A DNA stretch of 64,000 nt from Stappia indica. Lineage in GTDB: Bacteria > Pseudomonadota > Alphaproteobacteria > Rhizobiales > Stappiaceae. The stretch is from NCBI RefSeq assembly GCF_009789575.1, contig NZ_CP046908.1, positions 4,741,001-4,805,000 of the forward strand. The letters are read 5' to 3'. A model generated the notes under the pieces. That model had not been told where the DNA came from, searched no databases, and saw only the letters and a program-made list of their open reading frames with translations. The position numbers and the translations under genes are program-made. Shown here in pieces: positions 1 through 64,000 of the stretch (position 1 is the stretch's first letter; every line of letters begins with the position of its first letter).

Positions 1-358
1 GTAGACGCCGACGGGAATCGCGATGACGGTGGACAGCGCCAGCGCCAGCAGCGCCAGCGGCAATGAGACGGTGATGCGGGCGGCGATGAGATCGGCCACC
101 GGCACCGAATAGGTATAGCTGGTGCCGAGATCGCCGGTGGCAAAGCCGGCGACCCAGCTCACATAGCGCTCCCAGGCAGGTCGGTCGAGGCCGAGCTGGC
201 CGCGCAGCGCGGCGAGCGTGTCGTCCTGCGCGTTGATGCCCAGCATCACCTGCGCAGGGTCGCCCGGCACCACCTCCAGCACCAGGAACACGACCGCTGT
301 CGCGACGATCAGCGTCGCGAACAGTCCGGCAAAGCGTTTGGCGGCGTGGACCAGCATC
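1..358 (-). CDS. Peptide-type ABC transporter permease (DppB/OppB family), 3' end cut by window edge
   Basis: Inner-membrane permease of a dipeptide/oligopeptide importer; only the N-terminal 119 residues are in the window. It starts MLVHAAKRFAGLF, runs through a first hydrophobic segment, then has the soluble stretch with LEVVPGDPAQVML and the LGLDRPAWERYVSW motif typical of DppB-type N-termini, followed by the second membrane segment (SLPLALLALALSTVIAIPVGVY). It points the same way as the family 5 binding protein at 3561-5066 and the M20 peptidase at 5152-6423, so it is probably their transporter partner, although a forward TRAP cassette now lies between them. The rest of the operon (second permease, ATPases) would lie outside the window. 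Family call firm, substrate unknown. Confidence 0.85.
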
Positions 359-613
359 GGGCGAGGCGGCTCCGGGCGAGAATCTGTCGACGCGCCAACG
401 CTATAGGGGAAGAGCCCGGCGGAAAAGGGGGAGGTGACGGCGTAGTGGTCGAACCCGGTCGTTACACCCTCGTCATTTTCCGCGATTTCAGGGGTGCATG
501 GCGCGCACGAGCGGACTAATCTCTGCCTCCCGATCCGCTTGCCGGCCCGGCCGTCCCGCTTGCGGGCGGCGCGCCCCGAAAACACTGCAACGAACGATCC
601 CTTGGGAGGATAC

Positions 614-1567
614 ATGACGATCTGGAGCAAACTCGCCATCGCCGGCCTTGCCGCGCTCGTGCCGCTGTCCGCATCCGCCGAGACGCGCGTGACCTACAAG
701 TCGGCCTCCGCCGGCACCTCCTACTACCAGATGGGTGTGCAGATCGCCGAGGCGATCAAGGCCGGCACCGACGGCGGCATCATCGTCACGCTGGAAGAGA
801 GCCAGGGCTCGGTCCAGAACGTGATGGAAGCGGCAGTTCGGCCGGGCAACTACGTCTTCACCACGCCTCCCGGCCTCGTCGGCCTGGCCCAGGGCGCCAA
901 GGGGCCGTTCGACGGCAAGGGCAACCCGAAGTTCGACGAGATCCGCGCGCTCTTCCCGATCCCTTCGCTGACGATGCATTTCATCATGTCGACGGAGAGC
1001 GGCGTGACCGATTTCGCCGGCATGGAAGGCAAGAACATCCTGATCGGCAAGGGTTCCTTCGGCGCGACGGAAGGCGCCAAGTATCTCGAGCTCTTCGGCC
1101 TGAAGGACAAGGTCAACCTTGCCGACGTCGAGCTGTCCAACGCGGGCGCTGCGCTCAAGAACGGCCAGATCGACGGCTTCGTGACCGCCGGCTCGTGGCC
1201 GGCGCCGAACGTCATCGAGGCAGCCGCCGGCACCGGCGTGGCTCTGCTCTCGCTCTCCGACGAGCAGGTCGCCGCGACCAAGCGCAGCCGTACGGTGATC
1301 CCGGCCGGCACCTATGCGGGTCAGGACAAGGACGTCGTCACCACCTCGCTGGACGTGGTCGCCTTCGCCACCACCGCGATGGATGACGAGACCGCCTACC
1401 AGATGACCAAGACCTTCTGGGAGCAGAAGGAAAAGATGAGTGCCGATGCGCCGTGGTGGAAGGGCGTGACGACCGACATGCTCGCCAGCATTCCCGGCAA
1501 GATCCATCCGGGCGCGCAGCGCTACTATGCGGAAAAGGGCGTCGCCCTGACCGACGCGCAGAAGTAA
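614..1567 (+). CDS. TAXI-family TRAP transporter solute-binding protein
   Basis: Periplasmic receptor of a tripartite ATP-independent transporter of the TAXI class, 317 residues. Residues 1-22 are a Sec signal peptide ending LSASA. The mature protein has the class pattern: SASAGTSYYQMG near the N-terminus for ligand binding, and a C-terminal half with the W-x-x-G and KIHPGAQRYYAEKG stretch typical of TAXI proteins. The ATG at 614 is preceded by GGGAGG at 604-609; an in-frame ATG at 494 would add 40 residues before the signal peptide and is unlikely. The fused permease follows at 1719, separated by a strong hairpin. Substrate cannot be told from sequence; organic acids are common for the class. 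Confidence 0.92.
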   Translation: MTIWSKLAIAGLAALVPLSASAETRVTYKSASAGTSYYQMGVQIAEAIKAGTDGGIIVTLEESQGSVQNVMEAAVRPGNYVFTTPPGLVGLAQGAKGPFDGKGNPKFDEIRALFPIPSLTMHFIMSTESGVTDFAGMEGKNILIGKGSFGATEGAKYLELFGLKDKVNLADVELSNAGAALKNGQIDGFVTAGSWPAPNVIEAAAGTGVALLSLSDEQVAATKRSRTVIPAGTYAGQDKDVVTTSLDVVAFATTAMDDETAYQMTKTFWEQKEKMSADAPWWKGVTTDMLASIPGKIHPGAQRYYAEKGVALTDAQK

Positions 1568-1630
1568 ACATCTGCAACGAACGTCTGGGGCTGGCGCCAG
1601 TGCCGGCCGTCTTCCAGACCGACGCGGTTC

Positions 1631-1653
1631 CGGCCCGGACACAGTCCGGGCCG
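1631..1653 (+). terminator. Hairpin between TRAP receptor and permease genes
   Basis: A perfect 10-bp stem (CGGCCCGGAC / GTCCGGGCCG) with a 3-base loop, followed within 6 bases by TTTT. It lies in the 151-base gap between the binding protein and permease genes and probably acts as a partial terminator or 3'-end stabiliser, giving more receptor than permease. The stem is seen directly; the role is inferred. Confidence 0.6.
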
Positions 1654-1718
1654 ATGCCTTTTCCCCCTCATGGCTTTTGGTTCCGGCTCGGTGCCGGCAG
1701 TTCACCAGGACGGCGTTC

Positions 1719-3476
1719 ATGTCTCTTTCGGCCCGGCTTTTCTGGGCAGCGCTCGGTGCGCTGTCCATCGGCTTCCACCTCTGGCTGGTCTTCACCGGCC
1801 TGGTGCCAAACCTGGTGAGCCGGCCGTTGCACATGGCCCTTGCCGTCCCCTTCGTCTTCGTGCTGATGGCGCGCACTCCGTTCCAGCGCTGGACCGGCCT
1901 GCCGTTGGCTGCCGTCGGCATCGCCGCATGCCTTTGGGTTGCCTGGAACCACGACATGCTGGGCGACCAGTACGGCTTCCTGGCCGACAACGGACAGCTC
2001 GCCATCGCCCTTGCCCTGCTTCTCGTCACGCTGGAGATGGCGCGCCGGGCCATCGGCTGGCCGCTGCCGCTGGTTGCCGGGATTGCGCTCGCCTATGCGG
2101 TCTGGGGCGAGGCGATCCCCGGCGAGTTCGGCCATCCCGGCCTGCCGATGGCGAGCCTGTTCGGCACGCTGACGATTGCCGAAGGCGCCCTGTGGGGCAA
2201 GCTGACCGGCGTCTCGGTCTCGGTCGTTGCCATCTTCGTCATCTTCGGCGCGGTGCTGAATGCCGGTGAGGCGGGGCAGGGCTTCATGAATGTCGCGGCT
2301 GCCGCCGCTGGCCGCCTGCGCGGCGGAGCGGCCAAGGTCTCGGTGATTTCCTCTGCGCTGTTCGGGTCGATCTCGGGTTCGGCCTCCGCCAATGTCGCCT
2401 CCACCGGCGCCATCACCCTGCCGGCAATGACCCGGCTCGGCTATCCGCGCTCGCTCGCCGGCGCTGTCGAGGCGGTCGCCTCTTCCGGCGGCCAGATCAT
2501 GCCGCCGTTGATGGGCGCGGGCGCCTTCGTGATGGTCGAGCTGACCGGCACACCCTATTCGGACATCATGATGGCTGCGCTCCTGCCGGCCTTTCTCTAT
2601 TTCCTCGCCGTTTGGGTCGGCATCGACGCCTTCTCCTTTCGCCATGTGCTGAAGGGCATCGCGCCGGAGGACCGGCCAGCCCTGCGCGCGGTCGTCATCA
2701 CCTCCGCCTTCTTCCTTGTGCCGTTCTCGATCCTGCTGTGGGGCATGTTCGGCCTCAAGGTGACGCCGCAATATGCCGCCTCGCTTGCGATCCTCGTCGG
2801 TGCGTTGCTGCTGGTCCTCGATGCCCGCCTGACATTCGACTGGCGCCGCACCCTGCTGCGGCTGGAGGAGGCGGCGGTGAATTCCGGCCGGCAGATCGCC
2901 ACCATCGCGGCGATCATCCTGTGCGCCTCCATCATCATCGGTGTGCTCGGGCTGACCGGCCTCGGGGTCAAGATCACCTCGTTGATCCTGTCCGGCTCCG
3001 GCGGCTTGCTGTGGCCGGCGCTGCTGCTTACCGCGCTCGCCTGCCTCATCCTGGGCATGGAGGTGCCGACCACGGCCGCCTATGTGATCTGCGTTTCGGT
3101 CGCGGGCCCTGCGCTCACCGCACTCGGCGTGCCGGTGCTGCAGGCGCATCTCTTCGTGTTCTGGTATGCGCTGCTGTCCACCATCACGCCGCCGGTCTGC
3201 GGCGCGGTCTTCATCGCCGCCGGCATGGTCGGGGAGAACTGGCTGAAGGTCGCGGCCTCGGCCATGGCGCTGGGCCTCGGGCTCTATCTCGTGCCGCTCG
3301 GCATGATCGCCAATCCGGACCTGATCGCGCTTGCCGCGGATCCGGCCATGGCGCTGCTCGCCGCGCTCAAGGTCGGCGCGGCCCTGTCCGCCATCTCCTT
3401 CGGCGTCATCGCCCCGATCAATCCGCTGCTGCGCGCCGGGCTCGTTGCGGGCGGCGGCGTGCTGCTCTTCATCTAG
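1719..3476 (+). CDS. TAXI-type TRAP transporter fused permease (small plus large subunit)
   Basis: Inner-membrane Na+-driven permease of the TAXI TRAP system, 585 residues, which is the usual length for proteins in which the 4-helix DctQ-like and 12-helix DctM-like parts are fused. The first roughly 150 residues carry four hydrophobic helices; the DctM part follows with the conserved GSISGSASANVASTGAITLPAM segment region (around residue 220) and SSGGQIMPPLMGAGAF (around 265), and a second half with MEVPTTAAYVI and STITPPVCGAVF. The ATG at 1719 has AGGA 8 bases upstream; a GTG-type upstream extension is not needed. Works with the receptor at 614-1567 as a two-gene transporter. Confidence 0.92.
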   Translation: MSLSARLFWAALGALSIGFHLWLVFTGLVPNLVSRPLHMALAVPFVFVLMARTPFQRWTGLPLAAVGIAACLWVAWNHDMLGDQYGFLADNGQLAIALALLLVTLEMARRAIGWPLPLVAGIALAYAVWGEAIPGEFGHPGLPMASLFGTLTIAEGALWGKLTGVSVSVVAIFVIFGAVLNAGEAGQGFMNVAAAAAGRLRGGAAKVSVISSALFGSISGSASANVASTGAITLPAMTRLGYPRSLAGAVEAVASSGGQIMPPLMGAGAFVMVELTGTPYSDIMMAALLPAFLYFLAVWVGIDAFSFRHVLKGIAPEDRPALRAVVITSAFFLVPFSILLWGMFGLKVTPQYAASLAILVGALLLVLDARLTFDWRRTLLRLEEAAVNSGRQIATIAAIILCASIIIGVLGLTGLGVKITSLILSGSGGLLWPALLLTALACLILGMEVPTTAAYVICVSVAGPALTALGVPVLQAHLFVFWYALLSTITPPVCGAVFIAAGMVGENWLKVAASAMALGLGLYLVPLGMIANPDLIALAADPAMALLAALKVGAALSAISFGVIAPINPLLRAGLVAGGGVLLFI

Positions 3477-3502
3477 CGAACGCCCGCAACGGCGCAATGA
3501 AA

Positions 3503-3531
3503 AGGGGCGGGGCCTTGCGGCCGCCGCCCCT
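3503..3531. terminator. Bidirectional hairpin between convergent genes
   Basis: AGGGGCGG (3503-3510) pairs with CCGCCCCT (3524-3531), with A residues on the left and a T-rich stretch on the right. It sits in the 84-base gap between the convergent TRAP permease (ends 3476) and binding-protein gene (ends 3561), so it can serve both. Confidence 0.6.
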
Positions 3532-3560
3532 CGTCGTTTCTGCCGGCCGTCAGGCCGGGG

Positions 3561-5066
3561 TCATTCCCAATAGACGCCGGTCAGGTCGTTCGCCTGGATC
3601 GGCGAGTTGACCCACATGCCCTTGAGGTTGGCGCTCCACACACCGGCCTTGGCCAGCTGGAACAGGAACACGTTGACCGCATCTTCGGCGATGATCCGCT
3701 GGGCATCGCCCAGCAGCTTGTAGCGCCCCTCGTCTTCCACCGTCGTCGCAAGCTCGGCCATCACCTTGTCGAAGGCCTCGCTGTCATACTGGAAATAGTA
3801 ATCCTTGCGGCCGTATATGTTGATGTCCATCGGCTCGGTATGGGAGATGATGGTGAAGTCGAAGTCCTTGCCCTTGAAGACTTCCGCAAGCCACTGCGCC
3901 CATTCCAGCGGAACCAGCTCAAGCTCGATGCCGATCTTCTTCAGGTCCGAAGCGATCAGCTCGCCGCCGCGGCGGGCATAGGTCGGCGGCGGCAGCTTCA
4001 AGGTCGCCTTGAAGCCGTCCGGATAGCCGGCTTCGGCCAGCAGCGCCTTCGCCTTGTCGAGATCGAGCGGATAGGTGCCCGTCAGGTCCACATAGGCCGG
4101 GTGATGCGGGGCGAAATGGCTGCCGATCGGCGTGCCGTTGCCGAACATCGCGCCGTCGATCACCGCCTGGCGGTCGACCGCATGGGAGATCGCCCGGCGC
4201 ACCCGCACGTCGGCGAGCGGCCCCTTCTTGTTGTTCATGGCGAGGATGGTCTCGCCCTCGGTCGAGCCCACGGCCACGGTGAAGCGCGGGTCGGCTGCCA
4301 GCATCGGCAGGTTCTCGGTCGCCTGGAAGTTCGGGAAGGCGTCGATGTCGCCGGCCATCAGCGCGGCGAGTTCCGCCGCCGGGTCGGAGATGATGCGGAA
4401 CGTCGCCCGGTCGAGCTGCGCCGGCGCGCCCCAGTATTCGGGGTTCTTGGCCAACTCGATGCGGTCGCCCTGCACCCACTGCACCAGCTTGAACGGACCG
4501 GTGCCGATGGGCTTGGAGGTGTTGGAGGAGGCCGTCTCCTCCGCCACCATCGCCGCATCGCCCCAGCCGAGGTTGAACAGGAATGCGCCGTTCGGCTTCT
4601 TCAGGGTCACCTTGAGCGTCAGCGGGTCGACGACCTCGACCTCCTCGATGCCCTCGAACAGCGGCTTCTGTGCGTTGGTGCTGAATTCGCCGCGTGCCCG
4701 GTCGAGCGAGAACTTGGCGTCATTGGCGTCGAAATCGGTGCCGTCGTGATACTTCACGTCCGCCTGCAGGTGGAACGTGTAGGTCAGCCCGTCCTGCGAA
4801 ACCTCCCAGCTCTTCGCGAGCCAGGGCTTGATGGCGCCGTCCGCGTCGATCCGCGTCAGGCCCTCGAAGATGTTGGCATAGGTGATCTCGTCGATGGCCG
4901 CTGCCGCGCCCCCCGTCGGGTCGAGATGCGGCGGCTCCAGCCGCACTCCGATATTGACGTCCGTGCGGATCGTCTGCGCGCCCGCCTGTGTGATGGGGGC
5001 GGTCGTCGCCAGCATCGCCGCAAGGGCGGTGGCGAGCACGCCGCGCCGGGTGAAACGTCCAGTCAT
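3561..5066 (-). CDS. ABC transporter family 5 substrate-binding protein (peptide/nickel class)
   Basis: Periplasmic receptor of a DppA/OppA-type importer, 501 residues. It opens MTGRFTRRGVLATALAAMLATT, a twin-arginine-containing export signal ending AGAQT, then shows the family pattern: PPHLDPTGGAA, NIFEGLTRIDADG, WEVSQDGLTYTFHLQADVKYHDG, GTGPFKLVQW and VRRAISHAVDRQAVI. GGGAGG lies 8 bases before the ATG at 5066; an upstream in-frame ATG at 5150 would precede the signal by 28 residues and is rejected. Downstream of an M20 peptidase on the same strand (85-base gap), suggesting a peptide or acylated amino acid that is imported and cleaved. The matching permease starts at 358. Confidence 0.9.
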   Translation of the reverse strand: MTGRFTRRGVLATALAAMLATTAPITQAGAQTIRTDVNIGVRLEPPHLDPTGGAAAAIDEITYANIFEGLTRIDADGAIKPWLAKSWEVSQDGLTYTFHLQADVKYHDGTDFDANDAKFSLDRARGEFSTNAQKPLFEGIEEVEVVDPLTLKVTLKKPNGAFLFNLGWGDAAMVAEETASSNTSKPIGTGPFKLVQWVQGDRIELAKNPEYWGAPAQLDRATFRIISDPAAELAALMAGDIDAFPNFQATENLPMLAADPRFTVAVGSTEGETILAMNNKKGPLADVRVRRAISHAVDRQAVIDGAMFGNGTPIGSHFAPHHPAYVDLTGTYPLDLDKAKALLAEAGYPDGFKATLKLPPPTYARRGGELIASDLKKIGIELELVPLEWAQWLAEVFKGKDFDFTIISHTEPMDINIYGRKDYYFQYDSEAFDKVMAELATTVEDEGRYKLLGDAQRIIAEDAVNVFLFQLAKAGVWSANLKGMWVNSPIQANDLTGVYWE

Positions 5067-5151
5067 GCCTGAGGCCTCCCGTTCTTTTGCACGTCCTTCG
5101 CCCGTCCGGCCACCGGAGGGGCGGGTTCTCTTCCCGCGTGTGCAGCGCACA

Positions 5152-6423
5152 CTAGCGCGCCATTCCCAGCAACGCCATGGTCGCCTGGGCCATCACCTTG
5201 GCGCTGTCGACCATGTCGTCGATGCCGACGAACTCGTCCGGCCGGTGGGCCATGTCGAGAATGCCGGGGCCATAGGCGATGCAGTCGTGCAGGTGGCCGA
5301 TGCGCGCGATGTGCTTCTGGTCGTAGGAGCCGGGCGAGATCACGTAGTCGGGGCTCTTTGCCAGCACTTCGCGGATGCCGTCCGCCACCGCCCGCACGAC
5401 CGGGGCGTCGCGATCGGTCATGGTCGGGATCACCTCCATCAGGTCGCGGATGCGATAGTCGAAGTTCTGGCGCGTGCGCGTCAGGTCGTCGAGGATCGAC
5501 ATGACCTCGTCCTTGACCTCGTCGAGGCTCTCCTCGATCAGGTAGCGCCGGTCGATGACCATGCGGCAGCTGTCGGGAACGCAAGGGGAGGGCAATCCGT
5601 CGAAGCCTTCCGGCTGGCCGCCATGGACCGAGTTGATGTTCAGCGTCGAGGAGCGCGCGCCTTCCGGAACCACCGGCATGTCGGTGTGCTTGGCGGCAAG
5701 CTTGGGGAAGAGCTCGGTCTCGAACCGGTCGAGCACCGCCCCCATGTGGCGCACCGCGCAGTCGCCCAGGAATGGCATCGAGCCATGGGCGATGGAGCCC
5801 TTGGTCTCGATCTCCGCCCACCACACGCCGCGATGGCCAAGGCAGATGCGGTCCTTGTTCAGCGGCTCGGGGATGATCACGTGGTCGACGCGCGGCTTGG
5901 AGAACATGCCGAGGCGGGCGAGATAGGCAACGCCGCCGAAACCGCCGGATTCCTCGTCCACCGTGCCGGAGATCTCGATGGCGCCGGGAAAGTCCGGCAT
6001 CGCCTCCAGCAGCGCCTCCACCGCGATGATCGAGGCGGCGAGCCCGCCCTTCATGTCGCAGGCGCCGCGTCCGTAGACCTTGCCGTCCTTCACCTCGCCG
6101 CCGAACGGGTCGAAGGTCCACCCGTGGCCGGCCTCGACCACGTCGATATGCGAGTTGAAATGCACGCAAGGCCCCGGCCGGCGCCCCTCGATACGGGCGA
6201 CCACATTGGTGCGCGGATAGCGGGCGCTGTCGCCCGGCGTGTCTTCCGCGCGGATGTAGCGAACCTGAAAGCCGCGCCGCGCCAGCCGGTTGCCGATCAG
6301 TTCGGCGCAAGGCGTATAGGCCTCGCCCGGCGGGTTGATTGTGGGAATACGGATGAGGTCCTGCGTCAGCGCGACGACGTCGTCCCGCTTGTCCTCGACG
6401 CGTCGAAAAAGCGCCTCCAGCAT
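5152..6423 (-). CDS. M20-family metallohydrolase (ArgE/DapE-like)
   Basis: Cytoplasmic zinc-dependent amidohydrolase of the ArgE/DapE/CPG2 family, 423 residues. The metal and catalytic motifs are visible: HFNSHIDVV (His and Asp), GRGACDMKGG (bridging Asp), and TVDEESGGFGG with the catalytic and metal Glu pair; the dimerisation domain lies between about residues 180 and 300. Start ATG 6423 is chosen because an upstream ATG (6477) only adds 18 low-quality residues. It is first in the reverse-strand group with the binding protein at 3561, so it likely deacylates or hydrolyses the imported substrate. The exact substrate (N-acyl amino acid versus dipeptide) cannot be told. Confidence 0.88.
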   Translation of the reverse strand: MLEALFRRVEDKRDDVVALTQDLIRIPTINPPGEAYTPCAELIGNRLARRGFQVRYIRAEDTPGDSARYPRTNVVARIEGRRPGPCVHFNSHIDVVEAGHGWTFDPFGGEVKDGKVYGRGACDMKGGLAASIIAVEALLEAMPDFPGAIEISGTVDEESGGFGGVAYLARLGMFSKPRVDHVIIPEPLNKDRICLGHRGVWWAEIETKGSIAHGSMPFLGDCAVRHMGAVLDRFETELFPKLAAKHTDMPVVPEGARSSTLNINSVHGGQPEGFDGLPSPCVPDSCRMVIDRRYLIEESLDEVKDEVMSILDDLTRTRQNFDYRIRDLMEVIPTMTDRDAPVVRAVADGIREVLAKSPDYVISPGSYDQKHIARIGHLHDCIAYGPGILDMAHRPDEFVGIDDMVDSAKVMAQATMALLGMAR

Positions 6424-6563
6424 GTGGTCTCCCGTGATAGGACTTGAACTGCGCAACCGGTGGTGTCGGGACGGCATCGTGCCTCAGGGCGCACCCGGTT
6501 TCCAGCGCATCCGCAAGGCAGGCCTTGAGGGATTTTCGGGCGGCTCGCCCGGCAGGAGCGGCA

Positions 6564-7541
6564 ATGGCGAAAGACGCGGCGTCACGCGGTGGGGCCCGGC
6601 CGGAAAAATCGATCCTGCCCCCGCTCGTGCGCGGGGCGGCGGGGCCGGGCGCGTCCGTGCTTGCAGCGATGAACCGTCGCCGGCTTCTTGCCAGGGGCCT
6701 GATTCTGCTGGCGATCGGCAGCGGCGTTGCCGCCGGGGCGCTGCTGTTCCTGCCTGCGCCGGTCGAGCCGCCGGCCCCTGTGGAGGCAGCACCGCCCGAT
6801 CCCTTCGCTGGCCTTTCGCCGCGCCTGCGCGCCCGCCTTCTCGACGAGGCGCCCGATGCCGCGCTCGAGCAGCCTGCCGCCTTCAAGCGCGTCTTCGGCG
6901 GCGATCCGCGCGACCTGTGCGAGGCGATCTCCGCGCTCGGCGTGCCCATGTCGGAGTGGCGGCTCGATCCCTTCGTCGCAGGCTTCTGGTATTGCGTCAG
7001 CGACCTCGCGGTGATCGGCCGGGCGACGCCGGACGGGGCGCGCTCCTCGCTCTTCGTCAACCTGCGCGGCCAGTCGGAAGGCGTGCTCAACACCGTGCGC
7101 ATCAAGCTGAACGGCGACAATCCGCAGACGGCGCCGGCCGCCCGCGCCGCCTTGATGCGCGTGCTGGACGCCGTCGGCGAGCGCTATGGCTGGCCCTGGC
7201 CGCCGGAGTTCCGGGCGGCCATCGAGCAGGGCGGAGAGGTCGAGCTGGAGCAGTTCGGCATGCGCCTGCGCGTGCTGCCGGAAGATGCGCAGCTGACGGG
7301 CGACGCGGCCTCCGTCGTCCGCCTCAACGTCATCCTCGACTTCCCGGTCGTCGACCTGGTGGCGCCGGCGGAGATGTTCGCGCCCTTCGCCTGGGAGGAC
7401 GGCGCGCAGGAGCGCCGCCGCAACCGCCCGGTCGGCGGGGCGACGCTGCGCACCCCTCCGTCCGGCGACATCATCTTCAGCGCGCCGGAGGAGGAGACGG
7501 AGGGGGAGCGGCCGCCGCTCAGCGACCGGGAAGGGGGATGA
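6564..7541 (+). CDS. Membrane-anchored protein of unknown function
   Basis: Predicted 325 residues; I do not recognise the family securely. Residues 1-35 are basic and hydrophilic, one transmembrane helix (RRLLARGLILLAIGSGVAAGALLFL) spans about 38-62, then a Pro-rich linker (PAPVEPPAPVEAAPPDP) leads to a soluble, presumably periplasmic domain of about 220 residues containing two Cys (in DLCEAI and WYCVSD) and the phrase LFVNLRGQSEGVLNTVRIKLNG. AGGAG lies 7 bases before the ATG at 6564; ATG 6669 at the helix is an alternative. Its last 23 bases overlap the 3' end of the convergent pirin gene. No operon partner. Confidence 0.7.
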   Translation: MAKDAASRGGARPEKSILPPLVRGAAGPGASVLAAMNRRRLLARGLILLAIGSGVAAGALLFLPAPVEPPAPVEAAPPDPFAGLSPRLRARLLDEAPDAALEQPAAFKRVFGGDPRDLCEAISALGVPMSEWRLDPFVAGFWYCVSDLAVIGRATPDGARSSLFVNLRGQSEGVLNTVRIKLNGDNPQTAPAARAALMRVLDAVGERYGWPWPPEFRAAIEQGGEVELEQFGMRLRVLPEDAQLTGDAASVVRLNVILDFPVVDLVAPAEMFAPFAWEDGAQERRRNRPVGGATLRTPPSGDIIFSAPEEETEGERPPLSDREGG

Positions 7542-8445
7542 ATTCCTCCGCGTCGCCCGGCACCGTGTCGAAGCGCATCTGCTTCCAGTCTTCCTTGGCC
7601 TGGTCGATCCGCTCCTTCGAGGAGGAGACGAAGTTCCACCAGATGTAGCGCGGCCCGTCCATCGGCTCGCCGCCCAGCACCAGGAAGCGCGCCGGCAGGC
7701 TGCCTGTTGCCCGCACCGTGATGTTGTCGCCGGGCTTGAACACCAGCAACTGGCCTTCCTCGAAGCTCTCGCCGGCGATCTCGATGGTGCCGCCGACCGT
7801 GTAGATCGCGCGCTCCTCGTGGGTGGCGTCGACCGGCATGGTGCGGCCCGGCTCGAGCGTCACGTCGGCGTAGATCGTCTCCGAGGCGGTTTTCACCGGC
7901 GCGCGGGCGCCGAATATCTCGCCCGCGATCACCCGCACGCTGATGCCGTGATCCTCCAGGAAGGGCAAGCCATCGCGGCCGACATGCTCGAAGGCCGGTG
8001 CGGTCTCTTCCGCATGCTTGGGCAGCGCCACCCAGCTCTGGATGCCGAACAGCTTGCGCTTGTGTCCCTTCACTTGCGGGTCCTCGCGCTCGGAATGGAC
8101 GATGCCGCTGCCGGCGGTCATCCAGTTCAGCTCGCCCGGGCGGATCGCCAGGTCCGAGCCGAGGCTGTCGCGGTGGTGGATCTCGCCCTCGAACAGATAG
8201 GTCACGGTCGCAAGGCCGATATGCGGATGCGGCCGCACGTCGATGCCGCCGGTCACCAGGAACTCGGCCGGTCCCATCTGGTCGAAGAAGATGAAGGGGC
8301 CGACCATCTGCCGCTTCGGCGAGGGCAGGGCGCGCCGCACCTCGAAGCCGCCGAGGTCTCGGGCGCGCGGCACGATCACCGTGTCGATCAGGTCGCAGGC
8401 TCCGGCATCGCCGGGCGTGGGGTCGAGGTCGGGCATCCAGGTCAT
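7519..8445 (-). CDS. Pirin family protein
   Basis: Bicupin of the pirin family, 308 residues, near the usual 290-300. The N-terminal cupin carries the iron-binding histidines in RPHPHIGLATVTYLFEGEIHHRD and the matching WMTAGSGIVHSER motif; the C-terminal cupin lies at about residues 185-290. Bacterial pirins are reported as quercetinases or redox-responsive regulators; the role here is not evident from neighbours. Start ATG 8445 is preceded by GGGAGA. Transcribed alone; its 3' end overlaps the convergent membrane protein gene by 23 bases. Confidence 0.9.
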   Translation of the reverse strand: MTWMPDLDPTPGDAGACDLIDTVIVPRARDLGGFEVRRALPSPKRQMVGPFIFFDQMGPAEFLVTGGIDVRPHPHIGLATVTYLFEGEIHHRDSLGSDLAIRPGELNWMTAGSGIVHSEREDPQVKGHKRKLFGIQSWVALPKHAEETAPAFEHVGRDGLPFLEDHGISVRVIAGEIFGARAPVKTASETIYADVTLEPGRTMPVDATHEERAIYTVGGTIEIAGESFEEGQLLVFKPGDNITVRATGSLPARFLVLGGEPMDGPRYIWWNFVSSSKERIDQAKEDWKQMRFDTVPGDAEEFIPLPGR

Positions 8446-8815
8446 CGGCAGGTCTCCCTCTGGCGGACTTGCCCTCCTTCGGACAAGCGGCTGGTCACGG
8501 GGCGCCGCCGGAACCGGCAGCAGCCCTTCAGGGTCTCGCCATTCCGCTCGGAAGGCAAGGCACTGCCACCGAGATAACCCATGCTGGAGCTTGCGCTAGG
8601 TGCGGCCGGCGCGACACAGCGTTCGCGCAAGCGGAACCCCTGGCCTGCACCGCGGGCTTCCAATCTCCCATGGCAAATATGTCTTGAAGACGCTCTATCG
8701 AAAGTCGTGCCTCTATGGGAAGTTCAAGAGTATTTTTCTAGGTTGTAACCTCCGTCACCGTGCTGCAATGCTTGACTGCTAACCAGCCGAAAGTTTGATC
8801 CCAGAGTCCTGCCCG
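8446..8815. other. 370-base intergenic region between divergent pirin and sulfatase-fold genes
   Basis: No convincing gene. The left half is GC-rich; 8670-8760 drops sharply in GC and holds an AGGTT-GT-AACCT dyad at 8740-8751, a candidate regulator site upstream of the hydrolase gene at 8816. Promoters for both divergent genes should lie here, but I cannot assign -35/-10 boxes with confidence. Confidence 0.4.
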
Positions 8816-10372
8816 ATGCCTCTCAACGTGCTTCTCATCACCGCCGACCAGTGGCGCGGCGACTGTCTCGGCCTCGCCGGCCATCCGGTCGTTCGCACGC
8901 CCAACATCGACGCCCTGGCGCGTGAGGCGGTGTATTTCTCCCGCCACTACTGCCAGGCCGCGCCTTGTGCGCCGGCTCGCGCCTGCCTCTATACCGGCCT
9001 CTACCAGATGACCAACCGGGTGGTGCGCAACGGCACGCCGCTCGATGCGCGGCACGACACCATCGCGCTCGCCGCCCGCCGCGCCGGCTACGACCCGACC
9101 CTGTTCGGCTATACGGACCAGTCCGTCGACCCGCGCACCGTCACGGGCGATGATCCCTGGCTGCGCACCTATGAGGGCATCCTGCCGGGCATGAGCGTGC
9201 GCGTGCGCGTGCCGGAGGATCACGGGCCCTGGCTGTCCTGGCTGGCGTCTCGCGGGTACGAACTGCCCGATCCGCCGCAGGACATGTGGCTGCCGGTGGA
9301 CGGCCCCGCCGACCCACCTTCGGGCCGCCCGGCCCGCTATTTAGCAGAGGAGACCGAGACCGCCTTCCTGGTCGACGAGTTCCTGCGCTGGCTCGGCGAG
9401 GTGGAGAGCGCTCCGCCCGCCCGCGCCAAGGCTGGCGGACGTCCCTGGTTCGCCCATCTCAGCTTCATCCGCCCGCACCCGCCCTTCATCGTGCCGGAGC
9501 CTTACGCCTCCATGTACGATCCGGCCGATGGGCCGGGCTTCCTCGGTGCGGCAACGCCCGAGGAGGCGGCGCGCCTGCACCCCTTCCTTGCCTACGCCAT
9601 CGAGCAGCAGGACAAGTCGCATTTCGTCTGGGGGGCGAAAGGCAAGGTGCGCGATTGGGACGAAGCCGTGCGCCGGCAGATGCGCGCCACCTACTGGGGC
9701 ATGGTCTCCGAGGTCGACGCGCAGATCGGTCGCATCGTCGCCGAGCTGAAGGCGCGCGGCGAGTGGGACAACACCCTGGTCGTGCTCACCGCCGACCATG
9801 GCGAGATGATGGGCGACCACCAGCTCTTTTCGAAGCTCGGCTTCTACGATCAGGCCTATCACATCCCGCTGATCGTCCGCGATCCGCGCAAGAGCGAGGG
9901 CCATGGCCGCACGGTCGAGGCCTTCACCGAGTCCGTGGACATCATGCCGACGGTGCTGGAGGCCATTGGCGCGATCTGCCCGCCGTGGCTGGACGGCGCG
10001 CCGCTGACCGCGTTCCTGGAAGGGCGGGTTCCGGCCGAGTGGCGCGATGCGGCGCATTGGGAATACGACTTCCGCGAGGTCGCGACCGGCGAAGCGCAGG
10101 CCGCGCTCGGTCTGTCGCTCGATGCCTGCTCCATGAGCGTCATTCGCGATGCGGACGTCAAATACGTCCACTTCGCCGGCCTGCCGCCGTTGCTCTTCGA
10201 CCTTGCCGCCGACCCGCACGAGACGCGCAATGTCGCGGGCGACCCGGCCTATGCCTCGCTGCGGCTGCAATATGCGGAAAAGATGCTGTCCTGGCGCGCG
10301 CGCCATCTCGACCGGAGGCTGACCGGCATCGAGCTGACGGAAGACGGCCCGGTCGACGCGCGGGCCGGCTGA
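8816..10372 (+). CDS. Phosphonate monoester hydrolase/arylsulfatase-like enzyme (sulfatase superfamily)
   Basis: Predicted cytosolic hydrolase of 518 residues in the alkaline phosphatase/sulfatase superfamily. The nucleophile motif C51-A-P-A-R55 followed by xCLYTGLY is the C-x-P-A-R type that is converted to formylglycine. Metal ligands are seen at TADQWRGD (D11) and LTADHGEMMGDH. The C-terminal stretch KYVHFAGLPPLLFDLAADP and the ALSWR-like ending match what I recall of rhizobial phosphonate monoester hydrolases more than classical arylsulfatases, so phosphonate or phosphate diester cleavage is likely; substrate is inference. ATG 8816 is preferred over a TTG at 8795. Convergent with a LysR gene only 10 bases downstream. 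No formylglycine-generating enzyme is in the window. Confidence 0.82.
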   Translation: MPLNVLLITADQWRGDCLGLAGHPVVRTPNIDALAREAVYFSRHYCQAAPCAPARACLYTGLYQMTNRVVRNGTPLDARHDTIALAARRAGYDPTLFGYTDQSVDPRTVTGDDPWLRTYEGILPGMSVRVRVPEDHGPWLSWLASRGYELPDPPQDMWLPVDGPADPPSGRPARYLAEETETAFLVDEFLRWLGEVESAPPARAKAGGRPWFAHLSFIRPHPPFIVPEPYASMYDPADGPGFLGAATPEEAARLHPFLAYAIEQQDKSHFVWGAKGKVRDWDEAVRRQMRATYWGMVSEVDAQIGRIVAELKARGEWDNTLVVLTADHGEMMGDHQLFSKLGFYDQAYHIPLIVRDPRKSEGHGRTVEAFTESVDIMPTVLEAIGAICPPWLDGAPLTAFLEGRVPAEWRDAAHWEYDFREVATGEAQAALGLSLDACSMSVIRDADVKYVHFAGLPPLLFDLAADPHETRNVAGDPAYASLRLQYAEKMLSWRARHLDRRLTGIELTEDGPVDARAG

Positions 10373-10382
10373 CCGGCAGGGC

Positions 10383-11417
10383 TCAGGCGGACGCGGGAAC
10401 GCGCTCGGCTTCGGCCGGGTGCTCCTGCGCTGCCGCATGTGCGGCCGGGACGTTCGCCCGGCAGGGGCCGAGCAGCGTCTGGCAGATCGGCCAGCGGTCG
10501 GCGTCGCCGAGCGCGGTGACCTCGCGCACCACGTCGGCCACCGTCTCGCGCAGCCAGCGATGCGCCGGCTCGGCATCGTCGCGCCCGTGCCAGATCAGCG
10601 ACACGGTGAAATCGTCCAGCGCCACCGGCGGCTCGAAGATCTCCAGGTCCAGCATCTCCGCCTTGGCCAGCGCGATACGCGCCGGCAGACAGGCGACGAG
10701 GTCGGCCTTGGCAACCGCATAGGGCGCCATGATGAATTGCGGCAGCGTCAGGAACACCCGCCGCGACAGGCCGCGATTGGCAAGCTCCCGGTCCAGCGAG
10801 CCGCCGGTGGCGTTGCGCGGCGTCACCAGCACGTGTTCGGCCGCCACGAACTGTTCCAGCGTCGGCCCCTGCGGGCCGAAGCGCCCGCGCCGGGCGATCC
10901 CCACCAGCCGGTCCGAATAGAGCGGCATCGCCCGGTGGCGCGCCTCCAGCTCGCCGGCAACGCCGATGGCCATGTCGATCTCGCCGTCGTCCAGCATCGG
11001 CGTCATGCCGGCGGCGCGGGAGTTCTTGATATGCAGGTCGAGCTTGGGGGCCGCATTTCGGAACCGCAGGATCAGCGCCTCCAGCAGCACCGCCATCGAA
11101 TTGTCGGTCATCGCGATGCGCACCGCCCGGTCGAGGCTGCACGGGTCGAAGGCGAGGGCCGGCGCGATGGCCTCCTCGATCCGCCGCAACGCCTCAGACA
11201 CGGGCATCGCCAGCGACTGCGCCCGCGCGGTCGGCTCCATCCCGCGACCAGAGCGCACGAAGAGTTCGTCGTCGAACAGCGCCCGCAGCCGCGACAGCGC
11301 GTTCGACATGGCCGGTTGCGACAGGCCGATGCGGCGCGCGGCGCGCGTCACGTTGCGCTCGCTCATGAGCGCGTCGAACGCCACCAGCAGGTTGAGGTCG
11401 ACCGAGGATATATTCAT
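10383..11417 (-). CDS. LysR-type transcriptional regulator (NodD/LeuO-like branch)
   Basis: DNA-binding regulator, 344 residues, somewhat longer than the usual 300 because of a C-terminal tail rich in Ala and Glu. Residues 1-65 form the winged helix-turn-helix (DLNLLVAFDALMSERNVTRAARRIGLSQPAMSNALSRLR region), followed by a two-lobed effector domain. The opening phrase VDLNLLVAFDALM is characteristic of the NodD/PcpR/LinR branch, which often senses aromatic compounds. It is divergent from iorAB (start 11597), with a dyad at 11438-11453 in the shared 179-base gap, so control of iorAB is the natural inference. Confidence 0.9.
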   Translation of the reverse strand: MNISSVDLNLLVAFDALMSERNVTRAARRIGLSQPAMSNALSRLRALFDDELFVRSGRGMEPTARAQSLAMPVSEALRRIEEAIAPALAFDPCSLDRAVRIAMTDNSMAVLLEALILRFRNAAPKLDLHIKNSRAAGMTPMLDDGEIDMAIGVAGELEARHRAMPLYSDRLVGIARRGRFGPQGPTLEQFVAAEHVLVTPRNATGGSLDRELANRGLSRRVFLTLPQFIMAPYAVAKADLVACLPARIALAKAEMLDLEIFEPPVALDDFTVSLIWHGRDDAEPAHRWLRETVADVVREVTALGDADRWPICQTLLGPCRANVPAAHAAAQEHPAEAERVPASA

Positions 11418-11437
11418 CTCGTCAATGTTCCCGGATA

Positions 11438-11453
11438 TCCAAAATCAATTGGA
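11438..11453. promoter_or_regulatory. Candidate LysR operator between LysR gene and iorAB
   Basis: TCCAA (11438-11442) and TTGGA (11449-11453) form an inverted repeat with a 6-base AT-rich spacer, 21 bases upstream of the LysR start codon. Extending outward gives TATCC ... GGACGATA. Position and symmetry fit an autoregulatory LysR site; no footprint evidence. Confidence 0.4.
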
Positions 11454-11596
11454 CGATAGGTGGATCGTGACCCACTTAAGGTCGCGTAGCAATCGCGCAA
11501 GTCCCGTCTCCCGGCTTTTTGCGTCTCTTCGGGCGGAAGAAAGCAGGGAGAGGGGACTGGCGCGATCCAGCCAATCCCGTTCATCAGGAGGGACGG

Positions 11597-12055
11597 ATGA
11601 TCCGATTGAACATCAACGGCGAGGATCGCGAGATCGACGTCGAGGCCGACACGCCGCTGCTCTGGGTCCTGCGCGACGAGCTCGGCATGACCGGCACCAA
11701 ATACGGCTGCGGCATCGCCGCCTGCGGTGCCTGCACCGTCCATCTCGACGGCATGGCCGTGCGTTCCTGCCAGACCATGGCGAGCGATGCGGAAGGCATG
11801 GCCATCGTCACCATCGAGGGTGTCGACGGCAAGGCGGCCCAGGCCGTTCAGGCCGCATGGCGCGAACTCGAAGTGCCGCAATGCGGCTACTGCCAGTCTG
11901 GCCAGATCCTCGCCGCCACCGCGCTTTTGGCCGAGACGCCGAAGCCGTCCGACGAGGACATCGACATGGCGATGAGCGGCAATGTCTGTCGCTGTGCCAC
12001 CTACACCCGTATCCGCGCGGCGATCCATCGCGCTGCCGAGACGATGGAGGGCTGA
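11597..12055 (+). CDS. iorA: Molybdenum hydroxylase small subunit, [2Fe-2S] (isoquinoline 1-oxidoreductase alpha type)
   Basis: Electron-transfer subunit of a xanthine-oxidase-family enzyme, 152 residues. Two iron-sulfur clusters are evident: the plant-ferredoxin type with C38, C43, C46 and C58 ([10 protein letters not shown]), and the helical domain type with C96, C99, C131 and C133 (CGYCQSGQ ... CRCATY). AGGAGGGA is 5 bases before the ATG at 11597; an upstream in-frame ATG at 11519 is rejected. The stop is 4 bases before the large-subunit start, so translation is coupled. The symbol reflects family resemblance; the real substrate may be an aldehyde or N-heterocycle. Confidence 0.9.
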
Positions 12056-12059
12056 GCTC

Positions 12060-14282
12060 ATGTTTCACGTCATGAAGCGGATGCAGGACGCCGCCGCGCG
12101 TCCCACCCGGCGCAACTTCCTGAAGATGTCGGCGGTCGCCGCCGGCGGTCTCGTCGTCGGCTCGCGGCTTGCGCTGCCCGGCGCGGCACTGGCCGAAGGC
12201 GCGGCGGCGGAAGATGCCTTCACCCCCTTCGTCCGCATTTCGCCGGACGGCCTCGTCACGGTGCTCAACAAGCATCTCGACATGGGGCAGGGCAACGCCA
12301 CCGGCCTTGCGACGCTCGTTGCCGAGGAACTTGACGCGGCCCCCGAGCAGATGCGGGCCGAGTTCGCCCCGGCCGATGTCGAGCGCTACAAGAACCTCGC
12401 CTTCGGCATGCAGGGCACCGGCGGCTCCACCGCCATCGCCAACTCGTTCGAGCAGTACCGCAAGGCCGGTGCCACGGCCCGCGCCATGCTGGTCGCCGCC
12501 GCCGCGAAGGCCTGGGGCGTTCCGGCCGGCGAGATCACCGTCTCGGGCGGCACGCTGTCGCATGCCTCGGGCAAGTCCGGCACGTTCGGCGAGTTCGCCG
12601 AGGCGGCGGCGAAGCTGGAGGCTCCGGCCGAGGTGACGCTGAAGTCGCCCGACCAGTGGGTCTATATCGGCAAGTCCTTCCCGCGGCTCGATGTGCCGAA
12701 CAAGACGGTCGGCGCGCCGAACACCTACGGCATGGATGTCCAGCGCGAGAACATGCTGGTCGCCGTGCTCACCCGGCCGCTGGCCTTCGGGGCGAAGGTG
12801 AAGTCGTTCAACGCCGAGGCCGCCAAGGCGGTTAAGGGCGTCGTCGACGTCATCGAGGTTCCCGGACACGGCGTTGCCGTGCTGGCCAACTCCACCTGGC
12901 CGGCGATCAAGGGCCGTGAGGCTCTCGAGATCGAATGGGACGAGGCTGGCGCCGAAACGCGCTCCAGCGATGCCCTGTTCGCCGAGTATCGCGAACTGGC
13001 CGACACGGCGGGGCCCGTGTTCCGCAACGACGGCGATGCGGAGGCCGCGATTGCGGGTGCAGCAAACGTGGTCGAGCAGATCTTCGAGTTCCCGTATCTC
13101 GCCCATGGCATGATGGAGCCGATGGTGCTCACCATCCATGTCGAGGGCGACCGGGCAACGCTCTGGTATCCGTCGCAGTTCCAGACGGTCGACCAGCAGA
13201 CGGCGGCGACGGTGCTCGGCATCCCGGTCCAGAACGTGACGATCAACACGCTCTATGGCGGCGGCTCGTTCGGCAGGCGTACCTCGCCCGATGCCCGTCA
13301 CATCCTCGAGGCGGCGATGATCGCCAAGCTCTGGGGCAAGTCGCAGCCGATCAAGCTGGTCTACACCCGCGAGGACGACACCCGTGCCGGCTATTACCGG
13401 CCGATGGGCGTCCACAAGGTGCGCGCGGGGCTCGATGCGAACGGCAACCTCGTCGGCTGGCATCACCGCATCGTCCAGCAGTCGCTGATGTCCGGCACCT
13501 TCATGGAACAGTTTGTGGTCCATGACGGCATCGACGAGACCTCGGTCGAGGGCGTCAAGGATGCCAGCTACGCGATCCCGGCCTTCCACGGCGAGCTGCA
13601 TTCGCCCAAGGTCGGCGTGCCGGTGCTGTGGTGGCGCTCGGTCGGCCACACCCAGACGGGCTATGTGGTGGAAGCGATGATGGACAAGGCCGCACGCGCT
13701 GCCGGCGTCGATCCGCTCGAGTTCCGCCGCCGGCACCTGTCGCAGCCTTCCGGCATTGCCGAGCGCGACAAGGACAATGCCCGCAAGCTCGGTGTGCTGG
13801 ACAAGGTCGCGCAGATGTCCGGCTGGTCGGGACCCGAGAATGGTGACCGCTTCCGCGGCATCGCCGTGCACAAGTCGTTCAACACCTATGTGGCCGAGGT
13901 CGCGGAGGTCAGCCGCCGCGAGGACGGGACCTTCAGGATCGAGAACGTCTGGTGCGCGGTCGATTGCGGTGTCGCGGTCAACCCGGACAACGTCAAGGCC
14001 CAGATGGAAGGCGGCATCGGCTACGGCCTTGCGGCGGTGCTGTTCAGCGAGATCACGCTGACCGACGGTCATGTCGATCAGCTGAACTTCGACACCTACC
14101 GTCCGCTGCGCATCGAGGAGATGCCGAAGATCGAGGTCGAGGTGCTTGCCTCCGCCGAGGCGCCGTCGGGCGCCGGCGAGCCTGGCACCCCGCCGATCGG
14201 TCCGGCCGTGGCGAACGCGATCCTCGCCGCCACCGGCGAACTGCCGGCGGTGCTGCCGCTGACCAAGGCCGGCCTCGCGTAA
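12060..14282 (+). CDS. iorB: Molybdopterin-binding large subunit (isoquinoline 1-oxidoreductase beta / aldehyde dehydrogenase type)
   Basis: Catalytic subunit, 740 residues, of a periplasmic molybdenum hydroxylase. Residues 17-22 (RRNFLK) followed by a hydrophobic run make a twin-arginine export signal, so the complex, with IorA carried along, should act outside the cytoplasm. Aldehyde-oxidase/xanthine-dehydrogenase molybdopterin-binding segments follow, including GGGSFGRR (around residue 400), YTREDDTRAGYYRP, VLWWRSVGHTQTGY and the C-terminal GAGEPGTPPIGPAVANAI with the conserved catalytic Glu region. It ends 3' of iorA and is followed by a clear terminator. I see no cytochrome c subunit nearby, although related enzymes often use one as electron acceptor. 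Confidence 0.9.
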   Translation: MFHVMKRMQDAAARPTRRNFLKMSAVAAGGLVVGSRLALPGAALAEGAAAEDAFTPFVRISPDGLVTVLNKHLDMGQGNATGLATLVAEELDAAPEQMRAEFAPADVERYKNLAFGMQGTGGSTAIANSFEQYRKAGATARAMLVAAAAKAWGVPAGEITVSGGTLSHASGKSGTFGEFAEAAAKLEAPAEVTLKSPDQWVYIGKSFPRLDVPNKTVGAPNTYGMDVQRENMLVAVLTRPLAFGAKVKSFNAEAAKAVKGVVDVIEVPGHGVAVLANSTWPAIKGREALEIEWDEAGAETRSSDALFAEYRELADTAGPVFRNDGDAEAAIAGAANVVEQIFEFPYLAHGMMEPMVLTIHVEGDRATLWYPSQFQTVDQQTAATVLGIPVQNVTINTLYGGGSFGRRTSPDARHILEAAMIAKLWGKSQPIKLVYTREDDTRAGYYRPMGVHKVRAGLDANGNLVGWHHRIVQQSLMSGTFMEQFVVHDGIDETSVEGVKDASYAIPAFHGELHSPKVGVPVLWWRSVGHTQTGYVVEAMMDKAARAAGVDPLEFRRRHLSQPSGIAERDKDNARKLGVLDKVAQMSGWSGPENGDRFRGIAVHKSFNTYVAEVAEVSRREDGTFRIENVWCAVDCGVAVNPDNVKAQMEGGIGYGLAAVLFSEITLTDGHVDQLNFDTYRPLRIEEMPKIEVEVLASAEAPSGAGEPGTPPIGPAVANAILAATGELPAVLPLTKAGLA

Positions 14283-14313
14283 GGCCCGTCGCCTCGGATC
14301 CGACATGAACGAG

Positions 14314-14350
14314 AACGGGCCGGCATGCCTCCTGCACGCCGGCCCGTTTT
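14314..14350 (+). terminator. Rho-independent terminator after iorAB
   Basis: ACGGGCCGGC (14315-14324) and GCCGGCCCGT (14338-14347) form a perfect 10-bp stem with a 13-base loop and run into TTTTG. It lies 32 bases after the iorB stop codon. Confidence 0.8.
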
Positions 14351-14552
14351 GTCAGGCCGCTTCGTCAAGCGACAAGAGCCGCCTGATCCGGCGCTCCCTC
14401 CCGCTCCCGACATAATGTCATTGGCCGATGGGTTTTTTGCATTTCCGCCAAGGTGTGTTGCGGCCTTAGCATTTCCCTGTTCGCGCAGATCGGGGTCGCA
14501 GTCGCCGCTGCCCGGTCCGCCTTCGGTCTCGGGCCCTTTGCGGGGAGGGGAA

Positions 14553-15701
14553 ATGCAGCCTTTCACCACCAACCAGGTGCCGCGCATCGTGGCCGGGCCG
14601 GGGCGCAGCAACGAGATCGGCGCCATCGTCACCGAGCTTGCCGGTACCGGCGCCTGCGTGCTGCTGGTTGCCGACAACGGCCTGACCGGCATCGGCCTGA
14701 CGCCGCGCATTGCCGGCGTGCTCAAGGATGGCGGGCACCGGGTCGTCACCCATGATGCGATCGTCAGCGATCCGAAGGAGCCGGCCGTGGCCGAGGCGGT
14801 GCGCATCGCCCGCCAGGAGGGCGTCGGCGCCGTCGTTTGCCTCGGCGGCGGTTCGGCGCTCGATGCCGGCAAGCTCGTGGCCGCGATGATCGGCGCGCGC
14901 GGAAATCTCGAGGACTACCGCCTTGCCGCCGCTGCGCTGCCGGTCGCGCGCGTGCCGCTGGTCTGCGTGCCGACCACCGCCGGCACCGGCTCCGAGGCAA
15001 CCGCCGTTTCCGTGATCTCCGATGCCGGCGGCACCAAATACTGGTACTGGGCGCCGGCCTTGAAGCCCGATGTCGCCCTGCTCGACGCGCGGCTCACCAC
15101 CGGCCTGCCGCCACAGCTCACCGCTGCCTGCGGGGTCGATGCCATCGTCCACGCCATGGAGGCCGCTACCAGCCGCGCCGCCTTTGCCGAGAATTCCCGC
15201 ATCTGCCACGAGGCCATCCGCCTCGCCACCTCCCATATCGACCGTGCCGTTTCCGAGCCCAACGACCTGGAAGCGCGGGGCGCGATGCTGCTTGCCGCCA
15301 CCTGGGCCGGCATCGGTATCGACAATGCCGGCACGGGCATGGCCCACAACATCGCCCACGCGCTGGCGAGCCTCGTGCCGATTCATCACGGCCGCGCGGT
15401 CGCCATCGGCATGGCCGCCTCGCTCGGCTGGTCGATGGAGGGCGAGGAGGAGGCCTATACGGAGGTCGCCCGAGCCTTCGGCTGCGCCCATTACGGCGAG
15501 CTGCCGATGGCCTTTTCCGGCCTTGTCCGCCGTCTCGGCATTCGCCTGTCGCTGGCCGCCGACATCAACCGGCTGAGCCCGGAGCGACTTGCCGCGCGCA
15601 TGGCAGCGCCCGAGAACGCGCCGATGCGCGCCGCCAGCCGCCGCCTCGTCACCGACGAGGACCTGCTACTGCTGGCCGAACGTGCGCTCGGCTTCGGTTG
15701 A
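14553..15701 (+). CDS. Iron-containing alcohol dehydrogenase family protein
   Basis: Cytoplasmic NAD(P)-dependent group III alcohol dehydrogenase, 382 residues (normal length). Visible motifs: CLGGGSALDAGK for dinucleotide binding, PTTAGTGSEATAVSVI, GVDAIVHAMEA with the Asp and His metal ligands, and GMAHNIAHALASLVPIHHGRAVAIG carrying the remaining His ligands. GGGGAGGGG lies directly upstream of the ATG at 14553; an upstream in-frame ATG at 14325 lies inside the iorAB terminator and is rejected. Substrate unknown. It sits alone between iorAB and the LysR gene ahead of soxB; a role with either is speculative. Confidence 0.88.
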   Translation: MQPFTTNQVPRIVAGPGRSNEIGAIVTELAGTGACVLLVADNGLTGIGLTPRIAGVLKDGGHRVVTHDAIVSDPKEPAVAEAVRIARQEGVGAVVCLGGGSALDAGKLVAAMIGARGNLEDYRLAAAALPVARVPLVCVPTTAGTGSEATAVSVISDAGGTKYWYWAPALKPDVALLDARLTTGLPPQLTAACGVDAIVHAMEAATSRAAFAENSRICHEAIRLATSHIDRAVSEPNDLEARGAMLLAATWAGIGIDNAGTGMAHNIAHALASLVPIHHGRAVAIGMAASLGWSMEGEEEAYTEVARAFGCAHYGELPMAFSGLVRRLGIRLSLAADINRLSPERLAARMAAPENAPMRAASRRLVTDEDLLLLAERALGFG

Positions 15702-15818
15702 AGACGGGGCCGGTTGAAGACAGGGAAAGGGCTGCGGATGGACCCTTTGCAGCCGGGCTCTGCCGTCGTAGCCTTCGCCGAGCGGCGGGATGACGCGCGC
15801 CGCCCGGAACCTGTGAGC

Positions 15819-16772
15819 ATGACCGCAAGCCCGATAGACCGCCGCCGCCTGCCGCTCAATTCGCTGCGCGCCTTCGAGGCTGCCGCGCGGCAGATGAGCT
15901 TCACCCGCGCGGCCGAAAGCCTCGGCGTCACCCAGAGCGCCGTCAGCCGCCATGTGCTCAACCTTGAGGAGGTGATCGGCGCCCAGTTGTTCGAGCGGCG
16001 CGGCTCGTCGCTGGCACTCACCGCTGCCGGCCAGGACCTCATCGGCAACGTCACACCGGCCCTCGACCGGCTGCAGGCCGGGCTCAACGCCATCTGCGAG
16101 ATCGACCGCGGCGGCACGCTGCGCCTTGCCCTGCCACCGTCCTTCGCCATTCGCATGGCCGCGCCGATCATCGAGACCTGCCGCGCGCAAGGCGGCGTCG
16201 CCATCGAGATCGACACGCCCTATGTGCTGGAAAGCCTCGACAGCACGGTGCATGACGCCGCCGTCGTCTTCTCCCGTCCGCGCGTCACCGATCAGGTGAT
16301 GGACCTGCTGTGGATGGAGGAGCTCACCCTTTTGTGCCGGCCCGACATGGCGCCGCGCCTGCGCGAGGGGGGAATCGCGGCAGCGCTCGCCCGCGAGACC
16401 GTCATCCACATCCGCAACGAGGCCGGCCGCCACACCGCCTGGGCGGAGCTGCTGCGCGCCGCCGGCGTCGCCGCCACCCTGCCGCAGGGCATCGTCTTCG
16501 ACACCGCGCATATGGCGCTGGACTTCGCCGCCCGCGAGGGCGGGCTGGTGGTCGCCGACCGCCGGCTTGCCGCGCGAGACATCGCGGAAAGGCGCCTTGC
16601 CGCGCCGCTTGCCGTCACTGCGGCCTCCGGTTTCGGCTATTTCATGCTGTTCCGCCCCGACGACCTGCAGCGCGAGGCGGTGCAGATCTTCCGCCGCCGC
16701 ATGCTGACCGAGTTCGCGCCGTCGCTCGAACGTCTCCCGGCCGAAAGCGAGCGGGCGCAAGGGGCGGCCTGA
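15819..16772 (+). CDS. LysR-type regulator, GcvA-like
   Basis: Transcription factor, about 317 residues from ATG 15819. The helix-turn-helix (RLPLNSLRAFEAAARQMSF onward, with TRAAESLGVTQSAVSRHVLNLEE) has the GcvA-style opening LNSLRAFEAAAR; the effector domain follows. The start is uncertain: ATG 15738 or 15714 would add 27-35 residues, and none has a strong ribosome site. It lies 140 bases upstream of soxB in the same direction. GcvA regulates glycine cleavage in enteric bacteria, so control of the sarcosine oxidase operon is a reasonable guess. Confidence 0.85.
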   Translation: MTASPIDRRRLPLNSLRAFEAAARQMSFTRAAESLGVTQSAVSRHVLNLEEVIGAQLFERRGSSLALTAAGQDLIGNVTPALDRLQAGLNAICEIDRGGTLRLALPPSFAIRMAAPIIETCRAQGGVAIEIDTPYVLESLDSTVHDAAVVFSRPRVTDQVMDLLWMEELTLLCRPDMAPRLREGGIAAALARETVIHIRNEAGRHTAWAELLRAAGVAATLPQGIVFDTAHMALDFAAREGGLVVADRRLAARDIAERRLAAPLAVTAASGFGYFMLFRPDDLQREAVQIFRRRMLTEFAPSLERLPAESERAQGAA

Positions 16773-16912
16773 CTCGCGGCTGTTCGCGCGGGTCGCAAAC
16801 GCGACAGGATCGGGACGGATTTCGGCCATTGGGCCTGTGTCGCCGGCGGGTTAGGCTGGCATCCGCCCTCCGTTTTTGACCCGGGCCCGCCATCAGGAAG
16901 GACCTTTCGCCC

Positions 16913-18172
16913 TTGCAGAAATATTCGGCCCTCTCGCTGCTGCGCAACGCCCTGTCCGGACACCGCGACTGGCAGCCCGCCTGGCGCAAGCCCGATCCCA
17001 AGCCCGCCTACGATGCGATCATCGTCGGCGGCGGCGGCCATGGCCTTTCGACCGCCTATTACCTCGCCAAGGAGCATGGCCTCACCAATATCGCGGTGCT
17101 GGAGAAAGGTTGGCTCGGTTCCGGCAATATCGGCCGCAACACCACCATCGTGCGCTCCAACTACATGCTGCCGGGCAACAACCGCTTCTACGAATGGTCG
17201 ATGAAGCTGTGGGAGGGCCTGTCGCTCGACCTCAACTACAATGTGATGTTCTCCCAGCGCGGCGTCCTCAACCTGGCGCACACGCCGTCGCAGCTCGACG
17301 ACTACGCCCGGCGCGGCAACTCCATGCGGCTGGAGGGCATCGATGCGGAGCTGCTCGGCCGCGAGGAGGTCGCGCGCATGGTGCCGGGCCTCGACATGTC
17401 GCTGACCGCCCGGTTCCCGGTGCTCGGGGGCCTGCTGCAGCCGCGCGCCGGCACCGCCCGTCACGACGCGGTCGCCTGGGGCTACGCACGGGCGGCCGAT
17501 GCGCGCGGCGTCGACATCATCGAGAATTGCGAGGTCACCGGCTTCCTGCGCGAGGGCGGGCGGATTATCGGCGTCGAGACGACGCGCGGCGAGATCCGCG
17601 CCCCCAAGGTCGGCGTTGCCGTCGCCGGCAGTACTTCGCAGGTGCTGCGCCTTGCCGGCATCGAGCGCCTTCCCATCGAAAGCCACGTGCTGCAGGCCTT
17701 CGTCTCCGAGCCGGTCAAGCCGATCCTCGACTGCGTCGTCACCTTCGGCGCCGGCCATCTCTACATTTCGCAGTCCGACAAGGGCGGTCTGGTCTTCGGC
17801 GGCGACATCGACAAGTACAATTCCTACGCCCAGCGGGGCAATCTGCCGGTGGTCGAGCACGTCATGTCGGAGGTGAGCGCGATGCTGCCCTTCGTCTCGC
17901 GCCTGCGGCTGCTGCGCAACTGGGGCGGCATCATGGACATGAGCATGGACGGCAGCCCGATCATCGCCACCGGCCCGCTGCCCGGCCTCTATCTCAATGC
18001 CGGCTGGTGCTACGGCGGCTTCAAGGCGACGCCCGCCTCCGGCTGGTGCTTCGCCTGGACCATGGCGAAAGACGAGCCGCACCCGCTCAACGCCCCCTTC
18101 ACGCTCGACCGGTTCCAGCGCGGCTACGTCCTCGACGAGCGCGGCGCCGGCCCCTATCCGAAGATGCACTGA
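16913..18172 (+). CDS. soxB: Sarcosine oxidase subunit beta
   Basis: Catalytic flavin subunit of heterotetrameric sarcosine oxidase, which turns sarcosine into glycine and passes the methyl group to tetrahydrofolate as methylene. 419 residues, matching known SoxB. The N-terminus (YSALSLLRNALSGH, then DAIIVGGGGHGLSTAYYLAKEHG at about 34-55) is diagnostic and binds FAD; RAGTARHDAVAWGY carries the histidine that binds FMN covalently in characterised SoxB. The start is TTG at 16913, with GGAAGGA upstream; no ATG fits the conserved N-terminus. First gene of soxBDAG, 14 bases before soxD. Confidence 0.95.
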   Translation: MQKYSALSLLRNALSGHRDWQPAWRKPDPKPAYDAIIVGGGGHGLSTAYYLAKEHGLTNIAVLEKGWLGSGNIGRNTTIVRSNYMLPGNNRFYEWSMKLWEGLSLDLNYNVMFSQRGVLNLAHTPSQLDDYARRGNSMRLEGIDAELLGREEVARMVPGLDMSLTARFPVLGGLLQPRAGTARHDAVAWGYARAADARGVDIIENCEVTGFLREGGRIIGVETTRGEIRAPKVGVAVAGSTSQVLRLAGIERLPIESHVLQAFVSEPVKPILDCVVTFGAGHLYISQSDKGGLVFGGDIDKYNSYAQRGNLPVVEHVMSEVSAMLPFVSRLRLLRNWGGIMDMSMDGSPIIATGPLPGLYLNAGWCYGGFKATPASGWCFAWTMAKDEPHPLNAPFTLDRFQRGYVLDERGAGPYPKMH

Positions 18173-18186
18173 GAGGACGCCCGCCC

Positions 18187-18480
18187 ATGCGCATCCACTG
18201 TCCCTGCTGCGGGCCGCGCGGCGTCGCCGAGTTCTCCTATGGCGGCGACGGCACCATTCGCCGGCCGGATCTCTCCGTGACCGACACCGACGCCCATGTC
18301 GCCTATGTCTTCGAGCGGGAAAACCCGCGCGGGCCCCATGTCGAGCTGTGGCACCATATCGGCGGCTGTCGCCACTGGCTTAGGGTCACGCGCGATACGC
18401 TGACCCACGAGATCACCAGCGTCGAGATGGCCGGGCGCTTTGCCGGCGAGGCTGCGCACATTCCGGGAGCGGGCGCATGA
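18187..18480 (+). CDS. soxD: Sarcosine oxidase subunit delta
   Basis: Small zinc-binding subunit of heterotetrameric sarcosine oxidase, 97 residues. The zinc site is visible as C5-P-C7-C8 at the N-terminus and HHIGGC61RH further on; the pattern FSYGGDGTIRRPD and VFERENPRGPHVELW is typical of the family. Its TGA overlaps the ATG of soxA (ATGA at 18477-18480), indicating translational coupling. Confidence 0.95.
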   Translation: MRIHCPCCGPRGVAEFSYGGDGTIRRPDLSVTDTDAHVAYVFERENPRGPHVELWHHIGGCRHWLRVTRDTLTHEITSVEMAGRFAGEAAHIPGAGA

Positions 18481-21467
18481 GCGGCTACAGGCTTCCCCAC
18501 GGCGGCAGCCATCTCGACCGCTCGCGGCCGCTCGCCTTCCGCTTCGACGGCGAGCCGATGCAGGGCTTTGCCGGCGACACGCTGGCCTCGGCGCTGCTCG
18601 CCTCCGGCCGGGTGCTGGTCGGCCGCAGCTTCAAGTACCATCGCCCGCGCGGGGTGATGGGCGCCGGCCCCGAAGAGGCCAACGCCTTGGTCGAGCTGCG
18701 CGACGGCGCCCGTCAGGAGCCCAACACCCGCGCCACCATGACGGAGCTTTACGGCGGGCTGGAAGCCGCCAGCCAGAACCGCTGGCCCTCGCTCTCCTTC
18801 GACATGATGGCGGTCAACGACCTGCTTTCGCCGCTGTTTTCCGCCGGTTTCTACTACAAGACCTTCATGGGTACGGGGCAGGCGACTTGGCATTTCTGCG
18901 AGCGCTTCATCCGCAAGGCGGCGGGTCTCGGCCGCGGCACCCATCTTGCCGATCCGGACCGCTACGAGAAGACCAACGCGTTTTGCGACGTGCTGGTGGT
19001 CGGTGCCGGCCCGGCCGGGCTGATGGCCGCGCGGGCCGCGGTCGCCGCCGGCTTGCGCGTCATCCTGGCCGACGAGAATGCGCGACCCGGCGGTCGTCTC
19101 TTCGACGAGGGCGTGCAACTCGACGGGCTGGCGCCGGCCGACTGGATCGACGGGGCCTTGCGCGAGATCGAGGCGGGCGGCGGCCGCATCCTGCCGCGCA
19201 CCAGCGTCTACGGCTATTTCGACGGCAACGTGCTCGGCGCGATCGAGCGGGTCGCCGACCACAAGCGCAAGCCGGCGCCTTTCGAGCCGCGCCAGCGCCA
19301 CTGGACCATCCACGCCCGGCACGTGGTGCTGGCGACCGGTGCCATCGAGCGGCCGCTGGTGTTTTCCGGCAACGATGCGCCGGGCGTCATGCTGGCCTCC
19401 GCCGGGCTTGCCCATGCGACCCGCTACGGCGTCGCCGTCGGCGCGTCCGTGGTCGTCTTCGCCAACAATGACGGCGGCGCGCGCACGGCGATCCGCCTTG
19501 CCGATCTCGGCATGTCGATCAAGGCGGTGGTCGACCCGCGACGCGAGATCGACCCAGCCCTTGCCGCCGCCCTCGGCGCGCGCGGAATCCGGCTTGAAAC
19601 CGGAGCGGTCGTTGCCGCCACCAGAGGACGCAAGTCCTTGGCCGGCGTCGACATTCGCGGCTTCGATCCGGTCTCAGGCGTGCTCGGCGCCAATGTGATG
19701 CAGCCCGGCTGCGACGCGCTTCTGGTCTCCGGCGGCTGGACGCCGAGCGTGCATCTGGCGAGCCAGGCCGGCAGCGCCCCGGTCTTCGACGAGGCGCTGC
19801 AATCCTTCGTGCCGGGCACCGCCCGCGAGGCCTGGACGGCGGCCGGTGCCTGCGCCGGCACGCTGGATCTTGCCGGCTGTCTTGCGGCGGGCCTCGATGC
19901 CGGCCGGACGGCGGCGCGGGCCTGCGGAAAAACGGCGGAAATCGGCGATCTTTCGCCTCCCGTGTTGTCGGGAAAGGTGGCGGGCGCGGAAGTGCCGTTC
20001 CCGCTGTTCGACGTGCCGGCGACCGGTGGGGCCAAGCGTTTCGTCGACTTCCAGCACGATGTGACCGCGGACGACGTGGAACTCGCCAATCGCGAGGGCT
20101 TCCGCTCGGTCGAGCACCTGAAGCGCTACACGACGCTCGGCATGGCCGCCGATCAGGGCAAGACCTCCAACGTCAACGCCATCGCCCTGATGGCGCGGGC
20201 GCGCGGCTTGACCGCGCCGCAGGTCGGAACGACCCGCTTCCGCATGCCCTGGACGGCGGTGACCATCGGCGCGCTGGCCGGGCGCGAGACCGGCCACCAC
20301 TTCGCGCCGGTGCGCCGCACGCCCTTGCACGACTGGCACGTGGCAAAGGGCGCCGAGATGATGGCGGCGGGCCTGTGGATGCGCCCGCGCGCCTATATTG
20401 CCCCCGGCGAAAGCTTGCGCGATGCCTATATCCGCGAGGCGAGCGCCGTGCGCCAGCGCGTTGGCATCGTTGACGTTTCGACGCTGGGCAAGATCGACGT
20501 GCAGGGCCCGGACGCGGGCGAATTCCTCAACCGGCTCTACACTGGGGGCTTTGCCAGGCTGTCGGTCGGCAAGGCGCGCTACGGCGTCATGCTGCGCGAG
20601 GACGGCATCATGTTCGACGACGGAACCGCCTGGCGGCTGGCGCCGAACCGCTTCCTCGTCACCACCACGACGGCCAATGCGGGCGCGGTGCTGGCCCATA
20701 TGGAGCACTATCTGGAAGTGGTGTGGCCTGACCTGCGGGTGCACGTCACCTCGGTGACCGACCGCCATGCCGCAATGGCGGTGGCCGGCCCCGAAGCGCG
20801 CAAGGTGCTGCAGGCCGCGCTCGACGAGGGCGATGTCTCGACGGAGGCCTGCCCGCATATGGGGATCGTGCGCGGACGCATCGCCGGGGAGCCGGTGATG
20901 ATCGCGCGGCTGTCGTTTTCGGGCGAGCTGGCCTACGAGGTCTATTGCGACTGGCCGGCCGGTCTTGCCGTCTGGGAAGCCTTGATCGAGGCCGGAAAGC
21001 CCAATGGAATCATGCCCTACGGCATGGAGGCGCTCGGCACGCTGCGCATCGAGAAGGGGCATATAACGGGCGCTGAAATGGACGGGCGGACGACGCTGGC
21101 CGATGTCGGCCTTGGCGGCATGGCGTCGCGGAGGAAGCCGTATGTCGGCTCGACGATGACGCAGCGTCCCGCTTTCGTCGATCCGCAAAGGCCGGTTCTG
21201 GTGGGGCTGGTGTCGCGGGACGGGCAGGCGATCCGCGCAGGCAGCCACTTGACCCTGCCCGGTGGAGGGGCGAGTCTGGGCCATGTCACCGCCGTGACGT
21301 GGTCGCCGGCCCTCGGCGCCAACATAGCGCTCGCCTTCCTGTCCGGTGGCCGTGAACGGCACGGCGAGCCGCTGGAGGCGGCCTTCCCGCTGAAGAACGA
21401 GCGGGTGGCGGTGACGGTCGCCGATCCCTGCTTCTATGACCCCGACGGGAGCCGAATGCATGTCTGA
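18477..21467 (+). CDS. soxA: Sarcosine oxidase subunit alpha
   Basis: Large subunit, 996 residues, normal for SoxA. Domain order: N-terminal ferredoxin-like domain (about 17-105, SFKYHRPRGVMGAGPEEANALVEL region), NAD-binding Rossmann domain (GAGPAGLMAARAAVAAGLRV from about 176), and a C-terminal GcvT-like tetrahydrofolate-binding domain from about 615 (DVSTLGKIDVQGPDAGEFLN, SFSGELAYEVYC, MEALGTLRIEKGHI). It channels formaldehyde-level carbon from the SoxB active site to tetrahydrofolate. ATGA overlap with soxD upstream and an 8-base overlap with soxG downstream. Confidence 0.96.
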   Translation: MSGYRLPHGGSHLDRSRPLAFRFDGEPMQGFAGDTLASALLASGRVLVGRSFKYHRPRGVMGAGPEEANALVELRDGARQEPNTRATMTELYGGLEAASQNRWPSLSFDMMAVNDLLSPLFSAGFYYKTFMGTGQATWHFCERFIRKAAGLGRGTHLADPDRYEKTNAFCDVLVVGAGPAGLMAARAAVAAGLRVILADENARPGGRLFDEGVQLDGLAPADWIDGALREIEAGGGRILPRTSVYGYFDGNVLGAIERVADHKRKPAPFEPRQRHWTIHARHVVLATGAIERPLVFSGNDAPGVMLASAGLAHATRYGVAVGASVVVFANNDGGARTAIRLADLGMSIKAVVDPRREIDPALAAALGARGIRLETGAVVAATRGRKSLAGVDIRGFDPVSGVLGANVMQPGCDALLVSGGWTPSVHLASQAGSAPVFDEALQSFVPGTAREAWTAAGACAGTLDLAGCLAAGLDAGRTAARACGKTAEIGDLSPPVLSGKVAGAEVPFPLFDVPATGGAKRFVDFQHDVTADDVELANREGFRSVEHLKRYTTLGMAADQGKTSNVNAIALMARARGLTAPQVGTTRFRMPWTAVTIGALAGRETGHHFAPVRRTPLHDWHVAKGAEMMAAGLWMRPRAYIAPGESLRDAYIREASAVRQRVGIVDVSTLGKIDVQGPDAGEFLNRLYTGGFARLSVGKARYGVMLREDGIMFDDGTAWRLAPNRFLVTTTTANAGAVLAHMEHYLEVVWPDLRVHVTSVTDRHAAMAVAGPEARKVLQAALDEGDVSTEACPHMGIVRGRIAGEPVMIARLSFSGELAYEVYCDWPAGLAVWEALIEAGKPNGIMPYGMEALGTLRIEKGHITGAEMDGRTTLADVGLGGMASRRKPYVGSTMTQRPAFVDPQRPVLVGLVSRDGQAIRAGSHLTLPGGGASLGHVTAVTWSPALGANIALAFLSGGRERHGEPLEAAFPLKNERVAVTVADPCFYDPDGSRMHV

Positions 21468-22122
21468 CGCCAGCAACGAGTCGTCCAACGCCACAGCAAG
21501 GACCGAAGCAACGAAGCCGGAAGCGGCCGTTGCCCGGCCGGTGGTCGGCCGGCTGGTGCCGGGCGAGGCGGCGGGCGCCGAGGACCCGTCGCTGACCTTG
21601 AGGGAGCTGTCGGCAGGCGCCCTGCTGGAAGTCGGCGCCTGGCCTAACCGACTGGAAACCGTTGCGAATCGCCTCGGCGAGCTGGCCGACGTGACGCTGC
21701 CGGGACGCCCCGGCCGCTTCACCGAAAGCCCGTCCGCGCTGGTCTGCTGGATCGCCTTCGGCCGGTTCATTTATGTCGGCGCGGCGACCGAGGACACGGC
21801 CCGCGTCGACACCGCGCTCGACACGGAAGACGCCGCCGTCGTCGATCTCTCCGGCGCCCGCCGGATCGTGCGGATCGAGGGTGAGACGGCGCGCGAGGTG
21901 CTCAACAAGGCGGTCGCCATCGACTTCGACCCGGCCGCATTTCCGGCCGGAGCGCTGGCGCAATCGGTGATCCACCAGATCCCGGTGGTGATCCTGCGGC
22001 GCAGCGAAACGGCGTTCGACGTGCTGGCGCCGTCGAGCCTTGCCGATGCGCTGATCGACTGGATGAGCGATGCGGCGCTGGAATTCGGCTACCGGGTCGG
22101 GGAGCCCGGGACGATCCTGTAA
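21460..22122 (+). CDS. soxG: Sarcosine oxidase subunit gamma
   Basis: Gamma subunit, 220 residues, with the GcvT-like fold used for assembly of the heterotetramer. Recognisable segments are PGRPGRFTESPSALVCWIAFGRF and VVDLSGARRIVRIEGETAREVLNKAVAIDF, followed by IHQIPVVILRRSETAFDVLAPSSLADALIDWM. The N-terminal 35 residues are low-complexity (Ser/Ala/Glu). ATG 21460 overlaps the end of soxA by 8 bases. The operon ends here at a strong terminator; there is no glyA, folD or purU attached as in some sox operons. Confidence 0.93.
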   Translation: MSDASNESSNATARTEATKPEAAVARPVVGRLVPGEAAGAEDPSLTLRELSAGALLEVGAWPNRLETVANRLGELADVTLPGRPGRFTESPSALVCWIAFGRFIYVGAATEDTARVDTALDTEDAAVVDLSGARRIVRIEGETAREVLNKAVAIDFDPAAFPAGALAQSVIHQIPVVILRRSETAFDVLAPSSLADALIDWMSDAALEFGYRVGEPGTIL

Positions 22123-22150
22123 TTGCAGCGAAAATCACCCGAAATCACGC

Positions 22151-22186
22151 AAAAACCCCGCAACCTGTTGAAGGTGCGGGGTTTTT
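22151..22186 (+). terminator. Rho-independent terminator after soxBDAG
   Basis: AAAAACCCCGCA (22151-22162) pairs perfectly with TGCGGGGTTTTT (22175-22186), a 12-bp stem with a 12-base loop ending in a run of T. A-tract on the left makes it usable from both strands, fitting its place between the convergent soxG and ABC permease genes. Confidence 0.9.
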
Positions 22187-22188
22187 CG

Positions 22189-22253
22189 TTTCGAGACGAA
22201 TTTTGCAAAATACCGTCTCAATTCGCCCGATTTTCGAGAATGCCGTCTCGAAA
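22189..22253. repeat. Cluster of nested palindromes next to the sox terminator
   Basis: Three symmetric elements are packed in 65 bases: TTTCGAGACG (22189-22198) is the reverse complement of CGTCTCGAAA (22244-22253); ATTTTGCAAAAT at 22200-22211 is a perfect palindrome; TTTCGAGA (22232-22239) and TCTCGAAA (22246-22253) make a second, tighter hairpin. It lies 6-70 bases beyond the stop of the reverse-strand permease gene (22259), so a 3'-end structure for that operon is likely, yet no T-run follows. Confidence 0.5.
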
Positions 22254-22258
22254 TCGCG

Positions 22259-23113
22259 TCAGGAGGGCGTCAGCCCGCGCAAGCGCTCCGAACGCCGCCG
22301 CAGGAGCTCCAGAACGGTCAGCAGGGCGATCGAGATCGCGACCATCAGGGAGGCGACGGCGAGGATGGTCGGCGAGATCTGTTCGCGCAGTCCGGTGAAC
22401 ATCTGCCAGGGCAGGGTCTTCTGGCCGGCCGAGCCGAGGAACAGGACCACGACCACCTCGTCGAAGGAGGTGATGAAGGCGAAGAGCGCGCCGGAGACGA
22501 CGCCGGGCACGATCAGCGGCATCTGCACCTTGAAAAAAGTTGTCACCGGATTTGCGCCAAGGCTCGCCGCCGCGCGAACGAGGCTGCGGTCGAAGCCGAC
22601 CAGCGTCGCCGTCACCGTGATGATGACGAAGGGCGTGCCGAGGGCGGCATGGGCGAGCACGACGCCGAGATAGGTGCCCTGCAGGCCGATGCGCGAGTAG
22701 AAGAAGTACATGCCGGCGGCCGAGATGATCAGCGGCACGATCATCGGCGAGATCAGCACCGCCATGATCGCCGAGCGCCAGGGCACATGGCTCTGGGACA
22801 GGCCGATGGCGGCGAGCGTGCCGAGCACGGTGGCAAGCAGCGTCGCCGCCGGCGCGATGGCGAAGGAGTTGCGCAGCGCCTGCTGCCAGTCCGGGTTGGT
22901 GAAGAAGTCTTCGTAGTGCTTCAACGAGTAGCCGGCCGGATCCAGCGCCAGCATCTGCGGCGTGAAGGTGAAGAAGTTCTCCGCATTGAACGACAGCGGC
23001 ACGATGATCAGGATCGGGAAGATCAGGAAGAAGAAGATCATCCCGCAGATCGTGCGAAAGCCGTAATACCAGGCGCGCTGGCCGGCGGAAGCATAGGAAG
23101 GAAGGGCGGACAT
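22259..23113 (-). CDS. ABC transporter permease, PotC-like
   Basis: Second inner-membrane permease of a spermidine/putrescine-class importer, 284 residues with about six membrane helices. The coupling motif for the ATPase is in RAAASLGANPVTTFFKVQMPLIVPG (EAA-type loop). Last gene of a reverse-strand operon: ATPase (25948), binding protein (24753), PotB-like permease (23128), this gene 14 bases downstream. The substrate class includes polyamines, choline derivatives and opines; its position between soxBDAG and the MttB-type gene favours a methylated amine such as betaine, by inference. Confidence 0.9.
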   Translation of the reverse strand: MSALPSYASAGQRAWYYGFRTICGMIFFFLIFPILIIVPLSFNAENFFTFTPQMLALDPAGYSLKHYEDFFTNPDWQQALRNSFAIAPAATLLATVLGTLAAIGLSQSHVPWRSAIMAVLISPMIVPLIISAAGMYFFYSRIGLQGTYLGVVLAHAALGTPFVIITVTATLVGFDRSLVRAAASLGANPVTTFFKVQMPLIVPGVVSGALFAFITSFDEVVVVLFLGSAGQKTLPWQMFTGLREQISPTILAVASLMVAISIALLTVLELLRRRSERLRGLTPS

Positions 23114-23127
23114 TCGTGTTCTTCTCC

Positions 23128-24432
23128 TTATCCGAGCTTCACGTTGTCGATGCCGACGATCTTGTCGTAGACGTAGAAGAGCAGCATGACCGCGGCGAGC
23201 AGGAGCACGCCGAGCGCGGCCGCCAGACCCCAGTTGAGCGACGACGAGATGTGGTAGGCGATGCGGTTCGAGATGAAGATGCCGCTGGTGCCGCCGACGA
23301 GCTCCGGCGTGATGTAGTAGCCGATCGACAGGATGAAGACGAGGATCGACCCGGCGCCGATGCCCGGCACGGTCTGCGGGAAGTAGACCCGCCAGAACGC
23401 GGTCCAGTCGGTCGCCCCAAGGCTCTTGGCCGCCCGCACATAGGTGGGCGAGATGGTCTTCATCACCGAATAGAGCGGCAGGATCATGAAGGGCAGCAGG
23501 ATGTGCGTCATCGCGATGATGGTGCCCGTCTGGTTGTTGATCATGACGAGGCGCCCGGCATTGCTGACGATGCCGGTCCAGACCAGGAAGTCGTTGATGA
23601 CGCCCTGCTGCTGCAGCAGCACCTTCCAGGCCGAGGTGCGCACCAGCAGCGAGGTCCAGAACGGCAGCAGCACCAGGATCATCAGGAGGTTCGAGGTGCG
23701 CGCCGGCAGCGCCGCCAGCAGATAGGCGACCGGATAGCCGAGCAGCAGGCAGCAGCCCATGATGGTGAGCGACAGGAACAGCGTGCGGGCGAAGAGGAAG
23801 AGGTAGATCCGCTCGTTCTCGGGCTTCAGTTCGACGCCGTCGGTCGTCATCTGCATGTCGACCGCGTTGAGGAAGTAGCCGGAGGTCAGCTCGGGCGAGA
23901 AGCGCTTGAGCACCCGCCAGGTGGCGACATCGCCCCAGTCCTCGTCGATATCGATGAACTGGGCCTTGTAGGGCTCGGCATCGTCCATCCGGTCGGCGCG
24001 CCGGCCGGTCTTGCGGAACAGGCTCGACATGCCGGAGGATTCGTAGTTGAGCCGCGAGCCGAGACGCGTGTGGGTCTTTTCCTCAGTGGCGATCAGGAGG
24101 TCCGCGTGCAGGGCCGCAAAGACCGGCTCGCCGGGCGCCTCGCCGGAACTTTCGTCCCAGTCGGCCAGCGCCTCGACGGTCCTCGGCAGCGTATCGGAGA
24201 CGATACTGTTCTCGACCGAGCGGAACAGCATGTCGGCGATCGGCGCGGCAAAGGTGAGCAGGACGAACAGCAGGAGCGGCGCGATCAGCAGCATCGCCCG
24301 CATCTTCTCCCGCCGCAGGGCCCGCATCAGGCTGACCTTGAGCGGGATGCCGTCGCGGGTCGTCAGCACCTGCGGCTGCGGCGGAGGGTCGGCCGGCGGC
24401 GCGGCCGTGGAAACTGTGTCTGTTGTCGTCAT
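23128..24432 (-). CDS. ABC transporter permease, PotB-like, with a large periplasmic insertion
   Basis: First permease of the PotABCD-like importer, 434 residues against about 290 for ordinary PotB. The extra length is a cytoplasmic N-terminal extension (about 55 residues, Pro-rich) and an insertion of about 150 hydrophilic residues between helix 1 (LLIAPLLLFVLLTFAAPIADML) and helix 2 (IYLFLFARTLFLSLTIMG), which contains conserved-looking acidic stretches (FIDIDEDWGDVATW). The C-terminal five helices and coupling loop (RAAKSLGATDWTAFWRVYFPQTVPG) are normal. Start ATG 24432; an ATG at 24813 would pass through the GC-rich spacer and is rejected. Confidence 0.9.
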   Translation of the reverse strand: MTTTDTVSTAAPPADPPPQPQVLTTRDGIPLKVSLMRALRREKMRAMLLIAPLLLFVLLTFAAPIADMLFRSVENSIVSDTLPRTVEALADWDESSGEAPGEPVFAALHADLLIATEEKTHTRLGSRLNYESSGMSSLFRKTGRRADRMDDAEPYKAQFIDIDEDWGDVATWRVLKRFSPELTSGYFLNAVDMQMTTDGVELKPENERIYLFLFARTLFLSLTIMGCCLLLGYPVAYLLAALPARTSNLLMILVLLPFWTSLLVRTSAWKVLLQQQGVINDFLVWTGIVSNAGRLVMINNQTGTIIAMTHILLPFMILPLYSVMKTISPTYVRAAKSLGATDWTAFWRVYFPQTVPGIGAGSILVFILSIGYYITPELVGGTSGIFISNRIAYHISSSLNWGLAAALGVLLLAAVMLLFYVYDKIVGIDNVKLG

Positions 24433-24752
24433 TCTCGCTGTCCGTTCGGGACGTGACGTCCGTGTTGGGTCATCCGGCCAGGGCAAGGTCCGCTCCGGCG
24501 GCCGGCCGGAAACGGCCAGGCGGCAGGCGGGCGCCCCATGGGGGCCGGGAAAGAGCCGCAAGCGGCGGCCTGTAGTCTGCGGAGCCTGTGTCCGGACAAG
24601 CACGCAAGGCAGCACGCCAGGCGCGCCCGCAGGCTTGTCGGGAGGCAGGCAGGGCGGCGGACCGCCCCCGCGGGCGCCGCGGCGGAAAAAGCCCGCCGCG
24701 GCAAGTCGCGTCGACAGGCGGCAGCACGCACCGCCGCCCGTCTCAAGCCGCC
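24433..24752. other. 320-base GC-rich spacer inside the ABC operon
   Basis: No gene recognised. The spacer between the binding-protein and PotB-like genes contains several short inverted repeats (for example CCCCATGGGG at 24534-24543 and GGCCGG-aaa-CGGCC near 24502). Such structured gaps after binding-protein genes commonly protect the upstream mRNA and lower permease expression; that role is inferred. Confidence 0.45.
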
Positions 24753-25853
24753 TTAGCTGGCGAGCCAGGCCTGGAACTTGGCGTCCAGGTCGTCGCGGTA
24801 GTCGGCCCACCACTCGTAGTTGAACAGGAAGGTGTTCTTGGAGTTGGCCGGGTCGGTCGGCATGTGCGGAGCCATCTCGATGCCGAGCTCGGCATGCTTG
24901 CCGACGAGCGGCGCGGAGGAGTCGCGGGCCGGGCCGTAGGAGATGTACTTGGCCTGGTCGGCGAGACGCTGGGTGTCGGTGGCGAAGCGCAGATACTCCA
25001 TCACCGCATCGAGGCGCTCCTTCGGCAGGCCGGCCGGAACGATCCAGCCGTCGAGGTCGAAGACCTGCGCGTCCCAGAGCATCTTCACCGGCTGGTCCTG
25101 TTCCTCGATCAGCGAGAACAGGCGACCGTTATAGGTGGAGCCCATCACCACCTCGCCATCGGCGAGCAGCTGCGGCGTCTCGGCACCGGCCGACCACCAC
25201 ACGGTCTGGTCCTTGATCGTCGCCAGCTTGGCGAGGGCGCGGTTCACGCCTTCCTCGGTCTCCAGCATGTCATAGACGTCTTCCTTGGCGACACCGTCGC
25301 ACAGGAGAGCCCATTCCATGTTGTTGATCGGGCGCTTTTCCAGCGCGCGCTTGCCCGGGAAGGTCTCCAGGTCGAAGACGTCGCAGATGTCGTCCGGCTC
25401 CTTGCCGTTCCACGCCTCGACGTCGGTGCGGTAGCCGAAGGTCGTGGAATAGACGATCTGCGGGATGAAGCAGTCGGCGACGATCAGGTCGCCGAAATCC
25501 TTGGAAGCCGGGGTGCCGTCCGGCGCCGGGGCCAGCACTTCGTCGTGGTTGACCTCCATGGCGAGGCCCTCGTCGCACAGACGGATGGCATCGGAGGCGA
25601 GCACGTCGACGAGGTCCCAGGTCACGTTGCCGGCCTCGTTCATGGCGCGCAGCTTGGCGACCGCCTCGTTCGAGCTCTCGTCGTTGATGATGGTCACGCC
25701 CGGATTTTCGGCCATGTACGGCTTGTGATAGGCCTCGTTCTGCGAGTTGGAATAGGCCCCGCCCCAGGAGACGATGGTGAGGTCGATGGCGCTCGCGCCG
25801 GTCGTCATCATCGCCGTTGCGGCGCTTGCAAGAAGAAGCGTCTTGAAGGTCAT
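24753..25853 (-). CDS. ABC transporter substrate-binding protein, PotD-like
   Basis: Periplasmic receptor, 366 residues, with signal peptide MTFKTLLLASAATAMMTTGASA (cleavage after residue 22). The mature N-terminus LTIVSWGGAYSNSQNEAYHKPYM is typical for the extracellular solute-binding family 1/PotD group; WNGKEPDDICDVFDLETFPGKRAL and VWWSAGAETPQLLADGEVVMG are also typical. AGGGG lies 8 bases before the ATG at 25853. Two Trp around the binding cleft (VWWSAG) would suit cation-pi binding of a quaternary amine, which is consistent with, but does not prove, betaine uptake. Confidence 0.9.
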   Translation of the reverse strand: MTFKTLLLASAATAMMTTGASAIDLTIVSWGGAYSNSQNEAYHKPYMAENPGVTIINDESSNEAVAKLRAMNEAGNVTWDLVDVLASDAIRLCDEGLAMEVNHDEVLAPAPDGTPASKDFGDLIVADCFIPQIVYSTTFGYRTDVEAWNGKEPDDICDVFDLETFPGKRALEKRPINNMEWALLCDGVAKEDVYDMLETEEGVNRALAKLATIKDQTVWWSAGAETPQLLADGEVVMGSTYNGRLFSLIEEQDQPVKMLWDAQVFDLDGWIVPAGLPKERLDAVMEYLRFATDTQRLADQAKYISYGPARDSSAPLVGKHAELGIEMAPHMPTDPANSKNTFLFNYEWWADYRDDLDAKFQAWLAS

Positions 25854-25947
25854 GTAGTTCCCCTTTGTTGACGTGGTGCGGGACATGGGGTCCCGGCTTT
25901 GGTCGCGGCAGCCCTGACGGGCGCCACAGCTGGTCGATCGGGCTGCG

Positions 25948-27042
25948 TCAGGCGACGGCGTCGAGCGCCTTGCAGTCGGACGCTGCCCAGCCGATCTCCA
26001 CTGTCTGGCCGGTCCGCAGGTCGCGCCTCTGGCCGCGGTTGCGAACCTTGACAATGAATTCCTTGTTGCCGGCGACGTTCATCCGCACGCGGATGTGGTC
26101 GCCGAGATAGATCATTTCCTCGATGCTGCCCTTCACGAGGTTGTCCATCGACTGGTCGGTGTCGAATTCGACGCGCTCGGGGCGCAGGGAGATGGTGGTG
26201 CGCGAGCCGACGCCCTCGATGTTGACCGCCTCGGCGGCCAGCTCCGTGCCGTCGTCCAGCCGCACCTTGCAGTCGGTGCCGGAGACCTCGGTGACGGTGC
26301 CCGACAGCTTGTTGTTCTCGCCGATGAACTGCGCCACGAAGGAGTTCTGCGGGTTCTCGTAGAGCTCGTCCGGCGTCGAAAGCTGCTGGATCACCCCGTC
26401 GTTGAACACGGCGACCCGGTCCGACATGGTCAGCGCCTCGGTCTGGTCGTGCGTCACGTAGACGATGGAGACGCCGATATTCTCGTGGATGTGCTTGATC
26501 TCGTACTGCATCTGCTCGCGCAGCTGCTTGTCGAGCGCGCCCAGCGGCTCGTCCATCAGCACCAGCTCCGGGTCGAAGACGAGGGCACGGGCGACGGCGA
26601 CGCGCTGCTGCTGGCCGCCGGACAGCTGTGCCGGGCGGCGCGAGCCGAAGTCGCCGAGCTCGACCATGTCGAGCGCGCGCTTCACCTTCTCTTCCTGCTC
26701 CGCCTTGCCGATGCCGCGCACCTGCAGGGGGAAGGCGAGGTTCTCCGCAACGCTCATATGCGGAAACAGCGCGTAGTTCTGGAACACCATGCCGATGCCG
26801 CGCTTGTGCGGCGGCACGTTGTTGATCGGGCTGTCGTTGAGGAAGATCTCGCCATGGGTGGCCGGCTCGAAGCCCGCCAGCATCATCAGGCAGGTGGTCT
26901 TTCCCGAGCCCGACGGCCCGAGCATGGTCAGGAACTCGCCGGGCGGAATGTCGAGATTGAGATTCTTTACGACGAGCGTCTCGCCATCATAGCTCTTTTG
27001 AACATTTTCGTAGCGGACGGCAGCGCCCCTTGATTCTGTCAT
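25948..27042 (-). CDS. ABC transporter ATP-binding protein, PotA-like
   Basis: ATPase of the PotABCD-like importer, 364 residues. Walker A GPSGSGKTT (about residues 42-50), Q-loop FQNYALFPHMSV, signature LSGGQQQR, Walker B LVLMDEPLGALD and switch His THDQTEA are intact. A C-terminal TOBE domain (about 270-360, LRPERVEF and MIYLGDHIRVRM) follows. First gene of the operon; AGGGGC precedes ATG 27042. Next gene starts 94 bases downstream. Confidence 0.94.
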   Translation of the reverse strand: MTESRGAAVRYENVQKSYDGETLVVKNLNLDIPPGEFLTMLGPSGSGKTTCLMMLAGFEPATHGEIFLNDSPINNVPPHKRGIGMVFQNYALFPHMSVAENLAFPLQVRGIGKAEQEEKVKRALDMVELGDFGSRRPAQLSGGQQQRVAVARALVFDPELVLMDEPLGALDKQLREQMQYEIKHIHENIGVSIVYVTHDQTEALTMSDRVAVFNDGVIQQLSTPDELYENPQNSFVAQFIGENNKLSGTVTEVSGTDCKVRLDDGTELAAEAVNIEGVGSRTTISLRPERVEFDTDQSMDNLVKGSIEEMIYLGDHIRVRMNVAGNKEFIVKVRNRGQRRDLRTGQTVEIGWAASDCKALDAVA

Positions 27043-27363
27043 TGTTGCCCCTAAGCAAAATGCAGGCAAGGGGAATGCATTCGCGCCGAGTTAACGGCGC
27101 GTTCGCTCCTGTTCCCCTCTCGCGAACTCTTTTGGTCCGCTCTTTTGCCCTGTTGGTGGCCGTACATAAGCAAAAAATGACAAGGATGGGAAGGGCAGAG
27201 GCGAAAAAATATTGGAATCTGAGTGAAAAAACAAAGCGCTCTTGCAGCGCAGCGAAGAATGCCGGGCTGAAGAGCGCCTGAGGAAAGCCGAGATTTGCTC
27301 TATTTTCGAGGGGTCTGGCGGAAATAGCCAGACCCTGTCGCGTATTCGAAAGATAGACTGTGA
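27043..27363. other. 321-base intergenic region: ABC operon promoter and methyltransferase 3' hairpin
   Basis: No gene seen. Both flanking genes lie on the reverse strand. GC content falls markedly at 27160-27235, with A-rich tracts, where the promoter of the transporter operon should lie; I cannot fix its boxes. A 9-bp hairpin at 27311-27335 belongs to the end of the upstream methyltransferase gene. Confidence 0.5.
27311..27335 (-). terminator. Hairpin after the MttB-family gene
   Basis: GGGTCTGGC (27311-27319) and GCCAGACCC (27327-27335) make a perfect 9-bp stem with a 7-base loop, 28 bases past the stop codon of the methyltransferase gene. There is no clean T-run, so termination may be weak. 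Confidence 0.55.
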
Positions 27364-28905
27364 TTAGACGTTGCTGTCCGGGAATTCAGCTTTTCTGTTA
27401 GCCATGAAGCTGATCAGGGATTCGTCGATAGACGGATCGAGCGGCGGCGCCTCGTAGGATGCGAGCATCTGCTTCCACTTGCGGTTCGCCCGCCATGCAG
27501 CGTCCAGCCCGCCATCGGCGCTCCACTGTTCGTAGGAGTTGTTGTCGGCGATCTCCGAGCGATAGAAGGCGGTCTCGAAATTGCGCTGGGTGTGCATGGC
27601 GCCGAGGAAGTGGCCGCCGGGGCCGACCTCGGCAAGGGCGTCCATCGCCTGCGCTTCCTCCGAAAGATCGATGCCCTTTGCCAAAACGTGCATCATGCCG
27701 AGCTGGTCCGCATCCATCACGAACTTCTCGTAGGAGGAGCACAGGCCGCCCTCCAGCCAGCCGGCCGCATGCAGGCAGAAGTTCACCCCCGAGACGACCG
27801 TCGCCAGGATGGTCTGGGCGGATTCCTGCGCCGACTGGGCGTCCGGCGTCTTCGACGAGGTGAAGGAGCCGCCGGAGCGGAAGGGCAGGCCGGCACGGCG
27901 CGCGAGCTTGGCCGCGCCGTTGAGCAGCAGGCTGCCCTCCGGCGAACCGAAGGTGGGGGCGCCGGACTGCATCGAGATCGACGAGACGAAGGCGCCGAAG
28001 ACCACCGGCGCACCGGGGCGCACCAGCTGGGTCAGCGCGCAGCCGGCCAGCGCCTCGGCCAGCACCTGCGACAGGGTGCCGGCGACCGTGACCGGGCTCA
28101 TGGCGCCGGCCAGGATGAAGGGCGAGACGATGCAGGCCTGGTTGGCCGTCGCATAGACCTTCAGCGCGCCGAGCATGGTCGCGTCGTAGACCAGCGGCGA
28201 GTTGGCGTTGATCAGCTGGATCATCACGCAGTTCTGGTCGACGAACTCCTTGCCGAAGACCAGCTCCGCCATGGCGACGGAATCGCGCGCCCGCTCCGGC
28301 GCGGTGACCGAGCCCATGAACGGCTTGTCCGAGTATTTCAGGTGCGCGTAGACCATGTCGAAATGCCGCTTGTTGACCGGCAGGTCGACGGGCTCGCACA
28401 CTGTGCCGCCCGAATGGTGCAGCCAGGGCGAGGCGTAGGACAGCTTCACGAAATTGCGGAAGTCCTCGATGGTGCCGTAGCGCCGGCCATTGTCGAGATC
28501 GGTGACGAAGGGCGGACCGTAGACCGGCGCGAACACCGTGTTGTTGCCGCCGATGACGACGTTGCGCTCCGGGTTGCGGGCGTGCTGGACGAATTGCGCG
28601 GGCGCGGTCCTGATCAGCTCGCGCAGCATTCCTTTCGGAAAGCGCACGCGCTCGCCGGAAACGTCGGCGCCGGCCGCCCTCCAGATCGCGATGGTCTCGG
28701 GATCGTCGCGGAACTCCAGGCCGATCTCGGCCAGCAGCCGGTCGGCATTGGCCTCGATCAGCTCGGCGCCCTCGTCGCTGAGGATGTCGTAGACCGGCAG
28801 GTTGCGGGAGATATAGGGCAGGGCGCCGGCCGCCTGCGATCCGCGCCGCTTTTCCGTTCTCGCCGCCCGGCCGCGCCGTCCGGCGCGCGCTTCCTGGTCA
28901 CTCAT
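27364..28905 (-). CDS. Non-pyrrolysine MttB-family corrinoid methyltransferase (glycine betaine methyltransferase-like)
   Basis: Predicted cytoplasmic methyltransferase of 513 residues that moves a methyl group from a quaternary amine to the corrinoid protein encoded at 47460. It is collinear with the trimethylamine methyltransferase superfamily (YGPPFVTDLDNGRRYGTIEDF, GSVTAPERARDSV, GVNFCLHAAGWLEGG) but has no in-frame amber codon, so it is of the non-pyrrolysine type, whose known members act on glycine betaine, proline betaine or carnitine. Residues 8-22 are strikingly basic (RAGRRGRAARTEKRR). ATG 28905 is chosen; far upstream starts run antisense through the neighbour. Divergent from the dimethylglycine-dehydrogenase-like gene, which supports glycine betaine as substrate. 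Confidence 0.88.
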   Translation of the reverse strand: MSDQEARAGRRGRAARTEKRRGSQAAGALPYISRNLPVYDILSDEGAELIEANADRLLAEIGLEFRDDPETIAIWRAAGADVSGERVRFPKGMLRELIRTAPAQFVQHARNPERNVVIGGNNTVFAPVYGPPFVTDLDNGRRYGTIEDFRNFVKLSYASPWLHHSGGTVCEPVDLPVNKRHFDMVYAHLKYSDKPFMGSVTAPERARDSVAMAELVFGKEFVDQNCVMIQLINANSPLVYDATMLGALKVYATANQACIVSPFILAGAMSPVTVAGTLSQVLAEALAGCALTQLVRPGAPVVFGAFVSSISMQSGAPTFGSPEGSLLLNGAAKLARRAGLPFRSGGSFTSSKTPDAQSAQESAQTILATVVSGVNFCLHAAGWLEGGLCSSYEKFVMDADQLGMMHVLAKGIDLSEEAQAMDALAEVGPGGHFLGAMHTQRNFETAFYRSEIADNNSYEQWSADGGLDAAWRANRKWKQMLASYEAPPLDPSIDESLISFMANRKAEFPDSNV

Positions 28906-29187
28906 GCGCTGCAAGCCCTTTGTGCATAACTGCTGTTGGCCGTTTCCGATTGCCACTGTGCGCTGCGGGCGCACATGTCTGCGGCGCGAAAGCGTCGTCG
29001 GTTTCTCTAAAAGCGTCATGCAAAACGGGGAGGGGTGGGCGCCCCATCTTTGCGCCCGCGTGTCGTCGCGGGGATGGTGGCATGACGCAATCAGGCCACC
29101 GGGGGCCGCAAATCGTGGCGATACTGCCCGGCAAAGGCGCGCCGGCCGGCCGGCAGCTTGCGGATCCGATTGCGAAAAGGGTGGAAG

Positions 29188-31749
29188 ATGTCGGCGTTTC
29201 CGGACAAGGCACAAATCGTCATCGTCGGCCTCGGCGGCATCGTCGGCGCGTCCGTGGCGCATCATCTGCTGGAGCGCGGCTGGAGCGATGTCGTGGGCAT
29301 CGACAAGTCCGGCATCCCGACCGATATCGGCTCCACGGCCCATGCCTCCGACTTCTGCTACACGACCAGCCACGACTACCTGTCGGTCTGGACGACGCAG
29401 TATTCCATCGATTTCTTCGAGAAGATGGGCCACTACGCGCGCATCGGCGGGCTGGAAGTGGCGCGCACCGGCGACGACAGCTGGATGGAGGAGATCCGGC
29501 GCAAGGCGAGCTCCGCCAAGGCCTTCGGCACCCGCGCCCATCTGGTGACGCCGGCCGAGATCAAGCAGAAGTTCCCCCTGATCGAGGAGGGCATGGTCCA
29601 GGGCGGGCTGTTCGACCCGGACGCGGGCCTCGTCGTGCCGCGCTCGCAGACGGTCGCCGGCAAGCTGGTCGACGAGGGCGAGAAGACCGGCCGGCTGAAG
29701 GCCTTCGCCAACACGCCGGCGCAGTCGCTGATTGTCGAGGACGGGCGGATCGCCGGCGTCGTCACCCATCGCGGCACGATCCGCGCCGATCACGTCATCG
29801 TCTGCGCGGGCCTGTGGGGCCGGCTGATCGCCGAGATGGTCGGCGAGGACCTTCCCGTCATGCCGGTCGATCATCCGCTGACCTTCTTCGGGCCCTATAC
29901 CGAGTTCGAGGGCACCGGCAAGGAGATCGGCTTTCCGCTGCTGCGCGACCAGGGCAACTCCGCCTATATGCGCGACACCGGCGACCCGAAGACCACCGAG
30001 GGCGGCCAGATCGAGTGGGGCTATTACGAGACCGACGAACCGCGCCTGTGCCACCCGCGCCAGCTGCTGGAAAAGCACGAGGCGCGCCTGTCGCCCTCGC
30101 AGCGCGACCTGGAGATGGAGCAGGTGATCGGCCCGCTGGAGCGGGCGATGGAGCTGACGCCGATCCTCGGCGAGCTCGGCTACAACGAGAGCCACTCCTT
30201 CAACGGCCTCCTGCAGGTCTCCGCCGCCGGCGGGCCGTCCTGCGGCGAGAGCCAGAAGGTGCGCGGCCTGTGGTACTGCGTCGCGATCTGGGTGAAGGAC
30301 GGGCCGGGCTACGGCAAGCTGATCGCCGACTGGATCACCGACGGGCGCACCGGCATCGACCACGCCTCCATCGACTATTCCCGCTTCTATCCGCACCAGC
30401 TGACCGAGGATTTCATCGAGGGGCGCTGCTATGAGGCGGCGCAGAAGATCTACTTCCCCGCGATCCATCCGCGCGAACCCTACGCGACCGGGCGAAACGT
30501 CAAGCGCTCGCCGTTTTACGAGCGCGAGGTGGAGCTCGGCGGCCACTTCATGGAGCTCGGCGGCTGGGAGCGCGCCCATGGCTACGCCGCCAACGAGCAC
30601 CTGCTCGAGAAATACGGCGACCGCGTGCCCGAGCGGCAGAACGAGTGGGACAACAGGCACTTCTGGCGGGTGTCGAATGCCGAGCACCTCGCCATGAGCG
30701 AGGATTGCGCGATCATCAATCTCTCGCATTTCTACATGTTCGAGGTCGAGGGCCCGGACCATGTGGAGCTGCTGGAATGGCTGTGCGCGGCGAAGATCGG
30801 CGGCGACGGCAATATCGGCAAGGGCATCTACACCCATTTCCTCGACGACGAGGGCATGGTGCGGGCGGACCTCACCGTGATCCGTATGGCCGACCGCTGC
30901 CGCATCATCGACGGCGCCGATGCCGGCCCGCGCGACTTTCACTATGTCCGAAGGACGGCGCAGGACCGCGGGCTCGACGTGACGGTGACCGATGTCAGCG
31001 AGCGCTATACGACCATCGGCATCTGGGGTCCGAACGCGCGCGAGAAGCTGAAGCAGGCGGTCACGGACCCGGCCGGCCTCGAGCCGGAAAACTTCGCCTT
31101 CGCGGCGATCCGCGAGATCGAGATCGCCGGGCGCAAGGTGACGGCGCTGCGGCTGTCCTATGTCGGCGAGCAGGGCTGGGAGCTGCACATGGCATACGAG
31201 GACGGGCTGGCCGTCTGGGACGCGCTGCGGGCGCTCGGCGTCATGGCGGCGGGCGTGGAGACCTACGCCAACTCGCGGCGGCTGGAGAAGTCGCTGCGCC
31301 TGCAGAACGCCGACCTGCTGACCCAGTACAACCTCTATGAGGCGGATCTCGCCCGGCCGAAGGTCAAGGAGGCCGACTTCCGCGGCAAGGCGAAGCACCT
31401 CGACTACCGGGCGCGCGACCACCAGCCGGCGATGCTCTGCACGTTGGTGATGACCGACAATCTCGACGCGAGCGGCACGCCGCGCTATCCGGTCGGCACG
31501 CTGCCGGTGATCGATCCGGCGACGGGCAAGACCCTGGTCGATGCGCTGGGCCGGCTCTCCTACACCACCTCGATCGCCTATGGCCCGACGGTGGGCCGGA
31601 ACATCGCGCTCGCCTACCTGCCGTACGAGTATGCGGTGGTGGGCCGGAAGCTTAGCGTGGAGTATTTCTCTGAAAGCTACCCGGTCGAGGTGGCGGGCGT
31701 CGGCTACGCGCCGCTCTACGATCCGCAGAACCTGAAGCCGAGGAGTTGA
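29188..31749 (+). CDS. FAD-dependent dimethylglycine/sarcosine dehydrogenase-like protein with folate domain
   Basis: Predicted flavoprotein of 853 residues that oxidatively demethylates an N-methyl amino acid and loads the carbon onto tetrahydrofolate. Domains: FAD-binding Rossmann/DAO (IVIVGLGGIVGASVAHHLLERG at about 10-31, continuing to about 370), a middle FAO_M-type linker (about 375-430), and a GcvT-like aminomethyltransferase domain (about 440-850, EVEGPDHVELLEWLCA, LSYVGEQGWELHM). ATG 29188 is set by the Rossmann start. It is divergent from the MttB-type gene, so dimethylglycine left after the first demethylation is the expected substrate. Sarcosine or another N-methylated acid remains possible. 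Confidence 0.85.
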   Translation: MSAFPDKAQIVIVGLGGIVGASVAHHLLERGWSDVVGIDKSGIPTDIGSTAHASDFCYTTSHDYLSVWTTQYSIDFFEKMGHYARIGGLEVARTGDDSWMEEIRRKASSAKAFGTRAHLVTPAEIKQKFPLIEEGMVQGGLFDPDAGLVVPRSQTVAGKLVDEGEKTGRLKAFANTPAQSLIVEDGRIAGVVTHRGTIRADHVIVCAGLWGRLIAEMVGEDLPVMPVDHPLTFFGPYTEFEGTGKEIGFPLLRDQGNSAYMRDTGDPKTTEGGQIEWGYYETDEPRLCHPRQLLEKHEARLSPSQRDLEMEQVIGPLERAMELTPILGELGYNESHSFNGLLQVSAAGGPSCGESQKVRGLWYCVAIWVKDGPGYGKLIADWITDGRTGIDHASIDYSRFYPHQLTEDFIEGRCYEAAQKIYFPAIHPREPYATGRNVKRSPFYEREVELGGHFMELGGWERAHGYAANEHLLEKYGDRVPERQNEWDNRHFWRVSNAEHLAMSEDCAIINLSHFYMFEVEGPDHVELLEWLCAAKIGGDGNIGKGIYTHFLDDEGMVRADLTVIRMADRCRIIDGADAGPRDFHYVRRTAQDRGLDVTVTDVSERYTTIGIWGPNAREKLKQAVTDPAGLEPENFAFAAIREIEIAGRKVTALRLSYVGEQGWELHMAYEDGLAVWDALRALGVMAAGVETYANSRRLEKSLRLQNADLLTQYNLYEADLARPKVKEADFRGKAKHLDYRARDHQPAMLCTLVMTDNLDASGTPRYPVGTLPVIDPATGKTLVDALGRLSYTTSIAYGPTVGRNIALAYLPYEYAVVGRKLSVEYFSESYPVEVAGVGYAPLYDPQNLKPRS

Positions 31750-32071
31750 GGGCCGCGCGGGGATGGCGCGTTGCCCACAGCGCCTGCCACACTCTCCGGC
31801 GTCATCCCGGCCGCAGAGCCGGGATCGGCGAGCCACGGCGGTTGCGGTTTCGTTCCGGAGCGCGCCTCATACGCTCTCGGCTCTCCGATCCCGCATCTTC
31901 GCTGCGCTGCGTGCGGGATGACGAGGAGAGAGGCCGATTTGCCTTTCGCCGCTGCTCTGGCAACCAATAGGCCCCGGGTCGCGCTGCGCTTGCCCGGGGT
32001 GACGGCAGGGGGGATGTGGGCGGTGCACTTTGCGCAACAGCAACACGCCATGACGGCAACAGGGCAGAACC
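31750..32071. repeat. 322-base gap filled with dispersed imperfect palindromes
   Basis: No gene. Three hairpins are seen: ATCCCGG/CCGGGAT (31804-31825), ATCCCGCA/TGCGGGAT (31888-31919) and CCCCGGG/CCCGGGG (31972-31999). The outer motif GTCATCCCGG ... GGGATGACG is a form of the palindromic intergenic repeats scattered through many alphaproteobacterial genomes; a related element is at 58641-58791. It separates the dehydrogenase gene from the homocysteine methyltransferase gene. Confidence 0.6.
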
Positions 32072-33085
32072 ATGAGCAAGCTTGACGAACTCCTCGCGAA
32101 AAAGGGCACGCTGCTGGCCGACGGCGCGACGGGCACCAACCTCTTCGACATGGGGCTGACCTCCGGCGATCCGCCGGAGGAGTGGAACGTCACAGAGCCG
32201 GAGAAGATCCGCACCCTGCACCGCAAGTTCGTGGAAGCGGGCGCCGACATCATCCTGACCAACACGTTCGGCGCCAACCGCCACCGGCTGAAGCTGCACA
32301 AGCTGGAAGGGCGCGTGCACGAGCTGAACAAGGCGGCGGCGGAGCTGGCCCGCGAGGTGGCGGCGGAGGCCGGGCGCGAGGTGATCGTTGCCGGCTCCAT
32401 CGGCCCGACGGGCGAGCTGTTCGTCCCGCTCGGCGCGCTCACCTATGAGGAGGCGGTCGAGGCCTTCGCCGAGCAGGCGGAAGGGCTGAAGGCGGGCGGC
32501 GCCGATGTCGCCTGGATCGAGACCATGTCGGCGCCGGAGGAAATGCGCGCGGCGGCCGAAGCCGCCGCCAAGGTCGGCATGCCCTTCGTGGTGACGGCGA
32601 GCTTCGACACGGCGGGACGCACGATGATGGGCCTGCCGCCGAGCGGCCTGGCCGATCTTGCCGGCGAGTTCGCCTGCGCCCCCGTCGCCTACGGCTCGAA
32701 TTGCGGCGTCGGCGCGTCGGATCTTCTCGCCGCCGTGCTGGAAATCACCCGCGACCATCCGGACGCCATCGTCGTCGCCAAGGCGAATTGCGGCATCCCG
32801 GTCATTCGCGGCGACGAGGTGGTCTACACCGGCACGCCCGAGCTGATGGCCGACTATGCGCGGCTCGCGGTCGATGCCGGCGCGCGCATCATCGGCGGCT
32901 GCTGCGGCACGTCCTACGCCCACCTTGCGGCGATGCGCCAGGCGCTCGATGCGCATGAGAAGGGCGCGCGCCCGAGCGTCGAGGAGGTTATCGCCCGCAT
33001 CGGCCCGCTGGTCTCCCCACCCGCCGCCGCTCCCACGGAAGGCGGCGACGGCGAGGGCGGAAGGCGGCGACGAAGGAGGGGGTGA
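32072..33085 (+). CDS. Betaine-homocysteine S-methyltransferase-like protein
   Basis: Zinc-dependent homocysteine methyltransferase, 337 residues: betaine (or another methyl donor) plus homocysteine gives methionine plus dimethylglycine. DGATGTNLF at 17-25 and the zinc ligands C211 (GSNCG), C277 and C278 (GGCCGT) are present. No cobalamin domain, so it is of the BHMT/MmuM class, not MetH; S-methylmethionine as donor cannot be excluded. The C-terminus beyond about residue 318 is an acidic-glycine stretch ending in six consecutive Arg (EGGRRRRRRG), absent from ordinary BHMT. Lies in the same direction as the dehydrogenase at 29188, giving a second route from betaine to dimethylglycine. Confidence 0.88.
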   Translation: MSKLDELLAKKGTLLADGATGTNLFDMGLTSGDPPEEWNVTEPEKIRTLHRKFVEAGADIILTNTFGANRHRLKLHKLEGRVHELNKAAAELAREVAAEAGREVIVAGSIGPTGELFVPLGALTYEEAVEAFAEQAEGLKAGGADVAWIETMSAPEEMRAAAEAAAKVGMPFVVTASFDTAGRTMMGLPPSGLADLAGEFACAPVAYGSNCGVGASDLLAAVLEITRDHPDAIVVAKANCGIPVIRGDEVVYTGTPELMADYARLAVDAGARIIGGCCGTSYAHLAAMRQALDAHEKGARPSVEEVIARIGPLVSPPAAAPTEGGDGEGGRRRRRRG

Positions 33086-33126
33086 GGGGGCGGGCATCGG
33101 CCAACGCATGGTTTGAATTCTAGAGA

Positions 33127-33151
33127 ATATGCTCAACTGTATTGAGTATAT
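33127..33151. promoter_or_regulatory. Inverted repeat upstream of abiE pair (candidate operator 1)
   Basis: ATATGCTCAA (33127-33136) and TTGAGTATAT (33142-33151) match in 9 of 10 paired positions with a 5-base spacer, in a sharply AT-rich promoter region 53 bases upstream of the antitoxin start. AbiEi antitoxins repress their own promoter by binding such repeats; that link is by family knowledge. Confidence 0.5.
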
Positions 33152-33194
33152 GGGCATTTTTTCAAACTTGTTTCAGGTTTGAGTTTATCTCATA

Positions 33195-33205
33195 ATACTC
33201 AGTAT
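33195..33205. promoter_or_regulatory. Short dyad at the abiEi start codon (candidate operator 2)
   Basis: ATACTCAGTAT overlaps the start codon at 33204 and repeats the ATACTCA half-site of the upstream inverted repeat. Two sites around the promoter fit the two-site autoregulation known for AbiE systems. Confidence 0.4.
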
Positions 33206-33989
33206 GGCTGAGCAAAATGAGTCATTGCTAAACCTGCTCGAGAAAGAGCTGCCCGACGGGCTTCTGGTCGATGCGGCCTGGCTGGAAGAGCGCGGCATCG
33301 CCAGCAATCTGCGCGCCTACTACGTCAAGAGCGGCTGGTTGGAGCAGCCGGCGCGCGGCGTTTACCGACGCCCGCGCGGGAGATTGAACTGGCAACAGGT
33401 GGTGATCTCGCTCCAGACGCTGCTGTTGCGCTCGCCGTTCTTTGTCGGCGGCCGTACCTCCCTCGAACTGCAGGGGTTTTCGCACTACCTTTCGCAGGAT
33501 ATCGGAACGGTCCATCTCTACGGACCGGACAAGCCGCCCGGATGGCTGCACAAGCTCGACCTGCCGCAAGGCTTTGTCCATCACAACAGCTCGGTGCTGT
33601 TTCGCAACGACCCTGTGGCCCTTGGTCTGCACGGCATTGCCTCGGGGCACTGGGACTGGTTGTTGACGGTGTCGCGGCCCGAACGTGCCTATCTGGAAAT
33701 GCTGGACGAACTGCCCGGCAGGGAGAGCTTTCATCAGGCCGACATGATCATGCAGGGAGCCGCGAGTTTCAGCCCCCGGCGCCTGCAGAAGCTGCTGCTC
33801 GACTGCAAGAGCGTGAAGGTGAAACGTCTCTTCTTCTTTTTCGCCGATCGTCATCGCCACTCCTGGCTGAAGCGCCTTGAGATGGGAAAAATCGATCTGG
33901 GCGAGGGAAAGCGCGTTCTCGTTCCCGGTGGCCGGCTCGATCCGGTCTATCGGATAACCGTGCCGAGGGACCTCGATGCCGTTTCATGA
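33204..33989 (+). CDS. AbiEi-type antitoxin of a type IV toxin-antitoxin system
   Basis: Predicted antitoxin/autorepressor, 261 residues. The N-terminal part (about 5-95) is a winged helix-turn-helix of the AbiEi_3 N-terminal type, containing GLLVDAAWLEERGIASNLRAYYVKSGWLEQPARGVYRRP; the C-terminal antitoxin domain follows (about 100-255). Overlaps the toxin gene by 14 bases. GC content and codon choice are lower than in flanking genes, and the promoter is AT-rich, suggesting acquisition by transfer. Family knowledge: AbiEi neutralises the toxin without contacting it and represses the operon. Confidence 0.85.
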   Translation: MAEQNESLLNLLEKELPDGLLVDAAWLEERGIASNLRAYYVKSGWLEQPARGVYRRPRGRLNWQQVVISLQTLLLRSPFFVGGRTSLELQGFSHYLSQDIGTVHLYGPDKPPGWLHKLDLPQGFVHHNSSVLFRNDPVALGLHGIASGHWDWLLTVSRPERAYLEMLDELPGRESFHQADMIMQGAASFSPRRLQKLLLDCKSVKVKRLFFFFADRHRHSWLKRLEMGKIDLGEGKRVLVPGGRLDPVYRITVPRDLDAVS

Positions 33990-34893
33990 CCGGTATCGGG
34001 CGCAGGTCCGGCTCCTCTTGCGCCTCCTGCCCATCGTGGCACGCGAACCATGCTTCGCTCTCAAGGGCGGCACGGCGATCAACCTGTTCGTTCGGGATCT
34101 TCCGCGCCTGTCGGTGGACATCGACCTGATGTATCTGCCCAGACACCGCAGAAAAGAGGCACTTGCCGGCATCGACGCGGCCATGAGCCGTGTGGAAGCA
34201 GCGGCGCTGGCGGAGTTGCCCGGCGCGCGCTTGACGGGGAAGGTACAGGAAGGGGCAAGGCTGAACCTGCTGGTGATGGCGAGCGGTGCGCAGGTCAAGA
34301 TCGAGGTGTCGCCAGTGCTGAGAGGCGTCGTCCACGAACCGTCTCTCGTTCCGGTTACCGCGATGGTTGAAGACGTGTTCGGATATGCGGAGACGAGTGT
34401 TGTCTCCTTCGAAGACCTCTTTGCGGGAAAGTTGGTTGCTGCACTGGATCGCCAGCATCCGCGCGACCTTTTCGATGTCCGGGAGTTGTTTGCGAATGAA
34501 GGTCTGACGGATGGATTGCGCGAAGCTTTCATCGTCTACCTGCTCAGCCACAACCGGCCGATGGGGGAGGTGCTGTCGGGGCGCCCGAAGGACCTTGCGA
34601 ACGAGTATCGCAATGGGTTCGACGGAATGACCGAGGAGATCGTCGCAATCGACGATCTGATCGAGACGCGGCGGGAAATGATCGACTTGCTGATCGGAGG
34701 GATGCCCGACCGGCACCGGGCGTTCCTGATCGGGTTCGAACGTGGGGCTCCCGATTGGTCGCTGCTCCACCTGCCCGATATCGCCGACCTTCCGGCAATA
34801 CGCTGGCGGCAGAGAAATCTCGATAAGCTCACCCCGGCTCAACGCTCGTCACTTGTCGACTTGCTGCATGACTCGCTTGAGCGGCGGGCCTGA
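33976..34893 (+). CDS. AbiEii-type nucleotidyltransferase toxin
   Basis: Predicted toxin, 305 residues, of the DUF1814/AbiEii nucleotidyltransferase family. The active-site motifs are intact: LKGGTAIN (K30-G-G-T33) and LSVDIDLMY with S46, D48 and D50; DLFAGKLVAALDRQHPRDLFDVREL is the second family signature, including the catalytic Lys and Asp. Related toxins modify tRNA or bind GTP and give phage-induced growth arrest. Start overlaps the antitoxin gene by 14 bases. It converges with a small kinase gene (stop at 34901). Confidence 0.9.
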   Translation: MPFHDRYRAQVRLLLRLLPIVAREPCFALKGGTAINLFVRDLPRLSVDIDLMYLPRHRRKEALAGIDAAMSRVEAAALAELPGARLTGKVQEGARLNLLVMASGAQVKIEVSPVLRGVVHEPSLVPVTAMVEDVFGYAETSVVSFEDLFAGKLVAALDRQHPRDLFDVRELFANEGLTDGLREAFIVYLLSHNRPMGEVLSGRPKDLANEYRNGFDGMTEEIVAIDDLIETRREMIDLLIGGMPDRHRAFLIGFERGAPDWSLLHLPDIADLPAIRWRQRNLDKLTPAQRSSLVDLLHDSLERRA

Positions 34894-34900
34894 TCCTACC

Positions 34901-35476
34901 TCACCCCTCAAGCTGCCCCACCACCCTCTCCATCAGCTCCTCCACGCTCCGGCTGCCGTCGAGGCGGAGGACGGGGGCGGTTTGGGCGCTAAGCCACTCC
35001 TCGTGGCGGGCGCGGTTGCGGCCGGAAAAGCCGGGCGTGTCGTAACCGGCGGCCCATGCGGCGAAGGCCGTGTGGATCTCGTGCATGTCGCCGCCCGGAT
35101 CGATGCGGGTGCCGTAGCGCTGACGCTCGCGCGCCATCAACCGTTCCAGCCGCAGGGGCGTCGGCGTCGCCACGAAGACGATGAGATCGACCTCCTCGAT
35201 CAGGGCATCGCCCCAGCCGTCGAACGATCCGGTCAGCACCCAGCCGCGGCCCTTTGCCTGCTCCACTTCGGCCATGTCGGCGGCGATCAGGCGCACGCGG
35301 TCCTGCGGCGGGCGCTTCTGCGTGAAGGGCGGATCGGTCGGCAGCCAGTAATAGTCGTCGACATCGAACTGCGGGACACTCAGGCGGGCGGCGAGCGCTG
35401 CGCCGAGCGTGGTGACGCCGGCGCAGGAGGCGCCGGTGATGTAGATGCGGCCAGGACGGGTCATTCGGCGGGTCAT
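34901..35476 (-). CDS. Small P-loop nucleotide kinase-like protein with atypical Walker A
   Basis: Predicted cytoplasmic adenylate-kinase-like protein, 191 residues. The phosphate loop reads G15-A-S-C-A-G-V-T-T23: the canonical Lys before Thr is Val. Relatives with GASGSGTTT loops also lack this Lys, so the change may be a family trait, but the Cys and Val here are unusual. A Walker B-like hydrophobic strand ends VDLIVFVATP, and an Arg-rich lid region RLERLMARERQRYGTRIDP follows. ATG 35476 or 35464 may be the start. Substrate unknown; stands alone, convergent with the toxin gene. Confidence 0.7.
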   Translation of the reverse strand: MTRRMTRPGRIYITGASCAGVTTLGAALAARLSVPQFDVDDYYWLPTDPPFTQKRPPQDRVRLIAADMAEVEQAKGRGWVLTGSFDGWGDALIEEVDLIVFVATPTPLRLERLMARERQRYGTRIDPGGDMHEIHTAFAAWAAGYDTPGFSGRNRARHEEWLSAQTAPVLRLDGSRSVEELMERVVGQLEG

Positions 35477-35608
35477 CGGCGGGCGATCCTTGAGCTATCC
35501 GAGGGAGGCCATGCGGGGAGGGGGCGTCCGGAGGGAGGGCTGGAGAACGACCCGACCGGGCGCATCCTTGCGACCGTCACGAGAGAGGCGCGGATCAGGC
35601 GCGCCGGC

Positions 35609-36208
35609 TCAAAGGCTCTTCAGCCAGGGCAGGAAGCCGTCGAGGAAGCGCGTCGTCGCCGGCATGAAATGGCTGCCGTGATGATACATCGGATCGAGCG
35701 CGGTGACGATCATCCGCCCCGGTGTCGTGACCTGATCGTCGTAGAGCACGGAGCCGGTCCCGTCCACGTCGATCAGGCTGACGGCGCCCTCCGGCACGTC
35801 GAAATGACCGTGATGGTGCCAGGTGGCATCCTCCAGGGTGATGTGGCCGAACAAGGGATGGTCGGGGGCGACGACTTTCAGCCCGAGGCTGCCGCCTTCC
35901 TTCCACCACCAGAAATTCGTCGGCGTGTCGTGCCAGGAAATGCCGGGCAGCCAGGCGGGCTGGCCGGTGGAGCCCATGGCAACGACGGTGCCGCCACTGG
36001 CGAGATAGTCGGCGAACTGCGACCGGCAGGGGATCAGCTGGGACGGGTCGGTGCGGCAGGAGACGAGGATCAGCTCGTGCGCGGAAAGGTCGGTCCCGGC
36101 GAGGTCGCGGATATAGACGATCTCGTCGAAATGATCGCGGTAGCGCGGCTCATAGAGCGTGCGGTGGTGATAATAGGTGCCGCTGTCGAGGGCGGTGATG
36201 CGCGCCAT
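35609..36208 (-). CDS. Glutamine-amidotransferase-fold (ThuA-like) protein, copy 2
   Basis: Hypothetical protein of 199 residues, no signal peptide. Pattern of alternating strands and helices with DLSAHELILVSCRTDP, FADYLASGGTVVAMGS and HPLFGHI suggests a class I amidotransferase/ThuA-like fold without the catalytic Cys-His-Glu triad being obvious. It starts 2 bases after the stop of the next gene upstream, with which it shares layout, so the two look like tandem paralogues. Rich in His and Trp (YYHHRTLYEPRY, TNFWWWKEGG, WHHHGHFD), which may bind sugar or metal. Belongs to the operon with the peptide-type transporter at 36885-40250. Confidence 0.6.
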   Translation of the reverse strand: MARITALDSGTYYHHRTLYEPRYRDHFDEIVYIRDLAGTDLSAHELILVSCRTDPSQLIPCRSQFADYLASGGTVVAMGSTGQPAWLPGISWHDTPTNFWWWKEGGSLGLKVVAPDHPLFGHITLEDATWHHHGHFDVPEGAVSLIDVDGTGSVLYDDQVTTPGRMIVTALDPMYHHGSHFMPATTRFLDGFLPWLKSL

Positions 36209-36210
36209 GC

Positions 36211-36816
36211 TCAAGCCTCCCGTCCGGCCGCCCAGCGGCACAGCTGCGGCACGATCCGCGCCGTGGTGTCGCTGGAGCCGGCATACATCCAAAGGTCGTT
36301 GCCGGCATGCATGAGGATGCGCCCGCCGGCCGGGCGGCTGTAGACCCAGTCGCACGGCGCCCGCGCCGGCCCGAGCCCATGCAGCGGAATGGCGCCGACG
36401 GGCGGCGGGTTGTGGCCGCGCGCATAGAAGCCGGCAACGCCCCGGCGATAGGTGAGCTCGCGCGCATCGACCCCGGCAAAGACCGGATGATCGGTCAGCC
36501 GGTGCACCTCCAGCGTCGCCAGCGACACTTTCGGCAGCACGACGAAGGGCTCGAACTCCGGCAGCATCGGCCAGGCGACATGGCCGTTGAAGACCAGCGT
36601 GCCGCCGCCGTCGAGAAAGGCGGAGATCTTGCCCGTCAGCGCTCCGAAGAAGCGCTGGTCGAGATGGGCGGGAACGAGCAGCGCCCGATAGGCCGACAGG
36701 TCGGCATGTTCGAGTGCGTAATGGTCGATCTGGTCGAGATCGTCGACGAAGCCGGAAATGTCCGGCAGGTCGCCGCCCGCGCCCTTGATCGGCTTGAGAA
36801 ACAGACACGATGCCAT
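36211..36816 (-). CDS. Glutamine-amidotransferase-fold (ThuA-like) protein, copy 1
   Basis: Hypothetical protein of 201 residues. Core segments ALLVPAHLDQRFFGALTGKISAFLDGGGTLVFNGH, HPVFAGV and GGRILMHAGNDLWMYAG mirror those of the downstream copy (DLSAYRALLVPAH versus DLSAHELILVSCR; HPVFAGV versus HPLFGHI), giving the basis for a paralogous pair. No signal peptide, so it should be cytoplasmic. Start ATG 36816; the gap to the binding-protein gene upstream holds a 9-bp hairpin. Possibly processes the compound brought in by the associated transporter; that is inference. Confidence 0.6.
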   Translation of the reverse strand: MASCLFLKPIKGAGGDLPDISGFVDDLDQIDHYALEHADLSAYRALLVPAHLDQRFFGALTGKISAFLDGGGTLVFNGHVAWPMLPEFEPFVVLPKVSLATLEVHRLTDHPVFAGVDARELTYRRGVAGFYARGHNPPPVGAIPLHGLGPARAPCDWVYSRPAGGRILMHAGNDLWMYAGSSDTTARIVPQLCRWAAGREA

Positions 36817-36834
36817 GGGGAAACTCCGGCGAAG

Positions 36835-36865
36835 GGGACCGGCGCGGGCAACGCCGGCCGGTCCC
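36835..36865 (-). terminator. Intra-operon hairpin after binding-protein gene
   Basis: GGGACCGGC (36835-36843) and GCCGGTCCC (36857-36865) form a 9-bp stem in the 68-base gap downstream of the binding-protein gene. No T-run; it probably stabilises the upstream message or attenuates read-through into the two amidotransferase-fold genes. Confidence 0.5.
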
Positions 36866-36884
36866 GTCTTGCTGGCGGTGCGGC

Positions 36885-38453
36885 TCAGTTCTTCGAGACG
36901 GCCTTGAAGTTGTAGAAGAAGCCCGAGGGGTGGACCTTGTAGCCCTCGACATTGGCCCTGGAGGCAGCGACGAAGACCTTGTGCACCAGCGGGATCTCCG
37001 GCGCGTCCTCCTGCAGGATCTGCTGGGCGCGGACATAGGTGGCGAGCGCCTCCGGCCCGGCGTCGAGGGTGCGGCCCTTGTCGACCAGGGCGTCGAACTC
37101 CGCATTGGCCCAGAACTGGTAGTTCATGCCGGCCTTGGAGTGGAACTGCGACTTCAGGTGCAGGTCGGGGTGGCCAGTCATTTCCGGCGTCCAGAACACG
37201 ACCGAGATGTCGTAGTCGCCCTGGCGGACCAGCTCCAGCATGCCTTCCCAGGTGAACATCTGCACTTTCGTCTCGATGCCCTGCTGCTTCAGGAGAATGG
37301 CCAGCGCCTCGGTGATGGTCGCCATCTCGGCGCGGCTGGAATAGCTGAGGATGCGCAGGGTGAGCGGCTCGCCGTCCTTCGTCCAGGTGCCGGAGGACTT
37401 GTCGTAGCCGGCCTCGGTGAGAAGGGCTGCGGCCGCCTCGGGATCGAAGCTGTAGGGCGTCACCTCCTCGCTGGTCCAGGGGAAGGAGGCGGGGAAGAAG
37501 GTCCAGGCCGGGTTGCCGATGCCGTCGAGCGCGCCCGTGACGACGATCTCGCGGTCGATCAGCAGGTTGACGGCGCGGCGCAGGCGCACGTCGGAGAGCA
37601 CGCTCTTCTCGCCCGCATTGATCGCGCCGTAGTAGATGCCGGCGCTTTCCTCGCTGTAGACGGTGAAGCGCTCGTCGGCGGACAGGCGCGAGACGTCCGA
37701 GGGGAGCAGGTTGTCGATGAAGTCGACCTCGCCGGCCTCCAGCGCGATGGCGCGGGCATTGTGGTCGGGGATGTAGCGGTATTCGATGGTCTTGAGCGCG
37801 GGTGCCTCGCCCCAGTAGCCGTCGAACCGCTCGACGATGGTGCGGTCCTGCTTGCGGTAGTCGGCAAGCTTCCACGGGCCGGTACCGACGGGGGTGACGA
37901 ACTTGCCGTCGCCGTCGAAGGAGGCCTTGCCGTAGATCACGGTGATGGCGTCGGTGAGCTGGTTCGGCAGGGCCGAGAAGGGCTCGGAGGTCTCGATCTC
38001 CAGCACCAGGGGCTCGGGCGTCGCGATGCTCTCGATGTTGAGGAGGTCGGCGGCATAGGGCAGCAGGGCGATCACCCGCTCCAGCGAGAATTTCGCGGCC
38101 CTCGCATCGAAGGGCGACCCGTCATGGAAGGTGACGCCCTCGCGCAAGGCAAAGCGCCACACGGTCGGCGACACGCGCTCCCAGGAGGTGGCAAGGCCGG
38201 GGACGAGGTTCATGTCGAAGTCGAGCTTGACCAGCGTGTCGAGGATCTCGCTCTCGTTGAAGAAGCGGCTGCGGCGCGGCGCCATGGCGAGCGGCAGCGC
38301 CTCCCACATGGTGGCGACGACCAGCGTGTCGGCCGGGGTCTCGGCGCGGGCCGGGGAGACGAGCGCGGCGGGCGCTGGCAGTGCCAGCATCGTCGCAGCT
38401 ATGGCGGCAAGCGCGTGCCTGCCGAGCCGGGGGAGGGAGAAGGAGAGGGGCAT
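36885..38453 (-). CDS. ABC transporter family 5 substrate-binding protein
   Basis: Periplasmic receptor of a peptide/nickel-class importer, 522 residues. Signal peptide spans about residues 1-37 (PLSFSLPRLGRHALAAIAATMLALPAPAALVSPARA region, cut by AxA). Family landmarks: MVPGLATSWERVSPTVWRFALREGVTFHDG, GTGPWKLADYRKQD, DVRLRRAVNLLIDREIVV and the C-terminal APEIPLVHKVFVAA. Stop of the permease gene upstream is 3 bases before its start, so it is the third gene of permease-permease-receptor. Ligand unknown. Confidence 0.92.
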   Translation of the reverse strand: MPLSFSLPRLGRHALAAIAATMLALPAPAALVSPARAETPADTLVVATMWEALPLAMAPRRSRFFNESEILDTLVKLDFDMNLVPGLATSWERVSPTVWRFALREGVTFHDGSPFDARAAKFSLERVIALLPYAADLLNIESIATPEPLVLEIETSEPFSALPNQLTDAITVIYGKASFDGDGKFVTPVGTGPWKLADYRKQDRTIVERFDGYWGEAPALKTIEYRYIPDHNARAIALEAGEVDFIDNLLPSDVSRLSADERFTVYSEESAGIYYGAINAGEKSVLSDVRLRRAVNLLIDREIVVTGALDGIGNPAWTFFPASFPWTSEEVTPYSFDPEAAAALLTEAGYDKSSGTWTKDGEPLTLRILSYSSRAEMATITEALAILLKQQGIETKVQMFTWEGMLELVRQGDYDISVVFWTPEMTGHPDLHLKSQFHSKAGMNYQFWANAEFDALVDKGRTLDAGPEALATYVRAQQILQEDAPEIPLVHKVFVAASRANVEGYKVHPSGFFYNFKAVSKN

Positions 38454-38456
38454 GGG

Positions 38457-39311
38457 TCAGCTCCGTGTTGTCAGGTAGTTGGTGCGGCCCGCGCGCAGCC
38501 GGTCGCCCAGGGCATCGCCCAGCAGGTTCACCAGGATGACGAAGGCCATGATCGTGAGGCCCGGCACCAGCACGAGGCGCGGGTGGTCGCGAAGGTGGTT
38601 GCGGGACTCGGCGATCATCCGGCCCCATTCGGGCGCGCCCGGCTCGACGCCGAGGCCGAGAAAGCTGAGGCCGGCGAAGGACAGGATCACCCAGGACATC
38701 GAGTAGCTGCCCATGGCGAGAAGCGGCGTCAGGATGTTGGGCAGGAGATGGCGGCGGATCACCGCAAGACGCGGCACGCCGAGCGCCTCGGCGGCGAGCA
38801 CGTAGGTCTTGCTGCGCTCGACCATGACGGCGTTGCGCACGAGGCGGGCATATTCGGTCCAGTGGACGGCGGCGAGCGCCAGGATGACGGCCGTAAGCCC
38901 GAGGCCGAGCACCCCGGCGATGACGAGCGCGACCGCAAGGGCCGGCAGCACCGAGACGCCTTCGCACAGGCGCATCAACAGCCGGTCGCCGAGCCCGCCG
39001 AAATAGCCGCTGACGGCGCCGACCAGCGTGCCGATGCCGGCGGAGGCGAGCACCACGGCGAGTGCCGAGAGCGTGGTGAGCTGCGCCCCGTAAAGCAGGC
39101 GCGAGAGCATGCAGCGGCCCATCGCGTCGGTGCCGAGCGGATAGGCGAGGCTGGGCGGCGCGAGGCGGCCGAGGATGTTGGCGGCATACGGATCGTGCGG
39201 GGCGAGCAGCGGGCCGAGCAACACCAGGGCGAGGAGCGCGGCGACGGTGAGAGCAAGGCCGCTGCGGCGGCGGGCCAGGCGGGTACGAAGGCGTGGGGTG
39301 GCGGCGACCAT
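38457..39311 (-). CDS. Peptide-type ABC transporter permease, DppC-like
   Basis: Inner-membrane permease, 284 residues, with an N-terminal helix, the AxDxxGRxxxSRLLYG region (LGTDAMGRCMLSRLLYGAQ) and the ATPase-coupling loop YVLAAEALGVPRLAVIRRHLLPN. Its ATG directly follows the TAG of the DppB-like gene. No ATP-binding subunits are encoded in this operon. Confidence 0.92.
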   Translation of the reverse strand: MVAATPRLRTRLARRRSGLALTVAALLALVLLGPLLAPHDPYAANILGRLAPPSLAYPLGTDAMGRCMLSRLLYGAQLTTLSALAVVLASAGIGTLVGAVSGYFGGLGDRLLMRLCEGVSVLPALAVALVIAGVLGLGLTAVILALAAVHWTEYARLVRNAVMVERSKTYVLAAEALGVPRLAVIRRHLLPNILTPLLAMGSYSMSWVILSFAGLSFLGLGVEPGAPEWGRMIAESRNHLRDHPRLVLVPGLTIMAFVILVNLLGDALGDRLRAGRTNYLTTRS

Positions 39312-40250
39312 CTAGACCACCTCCCGCGTGCGCGGATCGTAGAGGGCGATGGCGTAGTCGACGGCGAGGTTGACCAGCACATAGCCGCAGGCGACGACGA
39401 GGAAGCTCGCCTGGATCATCGGATAGTCGCGGGCGAGCAGCGCCTCCACCATCATCCGGCCGATGCCGGGCCAGCCGAACAGCGTCTCGATGATGATCAG
39501 CCCGTCGAAGATGCGGGCGAATTGCAGGCCGGTGAGGGTGAGCACCGCCGGCAGCACGTTGGGCGCGGCATGGGCGAGCAGCGCACGGGTGCCGGACAGG
39601 CCCTTGGCCCGGGCGGTGCGCATATAGGGCTGGGCCAGCTCCTCCAAGAGGCAGCCGCGCACATAGCGGGCAAGGATGCCGCAGACCGAGGTGGCGATGG
39701 CGAGCATCGGCAGCACCACATGCGCCGGCGTGCCGTAGCCGGTGCTGGGCAGCCAGCCGAGCGCGAGGGAGAAGAACAGCGCGAGCAGCAGCGCGTACCA
39801 GAAATTCGGGATCGACATGCCGACGACGGCAAAGGCGGCAAGGCCGCGGTCGAGGAGGCTGCCGGGCCGGGCGGCGCAGATCGCCCCGACCGGCAGGGCG
39901 ATGAGGAGGGCCAGCAGCAGCGCAGCGACCGCAAGCTGCAGCGAGGCGGCAACGCGCAGGGCCAGCTCTGCGGAGACCGGCTCGCCGGTGACCATCGAGC
40001 GGCCGAAATCGCCCGACAGGACATTGCCGAGCCAGACGAGATATTGCTGCGGCAGGGGCGCGTCGAGCCCGTTCTCGGCGGCGAACCTTGCCACCGCCGC
40101 CGCATCGGGCAGGGTGCCGTCCATCTGCGACATCAGCAGCACCTCGGCGAAATCGCCCGGCATCAGCCGCAGCAGGGCGAAGCCGGCGATGGAGATCGCC
40201 AGCAGCAGAAGCGCTGCCGAGAAGAGCCTGAGGACGAGTTGCCGTGCCAT
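39312..40250 (-). CDS. Peptide-type ABC transporter permease, DppB-like
   Basis: Inner-membrane permease, 312 residues from ATG 40250 (an upstream ATG at 40304 would add 18 residues). DppB features: first helix LFSAALLLLAISIAGFALLRLMPGDF, NGLDAPLPQQYLVWLGNVLSGDFGRSM, and the coupling loop YMRTARAKGLSGTRALLAHAAPN. First gene of permease-permease-receptor followed by two amidotransferase-fold genes. The partner ATPases must be borrowed from another locus. Confidence 0.92.
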   Translation of the reverse strand: MARQLVLRLFSAALLLLAISIAGFALLRLMPGDFAEVLLMSQMDGTLPDAAAVARFAAENGLDAPLPQQYLVWLGNVLSGDFGRSMVTGEPVSAELALRVAASLQLAVAALLLALLIALPVGAICAARPGSLLDRGLAAFAVVGMSIPNFWYALLLALFFSLALGWLPSTGYGTPAHVVLPMLAIATSVCGILARYVRGCLLEELAQPYMRTARAKGLSGTRALLAHAAPNVLPAVLTLTGLQFARIFDGLIIIETLFGWPGIGRMMVEALLARDYPMIQASFLVVACGYVLVNLAVDYAIALYDPRTREVV

Positions 40251-40505
40251 AGCCTGCTGGTGTGGTGCGAACCGGGGGGGCGAAAACTGGAGTGTAGAAA
40301 TCATGAATTTTTACAAGCGTCCACGCCGCGGCGGAAAATCCTGACGATTTTGCTCATGAATTCACGGGTGCGCTTACCTCAGGTTTAGGAGGCGCGGAAA
40401 GGTTCGCTTCATGGGCGAGGGGCGGGCGCTCACGCGCCGCCGCCTGTTCCCCCGATCACGAGACTGTGCGCTGGCGCTGCCACGATCTTCCGCTAGGCTT
40501 TGCTG

Positions 40506-41423
40506 ATGAGGTGGAGAGCAGGCGCCATCGTCCGGTCGATGCCTGCCGCGGTGCTGGTGCTCGCCGCGGGGCTGGTGCTCGCCGCGCAGGGTCCGGCCCG
40601 GGCGCAACCGGTGATGGCAGTGGGCGAGCCTGTCGATGTCGCCCTGGTGCTGGCCATCGACGTGTCGCGCTCCATGTCGCGCGAGGAACTGGCGATCCAG
40701 CGCAAGGGATACGCGGAAGCCATCGCCAGCCGCGAGGTCCTGCGGGCGATCGACTATGGCCCGCACGGGCGGATCGGCCTGGCGATCTTCGAATGGGCCG
40801 GCGATTTCCACGCCCAGGAACTGTTGCCCTGGACGATCATCGAGAGCGAGGCGGATGCGCAAGCCGTCGCGGCGCGGCTGCTGGAAGGCGAGAGCTTCGG
40901 CCAGAGCCGCACCTCGATCTCCGGCGCGCTGCTGCGCGGCATGGCGTTGCTCGAGGCAGTGCCCTACCAGGCGGAGCGGCTGGTGATCGACGTCTCGGGC
41001 GACGGGCCGAACAACCAGGGCCCGCCGGTGACCGGGCTGCGCGATGCGGCGGTGGGCCGGGGCATCACCATCAACGGATTGCCGCTGATGACCGTCGACG
41101 GCTTCGCCCGGTATTTCGGCATTCCCGATCTCGACGAGTATTACCGGCGCTGCGTGATCGGCGGGCCGGGCGCCTTCGTCGTGCCGGTGCACGAGTGGAA
41201 CGAGTTTCCCGAGGCGGTGCGCCGCAAGCTGGTGATGGAGATCGGCGGGCTGGCGCCCGGCACCCCGGACGATCCCTGGCACGATCCAAGCCGGCTGAAC
41301 GATCACGGCAGCGCGCTGCCGGTGGTGCCGGCGCAGTTCGCCGCCGAGGAACCCTACGACTGTCTGGTCGGCGAGAAGATGTGGCGCAACCGGCGGGATC
41401 TCTTCTACGATGGGGGCAGGTAG
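40506..41423 (+). CDS. DUF1194 (von Willebrand A-like) exported protein
   Basis: Predicted secreted or periplasmic protein of 305 residues. Signal peptide about 1-31 (AAVLVLAAGLVLAAQGPARAQP). The mature domain opens VDVALVLAIDVSRSMS, a complete D-x-S-x-S metal-ion-dependent adhesion site, and continues with a Rossmann-type vWA fold (LVIDVSGDGPNNQGPPV). Known only as DUF1194 in alphaproteobacteria; function unassigned. ATG 40506 is preferred over the TTG at 40500. Its 3' end is 12 bases from the convergent corrinoid activator gene. Confidence 0.85.
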   Translation: MRWRAGAIVRSMPAAVLVLAAGLVLAAQGPARAQPVMAVGEPVDVALVLAIDVSRSMSREELAIQRKGYAEAIASREVLRAIDYGPHGRIGLAIFEWAGDFHAQELLPWTIIESEADAQAVAARLLEGESFGQSRTSISGALLRGMALLEAVPYQAERLVIDVSGDGPNNQGPPVTGLRDAAVGRGITINGLPLMTVDGFARYFGIPDLDEYYRRCVIGGPGAFVVPVHEWNEFPEAVRRKLVMEIGGLAPGTPDDPWHDPSRLNDHGSALPVVPAQFAAEEPYDCLVGEKMWRNRRDLFYDGGR

Positions 41424-41435
41424 GCGGCGGGTCCG

Positions 41436-43475
41436 CTAGCCGCGCCGTCGCCGCCGGCGGCGCCCACCGTCGCCATCTTCGTCCGAGCCCTCGCTCGCCG
41501 CGCGCGGCTCTGGCAGCGTCACCGCCTCGCGCAGCTTGACGAAGGGATCCACCTTGTTGGGGATCGCCATCGCGTTGACGAAATGCTCCTGGAAGCGCGG
41601 CTCCAGCGCGGTCTCGATCTTCTCGATCTCGCGCACGACACGCTCGACCGTGCGCCGCTCGCCGCGATTGACCAGCGCCATGCGCGCGCCGGTGCCGGCG
41701 GCATTGCCGACGCTCGCGACATGGGCAAGGTCGCAATCGGGGATCAGCCCGAGGATCATCGCGTATTTGGTGTCGATATAGCTGCCGAAGGCACCGGCAA
41801 GGCGAATGCGCTCGATGGGCGGATTGCCGAGCTTGTCGGAAAGCAGCTGGATGCCGGCATAGAGCGCGGCCTTGGCGAGCTGGATGGCGCGGATGTCGGT
41901 CTGGGTGATGGTGAGCTCGATGCCCTCGCTCGCCACCACATAGGCGAAGGTGCGCCCCTTGCGCACCACGCGGGGAGAGCGCTCGGCAAGCGCGCCGTCG
42001 ATCAGCCCGTCCACGGTGATGACGCCGGCAAGATAGAGCTCGGCGACCGCCTCGATGATGCCGGAGCCGCAAATGCCGGTGACGCCGACCTGGTCCTTCT
42101 TTTCCGCAAACTCCGGATCGTCCGACCATTCGTCGAGGCCGATCACCTTGAAGCGCGGCTCGAGCGTGACCGGATCGATGCGGATGCGCTCGATGGCGCC
42201 GGGCGCCGCGCGCTGGCCGCAGGAAATCTCCGCGCCTTCGAAGGCCGGGCCCGTCGGGGAACTTGCCGCCAGCAGCCGGTCGCGATTGCCGAGAATGATC
42301 TCGGCATTGGTGCCGATGTCGACGACCAGCGTCAGGGCTTCGGCCTCGAACGGGCGGGTGGAGAGCGTCGCGGCGGCAGCATCCGCGCCGACATGGCCGG
42401 CGATGCAGGGCAGGATATAGGCGCGCGCGCCGGGATTGAGCTCCAGCCCGAGCTCGGAAGCCGGGACATGCACGGCCCCCGACACGGCAAGGGCGAAGGG
42501 CGCGCCGCCCAGCTCCGTCGGATCGATGCCGAGGAAGAGGTGGTGCATGATCGGGTTGCCGACGAAGACGGCGTCCATGACGTCCGCGCGGGTCGCGCCG
42601 ACATCAGCGACCAGCTTGGCGACCAGCGCGTCGACCGCCGCGCGCACCGCGGAGACGAGATCGGGCAGGCGCGCCGGGTTCATCTGCACGTAGGAGACGC
42701 GCGACATCAGGTCTTCGCCGAAGCGGATCTGCGGGTTCGAGGTGCCGGCCGAGGTGACGGTGCGGCCATTGGCGAGATCGCAGAGATGCGCGGCGATGGT
42801 GGTGGAGCCGATATCGACGGCAAGGCCGTAGACGGTCGTCTTCTCGCCCGGCCACAGGGCGGTAACGCGCGGGGGAAAGCCGCCGTCCTGCCAGATGGCG
42901 GCGGTGACGCGCCAGTGGCCGGCGCGCAGCACCTTCTGAACCTTGGCCAGCAGGGGCGGATCGAGGCTGAGGCCGGACAATCCGGAGGCTTCGGCAACGG
43001 CGGCGAGCAGCCGGTCGCCGTCGCCAAGCGGCTGTTCCATGTCCGGCTCGCCGACCTCGACGGTGACGAGGCGAATGGCGCTGTCGGGCGCGACGGTGAC
43101 GTTCTCGGCGCGCTTTCGCACCACCTGGCGATTGGTCTGCGCCTCCATCGGCACATCGACCACCATGTCGCCGAGGATGGCGGCCTGGCAGGACAGGCGC
43201 CGGCCTTCGGGAAGGCCGCGCAGGGAGACGTAGCGCGCTTCCGCGTCGGTCACCGGGCCGAGATGGTCCGCCGTGCTGACGATCTGCTCCTTGGCGAAGG
43301 CGCCTTCGGAGACGGCGACCTGGCAGCGGCCGCAGATGCCGCGCCCGCCGCACACGGATTCCACATAGACGCCGAGCGCGCGCGCAGCATCGAGCAGCGG
43401 CGTGCCGAGCGGGAACGTGCCCCGCCGGCCGCTCGGCTGGAAAACGATCTTCGCCGTTTCGGGCGTCTCGCTCAT
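41436..43475 (-). CDS. Corrinoid reductive activator, RamA/RACE-like (ferredoxin plus ASKHA ATPase)
   Basis: Predicted protein of 679 residues that restores oxidised Co(II) corrinoid to Co(I) using ATP, keeping the methyltransferase system active. An N-terminal [2Fe-2S] domain has C42-x5-C48-x2-C51 and C96 (VCGGRGICGRCQV); a linker follows, then an ASKHA ATPase domain (DUF4445 type) from about residue 205 with AVDIGSTTIAAHL, LVVDIGTNAEIILG and VTGICGSGIIEAVAELYLAG. The C-terminus adds an acidic run then seven Arg (DEDGDGGRRRRRRRG). Last gene of the reverse one-carbon block, 32 bases after the folate:corrinoid methyltransferase gene. Confidence 0.9.
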   Translation of the reverse strand: MSETPETAKIVFQPSGRRGTFPLGTPLLDAARALGVYVESVCGGRGICGRCQVAVSEGAFAKEQIVSTADHLGPVTDAEARYVSLRGLPEGRRLSCQAAILGDMVVDVPMEAQTNRQVVRKRAENVTVAPDSAIRLVTVEVGEPDMEQPLGDGDRLLAAVAEASGLSGLSLDPPLLAKVQKVLRAGHWRVTAAIWQDGGFPPRVTALWPGEKTTVYGLAVDIGSTTIAAHLCDLANGRTVTSAGTSNPQIRFGEDLMSRVSYVQMNPARLPDLVSAVRAAVDALVAKLVADVGATRADVMDAVFVGNPIMHHLFLGIDPTELGGAPFALAVSGAVHVPASELGLELNPGARAYILPCIAGHVGADAAAATLSTRPFEAEALTLVVDIGTNAEIILGNRDRLLAASSPTGPAFEGAEISCGQRAAPGAIERIRIDPVTLEPRFKVIGLDEWSDDPEFAEKKDQVGVTGICGSGIIEAVAELYLAGVITVDGLIDGALAERSPRVVRKGRTFAYVVASEGIELTITQTDIRAIQLAKAALYAGIQLLSDKLGNPPIERIRLAGAFGSYIDTKYAMILGLIPDCDLAHVASVGNAAGTGARMALVNRGERRTVERVVREIEKIETALEPRFQEHFVNAMAIPNKVDPFVKLREAVTLPEPRAASEGSDEDGDGGRRRRRRRG

Positions 43476-43507
43476 GGCCTCGCCCGTCCTCGTTGTCGCC
43501 CGTTCGT

Positions 43508-44464
43508 TCAAGTGCTGGCCCGCCGTCGTCCCTCGCGTCCGCCGCGCCGTCCGGAGCTGCCGGAGGCAGAGGCGGGAGCGGCCGCCGGGCCGCCTTCCGC
43601 GCCCGGCTTGTAGTCGCGATAGGTCATGATCCAGTCGGAACAGTTGGGGTCGTTGCCGGTCAGGACGTTGGCGGCGCGCACCGCCTCCATCTCCTGCGGG
43701 CGGCAGGGGTTCATGATGGCGCTGGTCATGCCGGCGCCGATCACCATCGGGATGAAGCCGGCATTGATGCCGTGCCGGTGAGGCAGGCCGAAGGAGATGT
43801 TGGAGAGGCCGCAGGTGGTGTTGACCTTCAGCTCCTCGCGCAGCCGGCGGAGCAGGCGGAAGACCTGCTGGCCGGCGCTGCCCATGGCGCCGATCGGCAT
43901 GACCAGCGGATCGACGACGATGTCATGGGCGGGAATGCCGTAATCGGCGGCGCGCTCGACGATCTTCTTGGCCACCGCAAAGCGCACGTCCGGGTCTTCC
44001 GAAATGCCGGTCTCGTCGTTGGAAATGGCAACGACCGGCACGTTGTATTTCTTCACGAGCGGCAGGATCGCCTCGAGCTTTTCCTCCTCGCCGGTGACCG
44101 AATTGACCAGGGGGCGGCCCTTGGCGACCCGAAGGCCGGCCTCGATGGCGGCGGTCACCGAACTGTCGATGGACAGCGGCACGTCGACGAGGCTTTGTAC
44201 GATCTCCAGCGTCCTGACCAGCAGCGGGGGCTCGGTCTCGTTGGGATTGACGGCGGTGACGCCGGCATTGACGTCGAGCATGGTGGCGCCGGCGGCGACC
44301 TGGGCGAGCGCGTCCCTCTCGACGGTCGAGAAGTCGCCGGCGATCATCTCGGCGGCGAGCTTCTTGCGCCCCGTCGGGTTGATCCGCTCGCCGATCACGC
44401 AGAACGGCTGGTCGAAGCCGATGACGATCTCGCGGGTGGCCGAGGCGACGATGGTACGGGTCAT
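43508..44464 (-). CDS. Methyltetrahydrofolate:corrinoid methyltransferase (MtgA/MtvA-like, DHPS fold)
   Basis: Pterin-binding methyltransferase of 318 residues that would move methyl groups between the corrinoid protein and tetrahydrofolate. The dihydropteroate-synthase-like barrel is clear: FCVIGERINPTGRKKL, GATMLDVNAGV, PLSIDSSVTAAIEAG, AISNDETGISEDP, DIVVDPLVMPIG and TTCGLSNISFGLPHR. The catalytic barrel ends near residue 280; a low-complexity Ala/Ser/Gly linker and basic tail (SGRRGGREGRRRAST) follow. Start overlaps the MetF stop (ATGA at 44461-44464), so the two are coupled and the methyl-H4folate made here can be oxidised at once. Confidence 0.9.
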   Translation of the reverse strand: MTRTIVASATREIVIGFDQPFCVIGERINPTGRKKLAAEMIAGDFSTVERDALAQVAAGATMLDVNAGVTAVNPNETEPPLLVRTLEIVQSLVDVPLSIDSSVTAAIEAGLRVAKGRPLVNSVTGEEEKLEAILPLVKKYNVPVVAISNDETGISEDPDVRFAVAKKIVERAADYGIPAHDIVVDPLVMPIGAMGSAGQQVFRLLRRLREELKVNTTCGLSNISFGLPHRHGINAGFIPMVIGAGMTSAIMNPCRPQEMEAVRAANVLTGNDPNCSDWIMTYRDYKPGAEGGPAAAPASASGSSGRRGGREGRRRAST

Positions 44465-45357
44465 TGAGCTACCTCTGCGGGAAAAGTCTCGGCGCCAGCG
44501 GCGGGAAACGTCCAGCTCCCGCGGGCACTGAGCCAGTCGGCCGTCTTGGTCAGGCCGCCGAAGGGAAAGACGTGGATCTGCTGCAGCCGGGTCTCGGGCT
44601 GGGTCTGCACACGCAGCTCCAGCGGGCCGACCATGCTCTCCGGATCGTAGCCCGACAGCATGGAGACGACGGCGCCGCCCCGCTTCTTCAGGAAGGAGAG
44701 CGAGTTCTCCACCCCGGCGAAGGCGGCGTATTTCAGCAGTGTGGTCATCTTGGCCGGGCCGGCGACGCCGATATGCACGGGGAAGCGGTTGCCCCAGGCG
44801 GCGATCTCGTCGAGCCAGAGGCTGACCTTCTGCGGATCGAAGCCGAACTGGGTGACGATGTGGAACTCCGCGTCGCTTTGCGAGGCGAGCTCGTGCTTGC
44901 GCAGCAGGAAGGCACGGATGGTCTCGCGCGAGATCTCCGGCGCGCCCTCCGGATGGCCGGCAACCGCGATGCGGGTGATGCCGAGCCGGTCGAACAGGCC
45001 CGTCTCGATCATCGCGACGGAGGAGGCGATGGGGCCGGGCGTCGGCGCCTCGCCGGCCACCGCCAGCACCTCCCGCACGCCGGCTTCCGCGACGAGGCGG
45101 GTCAGCCGGTACTCGAAGGCGACGAGCGAGGGATAGCGGCGCGCGGCCATGTGCGGCACGGCAACGAGGCCGGCATCGGTGACCTTGCGGGCGGCGCGGA
45201 CGATGTCGTCCTCCCCGACATTGCCGAGATCGGTGAGGTAAAGCCGCGTGCCGGCGGGGACGAGACGGAGCAGCTCCGGCTTCTCCACCACCTGGCGGGG
45301 CGACATTTCCGTGGAGGCGGCAAGGCGCCCGAAATCGTTGAGGCGGTGGTCGGTCAT
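44461..45357 (-). CDS. Methylenetetrahydrofolate reductase family protein (MetF-like)
   Basis: Flavin-dependent TIM-barrel enzyme, 298 residues, interconverting methyl- and methylene-tetrahydrofolate. Segments PHMAARRYPSLVAFEYRL, REVLAVAGEAPTPGPIASS, FHIVTQFGFDPQKVSLWLDEI and VHIGVAGPAKMTTLLKYA fit the MetF barrel; the N-terminal Glu region is divergent from the biosynthetic MetF, suggesting a dedicated catabolic form running in the oxidative direction. ATGA overlaps at both ends tie it to the small 'virulence factor' gene upstream and the methyltransferase gene downstream. Confidence 0.87.
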   Translation of the reverse strand: MTDHRLNDFGRLAASTEMSPRQVVEKPELLRLVPAGTRLYLTDLGNVGEDDIVRAARKVTDAGLVAVPHMAARRYPSLVAFEYRLTRLVAEAGVREVLAVAGEAPTPGPIASSVAMIETGLFDRLGITRIAVAGHPEGAPEISRETIRAFLLRKHELASQSDAEFHIVTQFGFDPQKVSLWLDEIAAWGNRFPVHIGVAGPAKMTTLLKYAAFAGVENSLSFLKKRGGAVVSMLSGYDPESMVGPLELRVQTQPETRLQQIHVFPFGGLTKTADWLSARGSWTFPAAGAETFPAEVAQ

Positions 45358-45698
45358 GTCGCCGGTCCCGTGCTGGCGTGGTCGGGAGAGGGGGAGGCGG
45401 CCGCATCAAAGCCTTCGGCTGCGACGAGCGCCGCAAGCCGCTCCGGCGGATAGGCCTCAACGAGGGCGGTGAGCGCCGCCTCCGCTTCGGCCTCGAGATC
45501 GTCGCCGACCGCGACGGGATCGCCCCGCCGCCACTCGGCCAGATAGGCATCGCTGTCCTTGGCGCCGACGCGCATGGCGCAGCGGTCGACAGCCTGGATG
45601 AAGCGTTCGGGGAGTTCGCGGCGGGCGCTGGCGCGGCCGGCCCGGACCAGCACCTGGGCCGGGATGTCACGCCAGTAGACGATGGTTTTCTGCGCCAA
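45354..45698 (-). CDS. Small 'virulence factor' (PF13769-type) protein
   Basis: Predicted 114-residue cytoplasmic protein starting (L/M)AQKTIVYWRDIPAQVLVRAGRASARRELPERF and running to an acidic C-terminus. It resembles the short alphaproteobacterial family named 'virulence factor' for historical reasons; no activity is known to me. The start is a TTG at 45698 with AGGG about 12 bases upstream; no ATG precedes the conserved block in a sensible place. ATGA overlap with MetF implies work in the same process. The conserved YWRDIPAQV opening and stable linkage to corrinoid/folate genes make it a candidate accessory factor. Confidence 0.75.
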   Translation of the reverse strand: MAQKTIVYWRDIPAQVLVRAGRASARRELPERFIQAVDRCAMRVGAKDSDAYLAEWRRGDPVAVGDDLEAEAEAALTALVEAYPPERLAALVAAEGFDAAASPSPDHASTGPAT

Positions 45699-45889
45699 GG
45701 GAGAAGCCCTGCAAACCGGCCGGGAACGCCTCTCGCTCCCGCACTTTCGAGCATCATGATGCCTTCGGCCGGCCATCTCATCGGTGCACAGACGACACCG
45801 GAAAGTCAGAAAGCGACAGCGGCGGGACGCGCGGAAAGCCGGGCTTTCGGCGGGCACGAGGAAAGCGGCAGACGGGCGCTCGAAAGCGA

Positions 45890-45926
45890 CACGCCCGCCG
45901 GGTGCTTTAGGCTCCCGGCGGGCGTG
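45890..45926 (-). terminator. Strong hairpin downstream of catB
   Basis: CACGCCCGCCGGG (45890-45902) and CCCGGCGGGCGTG (45914-45926) pair perfectly over 13 bp with an 11-base loop, 26 bases past the catB stop. It separates catB from the virulence factor-MetF-methyltransferase-activator genes, which therefore probably have their own promoter in 45699-45889. Confidence 0.7.
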
Positions 45927-45951
45927 CCTGTCGTTGTGCGGGGCGTGAGGA

Positions 45952-46599
45952 TCAGCCCTGTGGCCGGTCTTTCGATTCCGTCTTCCAGCGGGCATGCAGG
46001 CCGGCGATGTCGCCCGAGCACAGGTTGCGCATCTCGCGGCCGATCCGCTCGATCGGCCAGTCCCACCACGCCATCTCGAGCAGCATGGCGATCTCCTCGT
46101 CGGAGAAGCGCTTGCGGATCTCGCGCGCCGGGTTGCCGGCGACGATGGCGTAGGGGGGAACGTCCTTCGTGACGACGGCTCGGCTGCCGATCATCGCGCC
46201 GTGGCCGATGCGGATGCCGGGCATGATCATCGCTTCCGCGCCGATCCACACGTCGTTGCCGACGACCGTGTCGCCGGACGGACGGTAGCCGCTCTCCGCA
46301 TCGGCGAAGGCGGGCTCCTCCGACATGAAGAAGAACGGGAAGGTGGAGATCCAGTCCATCCGGTGGCCCTGGTTGCCCGCCATCATGAAGCAGGCGCCGG
46401 TGCCGATGGAGCAGAAGCTGCCGATGACCAGCCGGTCGACATCGTCGCGGTCGGGTATCAGGTAGCGGGCGCAGTCGTCGAAGGAATGGCCGTGATAATA
46501 GCCGGAATAGTAGCTGTAGCGGCCGACCGAAATGTTGGGGTTGGTCACCTGCTCGCTCAGCAGCTTGCCCTTGAAGGGGCTTTCGAAAAAATTGCTCAC
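45952..46599 (-). CDS. catB: Type B chloramphenicol O-acetyltransferase (xenobiotic acetyltransferase)
   Basis: Hexapeptide-repeat acyltransferase of 215 residues. [67 protein letters not shown] and the tail [17 protein letters not shown] follow chromosomal CatB proteins of Agrobacterium and Pseudomonas almost word for word. The catalytic His is H79 (NQGHR). The start is GTG at 46599, giving the conserved (M)SNFFESPF N-terminus. It probably confers acetylation of chloramphenicol or related alcohols; its natural substrate may differ. It sits, oddly, within the one-carbon block between DUF1638 and MetF genes, followed by its own hairpin. Confidence 0.92.
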
Positions 46600-46787
46600 G
46601 GGAGGTCGTCCTCTGTCGCGAGGCTGGGCCCTTTCCGGCCCGTTGGATGGGATGAGGGGACCGGTCCTGCGGCTCATGCCACGCAGACCCGTCCGTGCCG
46701 CCGGGACCGCGCTTCTAGCATGCGGACGAGGCGGCGCAAGGACACGGATGCAACAGGGGCGTGCAAAGCGGCGGCGGGCGCGCGGGA

Positions 46788-47456
46788 TCAGGTACTGAGC
46801 GTGGTGAGGCGCGTTTCCAGCAGGCCGTAGCCGGTGACCCGCTTGGCATAGGCAAGGCCGAGCCGCTCGGCCGCCGCGCGGGCGCGCGCCTCGATGTCCG
46901 GATCCGCCGCCTGTTCCAGGTAGAGCAGGCGGGTGTAGTTGCCGAAATAGGCGTCGCGCAGCTCGGGGTAGCTGTCGAGCCCGAGCGGGCGGATCACCAG
47001 CGTCTCGAAATGGCGGGCGAGGAAATCGGTGAGGTAGAAGGTGCCGGGCTCGGCCTCGGCTTCCGCATCGAAGACCTCGAGGCCGGCGAAGAAGGCGTAG
47101 CAATGGGCGCCCTCGATCCGCTCCACCCCTTCCTCGGCCAGAACCTTGTCGAGCAGCCCGCCGGTGCCGCAATCGCCGTAGCCGACGAGGATGCGGGTGT
47201 GGTCGCGCTTCGCCTTGCGGATCTCGGCGCGCACGGCGGCCGGGATCTTCTCCGGGCGGTTGTGCAGCTGCGCCGGCAGGCAGTGCAGCTCCACATGGGT
47301 GAGGCCGTTGGCCTCGATGATGGCGAGGATCTCGCGGGCGAGCGCGCCGCAGGCGATGACCTTCACCTTTTCACGGGCGGTGCCGGGCGCCTCGGCAAGA
47401 CGGGCGGCGGCCTGTGCCGTCCCACCTCCACCCGCGCCCGGAAGCACCGCCTGCAT
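46788..47456 (-). CDS. DUF1638 family protein
   Basis: Predicted cytoplasmic protein, 222 residues. After a 30-residue Gly/Ala-rich leader the conserved domain begins [22 protein letters not shown] and contains several Cys and His ([36 protein letters not shown]). DUF1638 genes accompany corrinoid methyltransferase genes in bacteria and methanogens, but the activity is unknown to me. It starts 3 bases after the stop of the corrinoid protein gene, so the two are co-transcribed. A role in metal or corrinoid handling would fit the conserved Cys/His; this is inference. Confidence 0.85.
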
Positions 47457-47459
47457 GGC

Positions 47460-48167
47460 TCAGCCCGCCCGCGCCGCCAGCTGGTTGTGCTTGCGCGCGA
47501 TCAGGTCCTTGGCGAGCTCGACGGTGACGGCCGCGTCGCGCCCATAGGCATCGGCGCCGATGGCCTGGCTGAACTCCTCGTTGAGCGGCGCGCCGCCGAC
47601 CATGACGATGTAGTCGTCACGGATGCCCTTCTCGATCATCGTGTCGATGACGACCTTCATGTAGGGCATGGTAGTGGTCAGGAGGGCCGACATGCCGAGA
47701 ATGTCCGGCTTGTGCTCCTCGATGGCCGCGAGATAGTTCTCGACCGGGTTGTTGATGCCGATGTCGATCACCTCGAAGCCGGCGCCCTCCATCATCATCG
47801 AGACGAGGTTCTTGCCGATGTCGTGGATGTCGCCCTTGACGGTGCCGATGACCATCTTGCCGACCTTCGGCGCGCCGGTCTCGGCCAGCAGCGGGCGCAG
47901 CAGCCCCATGCCCGCCTTCATGGCATTGGCCGACATCAGCACTTCCGGCACGAAGAGAATGCCGTCGCGGAAGTCGACGCCGACGATGCGCATGCCTTCG
48001 ACCAATGCCTCGGTGAGGATCGCGTAGGGCGTCCAGCCGCGCTCCAGCAGGATCTCCACGCTCTCGACGATTTCGTCCTTGAGGCCATCGTAGAGATCGT
48101 CATGCATCTGCTCGACGAGTTCCTCGTCCGACAGCGACCTGAGATCGAGATCGTCTTCTTGCGACAT
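47460..48167 (-). CDS. Corrinoid protein (MtgC/MttC-like) of a methyltransferase system
   Basis: Cobalamin-binding methyl carrier, 235 residues. Residues about 1-100 form the four-helix cap (LVEQMHDDLYDGLKDEIVESVEILLERGW), and the Rossmann B12-binding domain carries D113-x-H115-x-x-G118 (GDIHDIGKN), the His being the lower axial cobalt ligand; MMMEGAGFEVIDIGINNP and VMVGGAPLNEEFSQAIGADAY complete the domain. It should take a methyl group from the MttB-family enzyme (27364) and give it to the folate methyltransferase (43508). GGAG precedes ATG 48167. First gene of the reverse block; a miniature transposon ends 123 bases upstream. Confidence 0.93.
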   Translation of the reverse strand: MSQEDDLDLRSLSDEELVEQMHDDLYDGLKDEIVESVEILLERGWTPYAILTEALVEGMRIVGVDFRDGILFVPEVLMSANAMKAGMGLLRPLLAETGAPKVGKMVIGTVKGDIHDIGKNLVSMMMEGAGFEVIDIGINNPVENYLAAIEEHKPDILGMSALLTTTMPYMKVVIDTMIEKGIRDDYIVMVGGAPLNEEFSQAIGADAYGRDAAVTVELAKDLIARKHNQLAARAG

Positions 48168-48290
48168 CGCGGGCGCTCCGTTTGCGCGTTCGGGGGACAG
48201 GGCTCGCGTACGGGCCTGCTCCCAGTACACTGGGTCGCACCGCCTCCCGTCGATATCTTCAATGCGACATGCGGAGTCGCGGGAGCGACT

Positions 48291-48558
48291 TAGGTCGTGG
48301 ACTCATAATTGTGCCGGAAACGGCGTCTGGCCCGGCAATGATATGCCAGGAGGAGCGCGATGGCCGGGGCAGGTCCCCCGGCCGAGCGGTCAGACGCCGC
48401 AGATCGAAGCCGGGTCGACGCCCTCCGGGTATGTGCGAGCCTACCGGCAACGGCGTCGCAAGTCCTTGAAAACCGGACGGTTTCCTGCGGTCTTGCTCCT
48501 TGTATCCGATCAGGCTCGCGCATACCGTTTCTCGTCAGAATTATGAGTTCACGACCTA
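48291..48558. mobile_element. Miniature inverted-repeat transposable element, copy A
   Basis: A 268-base element bounded by TA at both ends with terminal inverted repeats TAGGTCGTGnACTCATAATT (left G, right A at n). It has no transposase gene. It differs from copy B (59181-59448) at 16 positions with no gaps (about 94% identity). Internal short palindromes include AAACCG-GA-CGGTTT and, in this copy, GGCGTCTG/CAGACGCC. TA flanks fit Tc1/mariner-IS630 or IS5/IS427-type transposition in trans. Its right-end CTA (48556-48558) is the TAG stop codon of the reverse-strand quinone reductase gene. Confidence 0.9.
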
Positions 48559-49293
48559 GGCCCGTTGCCGGCTCTTCGGCTGGCCGGATGCGTCCCAGTC
48601 CTGCCAGCCGGGAAAGGGGAGAGCGGGCAGGGCGTCGGTGCCCGCGACATGCGCTCCCCAGGCCTCGAGCACGGAGCGCAGGCGCTGTTTCTGGGTGTCC
48701 TCGTCCTCATAGGAATAGCCGTGCCCCTGCACCCCGCAGGCGGTGAAGGGCGGCAGGACCGTGAAGCCGAGATAGTGCAGGGAGTAGTGCAGCGGCCAGA
48801 GCATCGTGGCGAAGTCGCCGCCGCGGGCGCCCGGCCCGAAGGCGCTCTCCGGCGCGCCGGTGGTGACGGACAGCACCGCGCGGCGCCCGCGGAAATGGCC
48901 GGCGTCGTAGCGCATGCGGCTGGTGTAGAGGCCGCCGCTCAGGAAGACGCGGTCGAACCAGCCCTTCAGCATCGCCGGCGGACCGTGCCACCACAGCGGA
49001 AACTGGAGCACGAGGAGGTCGGCGCGCTCCAACTCGGCAATCTCGGCAAGGACATCGGCGGGAACGCTGCCGCTCTGCCAGGCGTGGCGCTGCTCGGCGA
49101 GCGGCGAGAAGGCGCCGGAATCGAGCCTGTCGCGGTAATGCGCGCCCTTTTCGACCGGATCGAAGCCGGAGGCGTAAAGGTCCTGCAGGCTGACCGTGTG
49201 GCCGTCGCGGGCCAACGCCTTTGACGCCGCGGACGACATGGCGGCGTTGAAGGAGCCGGGATCGGGATGCGCCTGGATGATGCGAACGTGCAT
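48556..49293 (-). CDS. NAD(P)H dehydrogenase (quinone), flavodoxin-2 family
   Basis: Predicted FAD-dependent quinone reductase, 245 residues. MHVRIIQAHPDPGSFNAAM is the phosphate-binding start of the NQO/KefF family; LVLQFPLWWHGPPAMLKGWFDRVFLSGG and LSVTTGAPESAFG are further signatures. Divergent from a LysR gene 50 bases away. The stop codon is made by the terminal TA(G) of a miniature transposon, so the C-terminus may have been altered or may simply end where it did before the insertion (final residues KSRQRA). Confidence 0.9.
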   Translation of the reverse strand: MHVRIIQAHPDPGSFNAAMSSAASKALARDGHTVSLQDLYASGFDPVEKGAHYRDRLDSGAFSPLAEQRHAWQSGSVPADVLAEIAELERADLLVLQFPLWWHGPPAMLKGWFDRVFLSGGLYTSRMRYDAGHFRGRRAVLSVTTGAPESAFGPGARGGDFATMLWPLHYSLHYLGFTVLPPFTACGVQGHGYSYEDEDTQKQRLRSVLEAWGAHVAGTDALPALPFPGWQDWDASGQPKSRQRA

Positions 49294-49326
49294 GAGGAAT
49301 TCCTCTGAAAGGTGGACGTTCGCTTC

Positions 49327-49352
49327 AGCTTATCTTGCGGAAATGATAAGCT
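49327..49352. promoter_or_regulatory. Candidate LysR operator overlapping the LysR start
   Basis: AGCTTATC (49327-49334) and GATAAGCT (49345-49352) are perfect inverted half-sites with a 10-base spacer that includes the first possible ATG (49343). It lies in the 50-76 base gap between the divergent quinone reductase and LysR genes. Confidence 0.55.
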
Positions 49353-50242
49353 TGCTGTCGATATCGCAGATGGAGTTTGCAGTTTTGCAAGACCGGCTCG
49401 ACTGGAGCGACTATCGGCTCGTGCTGGAGATCGCCCGCGCCGGCTCGCTGACGCTGGCCGGCCGCCAGTCGGGGCGCAGTCATGCGACGCTGTTTCGCCG
49501 GCTCAATGCGATCGAGGAACGGCTGGGAACGCGGCTGTTCGACCGGCACCGCAGCGGATACGCGCTGACGGGGGCCGGGGAGGCGGTCGTTGCCGCAGCG
49601 AAGACCTTCGAGGATCTGACTGTTTCGACCGAACGCCAGCTTGCAGACCTCGACCGCCGGGCGGAGGGCCTGGTCACCCTGACGACCACGGATGCGCTGT
49701 TTTCCGGGCTGATCGCGGGTGTGCTGACCCGGTTCCACGCGCAGAACCCGGCCGTCTCGGTCGAGGTCCGGCTGTCGAACGACCTGCACGATCTGGCAAG
49801 GCGCGAAGCGGATATCGCCGTGCGTCCGACCACCGCGCCGGAGCCGCATCTGTTCGGGCGCGCTCTCGGCACGATCCGGCAGGCGGTCTATGCCCCGGCG
49901 CATATCGCGGACGATGCCGGGCTGCCGTGGATCGGCCCGGCCGCCTCCATGAACTACGTCCAGTACGAGCACTGGCTGCGCCGGCAGGCGGGCGGGGAGA
50001 GGTGGATGCGGGTCGAGGGAACGCTGGGGATCCACGCGGCGGTGCGTGCCGGCGCGGGCAGGGCGGTGCTGCCCTGCTATCTCGGCGATGCCGACGAGGC
50101 CTTGCGCCGCTGCGGGCCGGTGATCGAGGAGCTTGGAATCCCGCTGTGGATCCTGATCCACCCGGACCTGAAGGACCTTGCGCGGGTGCGCAGGGTCCTG
50201 GAATTTCTCGGCGAAGACAGGCAGTTCAAGGAGAGACTTTGA
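49343..50242 (+). CDS. LysR-type transcriptional regulator
   Basis: DNA-binding regulator, 299 residues from ATG 49343 (GCGGA just upstream) or 290 from ATG 49370. The helix-turn-helix spans LDWSDYRLVLEIARAGSLTLAGRQSGRSHATLFRRLNAIEE; the effector domain follows with the family phrase ADIAVRPTTAPEPHLFGR. LysR proteins with this opening often control a divergent quinone reductase or oxidoreductase gene; here the neighbour at 48556 fits. The start choice matters because an 8-bp dyad overlaps the first ATG. Confidence 0.85.
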   Translation: MISLLSISQMEFAVLQDRLDWSDYRLVLEIARAGSLTLAGRQSGRSHATLFRRLNAIEERLGTRLFDRHRSGYALTGAGEAVVAAAKTFEDLTVSTERQLADLDRRAEGLVTLTTTDALFSGLIAGVLTRFHAQNPAVSVEVRLSNDLHDLARREADIAVRPTTAPEPHLFGRALGTIRQAVYAPAHIADDAGLPWIGPAASMNYVQYEHWLRRQAGGERWMRVEGTLGIHAAVRAGAGRAVLPCYLGDADEALRRCGPVIEELGIPLWILIHPDLKDLARVRRVLEFLGEDRQFKERL

Positions 50243-50284
50243 GTCTCCTGCGCTGACGGCCGGCGGGTCCGCCGCCGGCAGGCC

Positions 50285-50303
50285 TGATCACCTGCGGTGA
50301 TCA
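50285..50303. promoter_or_regulatory. Perfect 19-base dyad TGATCACCTGCGGTGATCA
   Basis: Two 8-base arms around TGC, 42 bases after the LysR stop codon and about 170 bases upstream of the SMR promoter. No T-run follows, so an operator is as likely as a terminator. Confidence 0.4.
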
Positions 50304-50472
50304 AGACGATGAAAAATCCCTCACTTCAACGCATCCCCGATAGGTGCGATCCCGGTCACGTCTGACGCGAGGGGCGCGAAGCGCTGCCGCCCCGGCCGTC
50401 GGTCGCCTCGCTTCACGGGCCGAAGCCCGGCCTCCGGCTGCTCAAAAAAATATGCTTGCGCATGCATATATA

Positions 50473-50500
50473 TTGACAGCGGGAATGGGCATAAGATAAT
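50473..50500 (+). promoter_or_regulatory. Sigma70-like promoter for the SMR/deaminase operon
   Basis: TTGACA (50473-50478) and GATAAT (50495-50500) with a 16-base spacer, 88 bases upstream of the first SMR gene. The -10 box is abutted by the operator at 50499-50514, and a partial half-site (TTGCGCATGCAT, 50456-50467) lies just before the -35 box. Confidence 0.65.
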
Positions 50501-50514
50501 GCATGCACATGCAA
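50499..50514. promoter_or_regulatory. MarR-type operator at the SMR promoter
   Basis: Read on the reverse strand it is TTGCATGTGCATGCAT, matching 14 of 16 bases of a site upstream of the operon's own MarR gene (51826-51841, TTGCATGAGCATACAT). It overlaps the -10 box by two bases, a position that would block transcription. Confidence 0.6.
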
Positions 50515-50587
50515 GCAAATGGGGCCGGGCGGTTCGCCTGACCGGCATCCGCCCTTTCACGCCCAAAATCACCAAAGGAGACATGCA

Positions 50588-50908
50588 ATGAGCTGGCTTT
50601 ATCTTGGAATTGCCGTCCTCTTCGAGATCGCGGTCGCAATCAGCGCCGGCAACGCGAAGGGCTTCACCCGCCTGTGGTGGACCCTCGCGACGCTGGTCAG
50701 CGGCGCCATCGCCACCTTCTTCCTGAGCCTTGCGCTGCTGACCTTCGACGTGGGCGTCGGATACGCCATCTGGACGTCGGTTTCCGGGGTCGGGATCGTC
50801 ATCCTCGGCGCGATGTTCTTCGGCCAGACGCTGAACGCCAAGAAGGCGCTGGGCATGATCCTCGTCATCGGCGGCGTCGTCGGCCTGCGCCTCAGCGGTG
50901 CGGCGTAA
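50588..50908 (+). CDS. Small multidrug resistance (SMR) transporter, subunit 1
   Basis: Four-helix inner-membrane exporter of 106 residues. The conserved membrane Glu is at position 13 (GIAVLFEIAVAISAG), and the last helix ends GMILVIGGVVGLRLSG. AAAGGAG precedes ATG 50588. The next gene is a second SMR, so a heterodimeric pump of the YkkCD kind is likely. Cargo could be guanidinium-like or quaternary cations; sequence alone does not decide. Confidence 0.9.
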   Translation: MSWLYLGIAVLFEIAVAISAGNAKGFTRLWWTLATLVSGAIATFFLSLALLTFDVGVGYAIWTSVSGVGIVILGAMFFGQTLNAKKALGMILVIGGVVGLRLSGAA

Positions 50909-50960
50909 AGCCCGGCAAGTCCTCCCGAACAGTTTCTCCCGATCAAAGGAACCGAACATC

Positions 50961-51335
50961 ATGGATACCAACAAGAACACCCAGAGCGTCGGCGCGGCAT
51001 GGGGCATGCTCCTGCTGGCCAGCGTCTTCGAGGTCGGCTATGCGCTCAGCGTCGGCGGCAGCCAGGCCTTCACCGTCCTGAGCTGGTCGGTGTCCGCCGT
51101 CGTCTTCTTCCTGCTGACGCTGTATTTCCTCAGCGCCGCCCTGCGGACCATCGACGTGGGCATCGGCTATGCGGTCTGGGCCGGCATCGGCTCGGTCGGC
51201 GCGGCGGGTTTCGGCAGCGCTCTGCTCGACCAGCCGCTGACGCTGATCCAGACCTTCTGGCTGGCGGTGATCATCATCGGCGTGGTCTGGCTCAAGCTCG
51301 CCGACAGCGCCAAGCTGCAGGGCGAGGCGGCATGA
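50961..51335 (+). CDS. Small multidrug resistance (SMR) transporter, subunit 2
   Basis: Four-helix membrane protein, 124 residues, with a 13-residue hydrophilic N-terminal extension before helix 1 (GMLLLASVFEVGYALSVGG, conserved Glu present). IDVGIGYAVWAGIGSVGAAGFG corresponds to IWTSVSG in subunit 1. GATCAAAGGA lies upstream of ATG 50961. Its TGA overlaps the deaminase ATG (51332-51335). Unequal length and sequence from subunit 1 argue for an antiparallel heterodimer. Confidence 0.9.
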   Translation: MDTNKNTQSVGAAWGMLLLASVFEVGYALSVGGSQAFTVLSWSVSAVVFFLLTLYFLSAALRTIDVGIGYAVWAGIGSVGAAGFGSALLDQPLTLIQTFWLAVIIIGVVWLKLADSAKLQGEAA

Positions 51336-51817
51336 CCCCCGCACGCCTCACCGAGCTCATGGAGGAGGCTGTCGGCTTCTCCGTGCAGCATGTCCACGAC
51401 GGCGGCATTCCCTTCACGGCCCTTGTCGTCGACCGGGACGGCGTGGTTCTCGGGCGCGGTGTCAACCGCGTCCGGGAGCATCACGACCCGACCGCCCATG
51501 CCGAGGTGGAGGCGATCCGCGATGCCTGCCGCCGGCACGGCACAACCCAGCTGCACGGGACGACGCTGCTGGCTTCCGGAGAGCCTTGCGCGCTGTGCTA
51601 CATGAGCGCGCTCTACGCGGGCATCGCACAGGTGCTGTTTGCGGCCGACCGCGAGGAGGCGGCAGCGCATGGCTTCGACTATCGCGGGAGCTACCGGCTG
51701 TTCGCCCAGGACCCGACGACATGGCGCATGCCGGCGGCGAGCAAGCTCGCGGTTGCCGACAGCCTGTTGCCCTTCGCAAGCTTCGGCGCGAAGCCGGATG
51801 GCCCGCTGGAGGCTTGA
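51332..51817 (+). CDS. Nucleoside/guanine deaminase family protein
   Basis: Zinc-dependent cytidine-deaminase-fold protein, 161 residues. HAEVEAIRDA gives the zinc His and catalytic Glu, PCALCYMSAL the two zinc Cys; the ending is of the guanine deaminase type (YRLFAQDP). Translationally coupled to the SMR pair, which suggests the pump and deaminase deal with the same or related nitrogen-rich compound, for example a guanidino or aminopurine-like molecule. The link is inference from operon structure. Confidence 0.88.
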   Translation: MTPARLTELMEEAVGFSVQHVHDGGIPFTALVVDRDGVVLGRGVNRVREHHDPTAHAEVEAIRDACRRHGTTQLHGTTLLASGEPCALCYMSALYAGIAQVLFAADREEAAAHGFDYRGSYRLFAQDPTTWRMPAASKLAVADSLLPFASFGAKPDGPLEA

Positions 51818-51825
51818 AAGCCTTG

Positions 51826-51841
51826 TTGCATGAGCATACAT
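51826..51841. promoter_or_regulatory. MarR-type operator upstream of the MarR gene
   Basis: TTGCATGAGCATACAT, 14 of 16 bases shared with the reverse-strand reading of the site at the SMR promoter. It begins 9 bases after the deaminase stop and lies 37 bases before the MarR start, consistent with autoregulation. Confidence 0.55.
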
Positions 51842-51877
51842 TTTTGTTCGGCGTCAATCGTTCGGGAAAGAGTGCGC

Positions 51878-52297
51878 ATGTCCGCAAGAGGCGATCTTTG
51901 GCTCCGGCTGGTTCAGTCGGTCGCGACCGTCGAAGCCGAGCTGGGCAAGATCCTGCAAGACCAGTACGGCCTCGGCCTGTCGGACTACCGCGCGCTGGAA
52001 GCCCTTGAAAGGGCGCCGAAAAGCGAGCTGCGCATGCAGGAGCTGGCCGCGCATCTGCAGCTGAACCAGAGTTCGGTGTCGCGGATGGTGGAGCGTCTGG
52101 AACGCGGCGGCCTCACCGTCCGCGACCTGTGCCCGGACGACAAGCGCGGCGTCTACACCGTGCTGACCGACAAGGGGCGCGCGCATCTGACGGCCGCCCG
52201 GCCGCACTACGAAAAGGCGCTGGAGACCGCCATGGCGCGGCACGGAGGGGCCGAGGCGCTTGCCGCAGCCTTCGCCAGCGCGGGGCAGGCGGCCTGA
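51878..52297 (+). CDS. MarR family transcriptional regulator
   Basis: Winged helix-turn-helix repressor, 139 residues: GLSDYRALEALERAPKSELRMQELAAHLQLNQSSVSRMVERLERGGL is the DNA-binding core, followed by the wing DLCPDDKRGVYTVLTDKG. ATG 51878 has GGGAAAGAG upstream; an ATG-containing extension to 51830 overlaps the operator and is rejected. Likely represses its own gene and the SMR/deaminase genes through the shared 16-base site. Convergent with the next LysR gene. Confidence 0.88.
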   Translation: MSARGDLWLRLVQSVATVEAELGKILQDQYGLGLSDYRALEALERAPKSELRMQELAAHLQLNQSSVSRMVERLERGGLTVRDLCPDDKRGVYTVLTDKGRAHLTAARPHYEKALETAMARHGGAEALAAAFASAGQAA

Positions 52298-52303
52298 CGC
52301 GCT

Positions 52304-53218
52304 TCAGGCGCCATCCATTTCGATGAGAAGGTCGGCAAGGCGTCGGGCCGCCGGACCCATGGCCTCGTCCAGCCGGTGGGCGAGATAGGCCTGCGACGCG
52401 GTTTCGCCATTGCGCCCCAGCGCGCCGATATTGAGCCGTGCGAGCCGGCCCTGCCCGATGTCGCGCTCCACCAGCCAGAAGGGCAGGCGCCCCCATCCCG
52501 CGCCGCCGAGGATCAGGCTGTGCTTGGCGTCCTGGGTGTTGACCCGGCAGGTCTGCGGCGAAAGCACGCCGAAGTCGCGCCCTTCCGAGATCGCGGAGGG
52601 GTCGGACAGCACGACCTGGAGATGGTCGGCGAGATCCAGCACCTCCAGCGGCCGGCCGGGCTCGCCATCCGCGAGCGGATGCGTTGCCGCGGCCACGGCG
52701 ACCTGGCTGATCGACGTCAGCGCATCGAAGCGGATGCGGGGGTCGCGAAAATCCTCGCCCACCATGACGGAGAGGGCGCAGCGCTTCTGCTTAAGCGCGT
52801 CGAGCGGGCCGCCGAGCGGCTCGACCCGCACCCGCACGGACACAGACGAAAAGTCCTGCCGCATCCGCGAGATCGCCCGGCCGACCTGCTGCAGCGGATA
52901 CAGCGTGTCGACCGCGACGGTGAGCTCCGTCTCGACGCCTCCCGCATAGCCGCGCGCCTTCGCCCGCAAGGCATCGACGCGAACGATGATGTCGCGCGCA
53001 TTGCCGAGCAGCGCCCGGCCCTGAGGCGTCAGGACGGGCCGGTGGCCCGAGCGGTCGAACAGCTCGACGCCGAGCTGCGCTTCGAGATTGGCGATGGCAA
53101 CGCTCACCCCCGACTGCACGCGCGAGAGCTTCCTGGCGGCGGCCCGGAAGCTGCCGCTCTCGGCGATCGTCACGAAGGTGCGCATCTGGTCGAGGGTCAG
53201 GGCATCGAGCATGATCAA
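52304..53218 (-). CDS. LysR-type transcriptional regulator
   Basis: DNA-binding regulator, 304 residues (ATG 53218 or 53212). Helix-turn-helix: [44 protein letters not shown]. The effector domain includes [19 protein letters not shown] and HPLADGEPG. Divergent from wrbA with a 107-base gap that is AT-rich (near 53236-53256), so it probably controls the wrbA-MFS pair. Confidence 0.88.
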
Positions 53219-53325
53219 TCCAGATGAACGGGTTGATAGATTTTATATCACTTAAACCGCACGATCTTTGCGGGCAACCTCCGCCTCATTCGCAATCAGG
53301 CGCAATCAGACGTGAGGTTGAAACG

Positions 53326-53952
53326 ATGGCCAAGGTTCTCGTGCTCTACTACTCCTCCTACGGTCACATCGAGACGATGGCCGAAGCGGTGGCGGACGGC
53401 GTCCGCCAGGCCGGCGCGTCCGTCGCCATCCGCCGGGTGCCCGAACTGGTGCCCGAGGCGGTCGCCGAAAAGTCCGGCTACAAGGTCGACCAGGGGGCGC
53501 CGGTCGCCACCGTCGCGGAGCTCGCCGACTACGACGCGATCATCGTCGGAACGCCGACGCGGTTCGGCAACATGGCCTCGCAGATGAAGAACTTCCTCGA
53601 CCAGACCGGCGGCCTCTGGTTCGAGGACAAGCTGGTCGGCAAGGTCGGCAGCGTCTTCACCTCGACCGGCAGTCAGCACGGGGGGCAGGAGACGACCATC
53701 CAGTCGACGCAGACAGTGCTGTTCCACCTCGGAATGATCATCGTGGGCCTGCCCTACAGCTTCAAGGGGCAGATGCGGATGGACGAGATCACCGGCGGCT
53801 CGCCCTATGGCGCCTCGACCCTGGCGGACGACGGCAATGGCGGGCATCGCGACCCGAGCGAAAACGAGCTCAATGGTGCCCGCTTCCAGGGACGGCATGT
53901 CGCCGAGATCGCACTGGCTCTTGCCGCCGGTCGGCAGGGCAGGGCGGTATGA
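53326..53952 (+). CDS. wrbA: NAD(P)H:quinone oxidoreductase, WrbA family
   Basis: FMN-binding flavodoxin-like quinone reductase, 208 residues, normal for Wrb[23 protein letters not shown] is the FMN phosphate loop; [29 protein letters not shown] and [14 protein letters not shown] are family signatures. ATG 53326 is chosen by the conserved start; upstream in-frame ATG 53224 is in the regulator gap. Its stop overlaps the start of the MFS gene (ATGA at 53949). Reduces quinones to protect against redox cycling. Confidence 0.93.
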
Positions 53953-55172
53953 CGACCGCCGCAGCAAGGCCGGAGCCGTCCTCCACCAGATGGGCGGCCG
54001 TCGGCCTGATCGTCGGGGCCGGGATCGTCGCGGCGCTGCAGGTGGGAAAGGCGCCCATCGCAGCACCCTTGCTGGAAGGCGATCTCGGCATAAGCCTTGC
54101 GGCGCTGGGCTGGCTGACCGGCGTCTTCGCCCTGATCGGGCTGGTCGGGGGCATCCCGACCGGGGCGCTGGTCGGCAGTCTCGGCGCGCGCCGCGTCCTG
54201 GTCGCCGGCCTGCTGGTCACGGCGGCGGGCGCGGCAGCCGGGGCGCTGTCTGCAGGTCTTGCGATGCTCATGGTCTCGCGGATCGTCGAAGGCGCGGGGT
54301 TCCTGCTGATCATCGTCGCCGCACCGTCGCTGCTCGGGCGCGTCTCCCGGCTCGGCGACCGGGACCTCGCCTTCGCGCTGTGGAGCTGTTTCATGCCGCT
54401 CGGCTTGGCGGCGGCGATGCTGGTCGGGCCGATGTTCGACGACTGGCGGGCGATGTGGTGGGCGAGCGGCGGGCTGGCCCTGGCGCTCTGCCTGTTGGTG
54501 CCGCTCGTCGTGCCGGCCTCCCGCGAGCGCCACGCCTGGTCATGGCGGCGCCTGCGGGACGATACGGCGGCGGTCTTCGGCAATGCCGGGGCGGTCGGGC
54601 TCGCCGTCTCCCTCGCGCTCTACAGCCTGATGTTCTTCGCGCTGTTCAGCTTCCTGCCGGTGCTGCTGATGGAGCAGATGGGTGTCTCCCACCGCACAGC
54701 CGGGCTGCTCAGCGCGCTGGCCTCCGCCGTCAACGTGATCGGCAACCTGGCGGCGGGCGTGATGCTGTCGCGGGGCGTCAGCCGGCCGGCGCTGCTGATC
54801 GGGGCCTGCCTGATCATGGGCGCGGCGAGCCTCGGCATCTTCCTGCCCCTGCTGCCGGCAACCGCGACGTTTCTCCTGTGCGTCCTGTTCTCGGCCGTGG
54901 GCGGGCTGATCCCGGCAACCATCCTGTCGTCTGCGCCGATCGTCGCCTCCTCGACCGCCCTGGTGCCCGTGGTGATCGGCCTGGTCGTCCAGGGCAGCAA
55001 CCTGGGGCAGATCCTCGGCCCCATTGCCGTCGGCAGCGCCATCGACCGGTTCGGCTGGAGCTCGGCCGCCGTCATCGTCGCCGGTGCGGCCCTGATGGCG
55101 GTGGCCGTGGTCGCAGCCTTCGCGCACCGCATCGCAGTGCCGAATGCCGAGAGAGGCGGAGGAGCGCGATGA
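53949..55172 (+). CDS. Major facilitator superfamily transporter
   Basis: Inner-membrane transporter of 407 residues with about 12 helices. The first-half loop [16 protein letters not shown] is a form of the MFS motif A, repeated less well as [16 protein letters not shown] in the second half. Coupled to wrbA by an ATGA overlap, so it may export the compound that WrbA detoxifies; cargo unknown. A 98-base gap with an ECF41-type promoter follows. Confidence 0.87.
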
Positions 55173-55211
55173 GCGCGGCCGGCGCGGTACCCGGAAAATC
55201 TCCGGCGGGCA

Positions 55212-55238
55212 CGTCACAAACGGACGGGCTCAATCGTC
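55212..55238 (+). promoter_or_regulatory. ECF41-type promoter
   Basis: CGTCACA (55212-55218), a 16-base spacer and CGTC (55235-55238). The published ECF41 target consensus, as I recall it, is TGTCACA-N16-CGTC; only the first base differs. It ends 32 bases before the AhpD-like gene, whose neighbour is an ECF41 sigma factor. Motif read directly; link to the sigma factor by family knowledge. Confidence 0.8.
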
Positions 55239-55270
55239 AAGGGGATACAACACGCAAATGGAGCCTTGAG

Positions 55271-55699
55271 ATGACGACCAAGCCGGTAAATCACTACAAG
55301 AACGTCCCCGATGTCTTCGGCGCGCTGGAAAAGGTGCACGGCGCGATCGACGTGCACGGCCTCGACCGGATGCTGCACCATCTGGTGCAGCTGCGGGCCT
55401 CGCAGCTCAACGCCTGCGCCTATTGCGTCAAGATGCATACCAAGGAAGCGCGCGACGACGGCGAGACCAACGAACGCCTCGACCGCCTGACCGTGTGGGA
55501 GCATGTCGGCGACTTCACCGCCAAGGAGCGCGCCGCACTGGCCTGGACGGAGGCGCTGACCCAGCTCGACCGCAAGACCGACTACGGCGTGCTGCGCGCC
55601 CAGCTGCGCGAGCACTTCAGCGAGGCGGAGATCAGCGCCCTGACCGCGACGGTCGCGATGATCAACCTGTGGAACCGCATCCAGGTCTCGACGCACTGA
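55271..55699 (+). CDS. Carboxymuconolactone decarboxylase/AhpD-like protein
   Basis: Alkylhydroperoxidase-like protein of 142 residues. The redox motif C-A-Y-C followed by VKMHTKEAR (LNACAYCVKMHTKEAR) is the AhpD active site with downstream His. The domain is all helical and ends NLWNRIQVSTH. Such genes are the usual partners of ECF41 sigma factors, and here the sigma gene starts 1 base after this stop. Expected role: peroxide or quinone-type redox stress response; substrate unknown. Confidence 0.9.
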   Translation: MTTKPVNHYKNVPDVFGALEKVHGAIDVHGLDRMLHHLVQLRASQLNACAYCVKMHTKEARDDGETNERLDRLTVWEHVGDFTAKERAALAWTEALTQLDRKTDYGVLRAQLREHFSEAEISALTATVAMINLWNRIQVSTH

Positions 55700-55700
55700 C

Positions 55701-56591
55701 ATGCGCTCGCCCGAGACAGCCTTGTTCGAAGAACGGCGCCCGTTCCTGACAGGTCTGGCCTACCGCATCCTCGGCTCGCGTGCCGAAGCCGAGGATGCGG
55801 TTCAGGACACCTACCTGAAATGGCAGACAAGCGAGCGCGCGACCATCTCCAACCCCGCCGGCTGGCTCACCGCCGCCTGCACGCGCCGGTGCATCGACAT
55901 GCTGAGATCGGCGCGCCGCGCGCGGGTCGACTATGTCGGTGCGTGGCTGCCGGAGCCGATCCAGACGATGACCGACGATGGCCCGGAAGAGGCGGCGGAG
56001 CTGTCGTCGACGCTCTCGCTCGCCTTCATGCTGGTGCTGGAACGGCTCGCGCCGAAGGAGCGCGCCGCCTATCTGCTGCGCGAGATCTTCGACCAACCTT
56101 ATGAGGACGTGGCGGCGGCGCTGAACGTGACCGAGGCGGCCTGCCGCAAGCTGGTGTCGCGTGCACGCAGCCGCATCGGTCGCGAGGAACCGGGCGCCGT
56201 CGTGCCGAAAGCCCGTCAGGACGAATTGCTCGCCGCCTTCCGCGCCGCGATCACGACGGGAAGCACGGCGCAGCTCGCCAGCCTGATGCGGGAAGACATC
56301 GAGCTGAAGACCGACGGCGGCGGCAAGGTGCTGGCGCTCTTGCAGCCGCTCTCGGGCAAGGCCGACGTGCTGGCCTTCGTCGGCGGACGGCTCGGCGAGT
56401 ACTGGTCCAACTACGAGTGGCGGCACATCGACATCAACGGCGCGCGCGGCGCGCTGGTCCTCGACGGGCCGGAGATCGTCGCCTCGGTGAGCCTTGCCTG
56501 CGATGCCGAGGGGCGCCTGACCGGCATCTACATCATGCGCAACCCGGACAAGCTGGCGCGCCTTCAGGATGCCGAAAGGACGATCCAATGA
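55701..56591 (+). CDS. ECF41-group RNA polymerase sigma factor with SnoaL-like C-terminal extension
   Basis: Extracytoplasmic-function sigma factor, 296 residues. Sigma region 2 lies at about 8-75 (RPFLTGLAYRILGSRAEAEDAVQDTYLKW), region 4 at about 110-165 (LERLAPKERAAYLLREIFDQPYEDVAAALNVTEAACRKLVSRAR). The extension from about 175 is SnoaL-like and acts as a built-in control domain. Three ECF41 hallmarks are present: WLP between the sigma regions, DGGGK in the extension and NPDKL near the end. No anti-sigma gene is nearby, as expected for this group. Co-transcribed with the AhpD-like gene and, by ATGA overlap, an MFS transporter. Confidence 0.95.
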   Translation: MRSPETALFEERRPFLTGLAYRILGSRAEAEDAVQDTYLKWQTSERATISNPAGWLTAACTRRCIDMLRSARRARVDYVGAWLPEPIQTMTDDGPEEAAELSSTLSLAFMLVLERLAPKERAAYLLREIFDQPYEDVAAALNVTEAACRKLVSRARSRIGREEPGAVVPKARQDELLAAFRAAITTGSTAQLASLMREDIELKTDGGGKVLALLQPLSGKADVLAFVGGRLGEYWSNYEWRHIDINGARGALVLDGPEIVASVSLACDAEGRLTGIYIMRNPDKLARLQDAERTIQ

Positions 56592-58063
56592 CCGAAGCGC
56601 GTGTCGTCACAGCCTCGCCCGGCTGGGCGGACTTGCTCTCCGGCGGCAATCTCGTGCGCTCGCTCGCCCTGAGCGGCGGCGTCGCCCTGCATGCCGTCAA
56701 TCTCTACATCTCGACGACGATCCTGCCGACCGTCGTGCGCGAGATCGGCGGGCTGGATCTCTATGCCTGGAACACGACGCTGTTCGTGATCGCCTCGATC
56801 CTCGGCGCGGCGCTGTCCTCGCCGGTACTTGCAAAGGCCGGGCCGCGCGGCGGCTATGGCGTGGCGGCGGCGGTCTTCATCATCGGGACGCTGGCATGCG
56901 CCGCTGCCGGCTCGATGCCGGTCATGCTGGCCGGCCGGTTCGTGCAAGGGCTGGGCGGCGGTATCCTGCTGGCGCTGGCCTATGCGATGGTCCGGCGGGT
57001 CTATGCCGAACCGCTATGGCCTCGCGCGCTGGCGTTGCTGTCCAGCATGTGGGGCATCGCCACCCTGCTCGGGCCGGCGGTGGGCGGGATCTTCGCCGAG
57101 CTCGGCCTGTGGCGTGGGGCGTTCCTCGCCCTGGTCCCCTTTGCCGCGCTGATCGCTGTGGCCGCGTTTCTCGTCCTGCCGCCGCGCGAAGGGGACGCAA
57201 GGCCGGCCGAGCCGCTGCCCCTCGTCCAACTCGCGCTGCTGACGATTGCCGTCTTCGCCGCGTCCTGGGGCGGGATCGGCGAGAGCATCGTGTCGACCGT
57301 TGCCGGGATGCTGGCCGCGCTGCTGCTGGTGGTGCTGTTCGTCGTGGTGGAGCGGAAGGGGGCGAGAAAGCTGCTGCCGAGGGAGACCTTCCGGCTGCCC
57401 GGCGCATTGGGGAGCCTTTATGCGACGTCGGCGCTGCTGGCCATGACCGTCACCTGCACGGAGATCTTCCTGCCGTTGTTCCTGCAGGAGCTGCATGGCC
57501 GCTCGCCGCTCCAGGCCGGCTATATCGCGGCGGTGATGTCGGCCGGCTGGACGGCGGCTGCGATCCTCGCCTCCGGGCTCCAGGGTGCGCGCCGCACCCT
57601 CGCGGTGCGTGCCGGGCCGGTGCTGTCGCTCGCTTCGATGCTTGCCCTGGCGCTGGTTCTGCCTGTGGCCGATCCTGTGGCCGATCCTGTGTCCGGTCTT
57701 GTTTCCGGTCCGGCGGGCGACGTGTTGCGGCTTGCCCTGATCTGCGCCGCGCTGATCGCCGGCGGGGCGGGCGTCGGTCTCGCCTACCCGCATCTGTCGG
57801 CGATGGTGATGCATGTGGCCCCGCCGGATGAGCCCGACAACGCCGCCTCGTCGATCATGACGGTGCAGCTCTGCGCCACCGCCTTCGGCGCGGCCATTGC
57901 GGGGCTTGCGGTCAATCTGGCCGGCGGCGGCACGTCGTCCGGTGGCATGGACGTGGCGAATGCGGCACGCTGGCTGTTCGCGACCGTCGCGCTCGCCCCG
58001 CTGGCCTGCATCCTCGCGATGCGCAGCGCCTCGTTCCGGAAGGCGGTCATCCGGTCCGCCTGA
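56588..58063 (+). CDS. MFS drug/efflux transporter (DHA2-like, 14 helices)
   Basis: Inner-membrane exporter of 491 residues, size and helix count fitting the 14-helix EmrB/DHA2 group. LYISTTILPTVVREIGG and the loop after helix 2-3 are typical; FVQGLGGGILLALAYAMVRRVY holds the G-rich motif C region. A short in-frame repeat (VADPVADPVSGLVSGP) arises from 12-base direct repeats at about 57661-57700 in a loop. Its ATG overlaps the ECF41 stop (ATGA at 56588), so it belongs to the same stress operon. Confidence 0.9.
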   Translation: MTEARVVTASPGWADLLSGGNLVRSLALSGGVALHAVNLYISTTILPTVVREIGGLDLYAWNTTLFVIASILGAALSSPVLAKAGPRGGYGVAAAVFIIGTLACAAAGSMPVMLAGRFVQGLGGGILLALAYAMVRRVYAEPLWPRALALLSSMWGIATLLGPAVGGIFAELGLWRGAFLALVPFAALIAVAAFLVLPPREGDARPAEPLPLVQLALLTIAVFAASWGGIGESIVSTVAGMLAALLLVVLFVVVERKGARKLLPRETFRLPGALGSLYATSALLAMTVTCTEIFLPLFLQELHGRSPLQAGYIAAVMSAGWTAAAILASGLQGARRTLAVRAGPVLSLASMLALALVLPVADPVADPVSGLVSGPAGDVLRLALICAALIAGGAGVGLAYPHLSAMVMHVAPPDEPDNAASSIMTVQLCATAFGAAIAGLAVNLAGGGTSSGGMDVANAARWLFATVALAPLACILAMRSASFRKAVIRSA

Positions 58064-58090
58064 GGGCCGCAGACAATGAAGGGAAGTGCA

Positions 58091-58621
58091 ATGTCCGTCG
58101 CGTTCGTCGAGCCGGATGCCGATCTGCTCGAACGCCTGCTGCCGGTCGCCCGGCGGATTTTCACCGACACGTTCGCGGACCGCTACGACACGGCGGCCTT
58201 CGAGGTGTTCTGCGAGGAGATGTATCGCCCCGGCGGTGCGATGTCGCAGGATTTCGGGGCGGCCGGGATACGCTGGCAAGTCGCGGTGAGCGGCGGGCAG
58301 CCGGTCGGCTACGCCAAGCTGACGCCGCTGCGGGCGCCGGCGGTCGACCCGCAGCCGGGCGCGCTGGAGCTGCAGCAGCTCTACGTCCTCAGCGACTGGC
58401 AGGGCAGGGGTGTCGCCGACCGGCTGATGCAATGGGCGCTGCAGACTGCGGCCGCAGATGGCGTCGGCGAAGTCTACCTGACCGTGTTCGATCACAACGA
58501 GCGGGCGAAGCGCTTCTACGCCCGCTACGGGTTCGAGGAGGCCGGGCGCTGCACGTTCCGGCTCGGCGAGCGGATCGACGACGACCGGATCTGGCGCGCG
58601 CGCCTGCCGTCCCGCCGTTGA
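58091..58621 (+). CDS. GNAT family N-acetyltransferase
   Basis: Acetyl-CoA-dependent transferase, 176 residues. The acetyl-CoA pyrophosphate loop is LYVLSDWQGRGVADRLMQWAL (Q/R-x-x-G-x-G/A pattern) and motif B is VYLTVFDHNERAKRFYARYGFEEAG. AAGGGAAG lies upstream of ATG 58091; an ATG at 58076 would add five residues. It follows the MFS gene by 27 bases, likely the last gene of the ECF41 operon. Substrate unknown. Confidence 0.88.
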   Translation: MSVAFVEPDADLLERLLPVARRIFTDTFADRYDTAAFEVFCEEMYRPGGAMSQDFGAAGIRWQVAVSGGQPVGYAKLTPLRAPAVDPQPGALELQQLYVLSDWQGRGVADRLMQWALQTAAADGVGEVYLTVFDHNERAKRFYARYGFEEAGRCTFRLGERIDDDRIWRARLPSRR

Positions 58622-58640
58622 GGCGGCCACCTTCTCTGCT

Positions 58641-58791
58641 GTCATGCCTGCGAAGGCAGGCATCCAGTATCCGCTGGCGGTGTTGGTGACGCGAAAGGGC
58701 CGGGGGCTTCTTCGCGGTGTTTACGGCTTGAGCGGAAACGTCCGGGGTTACTGGGTCCCGGTCTTCGGCTGCGCCGAAACCGGGACGACAG
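58641..58791. repeat. Composite palindromic intergenic repeat
   Basis: Begins with ATGCCTGC-GAAG-GCAGGCAT (58644-58663) and ends with a long stem in which GTCCCGGT-C-TTCGGC (58755-58769) pairs with GCCGAA-ACCGGGAC (58773-58786), one base bulged. The outer flanks CTGTCATGCC ... GACGACAGG are roughly complementary. This is the layout of dispersed alphaproteobacterial intergenic repeats and resembles the element at 31804-31999. Confidence 0.6.
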
Positions 58792-58830
58792 GCGGAGGGT
58801 GGGGTGCTGCCTGCGTGTCGTCATGGCGGA

Positions 58831-59124
58831 CTATGGAAGGCCGTGAAAGAGGTCGCGCCAGTCGGGGTTATGTTCTTCGATGTGCCTTATCTTCCAGGCT
58901 CGTTTCCAGCGCTTGATCTGCTTTTCGCGCCGAATGGCGGCTTCGACATCGGTATGATGTTCGAAATAGACAAGGTGCGTGACGCCGTGGCGGCCGGTGA
59001 AGGAGCGCGCGACCTTGTCGCGATGCTCCGAAACCCGGCGTGCAACATCGTTGGTGACCCCCGTGTAGAGGGTCCCGCCGACGCCGCTTGCCAGAATGTA
59101 GACATAGTAGTTGTGATCGCGCAT
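58831..59124 (-). CDS. GIY-YIG superfamily nuclease domain protein
   Basis: Single-domain protein of 97 residues. YYVYILASGVGGTLYTGVTND is the GIY-YIG motif in its common YVY...LYTG form; the catalytic Arg (VARRVSEHRD) and Glu (EAAIRREKQIKRWKRAWKIRHIE) regions are present. Standalone UPF0213-like proteins of this type are common in alphaproteobacteria and of unknown role. GC content is lower than its surroundings. It lies between a palindromic repeat and a miniature transposon, so this stretch has collected mobile sequence. Confidence 0.87.
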   Translation of the reverse strand: MRDHNYYVYILASGVGGTLYTGVTNDVARRVSEHRDKVARSFTGRHGVTHLVYFEHHTDVEAAIRREKQIKRWKRAWKIRHIEEHNPDWRDLFHGLP

Positions 59125-59180
59125 CCGCCCTCCCTGACTGGCGTCACCCGATCACCCCTCGGCCGCCCCGCCAGAGCGCC

Positions 59181-59448
59181 TAGGTCGTGGACTCATAATT
59201 GTGCCGGAAACGGCGTCTGGCCCGGCAATGATATGCCAGGAGGAGCGTGATGGCCGGGGCAGGTCCCCCGGCCGAGCGATCCGACGCCGCAGATCGAAGT
59301 CGGGCCGACGCCCTTCGGGTCTGGGCGAACCTGCCGGCAACAGCGTCGCAAGACCTTGAAAACCGGACGGTTTCCTGCGGACTTGCTCCTTGTATCCGAT
59401 CAGGTTCGCGCAGACCGTTTCTCGCCAGAATTATGAGTTCACGACCTA
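59181..59448. mobile_element. Miniature inverted-repeat transposable element, copy B
   Basis: Same 268-base element as copy A (48291-48558), 16 substitutions apart and no gaps. TA at both ends; inverted termini TAGGTCGTGnACTCATAATT. The right-end CTA (59446-59448) is the TAG stop codon of fhs on the reverse strand, as copy A provides the stop of the quinone reductase gene. It separates fhs from the GIY-YIG gene. Confidence 0.9.
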
Positions 59449-61116
59449 GAACAGCCCTTCGATCTGGCCGTCTGCGTCGAGGCGGATGTGGTTGGCCGAC
59501 GGCACCTTCGGCAGGCCCGGCATGGTCATGATCTCGCCGCAGATCGCCACGACGAAGCCGGCGCCGGCCGAAAGGCGCACCTCGCGCACCGGCACGATGT
59601 GGCCGGTCGGCGCACCGCGCAAGGTCGGGTCGGCGGAGAAGGAATACTGCGTCTTGGCCATGCAGACCGGCAGATGGCCGAAGCCGTCCGCCTCCCAGCG
59701 CTCGAGCTGCTCGACCACCGACTTGTCGGCGGCAACGCCGTCGGCGCGGTAGATCTTGCTCGCGATGGTCTCGATCTTCGCCATCAGCGGCATGTCGTCG
59801 GGATAGATCGGCGCGAAGTTGGAGGTCCCGCCCTCGACCATCTCGACCACCTTGCGGGCGAGCGCCTCGGTGCCCTTCGAGCCGTCGGCCCAGTGGCGGC
59901 ACAGCACCGCCTCGACGCCCTGCTCGGCGGCATAGGCCTGAAGCGCTGCGACCTCCGCATCCGTATCGCTGACGAAGTGGTTGATGGCGACGATCACCGG
60001 CAGGCCGAAGCTCTTCACGTTCTCGATGTGGCGGCCGAGATTGACGCAGCCGCGCACCAGCGCCTCGACATTTTCCTGCCCCAGCGCGTCGCGGGCGACG
60101 CCGCCGTTCATCTTCAGCGCCCGAACGGTGGCGACGATCACCGCCGCGTCGGGCTTGAGGCCCGCCTTGCGGCACTTGATGTCGAAGAACTTCTCCGCGC
60201 CGAGATCGGCGCCGAAGCCCGCCTCTGTCACCACGTAGTCGGCGAGCTTGAGGGCCGTCTTCGTGGCGATCACCGAGTTGCAGCCATGGGCGATGTTGGC
60301 GAAGGGGCCGCCATGCACGAAGGCCGGATTGTTCTCCAGCGTCTGAACGAGGTTCGGCTGCATCGCCTCCTTGAGCAGCACGGTCATGGCGCCGTCCGCC
60401 TCCAAGTCGCGCGCGGTGACCGCGCTGCGGTCGCGGCGATAGCCGACGATGATGTCGCCGAGCCGCTTCTGCAGGTCGGCGAGATCGCTGGCAAGGCAGA
60501 GGATCGCCATGATCTCGGAGGCGACGGTGATGTCGAAGCCGGCCTCGCGCGGGAAGCCGTTGGCGACGCCGCCGAGCGAGGAGACGATCTGGCGCAGCGC
60601 CCGGTCGTTCATGTCCATCACCCGGCGCCAGGTGATGCGCCGCGTGTCGAGGCCGAGCGCATTGCCCCAGTAGATGTGGTTGTCGATCAGCGCCGAAAGC
60701 AGATTGTGGGCGGAGGTGATGGCGTGGAAGTCGCCGGTGAAATGGAGGTTGATGTCCTCCATCGGCACGACCTGCGCATGGCCGCCGCCGGCAGCGCCCC
60801 CCTTCATGCCGAAGCAGGGGCCGAGCGAGGGCTCGCGCAGGCAGATCGCCGCGCGCTTGCCGATGCGGTTGAGCCCGTCGCCAAGGCCCACCGTGGTGGT
60901 GGTCTTGCCCTCGCCGGCGGGCGTCGGGTTGATGGCGGTGACCAGCACCAGCTTGCCGTCGGGGCGGTCCGACAGGCCCTTGATGAAGTCGGAGCGGACC
61001 TTGGCCTTGGTCGATCCGTAGCTTTCCAGGGCGTCCGCGGGAATGTCGAGCCTGGCGCCGATCTCGGCGATCGGCTTCAGACTGGCTGCGCGGGCAATCT
61101 CGATGTCACTGGCCAT
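59446..61116 (-). CDS. fhs: Formate-tetrahydrofolate ligase
   Basis: Cytoplasmic ATP-dependent ligase, 556 residues (normal length): formate + tetrahydrofolate + ATP gives 10-formyl-tetrahydrofolate, or the reverse to yield ATP and formate. The ATP site [18 protein letters not shown] is at about 65-82; [36 protein letters not shown] and [11 protein letters not shown] are typical. The C-terminus QIEGLF is complete, and the stop codon TAG is shared with the terminal TA of a miniature transposon. It closes the folate one-carbon pool fed by the demethylation enzymes in the window. Confidence 0.96.
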
Positions 61117-61268
61117 GGCAAACTGTCCTCTCCCCGGGCGGTCGTTTCATCTGCCGCCGTCTATCGTTCGATTTGGAAAGCCGATCCTAGAGGCTGAGGG
61201 CAGGGCCGACTGTTTGCGATCCGACATGCCGGCATCGCGCAATCGTCGTCCTGCGGGTGAAAATGCGG

Positions 61269-62111
61269 TCAGTCCTCGCCGGTGGCGAGCGGCATGTCCT
61301 CGCGCCCGCCCCACTCGGTCCAGGACCCGTCATAGACGGCGGAGCGGTCGTGGCCGGTGATGGCGAGCGCCAGCGACAGGATCGCGGCGGTGACGCCGGA
61401 GCCGCAGCTGGTGATGACGGGGCGCGAGCGGTCGATGCCGGCTGCGTCGAATGCAGCGGCCAGTTCCTCGGCCGGCTTGAGGCGGCCGTCTTCCATCAGC
61501 TCGGTGAAGGGCAGGTTCAGTGCGCCGGGCATGTGGCCGCTGCGAAGCCCTGCGCGTGGCTCTGGATCGCGCCCTGCGAACCGGCCGCGCGAGCGGGCGT
61601 CCAGCACCTGCTGGCCGCTGCGGAGCGCCTGCGCCACCTTGTCGAGATCGGCGAGGAGGCCGTTGTTGAGCCGGGCGGTGAAGTGCCGCTCGCCGCGCGG
61701 GGCGGGCGCGCCGTCTTCCACCGGGCGGCCTTCCGCCTTCCACTTGGGCAGGCCGCCGTCGAGCACGAAGACCTGGGTGACGCCCATGGCGCGGAACATC
61801 CACCACACGCGGGCGGCCGAATAGAGCCCGACGCCGTCATAGACGACAATGGTCTGGCCGTCGCCGATGCCCATGCGGCGCATCATCGAGGAGAAGACAT
61901 GCGCAGGCGGCAGCATGTGCGGCAGGTCGCTGGTCGTGTCGGCGACCGCGTTGACGTCGAAGAACACCGCGCCGGGAATGTGGCCTTGCGGATATTCCGG
62001 CGGCACGTCCGGCTGGCCCACCGGCGGCAGCCAGGCATTGACGACAACGACATCCGGCGAGGCGATCTTGTCGGCCAGCCACTGGGTCGAGACGAGCGGG
62101 GAAAGCGCCAT
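61269..62111 (-). CDS. sseA: 3-mercaptopyruvate sulfurtransferase (two rhodanese domains)
   Basis: Cytoplasmic sulfurtransferase of 280 residues with an inactive N-terminal rhodanese domain (about 5-140) and an active C-terminal one (about 160-275). The active-site loop TSCGSGVTA has the CGSGVT signature of mercaptopyruvate sulfurtransferase rather than thiosulfate sulfurtransferase (CRxGxR). VSTQWLADKIASPDVVVVNAWL and GHIPGAVFFDVNAVADTTSDLPHMLP are typical. Start ATG 62111; 47 bases after the AlaX-like gene in the same direction. Confidence 0.92.
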   Translation of the reverse strand: MALSPLVSTQWLADKIASPDVVVVNAWLPPVGQPDVPPEYPQGHIPGAVFFDVNAVADTTSDLPHMLPPAHVFSSMMRRMGIGDGQTIVVYDGVGLYSAARVWWMFRAMGVTQVFVLDGGLPKWKAEGRPVEDGAPAPRGERHFTARLNNGLLADLDKVAQALRSGQQVLDARSRGRFAGRDPEPRAGLRSGHMPGALNLPFTELMEDGRLKPAEELAAAFDAAGIDRSRPVITSCGSGVTAAILSLALAITGHDRSAVYDGSWTEWGGREDMPLATGED

Positions 62112-62158
62112 TGCTGAAAGCCTCGCTGGAGCGATGGAAGGGGAGAGGGGGAGGAGCG

Positions 62159-62872
62159 TCAGTCGGCGAGCTGGATGCGCACGCGCCGGTTCTGGCGGCC
62201 CTTCTTCTCGATCTTGGTGACGATGAGCGGGCCGATCTCCGAGGTGCGGCTGACATGGGTGCCGCCGCAGGGCTGCAGGTCGACATCGCCGATGCGCACC
62301 AGCCGCACGCGCCCGCTGCCCATCGGCGGCTTGACGCTCATGGTCTTGACCATCTCGGGCTTGGCCAGCAGCTCCTCGTCGGTGATCCAGTCGGTGGTGA
62401 CCGCATGGTCGGCGGCGGCGATCTCGTTGACCTTCGCCGCGACCTCGTCCTTGTCCGGGCTGCCCTCGGGCAGGTCGAAGTCGAGACGGCCCTCGCCCTC
62501 GCCGATCTGGCCGCCGGTGACGGGGAAGGGCAGGACGACGGAGAGCAGGTGCAGCGCGGTGTGCACGCGCATCAACCGGTAGCGGCGGTCCCAGTCGAGA
62601 TGCAGCACGATGTTGTCGCCGACGGCCGGGAGCGTCTCGCCCTCGGCCGGAACATGGACGATCTGGCTGCGGTCCTCGCCATAGACGGTGGTGGCAATCG
62701 GGATCTGGCGGCCGTCGGCAAGCTCGATCCGGCCGCTGTCGCCCGGCTGCCCGCCGCCGGTCGCGTAGAAGACGGTCCGGTCGAGGACGATGCCGCCGCG
62801 GTCGGTGATGGCGGTCACCCGTGCATCGCAGCTGCGCAGATAGGCATCGTCTCGAAAAAGCAGGTCCGTCAT
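62159..62872 (-). CDS. Alanyl-tRNA editing protein (AlaX type II)
   Basis: Free-standing editing domain, 237 residues, that hydrolyses Ser (or Gly) mischarged on tRNA-Ala. Zinc-binding motifs H104-x3-H108 (VHTALHLL) and C-x3-H (PCGGTHVSRTSEIG) are both present, together with the N-terminal TVFYATGGGQPGDSG typical of AlaX. It lies upstream of the sulfurtransferase gene on the same strand, a frequent pairing in alphaproteobacteria. Confidence 0.92.
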   Translation of the reverse strand: MTDLLFRDDAYLRSCDARVTAITDRGGIVLDRTVFYATGGGQPGDSGRIELADGRQIPIATTVYGEDRSQIVHVPAEGETLPAVGDNIVLHLDWDRRYRLMRVHTALHLLSVVLPFPVTGGQIGEGEGRLDFDLPEGSPDKDEVAAKVNEIAAADHAVTTDWITDEELLAKPEMVKTMSVKPPMGSGRVRLVRIGDVDLQPCGGTHVSRTSEIGPLIVTKIEKKGRQNRRVRIQLAD

Positions 62873-62973
62873 GAAAGTTCCCCGGTCGGTCAGCCATGCG
62901 ATTCAGGCAGGAGCGCCAGCCTATCCGATCGGCTCCGGCAATCAACCATCCGCGGCGGCGAGGATCTGCCGCC

Positions 62974-64000
62974 TCAAAGGATCGGAGAGAACAGCCGCGC
63001 GGCCTGGGCGATCAGGCGGAAGGCGAAGGAGCGCACCTCCAGATCCTCCGGCGTCGTCGGCCGCGCATTGGCGAAATCGCGCTCCAGCATCCGCTCCACC
63101 TTGCCGATGGAGCGCTCGTGGGTGAACCACAGCGTCACCTCGAAATTGATGTGGAAGGAGCGGGAATCGAAGTTCACGGTGCCGATGCCGGCGAGCGCCT
63201 CGTCGACCAGGATCACCTTCTGGTGCAGGAAGCCGGAGGTGTAGCGATAGACCTTGATGCCGTAGTCGACCATGTCGTCGGCATGGGCGTAGCTCGCCAG
63301 CCAGACCAGCCGGTGGTCGGCCTTTTCGGGCAGCAGGATGCGCACGTCGACGCCGCGCATGGACGCGGCCATCAGCGCGGTCTGGATGGCTTCTTCCGGC
63401 ACGAAATACGGACTGACGATCCACAGCCGCTCGCGCGCCCGGGCGATGACTTCGGAAAAGGCGATGGCGCAGTCGTCGAACCGGTCGGCCGGGCCCGTCG
63501 GCATGACCAGCACCGGCTCGTCGCCCGGCTGGGGGATCGGCACCGGCAGATAGGGGCGGATCGGCGTGCCGGTCGCCCAGTGCCAGTCCTCGCAGAAGGA
63601 GAGGGCGCAGGCGATGGCCGCAGGTCCCGCGGCCTTCACATGGGTGTCGCGCCAGTGGCCGAATTCCTTCGACAGGCCGACATACTCGTCGCCCACATTG
63701 TGCCCGCCGACCCAGGCGGTCTCGCCGTCCACCACGACGATCTTGCGATGGTTGCGGTAGTTGAGGCGCATCGGGCCGGTGAAGCGCAGCCACTTGTGGC
63801 GCTGGTTGAAGCCGGCGATCTGGACGCCCGCCTTGCGCAACCGGCGGCGATAGCTGCGCGGCAGGCCCTTGGAGCCGACGTCGTCGTAAAGGACGTGGAC
63901 GCGCACACCCGCCTCGGCGCGCTCGGTCAGCACCTCGGCCAGCCGCTGGCCGAGCCCGTCGTCGCGGATGATGAAGAACTGCACCAGGACCTCGTGCCGC
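62974..64000 (-). CDS. Cardiolipin synthase-like phospholipase D family protein, 5' end cut by window edge
   Basis: The C-terminal 341 residues of a membrane-associated phospholipid synthase; the N-terminal membrane helices lie outside the window. Both HKD motifs are complete: NYRNHRKIVVVDGETAWVGG and SGFLHQKVILVDEALAGIG followed by NFDSRSF. Reading continues to the window edge without a start codon context, so ATG 63984 (QFFIIRDDG) is an internal Met, not the start. Predicted to join two phosphatidylglycerol molecules (or PG and another donor) into cardiolipin. Confidence 0.9.
   Translation of the reverse strand, partial: RHEVLVQFFIIRDDGLGQRLAEVLTERAEAGVRVHVLYDDVGSKGLPRSYRRRLRKAGVQIAGFNQRHKWLRFTGPMRLNYRNHRKIVVVDGETAWVGGHNVGDEYVGLSKEFGHWRDTHVKAAGPAAIACALSFCEDWHWATGTPIRPYLPVPIPQPGDEPVLVMPTGPADRFDDCAIAFSEVIARARERLWIVSPYFVPEEAIQTALMAASMRGVDVRILLPEKADHRLVWLASYAHADDMVDYGIKVYRYTSGFLHQKVILVDEALAGIGTVNFDSRSFHINFEVTLWFTHERSIGKVERMLERDFANARPTTPEDLEVRSFAFRLIAQAARLFSPIL

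What the first reader, a model, noticed from the sequence alone, without database searches (positions are those of the whole stretch)
27364..48167. Arginine-rich terminal tails shared by four enzymes of the corrinoid/betaine methyl-transfer set
Seen: the MttB-family enzyme (27364-28905) begins with RAGRRGRAARTEKRR; the BHMT-like enzyme (32072-33085) ends GGDGEGGRRRRRRG; the RamA-like activator (41436-43475) ends SDEDGDGGRRRRRRRG; the folate:corrinoid methyltransferase (43508-44464) ends SGSSGRRGGREGRRRAST. The enzymes are unrelated in fold and the tails lie outside the catalytic domains. The Arg runs use mixed codons (agg, cgg, cga, cgc), so they are not simple DNA slippage but look kept at protein level. 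MetF, the corrinoid carrier and other window proteins lack them. Inference: the tails may gather these enzymes on RNA, membrane or a shared scaffold so that reactive Co(I) and methyl-corrinoid intermediates are passed locally.
Basis: partly seen in the sequence, partly recalled or inferred. Interest (0 to 1): 0.82.

Follow-up and report, generated by a model that had tools for sequence, protein, structure and literature searches.

The report
Arginine tails mark corrinoid carrier's partners
In many aerobic alphaproteobacteria, the unrelated enzymes that pass methyl groups to or from one shared vitamin-B12 carrier protein bear conserved arginine-rich tails, and the carrier bears a conserved acidic arm, which suggests a docking system that holds a split methionine synthase / betaine demethylase together.

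Summary
The four proteins are MtgB (MttB-type), MtgD (folate:corrinoid methyltransferase), MtgE (annotated BHMT) and RamA of the known MtgBCDE split methionine synthase / glycine betaine methyltransferase. Their Arg-rich tails are kept in orthologues: RamA 79/79, MtgD 76/76, MtgE 28/28, MtgB 52/52 at the named loci where found, plus 29/29 MtgD and 29/29 MtgE from the wider class. Arginine is kept even at about 33% G+C, where RamA and MtgE use more lysine overall, and its codons vary. In 742 predicted genes of this genome the two C-terminal motifs occur only on MtgD, MtgE and RamA. MttB-family copies are tailed too (49/49 readable). Relatives serving other carriers lack the tails: MetH-type homocysteine proteins (20/20) and second corrinoid systems in genomes that also hold the tailed one. 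MtgC has no tail but a conserved acidic N-terminal arm (63/64 and 31/31), not found in eight carriers of tail-less systems. Most likely the tails dock every client on MtgC, replacing the covalent linkage of MetH. Binding is inferred, not shown; RNA, membrane or an adaptor (PF13769, DUF1638) remain rivals. I found no description of the tails in the papers searched.

The parts
28819..28905 (-). MtgB (MttB family) N-terminal Arg-rich tail, residues 1-29
   Evidence: kept in 52 of 52 orthologues and in 49 of 49 readable family copies
27364..28905 (-). MtgB, betaine-type methylamine:corrinoid methyltransferase (PF06253)
33041..33082 (+). MtgE C-terminal tail GGDGEGGRRRRRRG
32072..33085 (+). MtgE, homocysteine module (PF02574; NF005718 betaine--homocysteine S-methyltransferase)
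   Evidence: role from PMC12478193
41439..41486 (-). RamA C-terminal tail SDEDGDGGRRRRRRRG
41436..43475 (-). RamA-like reductive activator (Fer2 + RACo domains)
43511..43564 (-). MtgD C-terminal tail SGSSGRRGGREGRRRAST; R306 R307 G308 G309 R310 invariant in 21 aligned orthologues after a variable linker
   Evidence: model pLDDT under 50 for 281-318
43508..44464 (-). MtgD, methyltetrahydrofolate:corrinoid methyltransferase (PF00809; NF005719)
44461..45357 (-). MetF2 (methylenetetrahydrofolate reductase-like, weak MTHFR match), no tail
   Evidence: name from PMC12478193
45354..45698 (-). PF13769 ('Virulence_fact') small protein, no tail; candidate adaptor
   Evidence: co-occurs with MtgD in 51 of 56 MtgD-positive genomes
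46788..47456 (-). DUF1638 protein, no tail; candidate adaptor or reactivation factor
47460..48167 (-). MtgC corrinoid carrier (B12-binding), no tail
48108..48167 (-). MtgC acidic N-terminal arm, MSQEDDLDLRSLSDEELVEQ

Best explanation
The tails are disordered docking handles for one shared carrier. MtgB, MtgD, MtgE and RamA must each present a reaction chamber to the same corrinoid protein, MtgC. In classical MetH the homocysteine, folate and reactivation modules are covalently fused to the cobalamin module; in MtgBCDE they are separate chains. Each client ends in a variable flexible linker followed by an Arg-rich peptide (RRxGGRxARR type on MtgB and MtgD, R5-7 type on MtgE and RamA). This peptide binds reversibly to the acidic N-terminal arm and first helix of MtgC (consensus about MSxEDDLDLxxLDDEELVEQMHDDLYDGL). 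Tethering raises the local concentration of all clients, lets them swap on MtgC, and keeps reactive Co(I) and methyl-corrinoid with its partners in an aerobic cell. Shown: tail conservation, selection for arginine, restriction to MtgC clients among the proteins examined, the conserved acidic arm, and joint absence of arm and tails in related systems. Inferred: direct binding, tethering and protection from oxygen.
For: Tails on all four client families at 80 named loci and across the class. Genome G646, same phylum but another class, has a 77% identical MtgC with the arm and tails on RamA, MtgD and MtgB. Arg kept at about 33% G+C. Synonymous codon change under constant Arg. MttB-family copies tailed, 49 of 49 readable. 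Motifs confined to these families among 742 and 1303 predicted genes. Negative controls: MetH-type homocysteine proteins 20 of 20 without tail, G402 and G454 also having a tailed MtgE; second corrinoid systems without tails in genomes G580, G575, G374 and G490, whose MtgC-system partners are tailed. MtgC has no tail, median pI 4.45, net -9 to -17 in its first 45 residues in 31 of 31, arm pattern 63 of 64 against 0 of 8 carriers of tail-less systems.
Against: No binding was tested. The first helices of tail-less corrinoid proteins in the PDB are acidic too, so only the arm discriminates. The MtgC model was poor (mean pLDDT 63), so no surface patch could be mapped. Client cores are themselves acidic, so simple charge balancing is possible. 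Related systems run the same chemistry without tails. P. inhibens Bmt (MtgE) works alone in vitro (passages of PMC12366255). Exceptions: RamA of G344 has its basic stretch followed by about 25 more residues, so it is not terminal; one distant RamA homologue (L247) has a Lys/Arg-rich end without being an obvious MtgC client; the tail-less L386 partners are still somewhat basic at their ends (MtgD paralogue 5 Arg per 12, from its core end). By mere count the MtgD tails of many rhizobia are modest (29 of 76 have 4 Arg per 12, as do or exceed 64 of 742 background genes); there the motif, not the count, is the evidence.
Confidence: 0.48

Rival explanations
1. A dedicated small adaptor, not MtgC, reads the tails: the PF13769 protein or DUF1638, both encoded near mtgC or mtgD and both tail-less, hold clients and MtgC together.
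For: In 289 genomes PF13769 is in 51 of 56 MtgD-positive genomes and 3 of 233 others; DUF1638 in 49 of 56 and 4 of 233. P. inhibens DUF1638 mutants are rescued by methionine (PMC5764234, passages).
Against: PF13769 is nearly neutral and DUF1638 only mildly acidic. Among the tool's 14 control genomes PF13769 also rings in Bacillus subtilis and DUF1638 in Methanosarcina acetivorans; tails were not looked for there. A second DUF1638 lies in the tail-less system of L386. I found no motif in either that is tied to the tails, but did not search for one systematically.
Confidence: 0.2
2. The Arg tails gather the enzymes on a generic polyanion (RNA, polyphosphate, acidic lipid) or in a condensate, and MtgC comes along by its own contacts.
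For: Arg/Gly-rich disordered peptides commonly bind RNA and phosphate (general knowledge, no call). Arg is preferred over Lys even at low G+C. The MtgD tail is predicted disordered.
Against: A generic polyanion does not explain why tails follow the identity of the carrier, nor why MtgC and MetF2 have none. The carrier is strongly acidic and would be repelled.
Confidence: 0.18
3. The tails tune stability, solubility or turnover of individual enzymes and have no joint role.
For: Tails lie outside the Pfam catalytic domains for MtgD, MtgE and RamA, and the solved glycine betaine methyltransferase chain 9YCE begins at the core.
Against: Four unrelated folds, both termini, all tied to one carrier and absent from relatives serving other carriers in the same genomes.
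Confidence: 0.09
4. Composition artefact of a high-G+C genome or simple repeat slippage.
For: The window is 68% G+C and Arg is 7.3% of residues in the sampled genes.
Against: Arg kept at 32-34% G+C, synonymous codon turnover inside the Arg run, motif order far above shuffled tails, and rarity on other sampled proteins.
Confidence: 0.02

Closest known systems
MtgBCDE split methionine synthase / glycine betaine methyltransferase of Ruegeria pomeroyi and Phaeobacter inhibens (PMC12478193; PMC5764234)
   Same: Same modules: MtgB, MtgC, MtgD, MtgE, MetF2, RamA, DUF1638; by family assignment this locus is a member.
   Different: The tails and the MtgC arm are not mentioned in the parts I read; in the main text of PMC12478193 'arginine', 'tail', 'terminus' and 'disordered' have 0 hits. 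In PMC5764234 only 'arginine-rich' was searched, 0 hits.
Classical MetH (cobalamin-dependent methionine synthase)
   Same: Same homocysteine, folate, cobalamin logic; MtgE, MtgD and MtgC match successive segments of the TIGR02082 MetH model.
   Different: Modules fused; separate MetH-type homocysteine proteins of the class have no Arg tail (20 of 20).
Glycine betaine methyltransferase MtgB/MtgC of Desulfitobacterium hafniense and MttB/MttC of Methanosarcina (organisms of the PDB entries recalled)
   Same: Same methyl-transfer chemistry; MtgB core matches chains 2QNE and 9YCE.
   Different: 9YCE has 2 and 2QNE 15 chain residues before the match, which begins at residue 36 or 31 of this MtgB, so no comparable tail in 9YCE; the NCBIfam MtgC models begin at about residue 15 of this MtgC, so no arm.
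Short docking or targeting tails in general (encapsulin cargo peptides, polyketide docking domains); recalled, no call
   Same: A disordered linker plus a short conserved terminal peptide shared by unrelated enzymes.
   Different: Arg-rich, at either terminus, and with the shared carrier itself as the likely receptor.

Membership tests
MtgBCDE split methionine synthase / GBT methyltransferase | MtgC corrinoid carrier of the aerobic clade, MtgD, MtgE, PF06253 MtgB, RamA and DUF1638 encoded together | tested here: met
   Pfam and NCBIfam assignments in the window; at 80 named RamA loci: MtgD 76, DUF1638 68, MtgC 65, MtgB 52, MtgE 28 within the fetched flank
MtgBCDE split methionine synthase / GBT methyltransferase | Required for methionine synthesis and for growth on glycine betaine | not testable with these tools
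   Shown for mtgC and mtgD mutants of R. pomeroyi (PMC12478193, Results part 1), not in Stappia; this genome also has a MetH-type frame
Short linear docking motif | Conserved short block after a variable, disordered linker, on otherwise unrelated proteins | tested here: met
   MtgD R306-R310 invariant after a variable linker, pLDDT under 50; motif counts against shuffles
Short linear docking motif | A defined receptor that binds the motif | not testable with these tools
   MtgC arm proposed from joint presence and absence only
RNA-binding RGG/RS-type tails | RNA binding, or repeats of RGG or RS | tested here: inconclusive
   Tails are single short blocks, not long repeats; RNA binding not tested
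MetH | Modules fused in one chain | tested here: not met
   Separate ORFs

The most novel reading that the evidence does not exclude
A carrier-specific tail-and-arm code: aerobic bacteria that split methionine synthase into separate chains replaced covalent domain fusion with Arg tails on every client, at whichever terminus is free, and a matching acidic arm on the corrinoid carrier. Any new methyltransferase can join the hub by gaining the tail, which would explain the spread of many MttB copies feeding one MtgC. The same code would let one find unknown clients of a carrier by reading termini.
Probability: 0.4. Interest if true: 0.87.

Novelty: new variant of a known kind. Interest (0 to 1): 0.73.

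Why it matters
How separate chains of a split methionine synthase hand a reactive Co(I)/methyl-corrinoid between four enzymes in an aerobic cell is open; this gives a concrete, testable answer. [quoted passage not shown] If the code holds, tails at either end would flag methyltransferases that use the MtgC hub, would place the many uncharacterised MttB copies in this pathway, and would give a portable tag for building methyl-transfer cascades. Constructs that tag or trim these termini may lose activity for this reason.

Tried and rejected
Own-genome DNA pattern for G-R6-G-stop gave two places: MtgE and one (L031) antisense inside what looks, by eye, like a transporter permease gene; rejected as spurious. 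Composition artefact: rejected. One motif shared by all four families: not found; two types exist, GGR.[AGS]R on MtgB/MtgD and RRRRR on MtgE/RamA. Acidic first helix as a distinguishing receptor: not distinctive, as PDB homologues are acidic there too; only the arm is. Structure of MtgC: alignment too uniform, model not usable, so no fold search was made. SAR11 Bhmt as a negative control: 14 homocysteine-type loci were fetched, but 9 of 14 were not read by my motif and none was identified as Bhmt, so no claim is made. Distant RamA homologues: 14 fetched, 13 C-termini read, 12 without tail, L247 Lys/Arg-rich. Distant MtrH homologues: of L261-L264 and L266, L263 and L264 were read without tail, L262 was re-read in L387 without tail, L261 and L266 gave no match. 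MTTB copies: 50 of 88 places in 26 genomes were fetched (the tool's best 30 plus 20 that I chose from the low-scoring end), plus the second copy of this genome (L114); L221 is cut by a contig end, and L246 was not aligned, though its start as read is also Arg-rich. My first longest-frame reading of these loci picked wrong frames for many and was replaced. Tail-less loci L389 and L391 have MttB-like partners whose N-termini could not be read. My first arm check on six carriers used starts chosen by eye, wrongly short for L387 and L388; one search repeats it on the whole upstream frame (45 residues) of eight carriers, 0 of 8 with the arm pattern. The gene caller for the controls is my own and misses genes (it missed MtgB in the window).
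Full report
What the window holds. The window is from a Stappia-like genome (G000, one contig of 5.1 Mb; the nearest named relatives are Stappia strains, 97% in RamA). The four proteins of the finding are, by Pfam and NCBIfam, an MTTB-family enzyme, a homocysteine methyltransferase (NF005718), a RACo/RamA-type activator with a 2Fe-2S domain, and a pterin-binding folate:corrinoid methyltransferase. With the B12 carrier at 47460-48167, a MetF-like protein at 44461-45357, DUF1638 and a PF13769 protein they form the system described as MtgBCDE, at once a split methionine synthase and a glycine betaine methyltransferase (Mausz 2025, PMC12478193: abstract, Results part 1 of 2 and Discussion read; Price 2018, PMC5764234: passages seen). 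In those papers MtgC is the shared core, MtgD works both ways, MtgE is the homocysteine module and a homologue of the S. meliloti Bmt, and RamA and DUF1638 go with reactivation. So the 'BHMT' here is best called MtgE.

Observation. The tails are as stated, with mixed Arg codons. Of RamA, 79 C-termini are complete and 79 of 79 have 6 to 8 Arg in a 12-residue window of the last 30 (the 80th runs off its contig inside the run). MtgD: 76 of 76 have 4 or more, 47 have 5 or more. MtgE: 28 of 28 have 5 or more. MtgB: 47 of 52 have 4 or more; the other 5 have 3 per 12 but the same RRGRG/S..AAARRAAR block. For comparison, 64 of 742 genes of this genome have 4 or more, and 13 of 742 have 5 or more, at the C-terminus. 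In the wider class, 29 of 29 further MtgD end in an Arg-rich block by inspection, and 29 of 29 further MtgE have 5 or more per 12.

Selection for arginine. In genome G358 (loci 32-34% G+C) MtgE ends NSNRRTRRRR, RamA RTSRQNRRRRS and MtgD ARAGRQRARRRG, although RamA (35 Arg, 46 Lys) and MtgE (13, 21) have more Lys than Arg overall; MtgD has not (21, 17). Of six low-G+C genomes read, one RamA (G344) is an exception: its basic stretch is followed by about 25 further residues. In the window and nine relatives that I listed, the Arg run of RamA is seven residues in 10 of 10 while its codons change freely; other relatives have six. Within tails the order of residues is far from random: GGR.[AGS]R in 72 of 76 MtgD tails against 2.9 after shuffling, RRRRR in 56 of 79 RamA tails against 1.4 and in 12 of 28 MtgE tails against 0.1. 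Orthologues are related, so these counts are not independent events. MtgB and MtgD share the GGRxxR type at opposite ends of unrelated folds (MtgB 16 of 52, further copies 15 of 49); RamA and MtgE share the R5 type.

Rarity elsewhere. In 742 predicted genes of this genome, 5 have 6 or more Arg per 12 at the C-terminus: MtgE, RamA, MtgD and two unrelated proteins. GGR.[AGS]R in the last 30 occurs once (MtgD) and RRRRR twice (MtgE, RamA); neither occurs in the first 45 residues of any, but MtgB was not among the 742. In 1303 predicted genes of the 80 loci the two motifs at a terminus occur only in the four families, and the DUF1638, PF13769, MtgC and MetF families show no tails.

Tails follow the carrier. 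First, MttB-family copies: in 26 genomes of one family (f74, unnamed; I take it for Rhodobacteraceae) with up to eight copies each, 50 of 88 places were fetched; with the second copy of this genome, 49 of 49 readable N-termini have 4 or more Arg per 12, including copies that score only 110-164 bits, and one 50, against MtgB. Mausz et al. suggest that such copies feed the same route. Second, the homocysteine protein of MetH-type synthases, a homologue of MtgE, has no tail in 20 of 20 cases that I chose from the listing (at most 4 Arg per 12, neither motif), including genomes G402 and G454 that also have a tailed MtgE. Third, second corrinoid systems (L386 of G580, L387 of G490, L388 of G575, L390 of G374) have MtgC-like carriers of 42-49% identity and partners without the tails. 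In L386 a 63% identical MtgD paralogue ends CKRWMKRCRRLAAEAA (5 Arg per 12, all before the tail position) and a 53% identical RamA paralogue ends KSASRAKQRCREGSKNRTELQ, basic but without either motif. The MtgC systems of those same genomes are tailed: MtgD and RamA of G580, MtgD, RamA and MtgB of G575, MtgD, RamA, MtgE and MtgB of G374, and MtgD of G490. Fourth, genome G646, of another class, has a 77% identical MtgC and tails on RamA, MtgD and MtgB. Fifth, the solved chain 9YCE (glycine betaine methyltransferase) begins at the core, while 4YYC, the closest solved chain, carries the N-tail.

The carrier's arm. MtgC has no Arg tail (65 of 65 have at most 4 Arg per 12 at the C-terminus; 31 of 31 have at most 3). 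It has the lowest median pI of the set (4.45). Its first 20 residues form a conserved acidic arm: pattern present in 63 of 64 named loci (65 found, one short hit dropped; L080 is read without it), net charge -5 to -9 in the first 20, and net -9 to -17 over the first 45 in 30 of 30 from the class and in G646. On the whole upstream frame, 0 of 8 MtgC-like carriers of tail-less systems have the pattern, and the corresponding 20 residues carry -4 to +2. Alignments to 1Y80 and to the NCBIfam MtgC models begin at about residues 15-19. Arm and tails are thus present and absent together. The acidic first helix is not itself distinctive.

Mechanism. I infer that the tails dock the clients on MtgC, most likely on the arm, by many weak Arg-carboxylate contacts through disordered linkers (the MtgD tail is predicted disordered). 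This does for separate chains what fusion does in MetH: high local concentration and fast exchange of partners. Protection of Co(I) from oxygen is a further guess. Two co-conserved small proteins could be adaptors instead: PF13769 and DUF1638 track MtgD across 289 genomes (51 of 56 and 49 of 56 against 3 and 4 of 233). MtgC at 71% identity or more is found in 50 of 55 other MtgD-positive genomes; the five misses are draft assemblies in 120 to 660 contigs. RNA or membrane binding was not tested and cannot be excluded.

In print. Full-text searches (listings seen) and word searches inside PMC12478193, PMC12366255 and PMC7154762 (passages seen) showed no mention of the tails or the arm. The library holds open-licence papers only and supplements were not available, so this is not proof of absence. 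The Pfam MTTB and NCBIfam NF005718 profiles already span tail positions, so the sequences are in public models.

Verdict.

Noticed in passing
window 45354-45698 (-): The PF13769 'Virulence factor' protein tracks the Mtg system: in 51 of 56 MtgD-positive genomes and 3 of 233 others. The family name is misleading here; it looks like an unstudied Mtg accessory.
   Followed up: partly
L386 (G580:C57:15001-35000): A second, tail-less Mtg-like system with two MtgC-like carriers, an MtgD paralogue, a RamA paralogue and DUF1638, in a genome that also has the tailed one.
   Followed up: partly
G000:C1 about 1449886 (L145): The genome also encodes a MetH-type synthase in a long open frame (1361 codons), so it seems to have both fused and split methionine synthases.
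   Followed up: no
window 33204-34893 (+): An AbiEi/AbiEii type IV toxin-antitoxin pair lies directly after mtgE.
   Followed up: no
window 45952-46599 (-): A hexapeptide-repeat transferase-like gene sits between DUF1638 and PF13769 in this cluster.
   Followed up: no
L247 (G039:C26:2300-3000): A distant RamA homologue (37% identity) ends in a Lys/Arg-rich stretch although it belongs to another clade.
   Followed up: no
L334 (G344:C91:30001-43922): RamA of G344 has its basic stretch followed by about 25 further residues, unlike the other RamA read.
   Followed up: partly
window 29188-31749 (+), 16913-21467 (+), 59446-61116 (-): Around the cluster lie a dimethylglycine-dehydrogenase-like protein, sarcosine-oxidase-type subunits and formate--tetrahydrofolate ligase, apparently the rest of a betaine-to-C1 pathway.
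   Followed up: no
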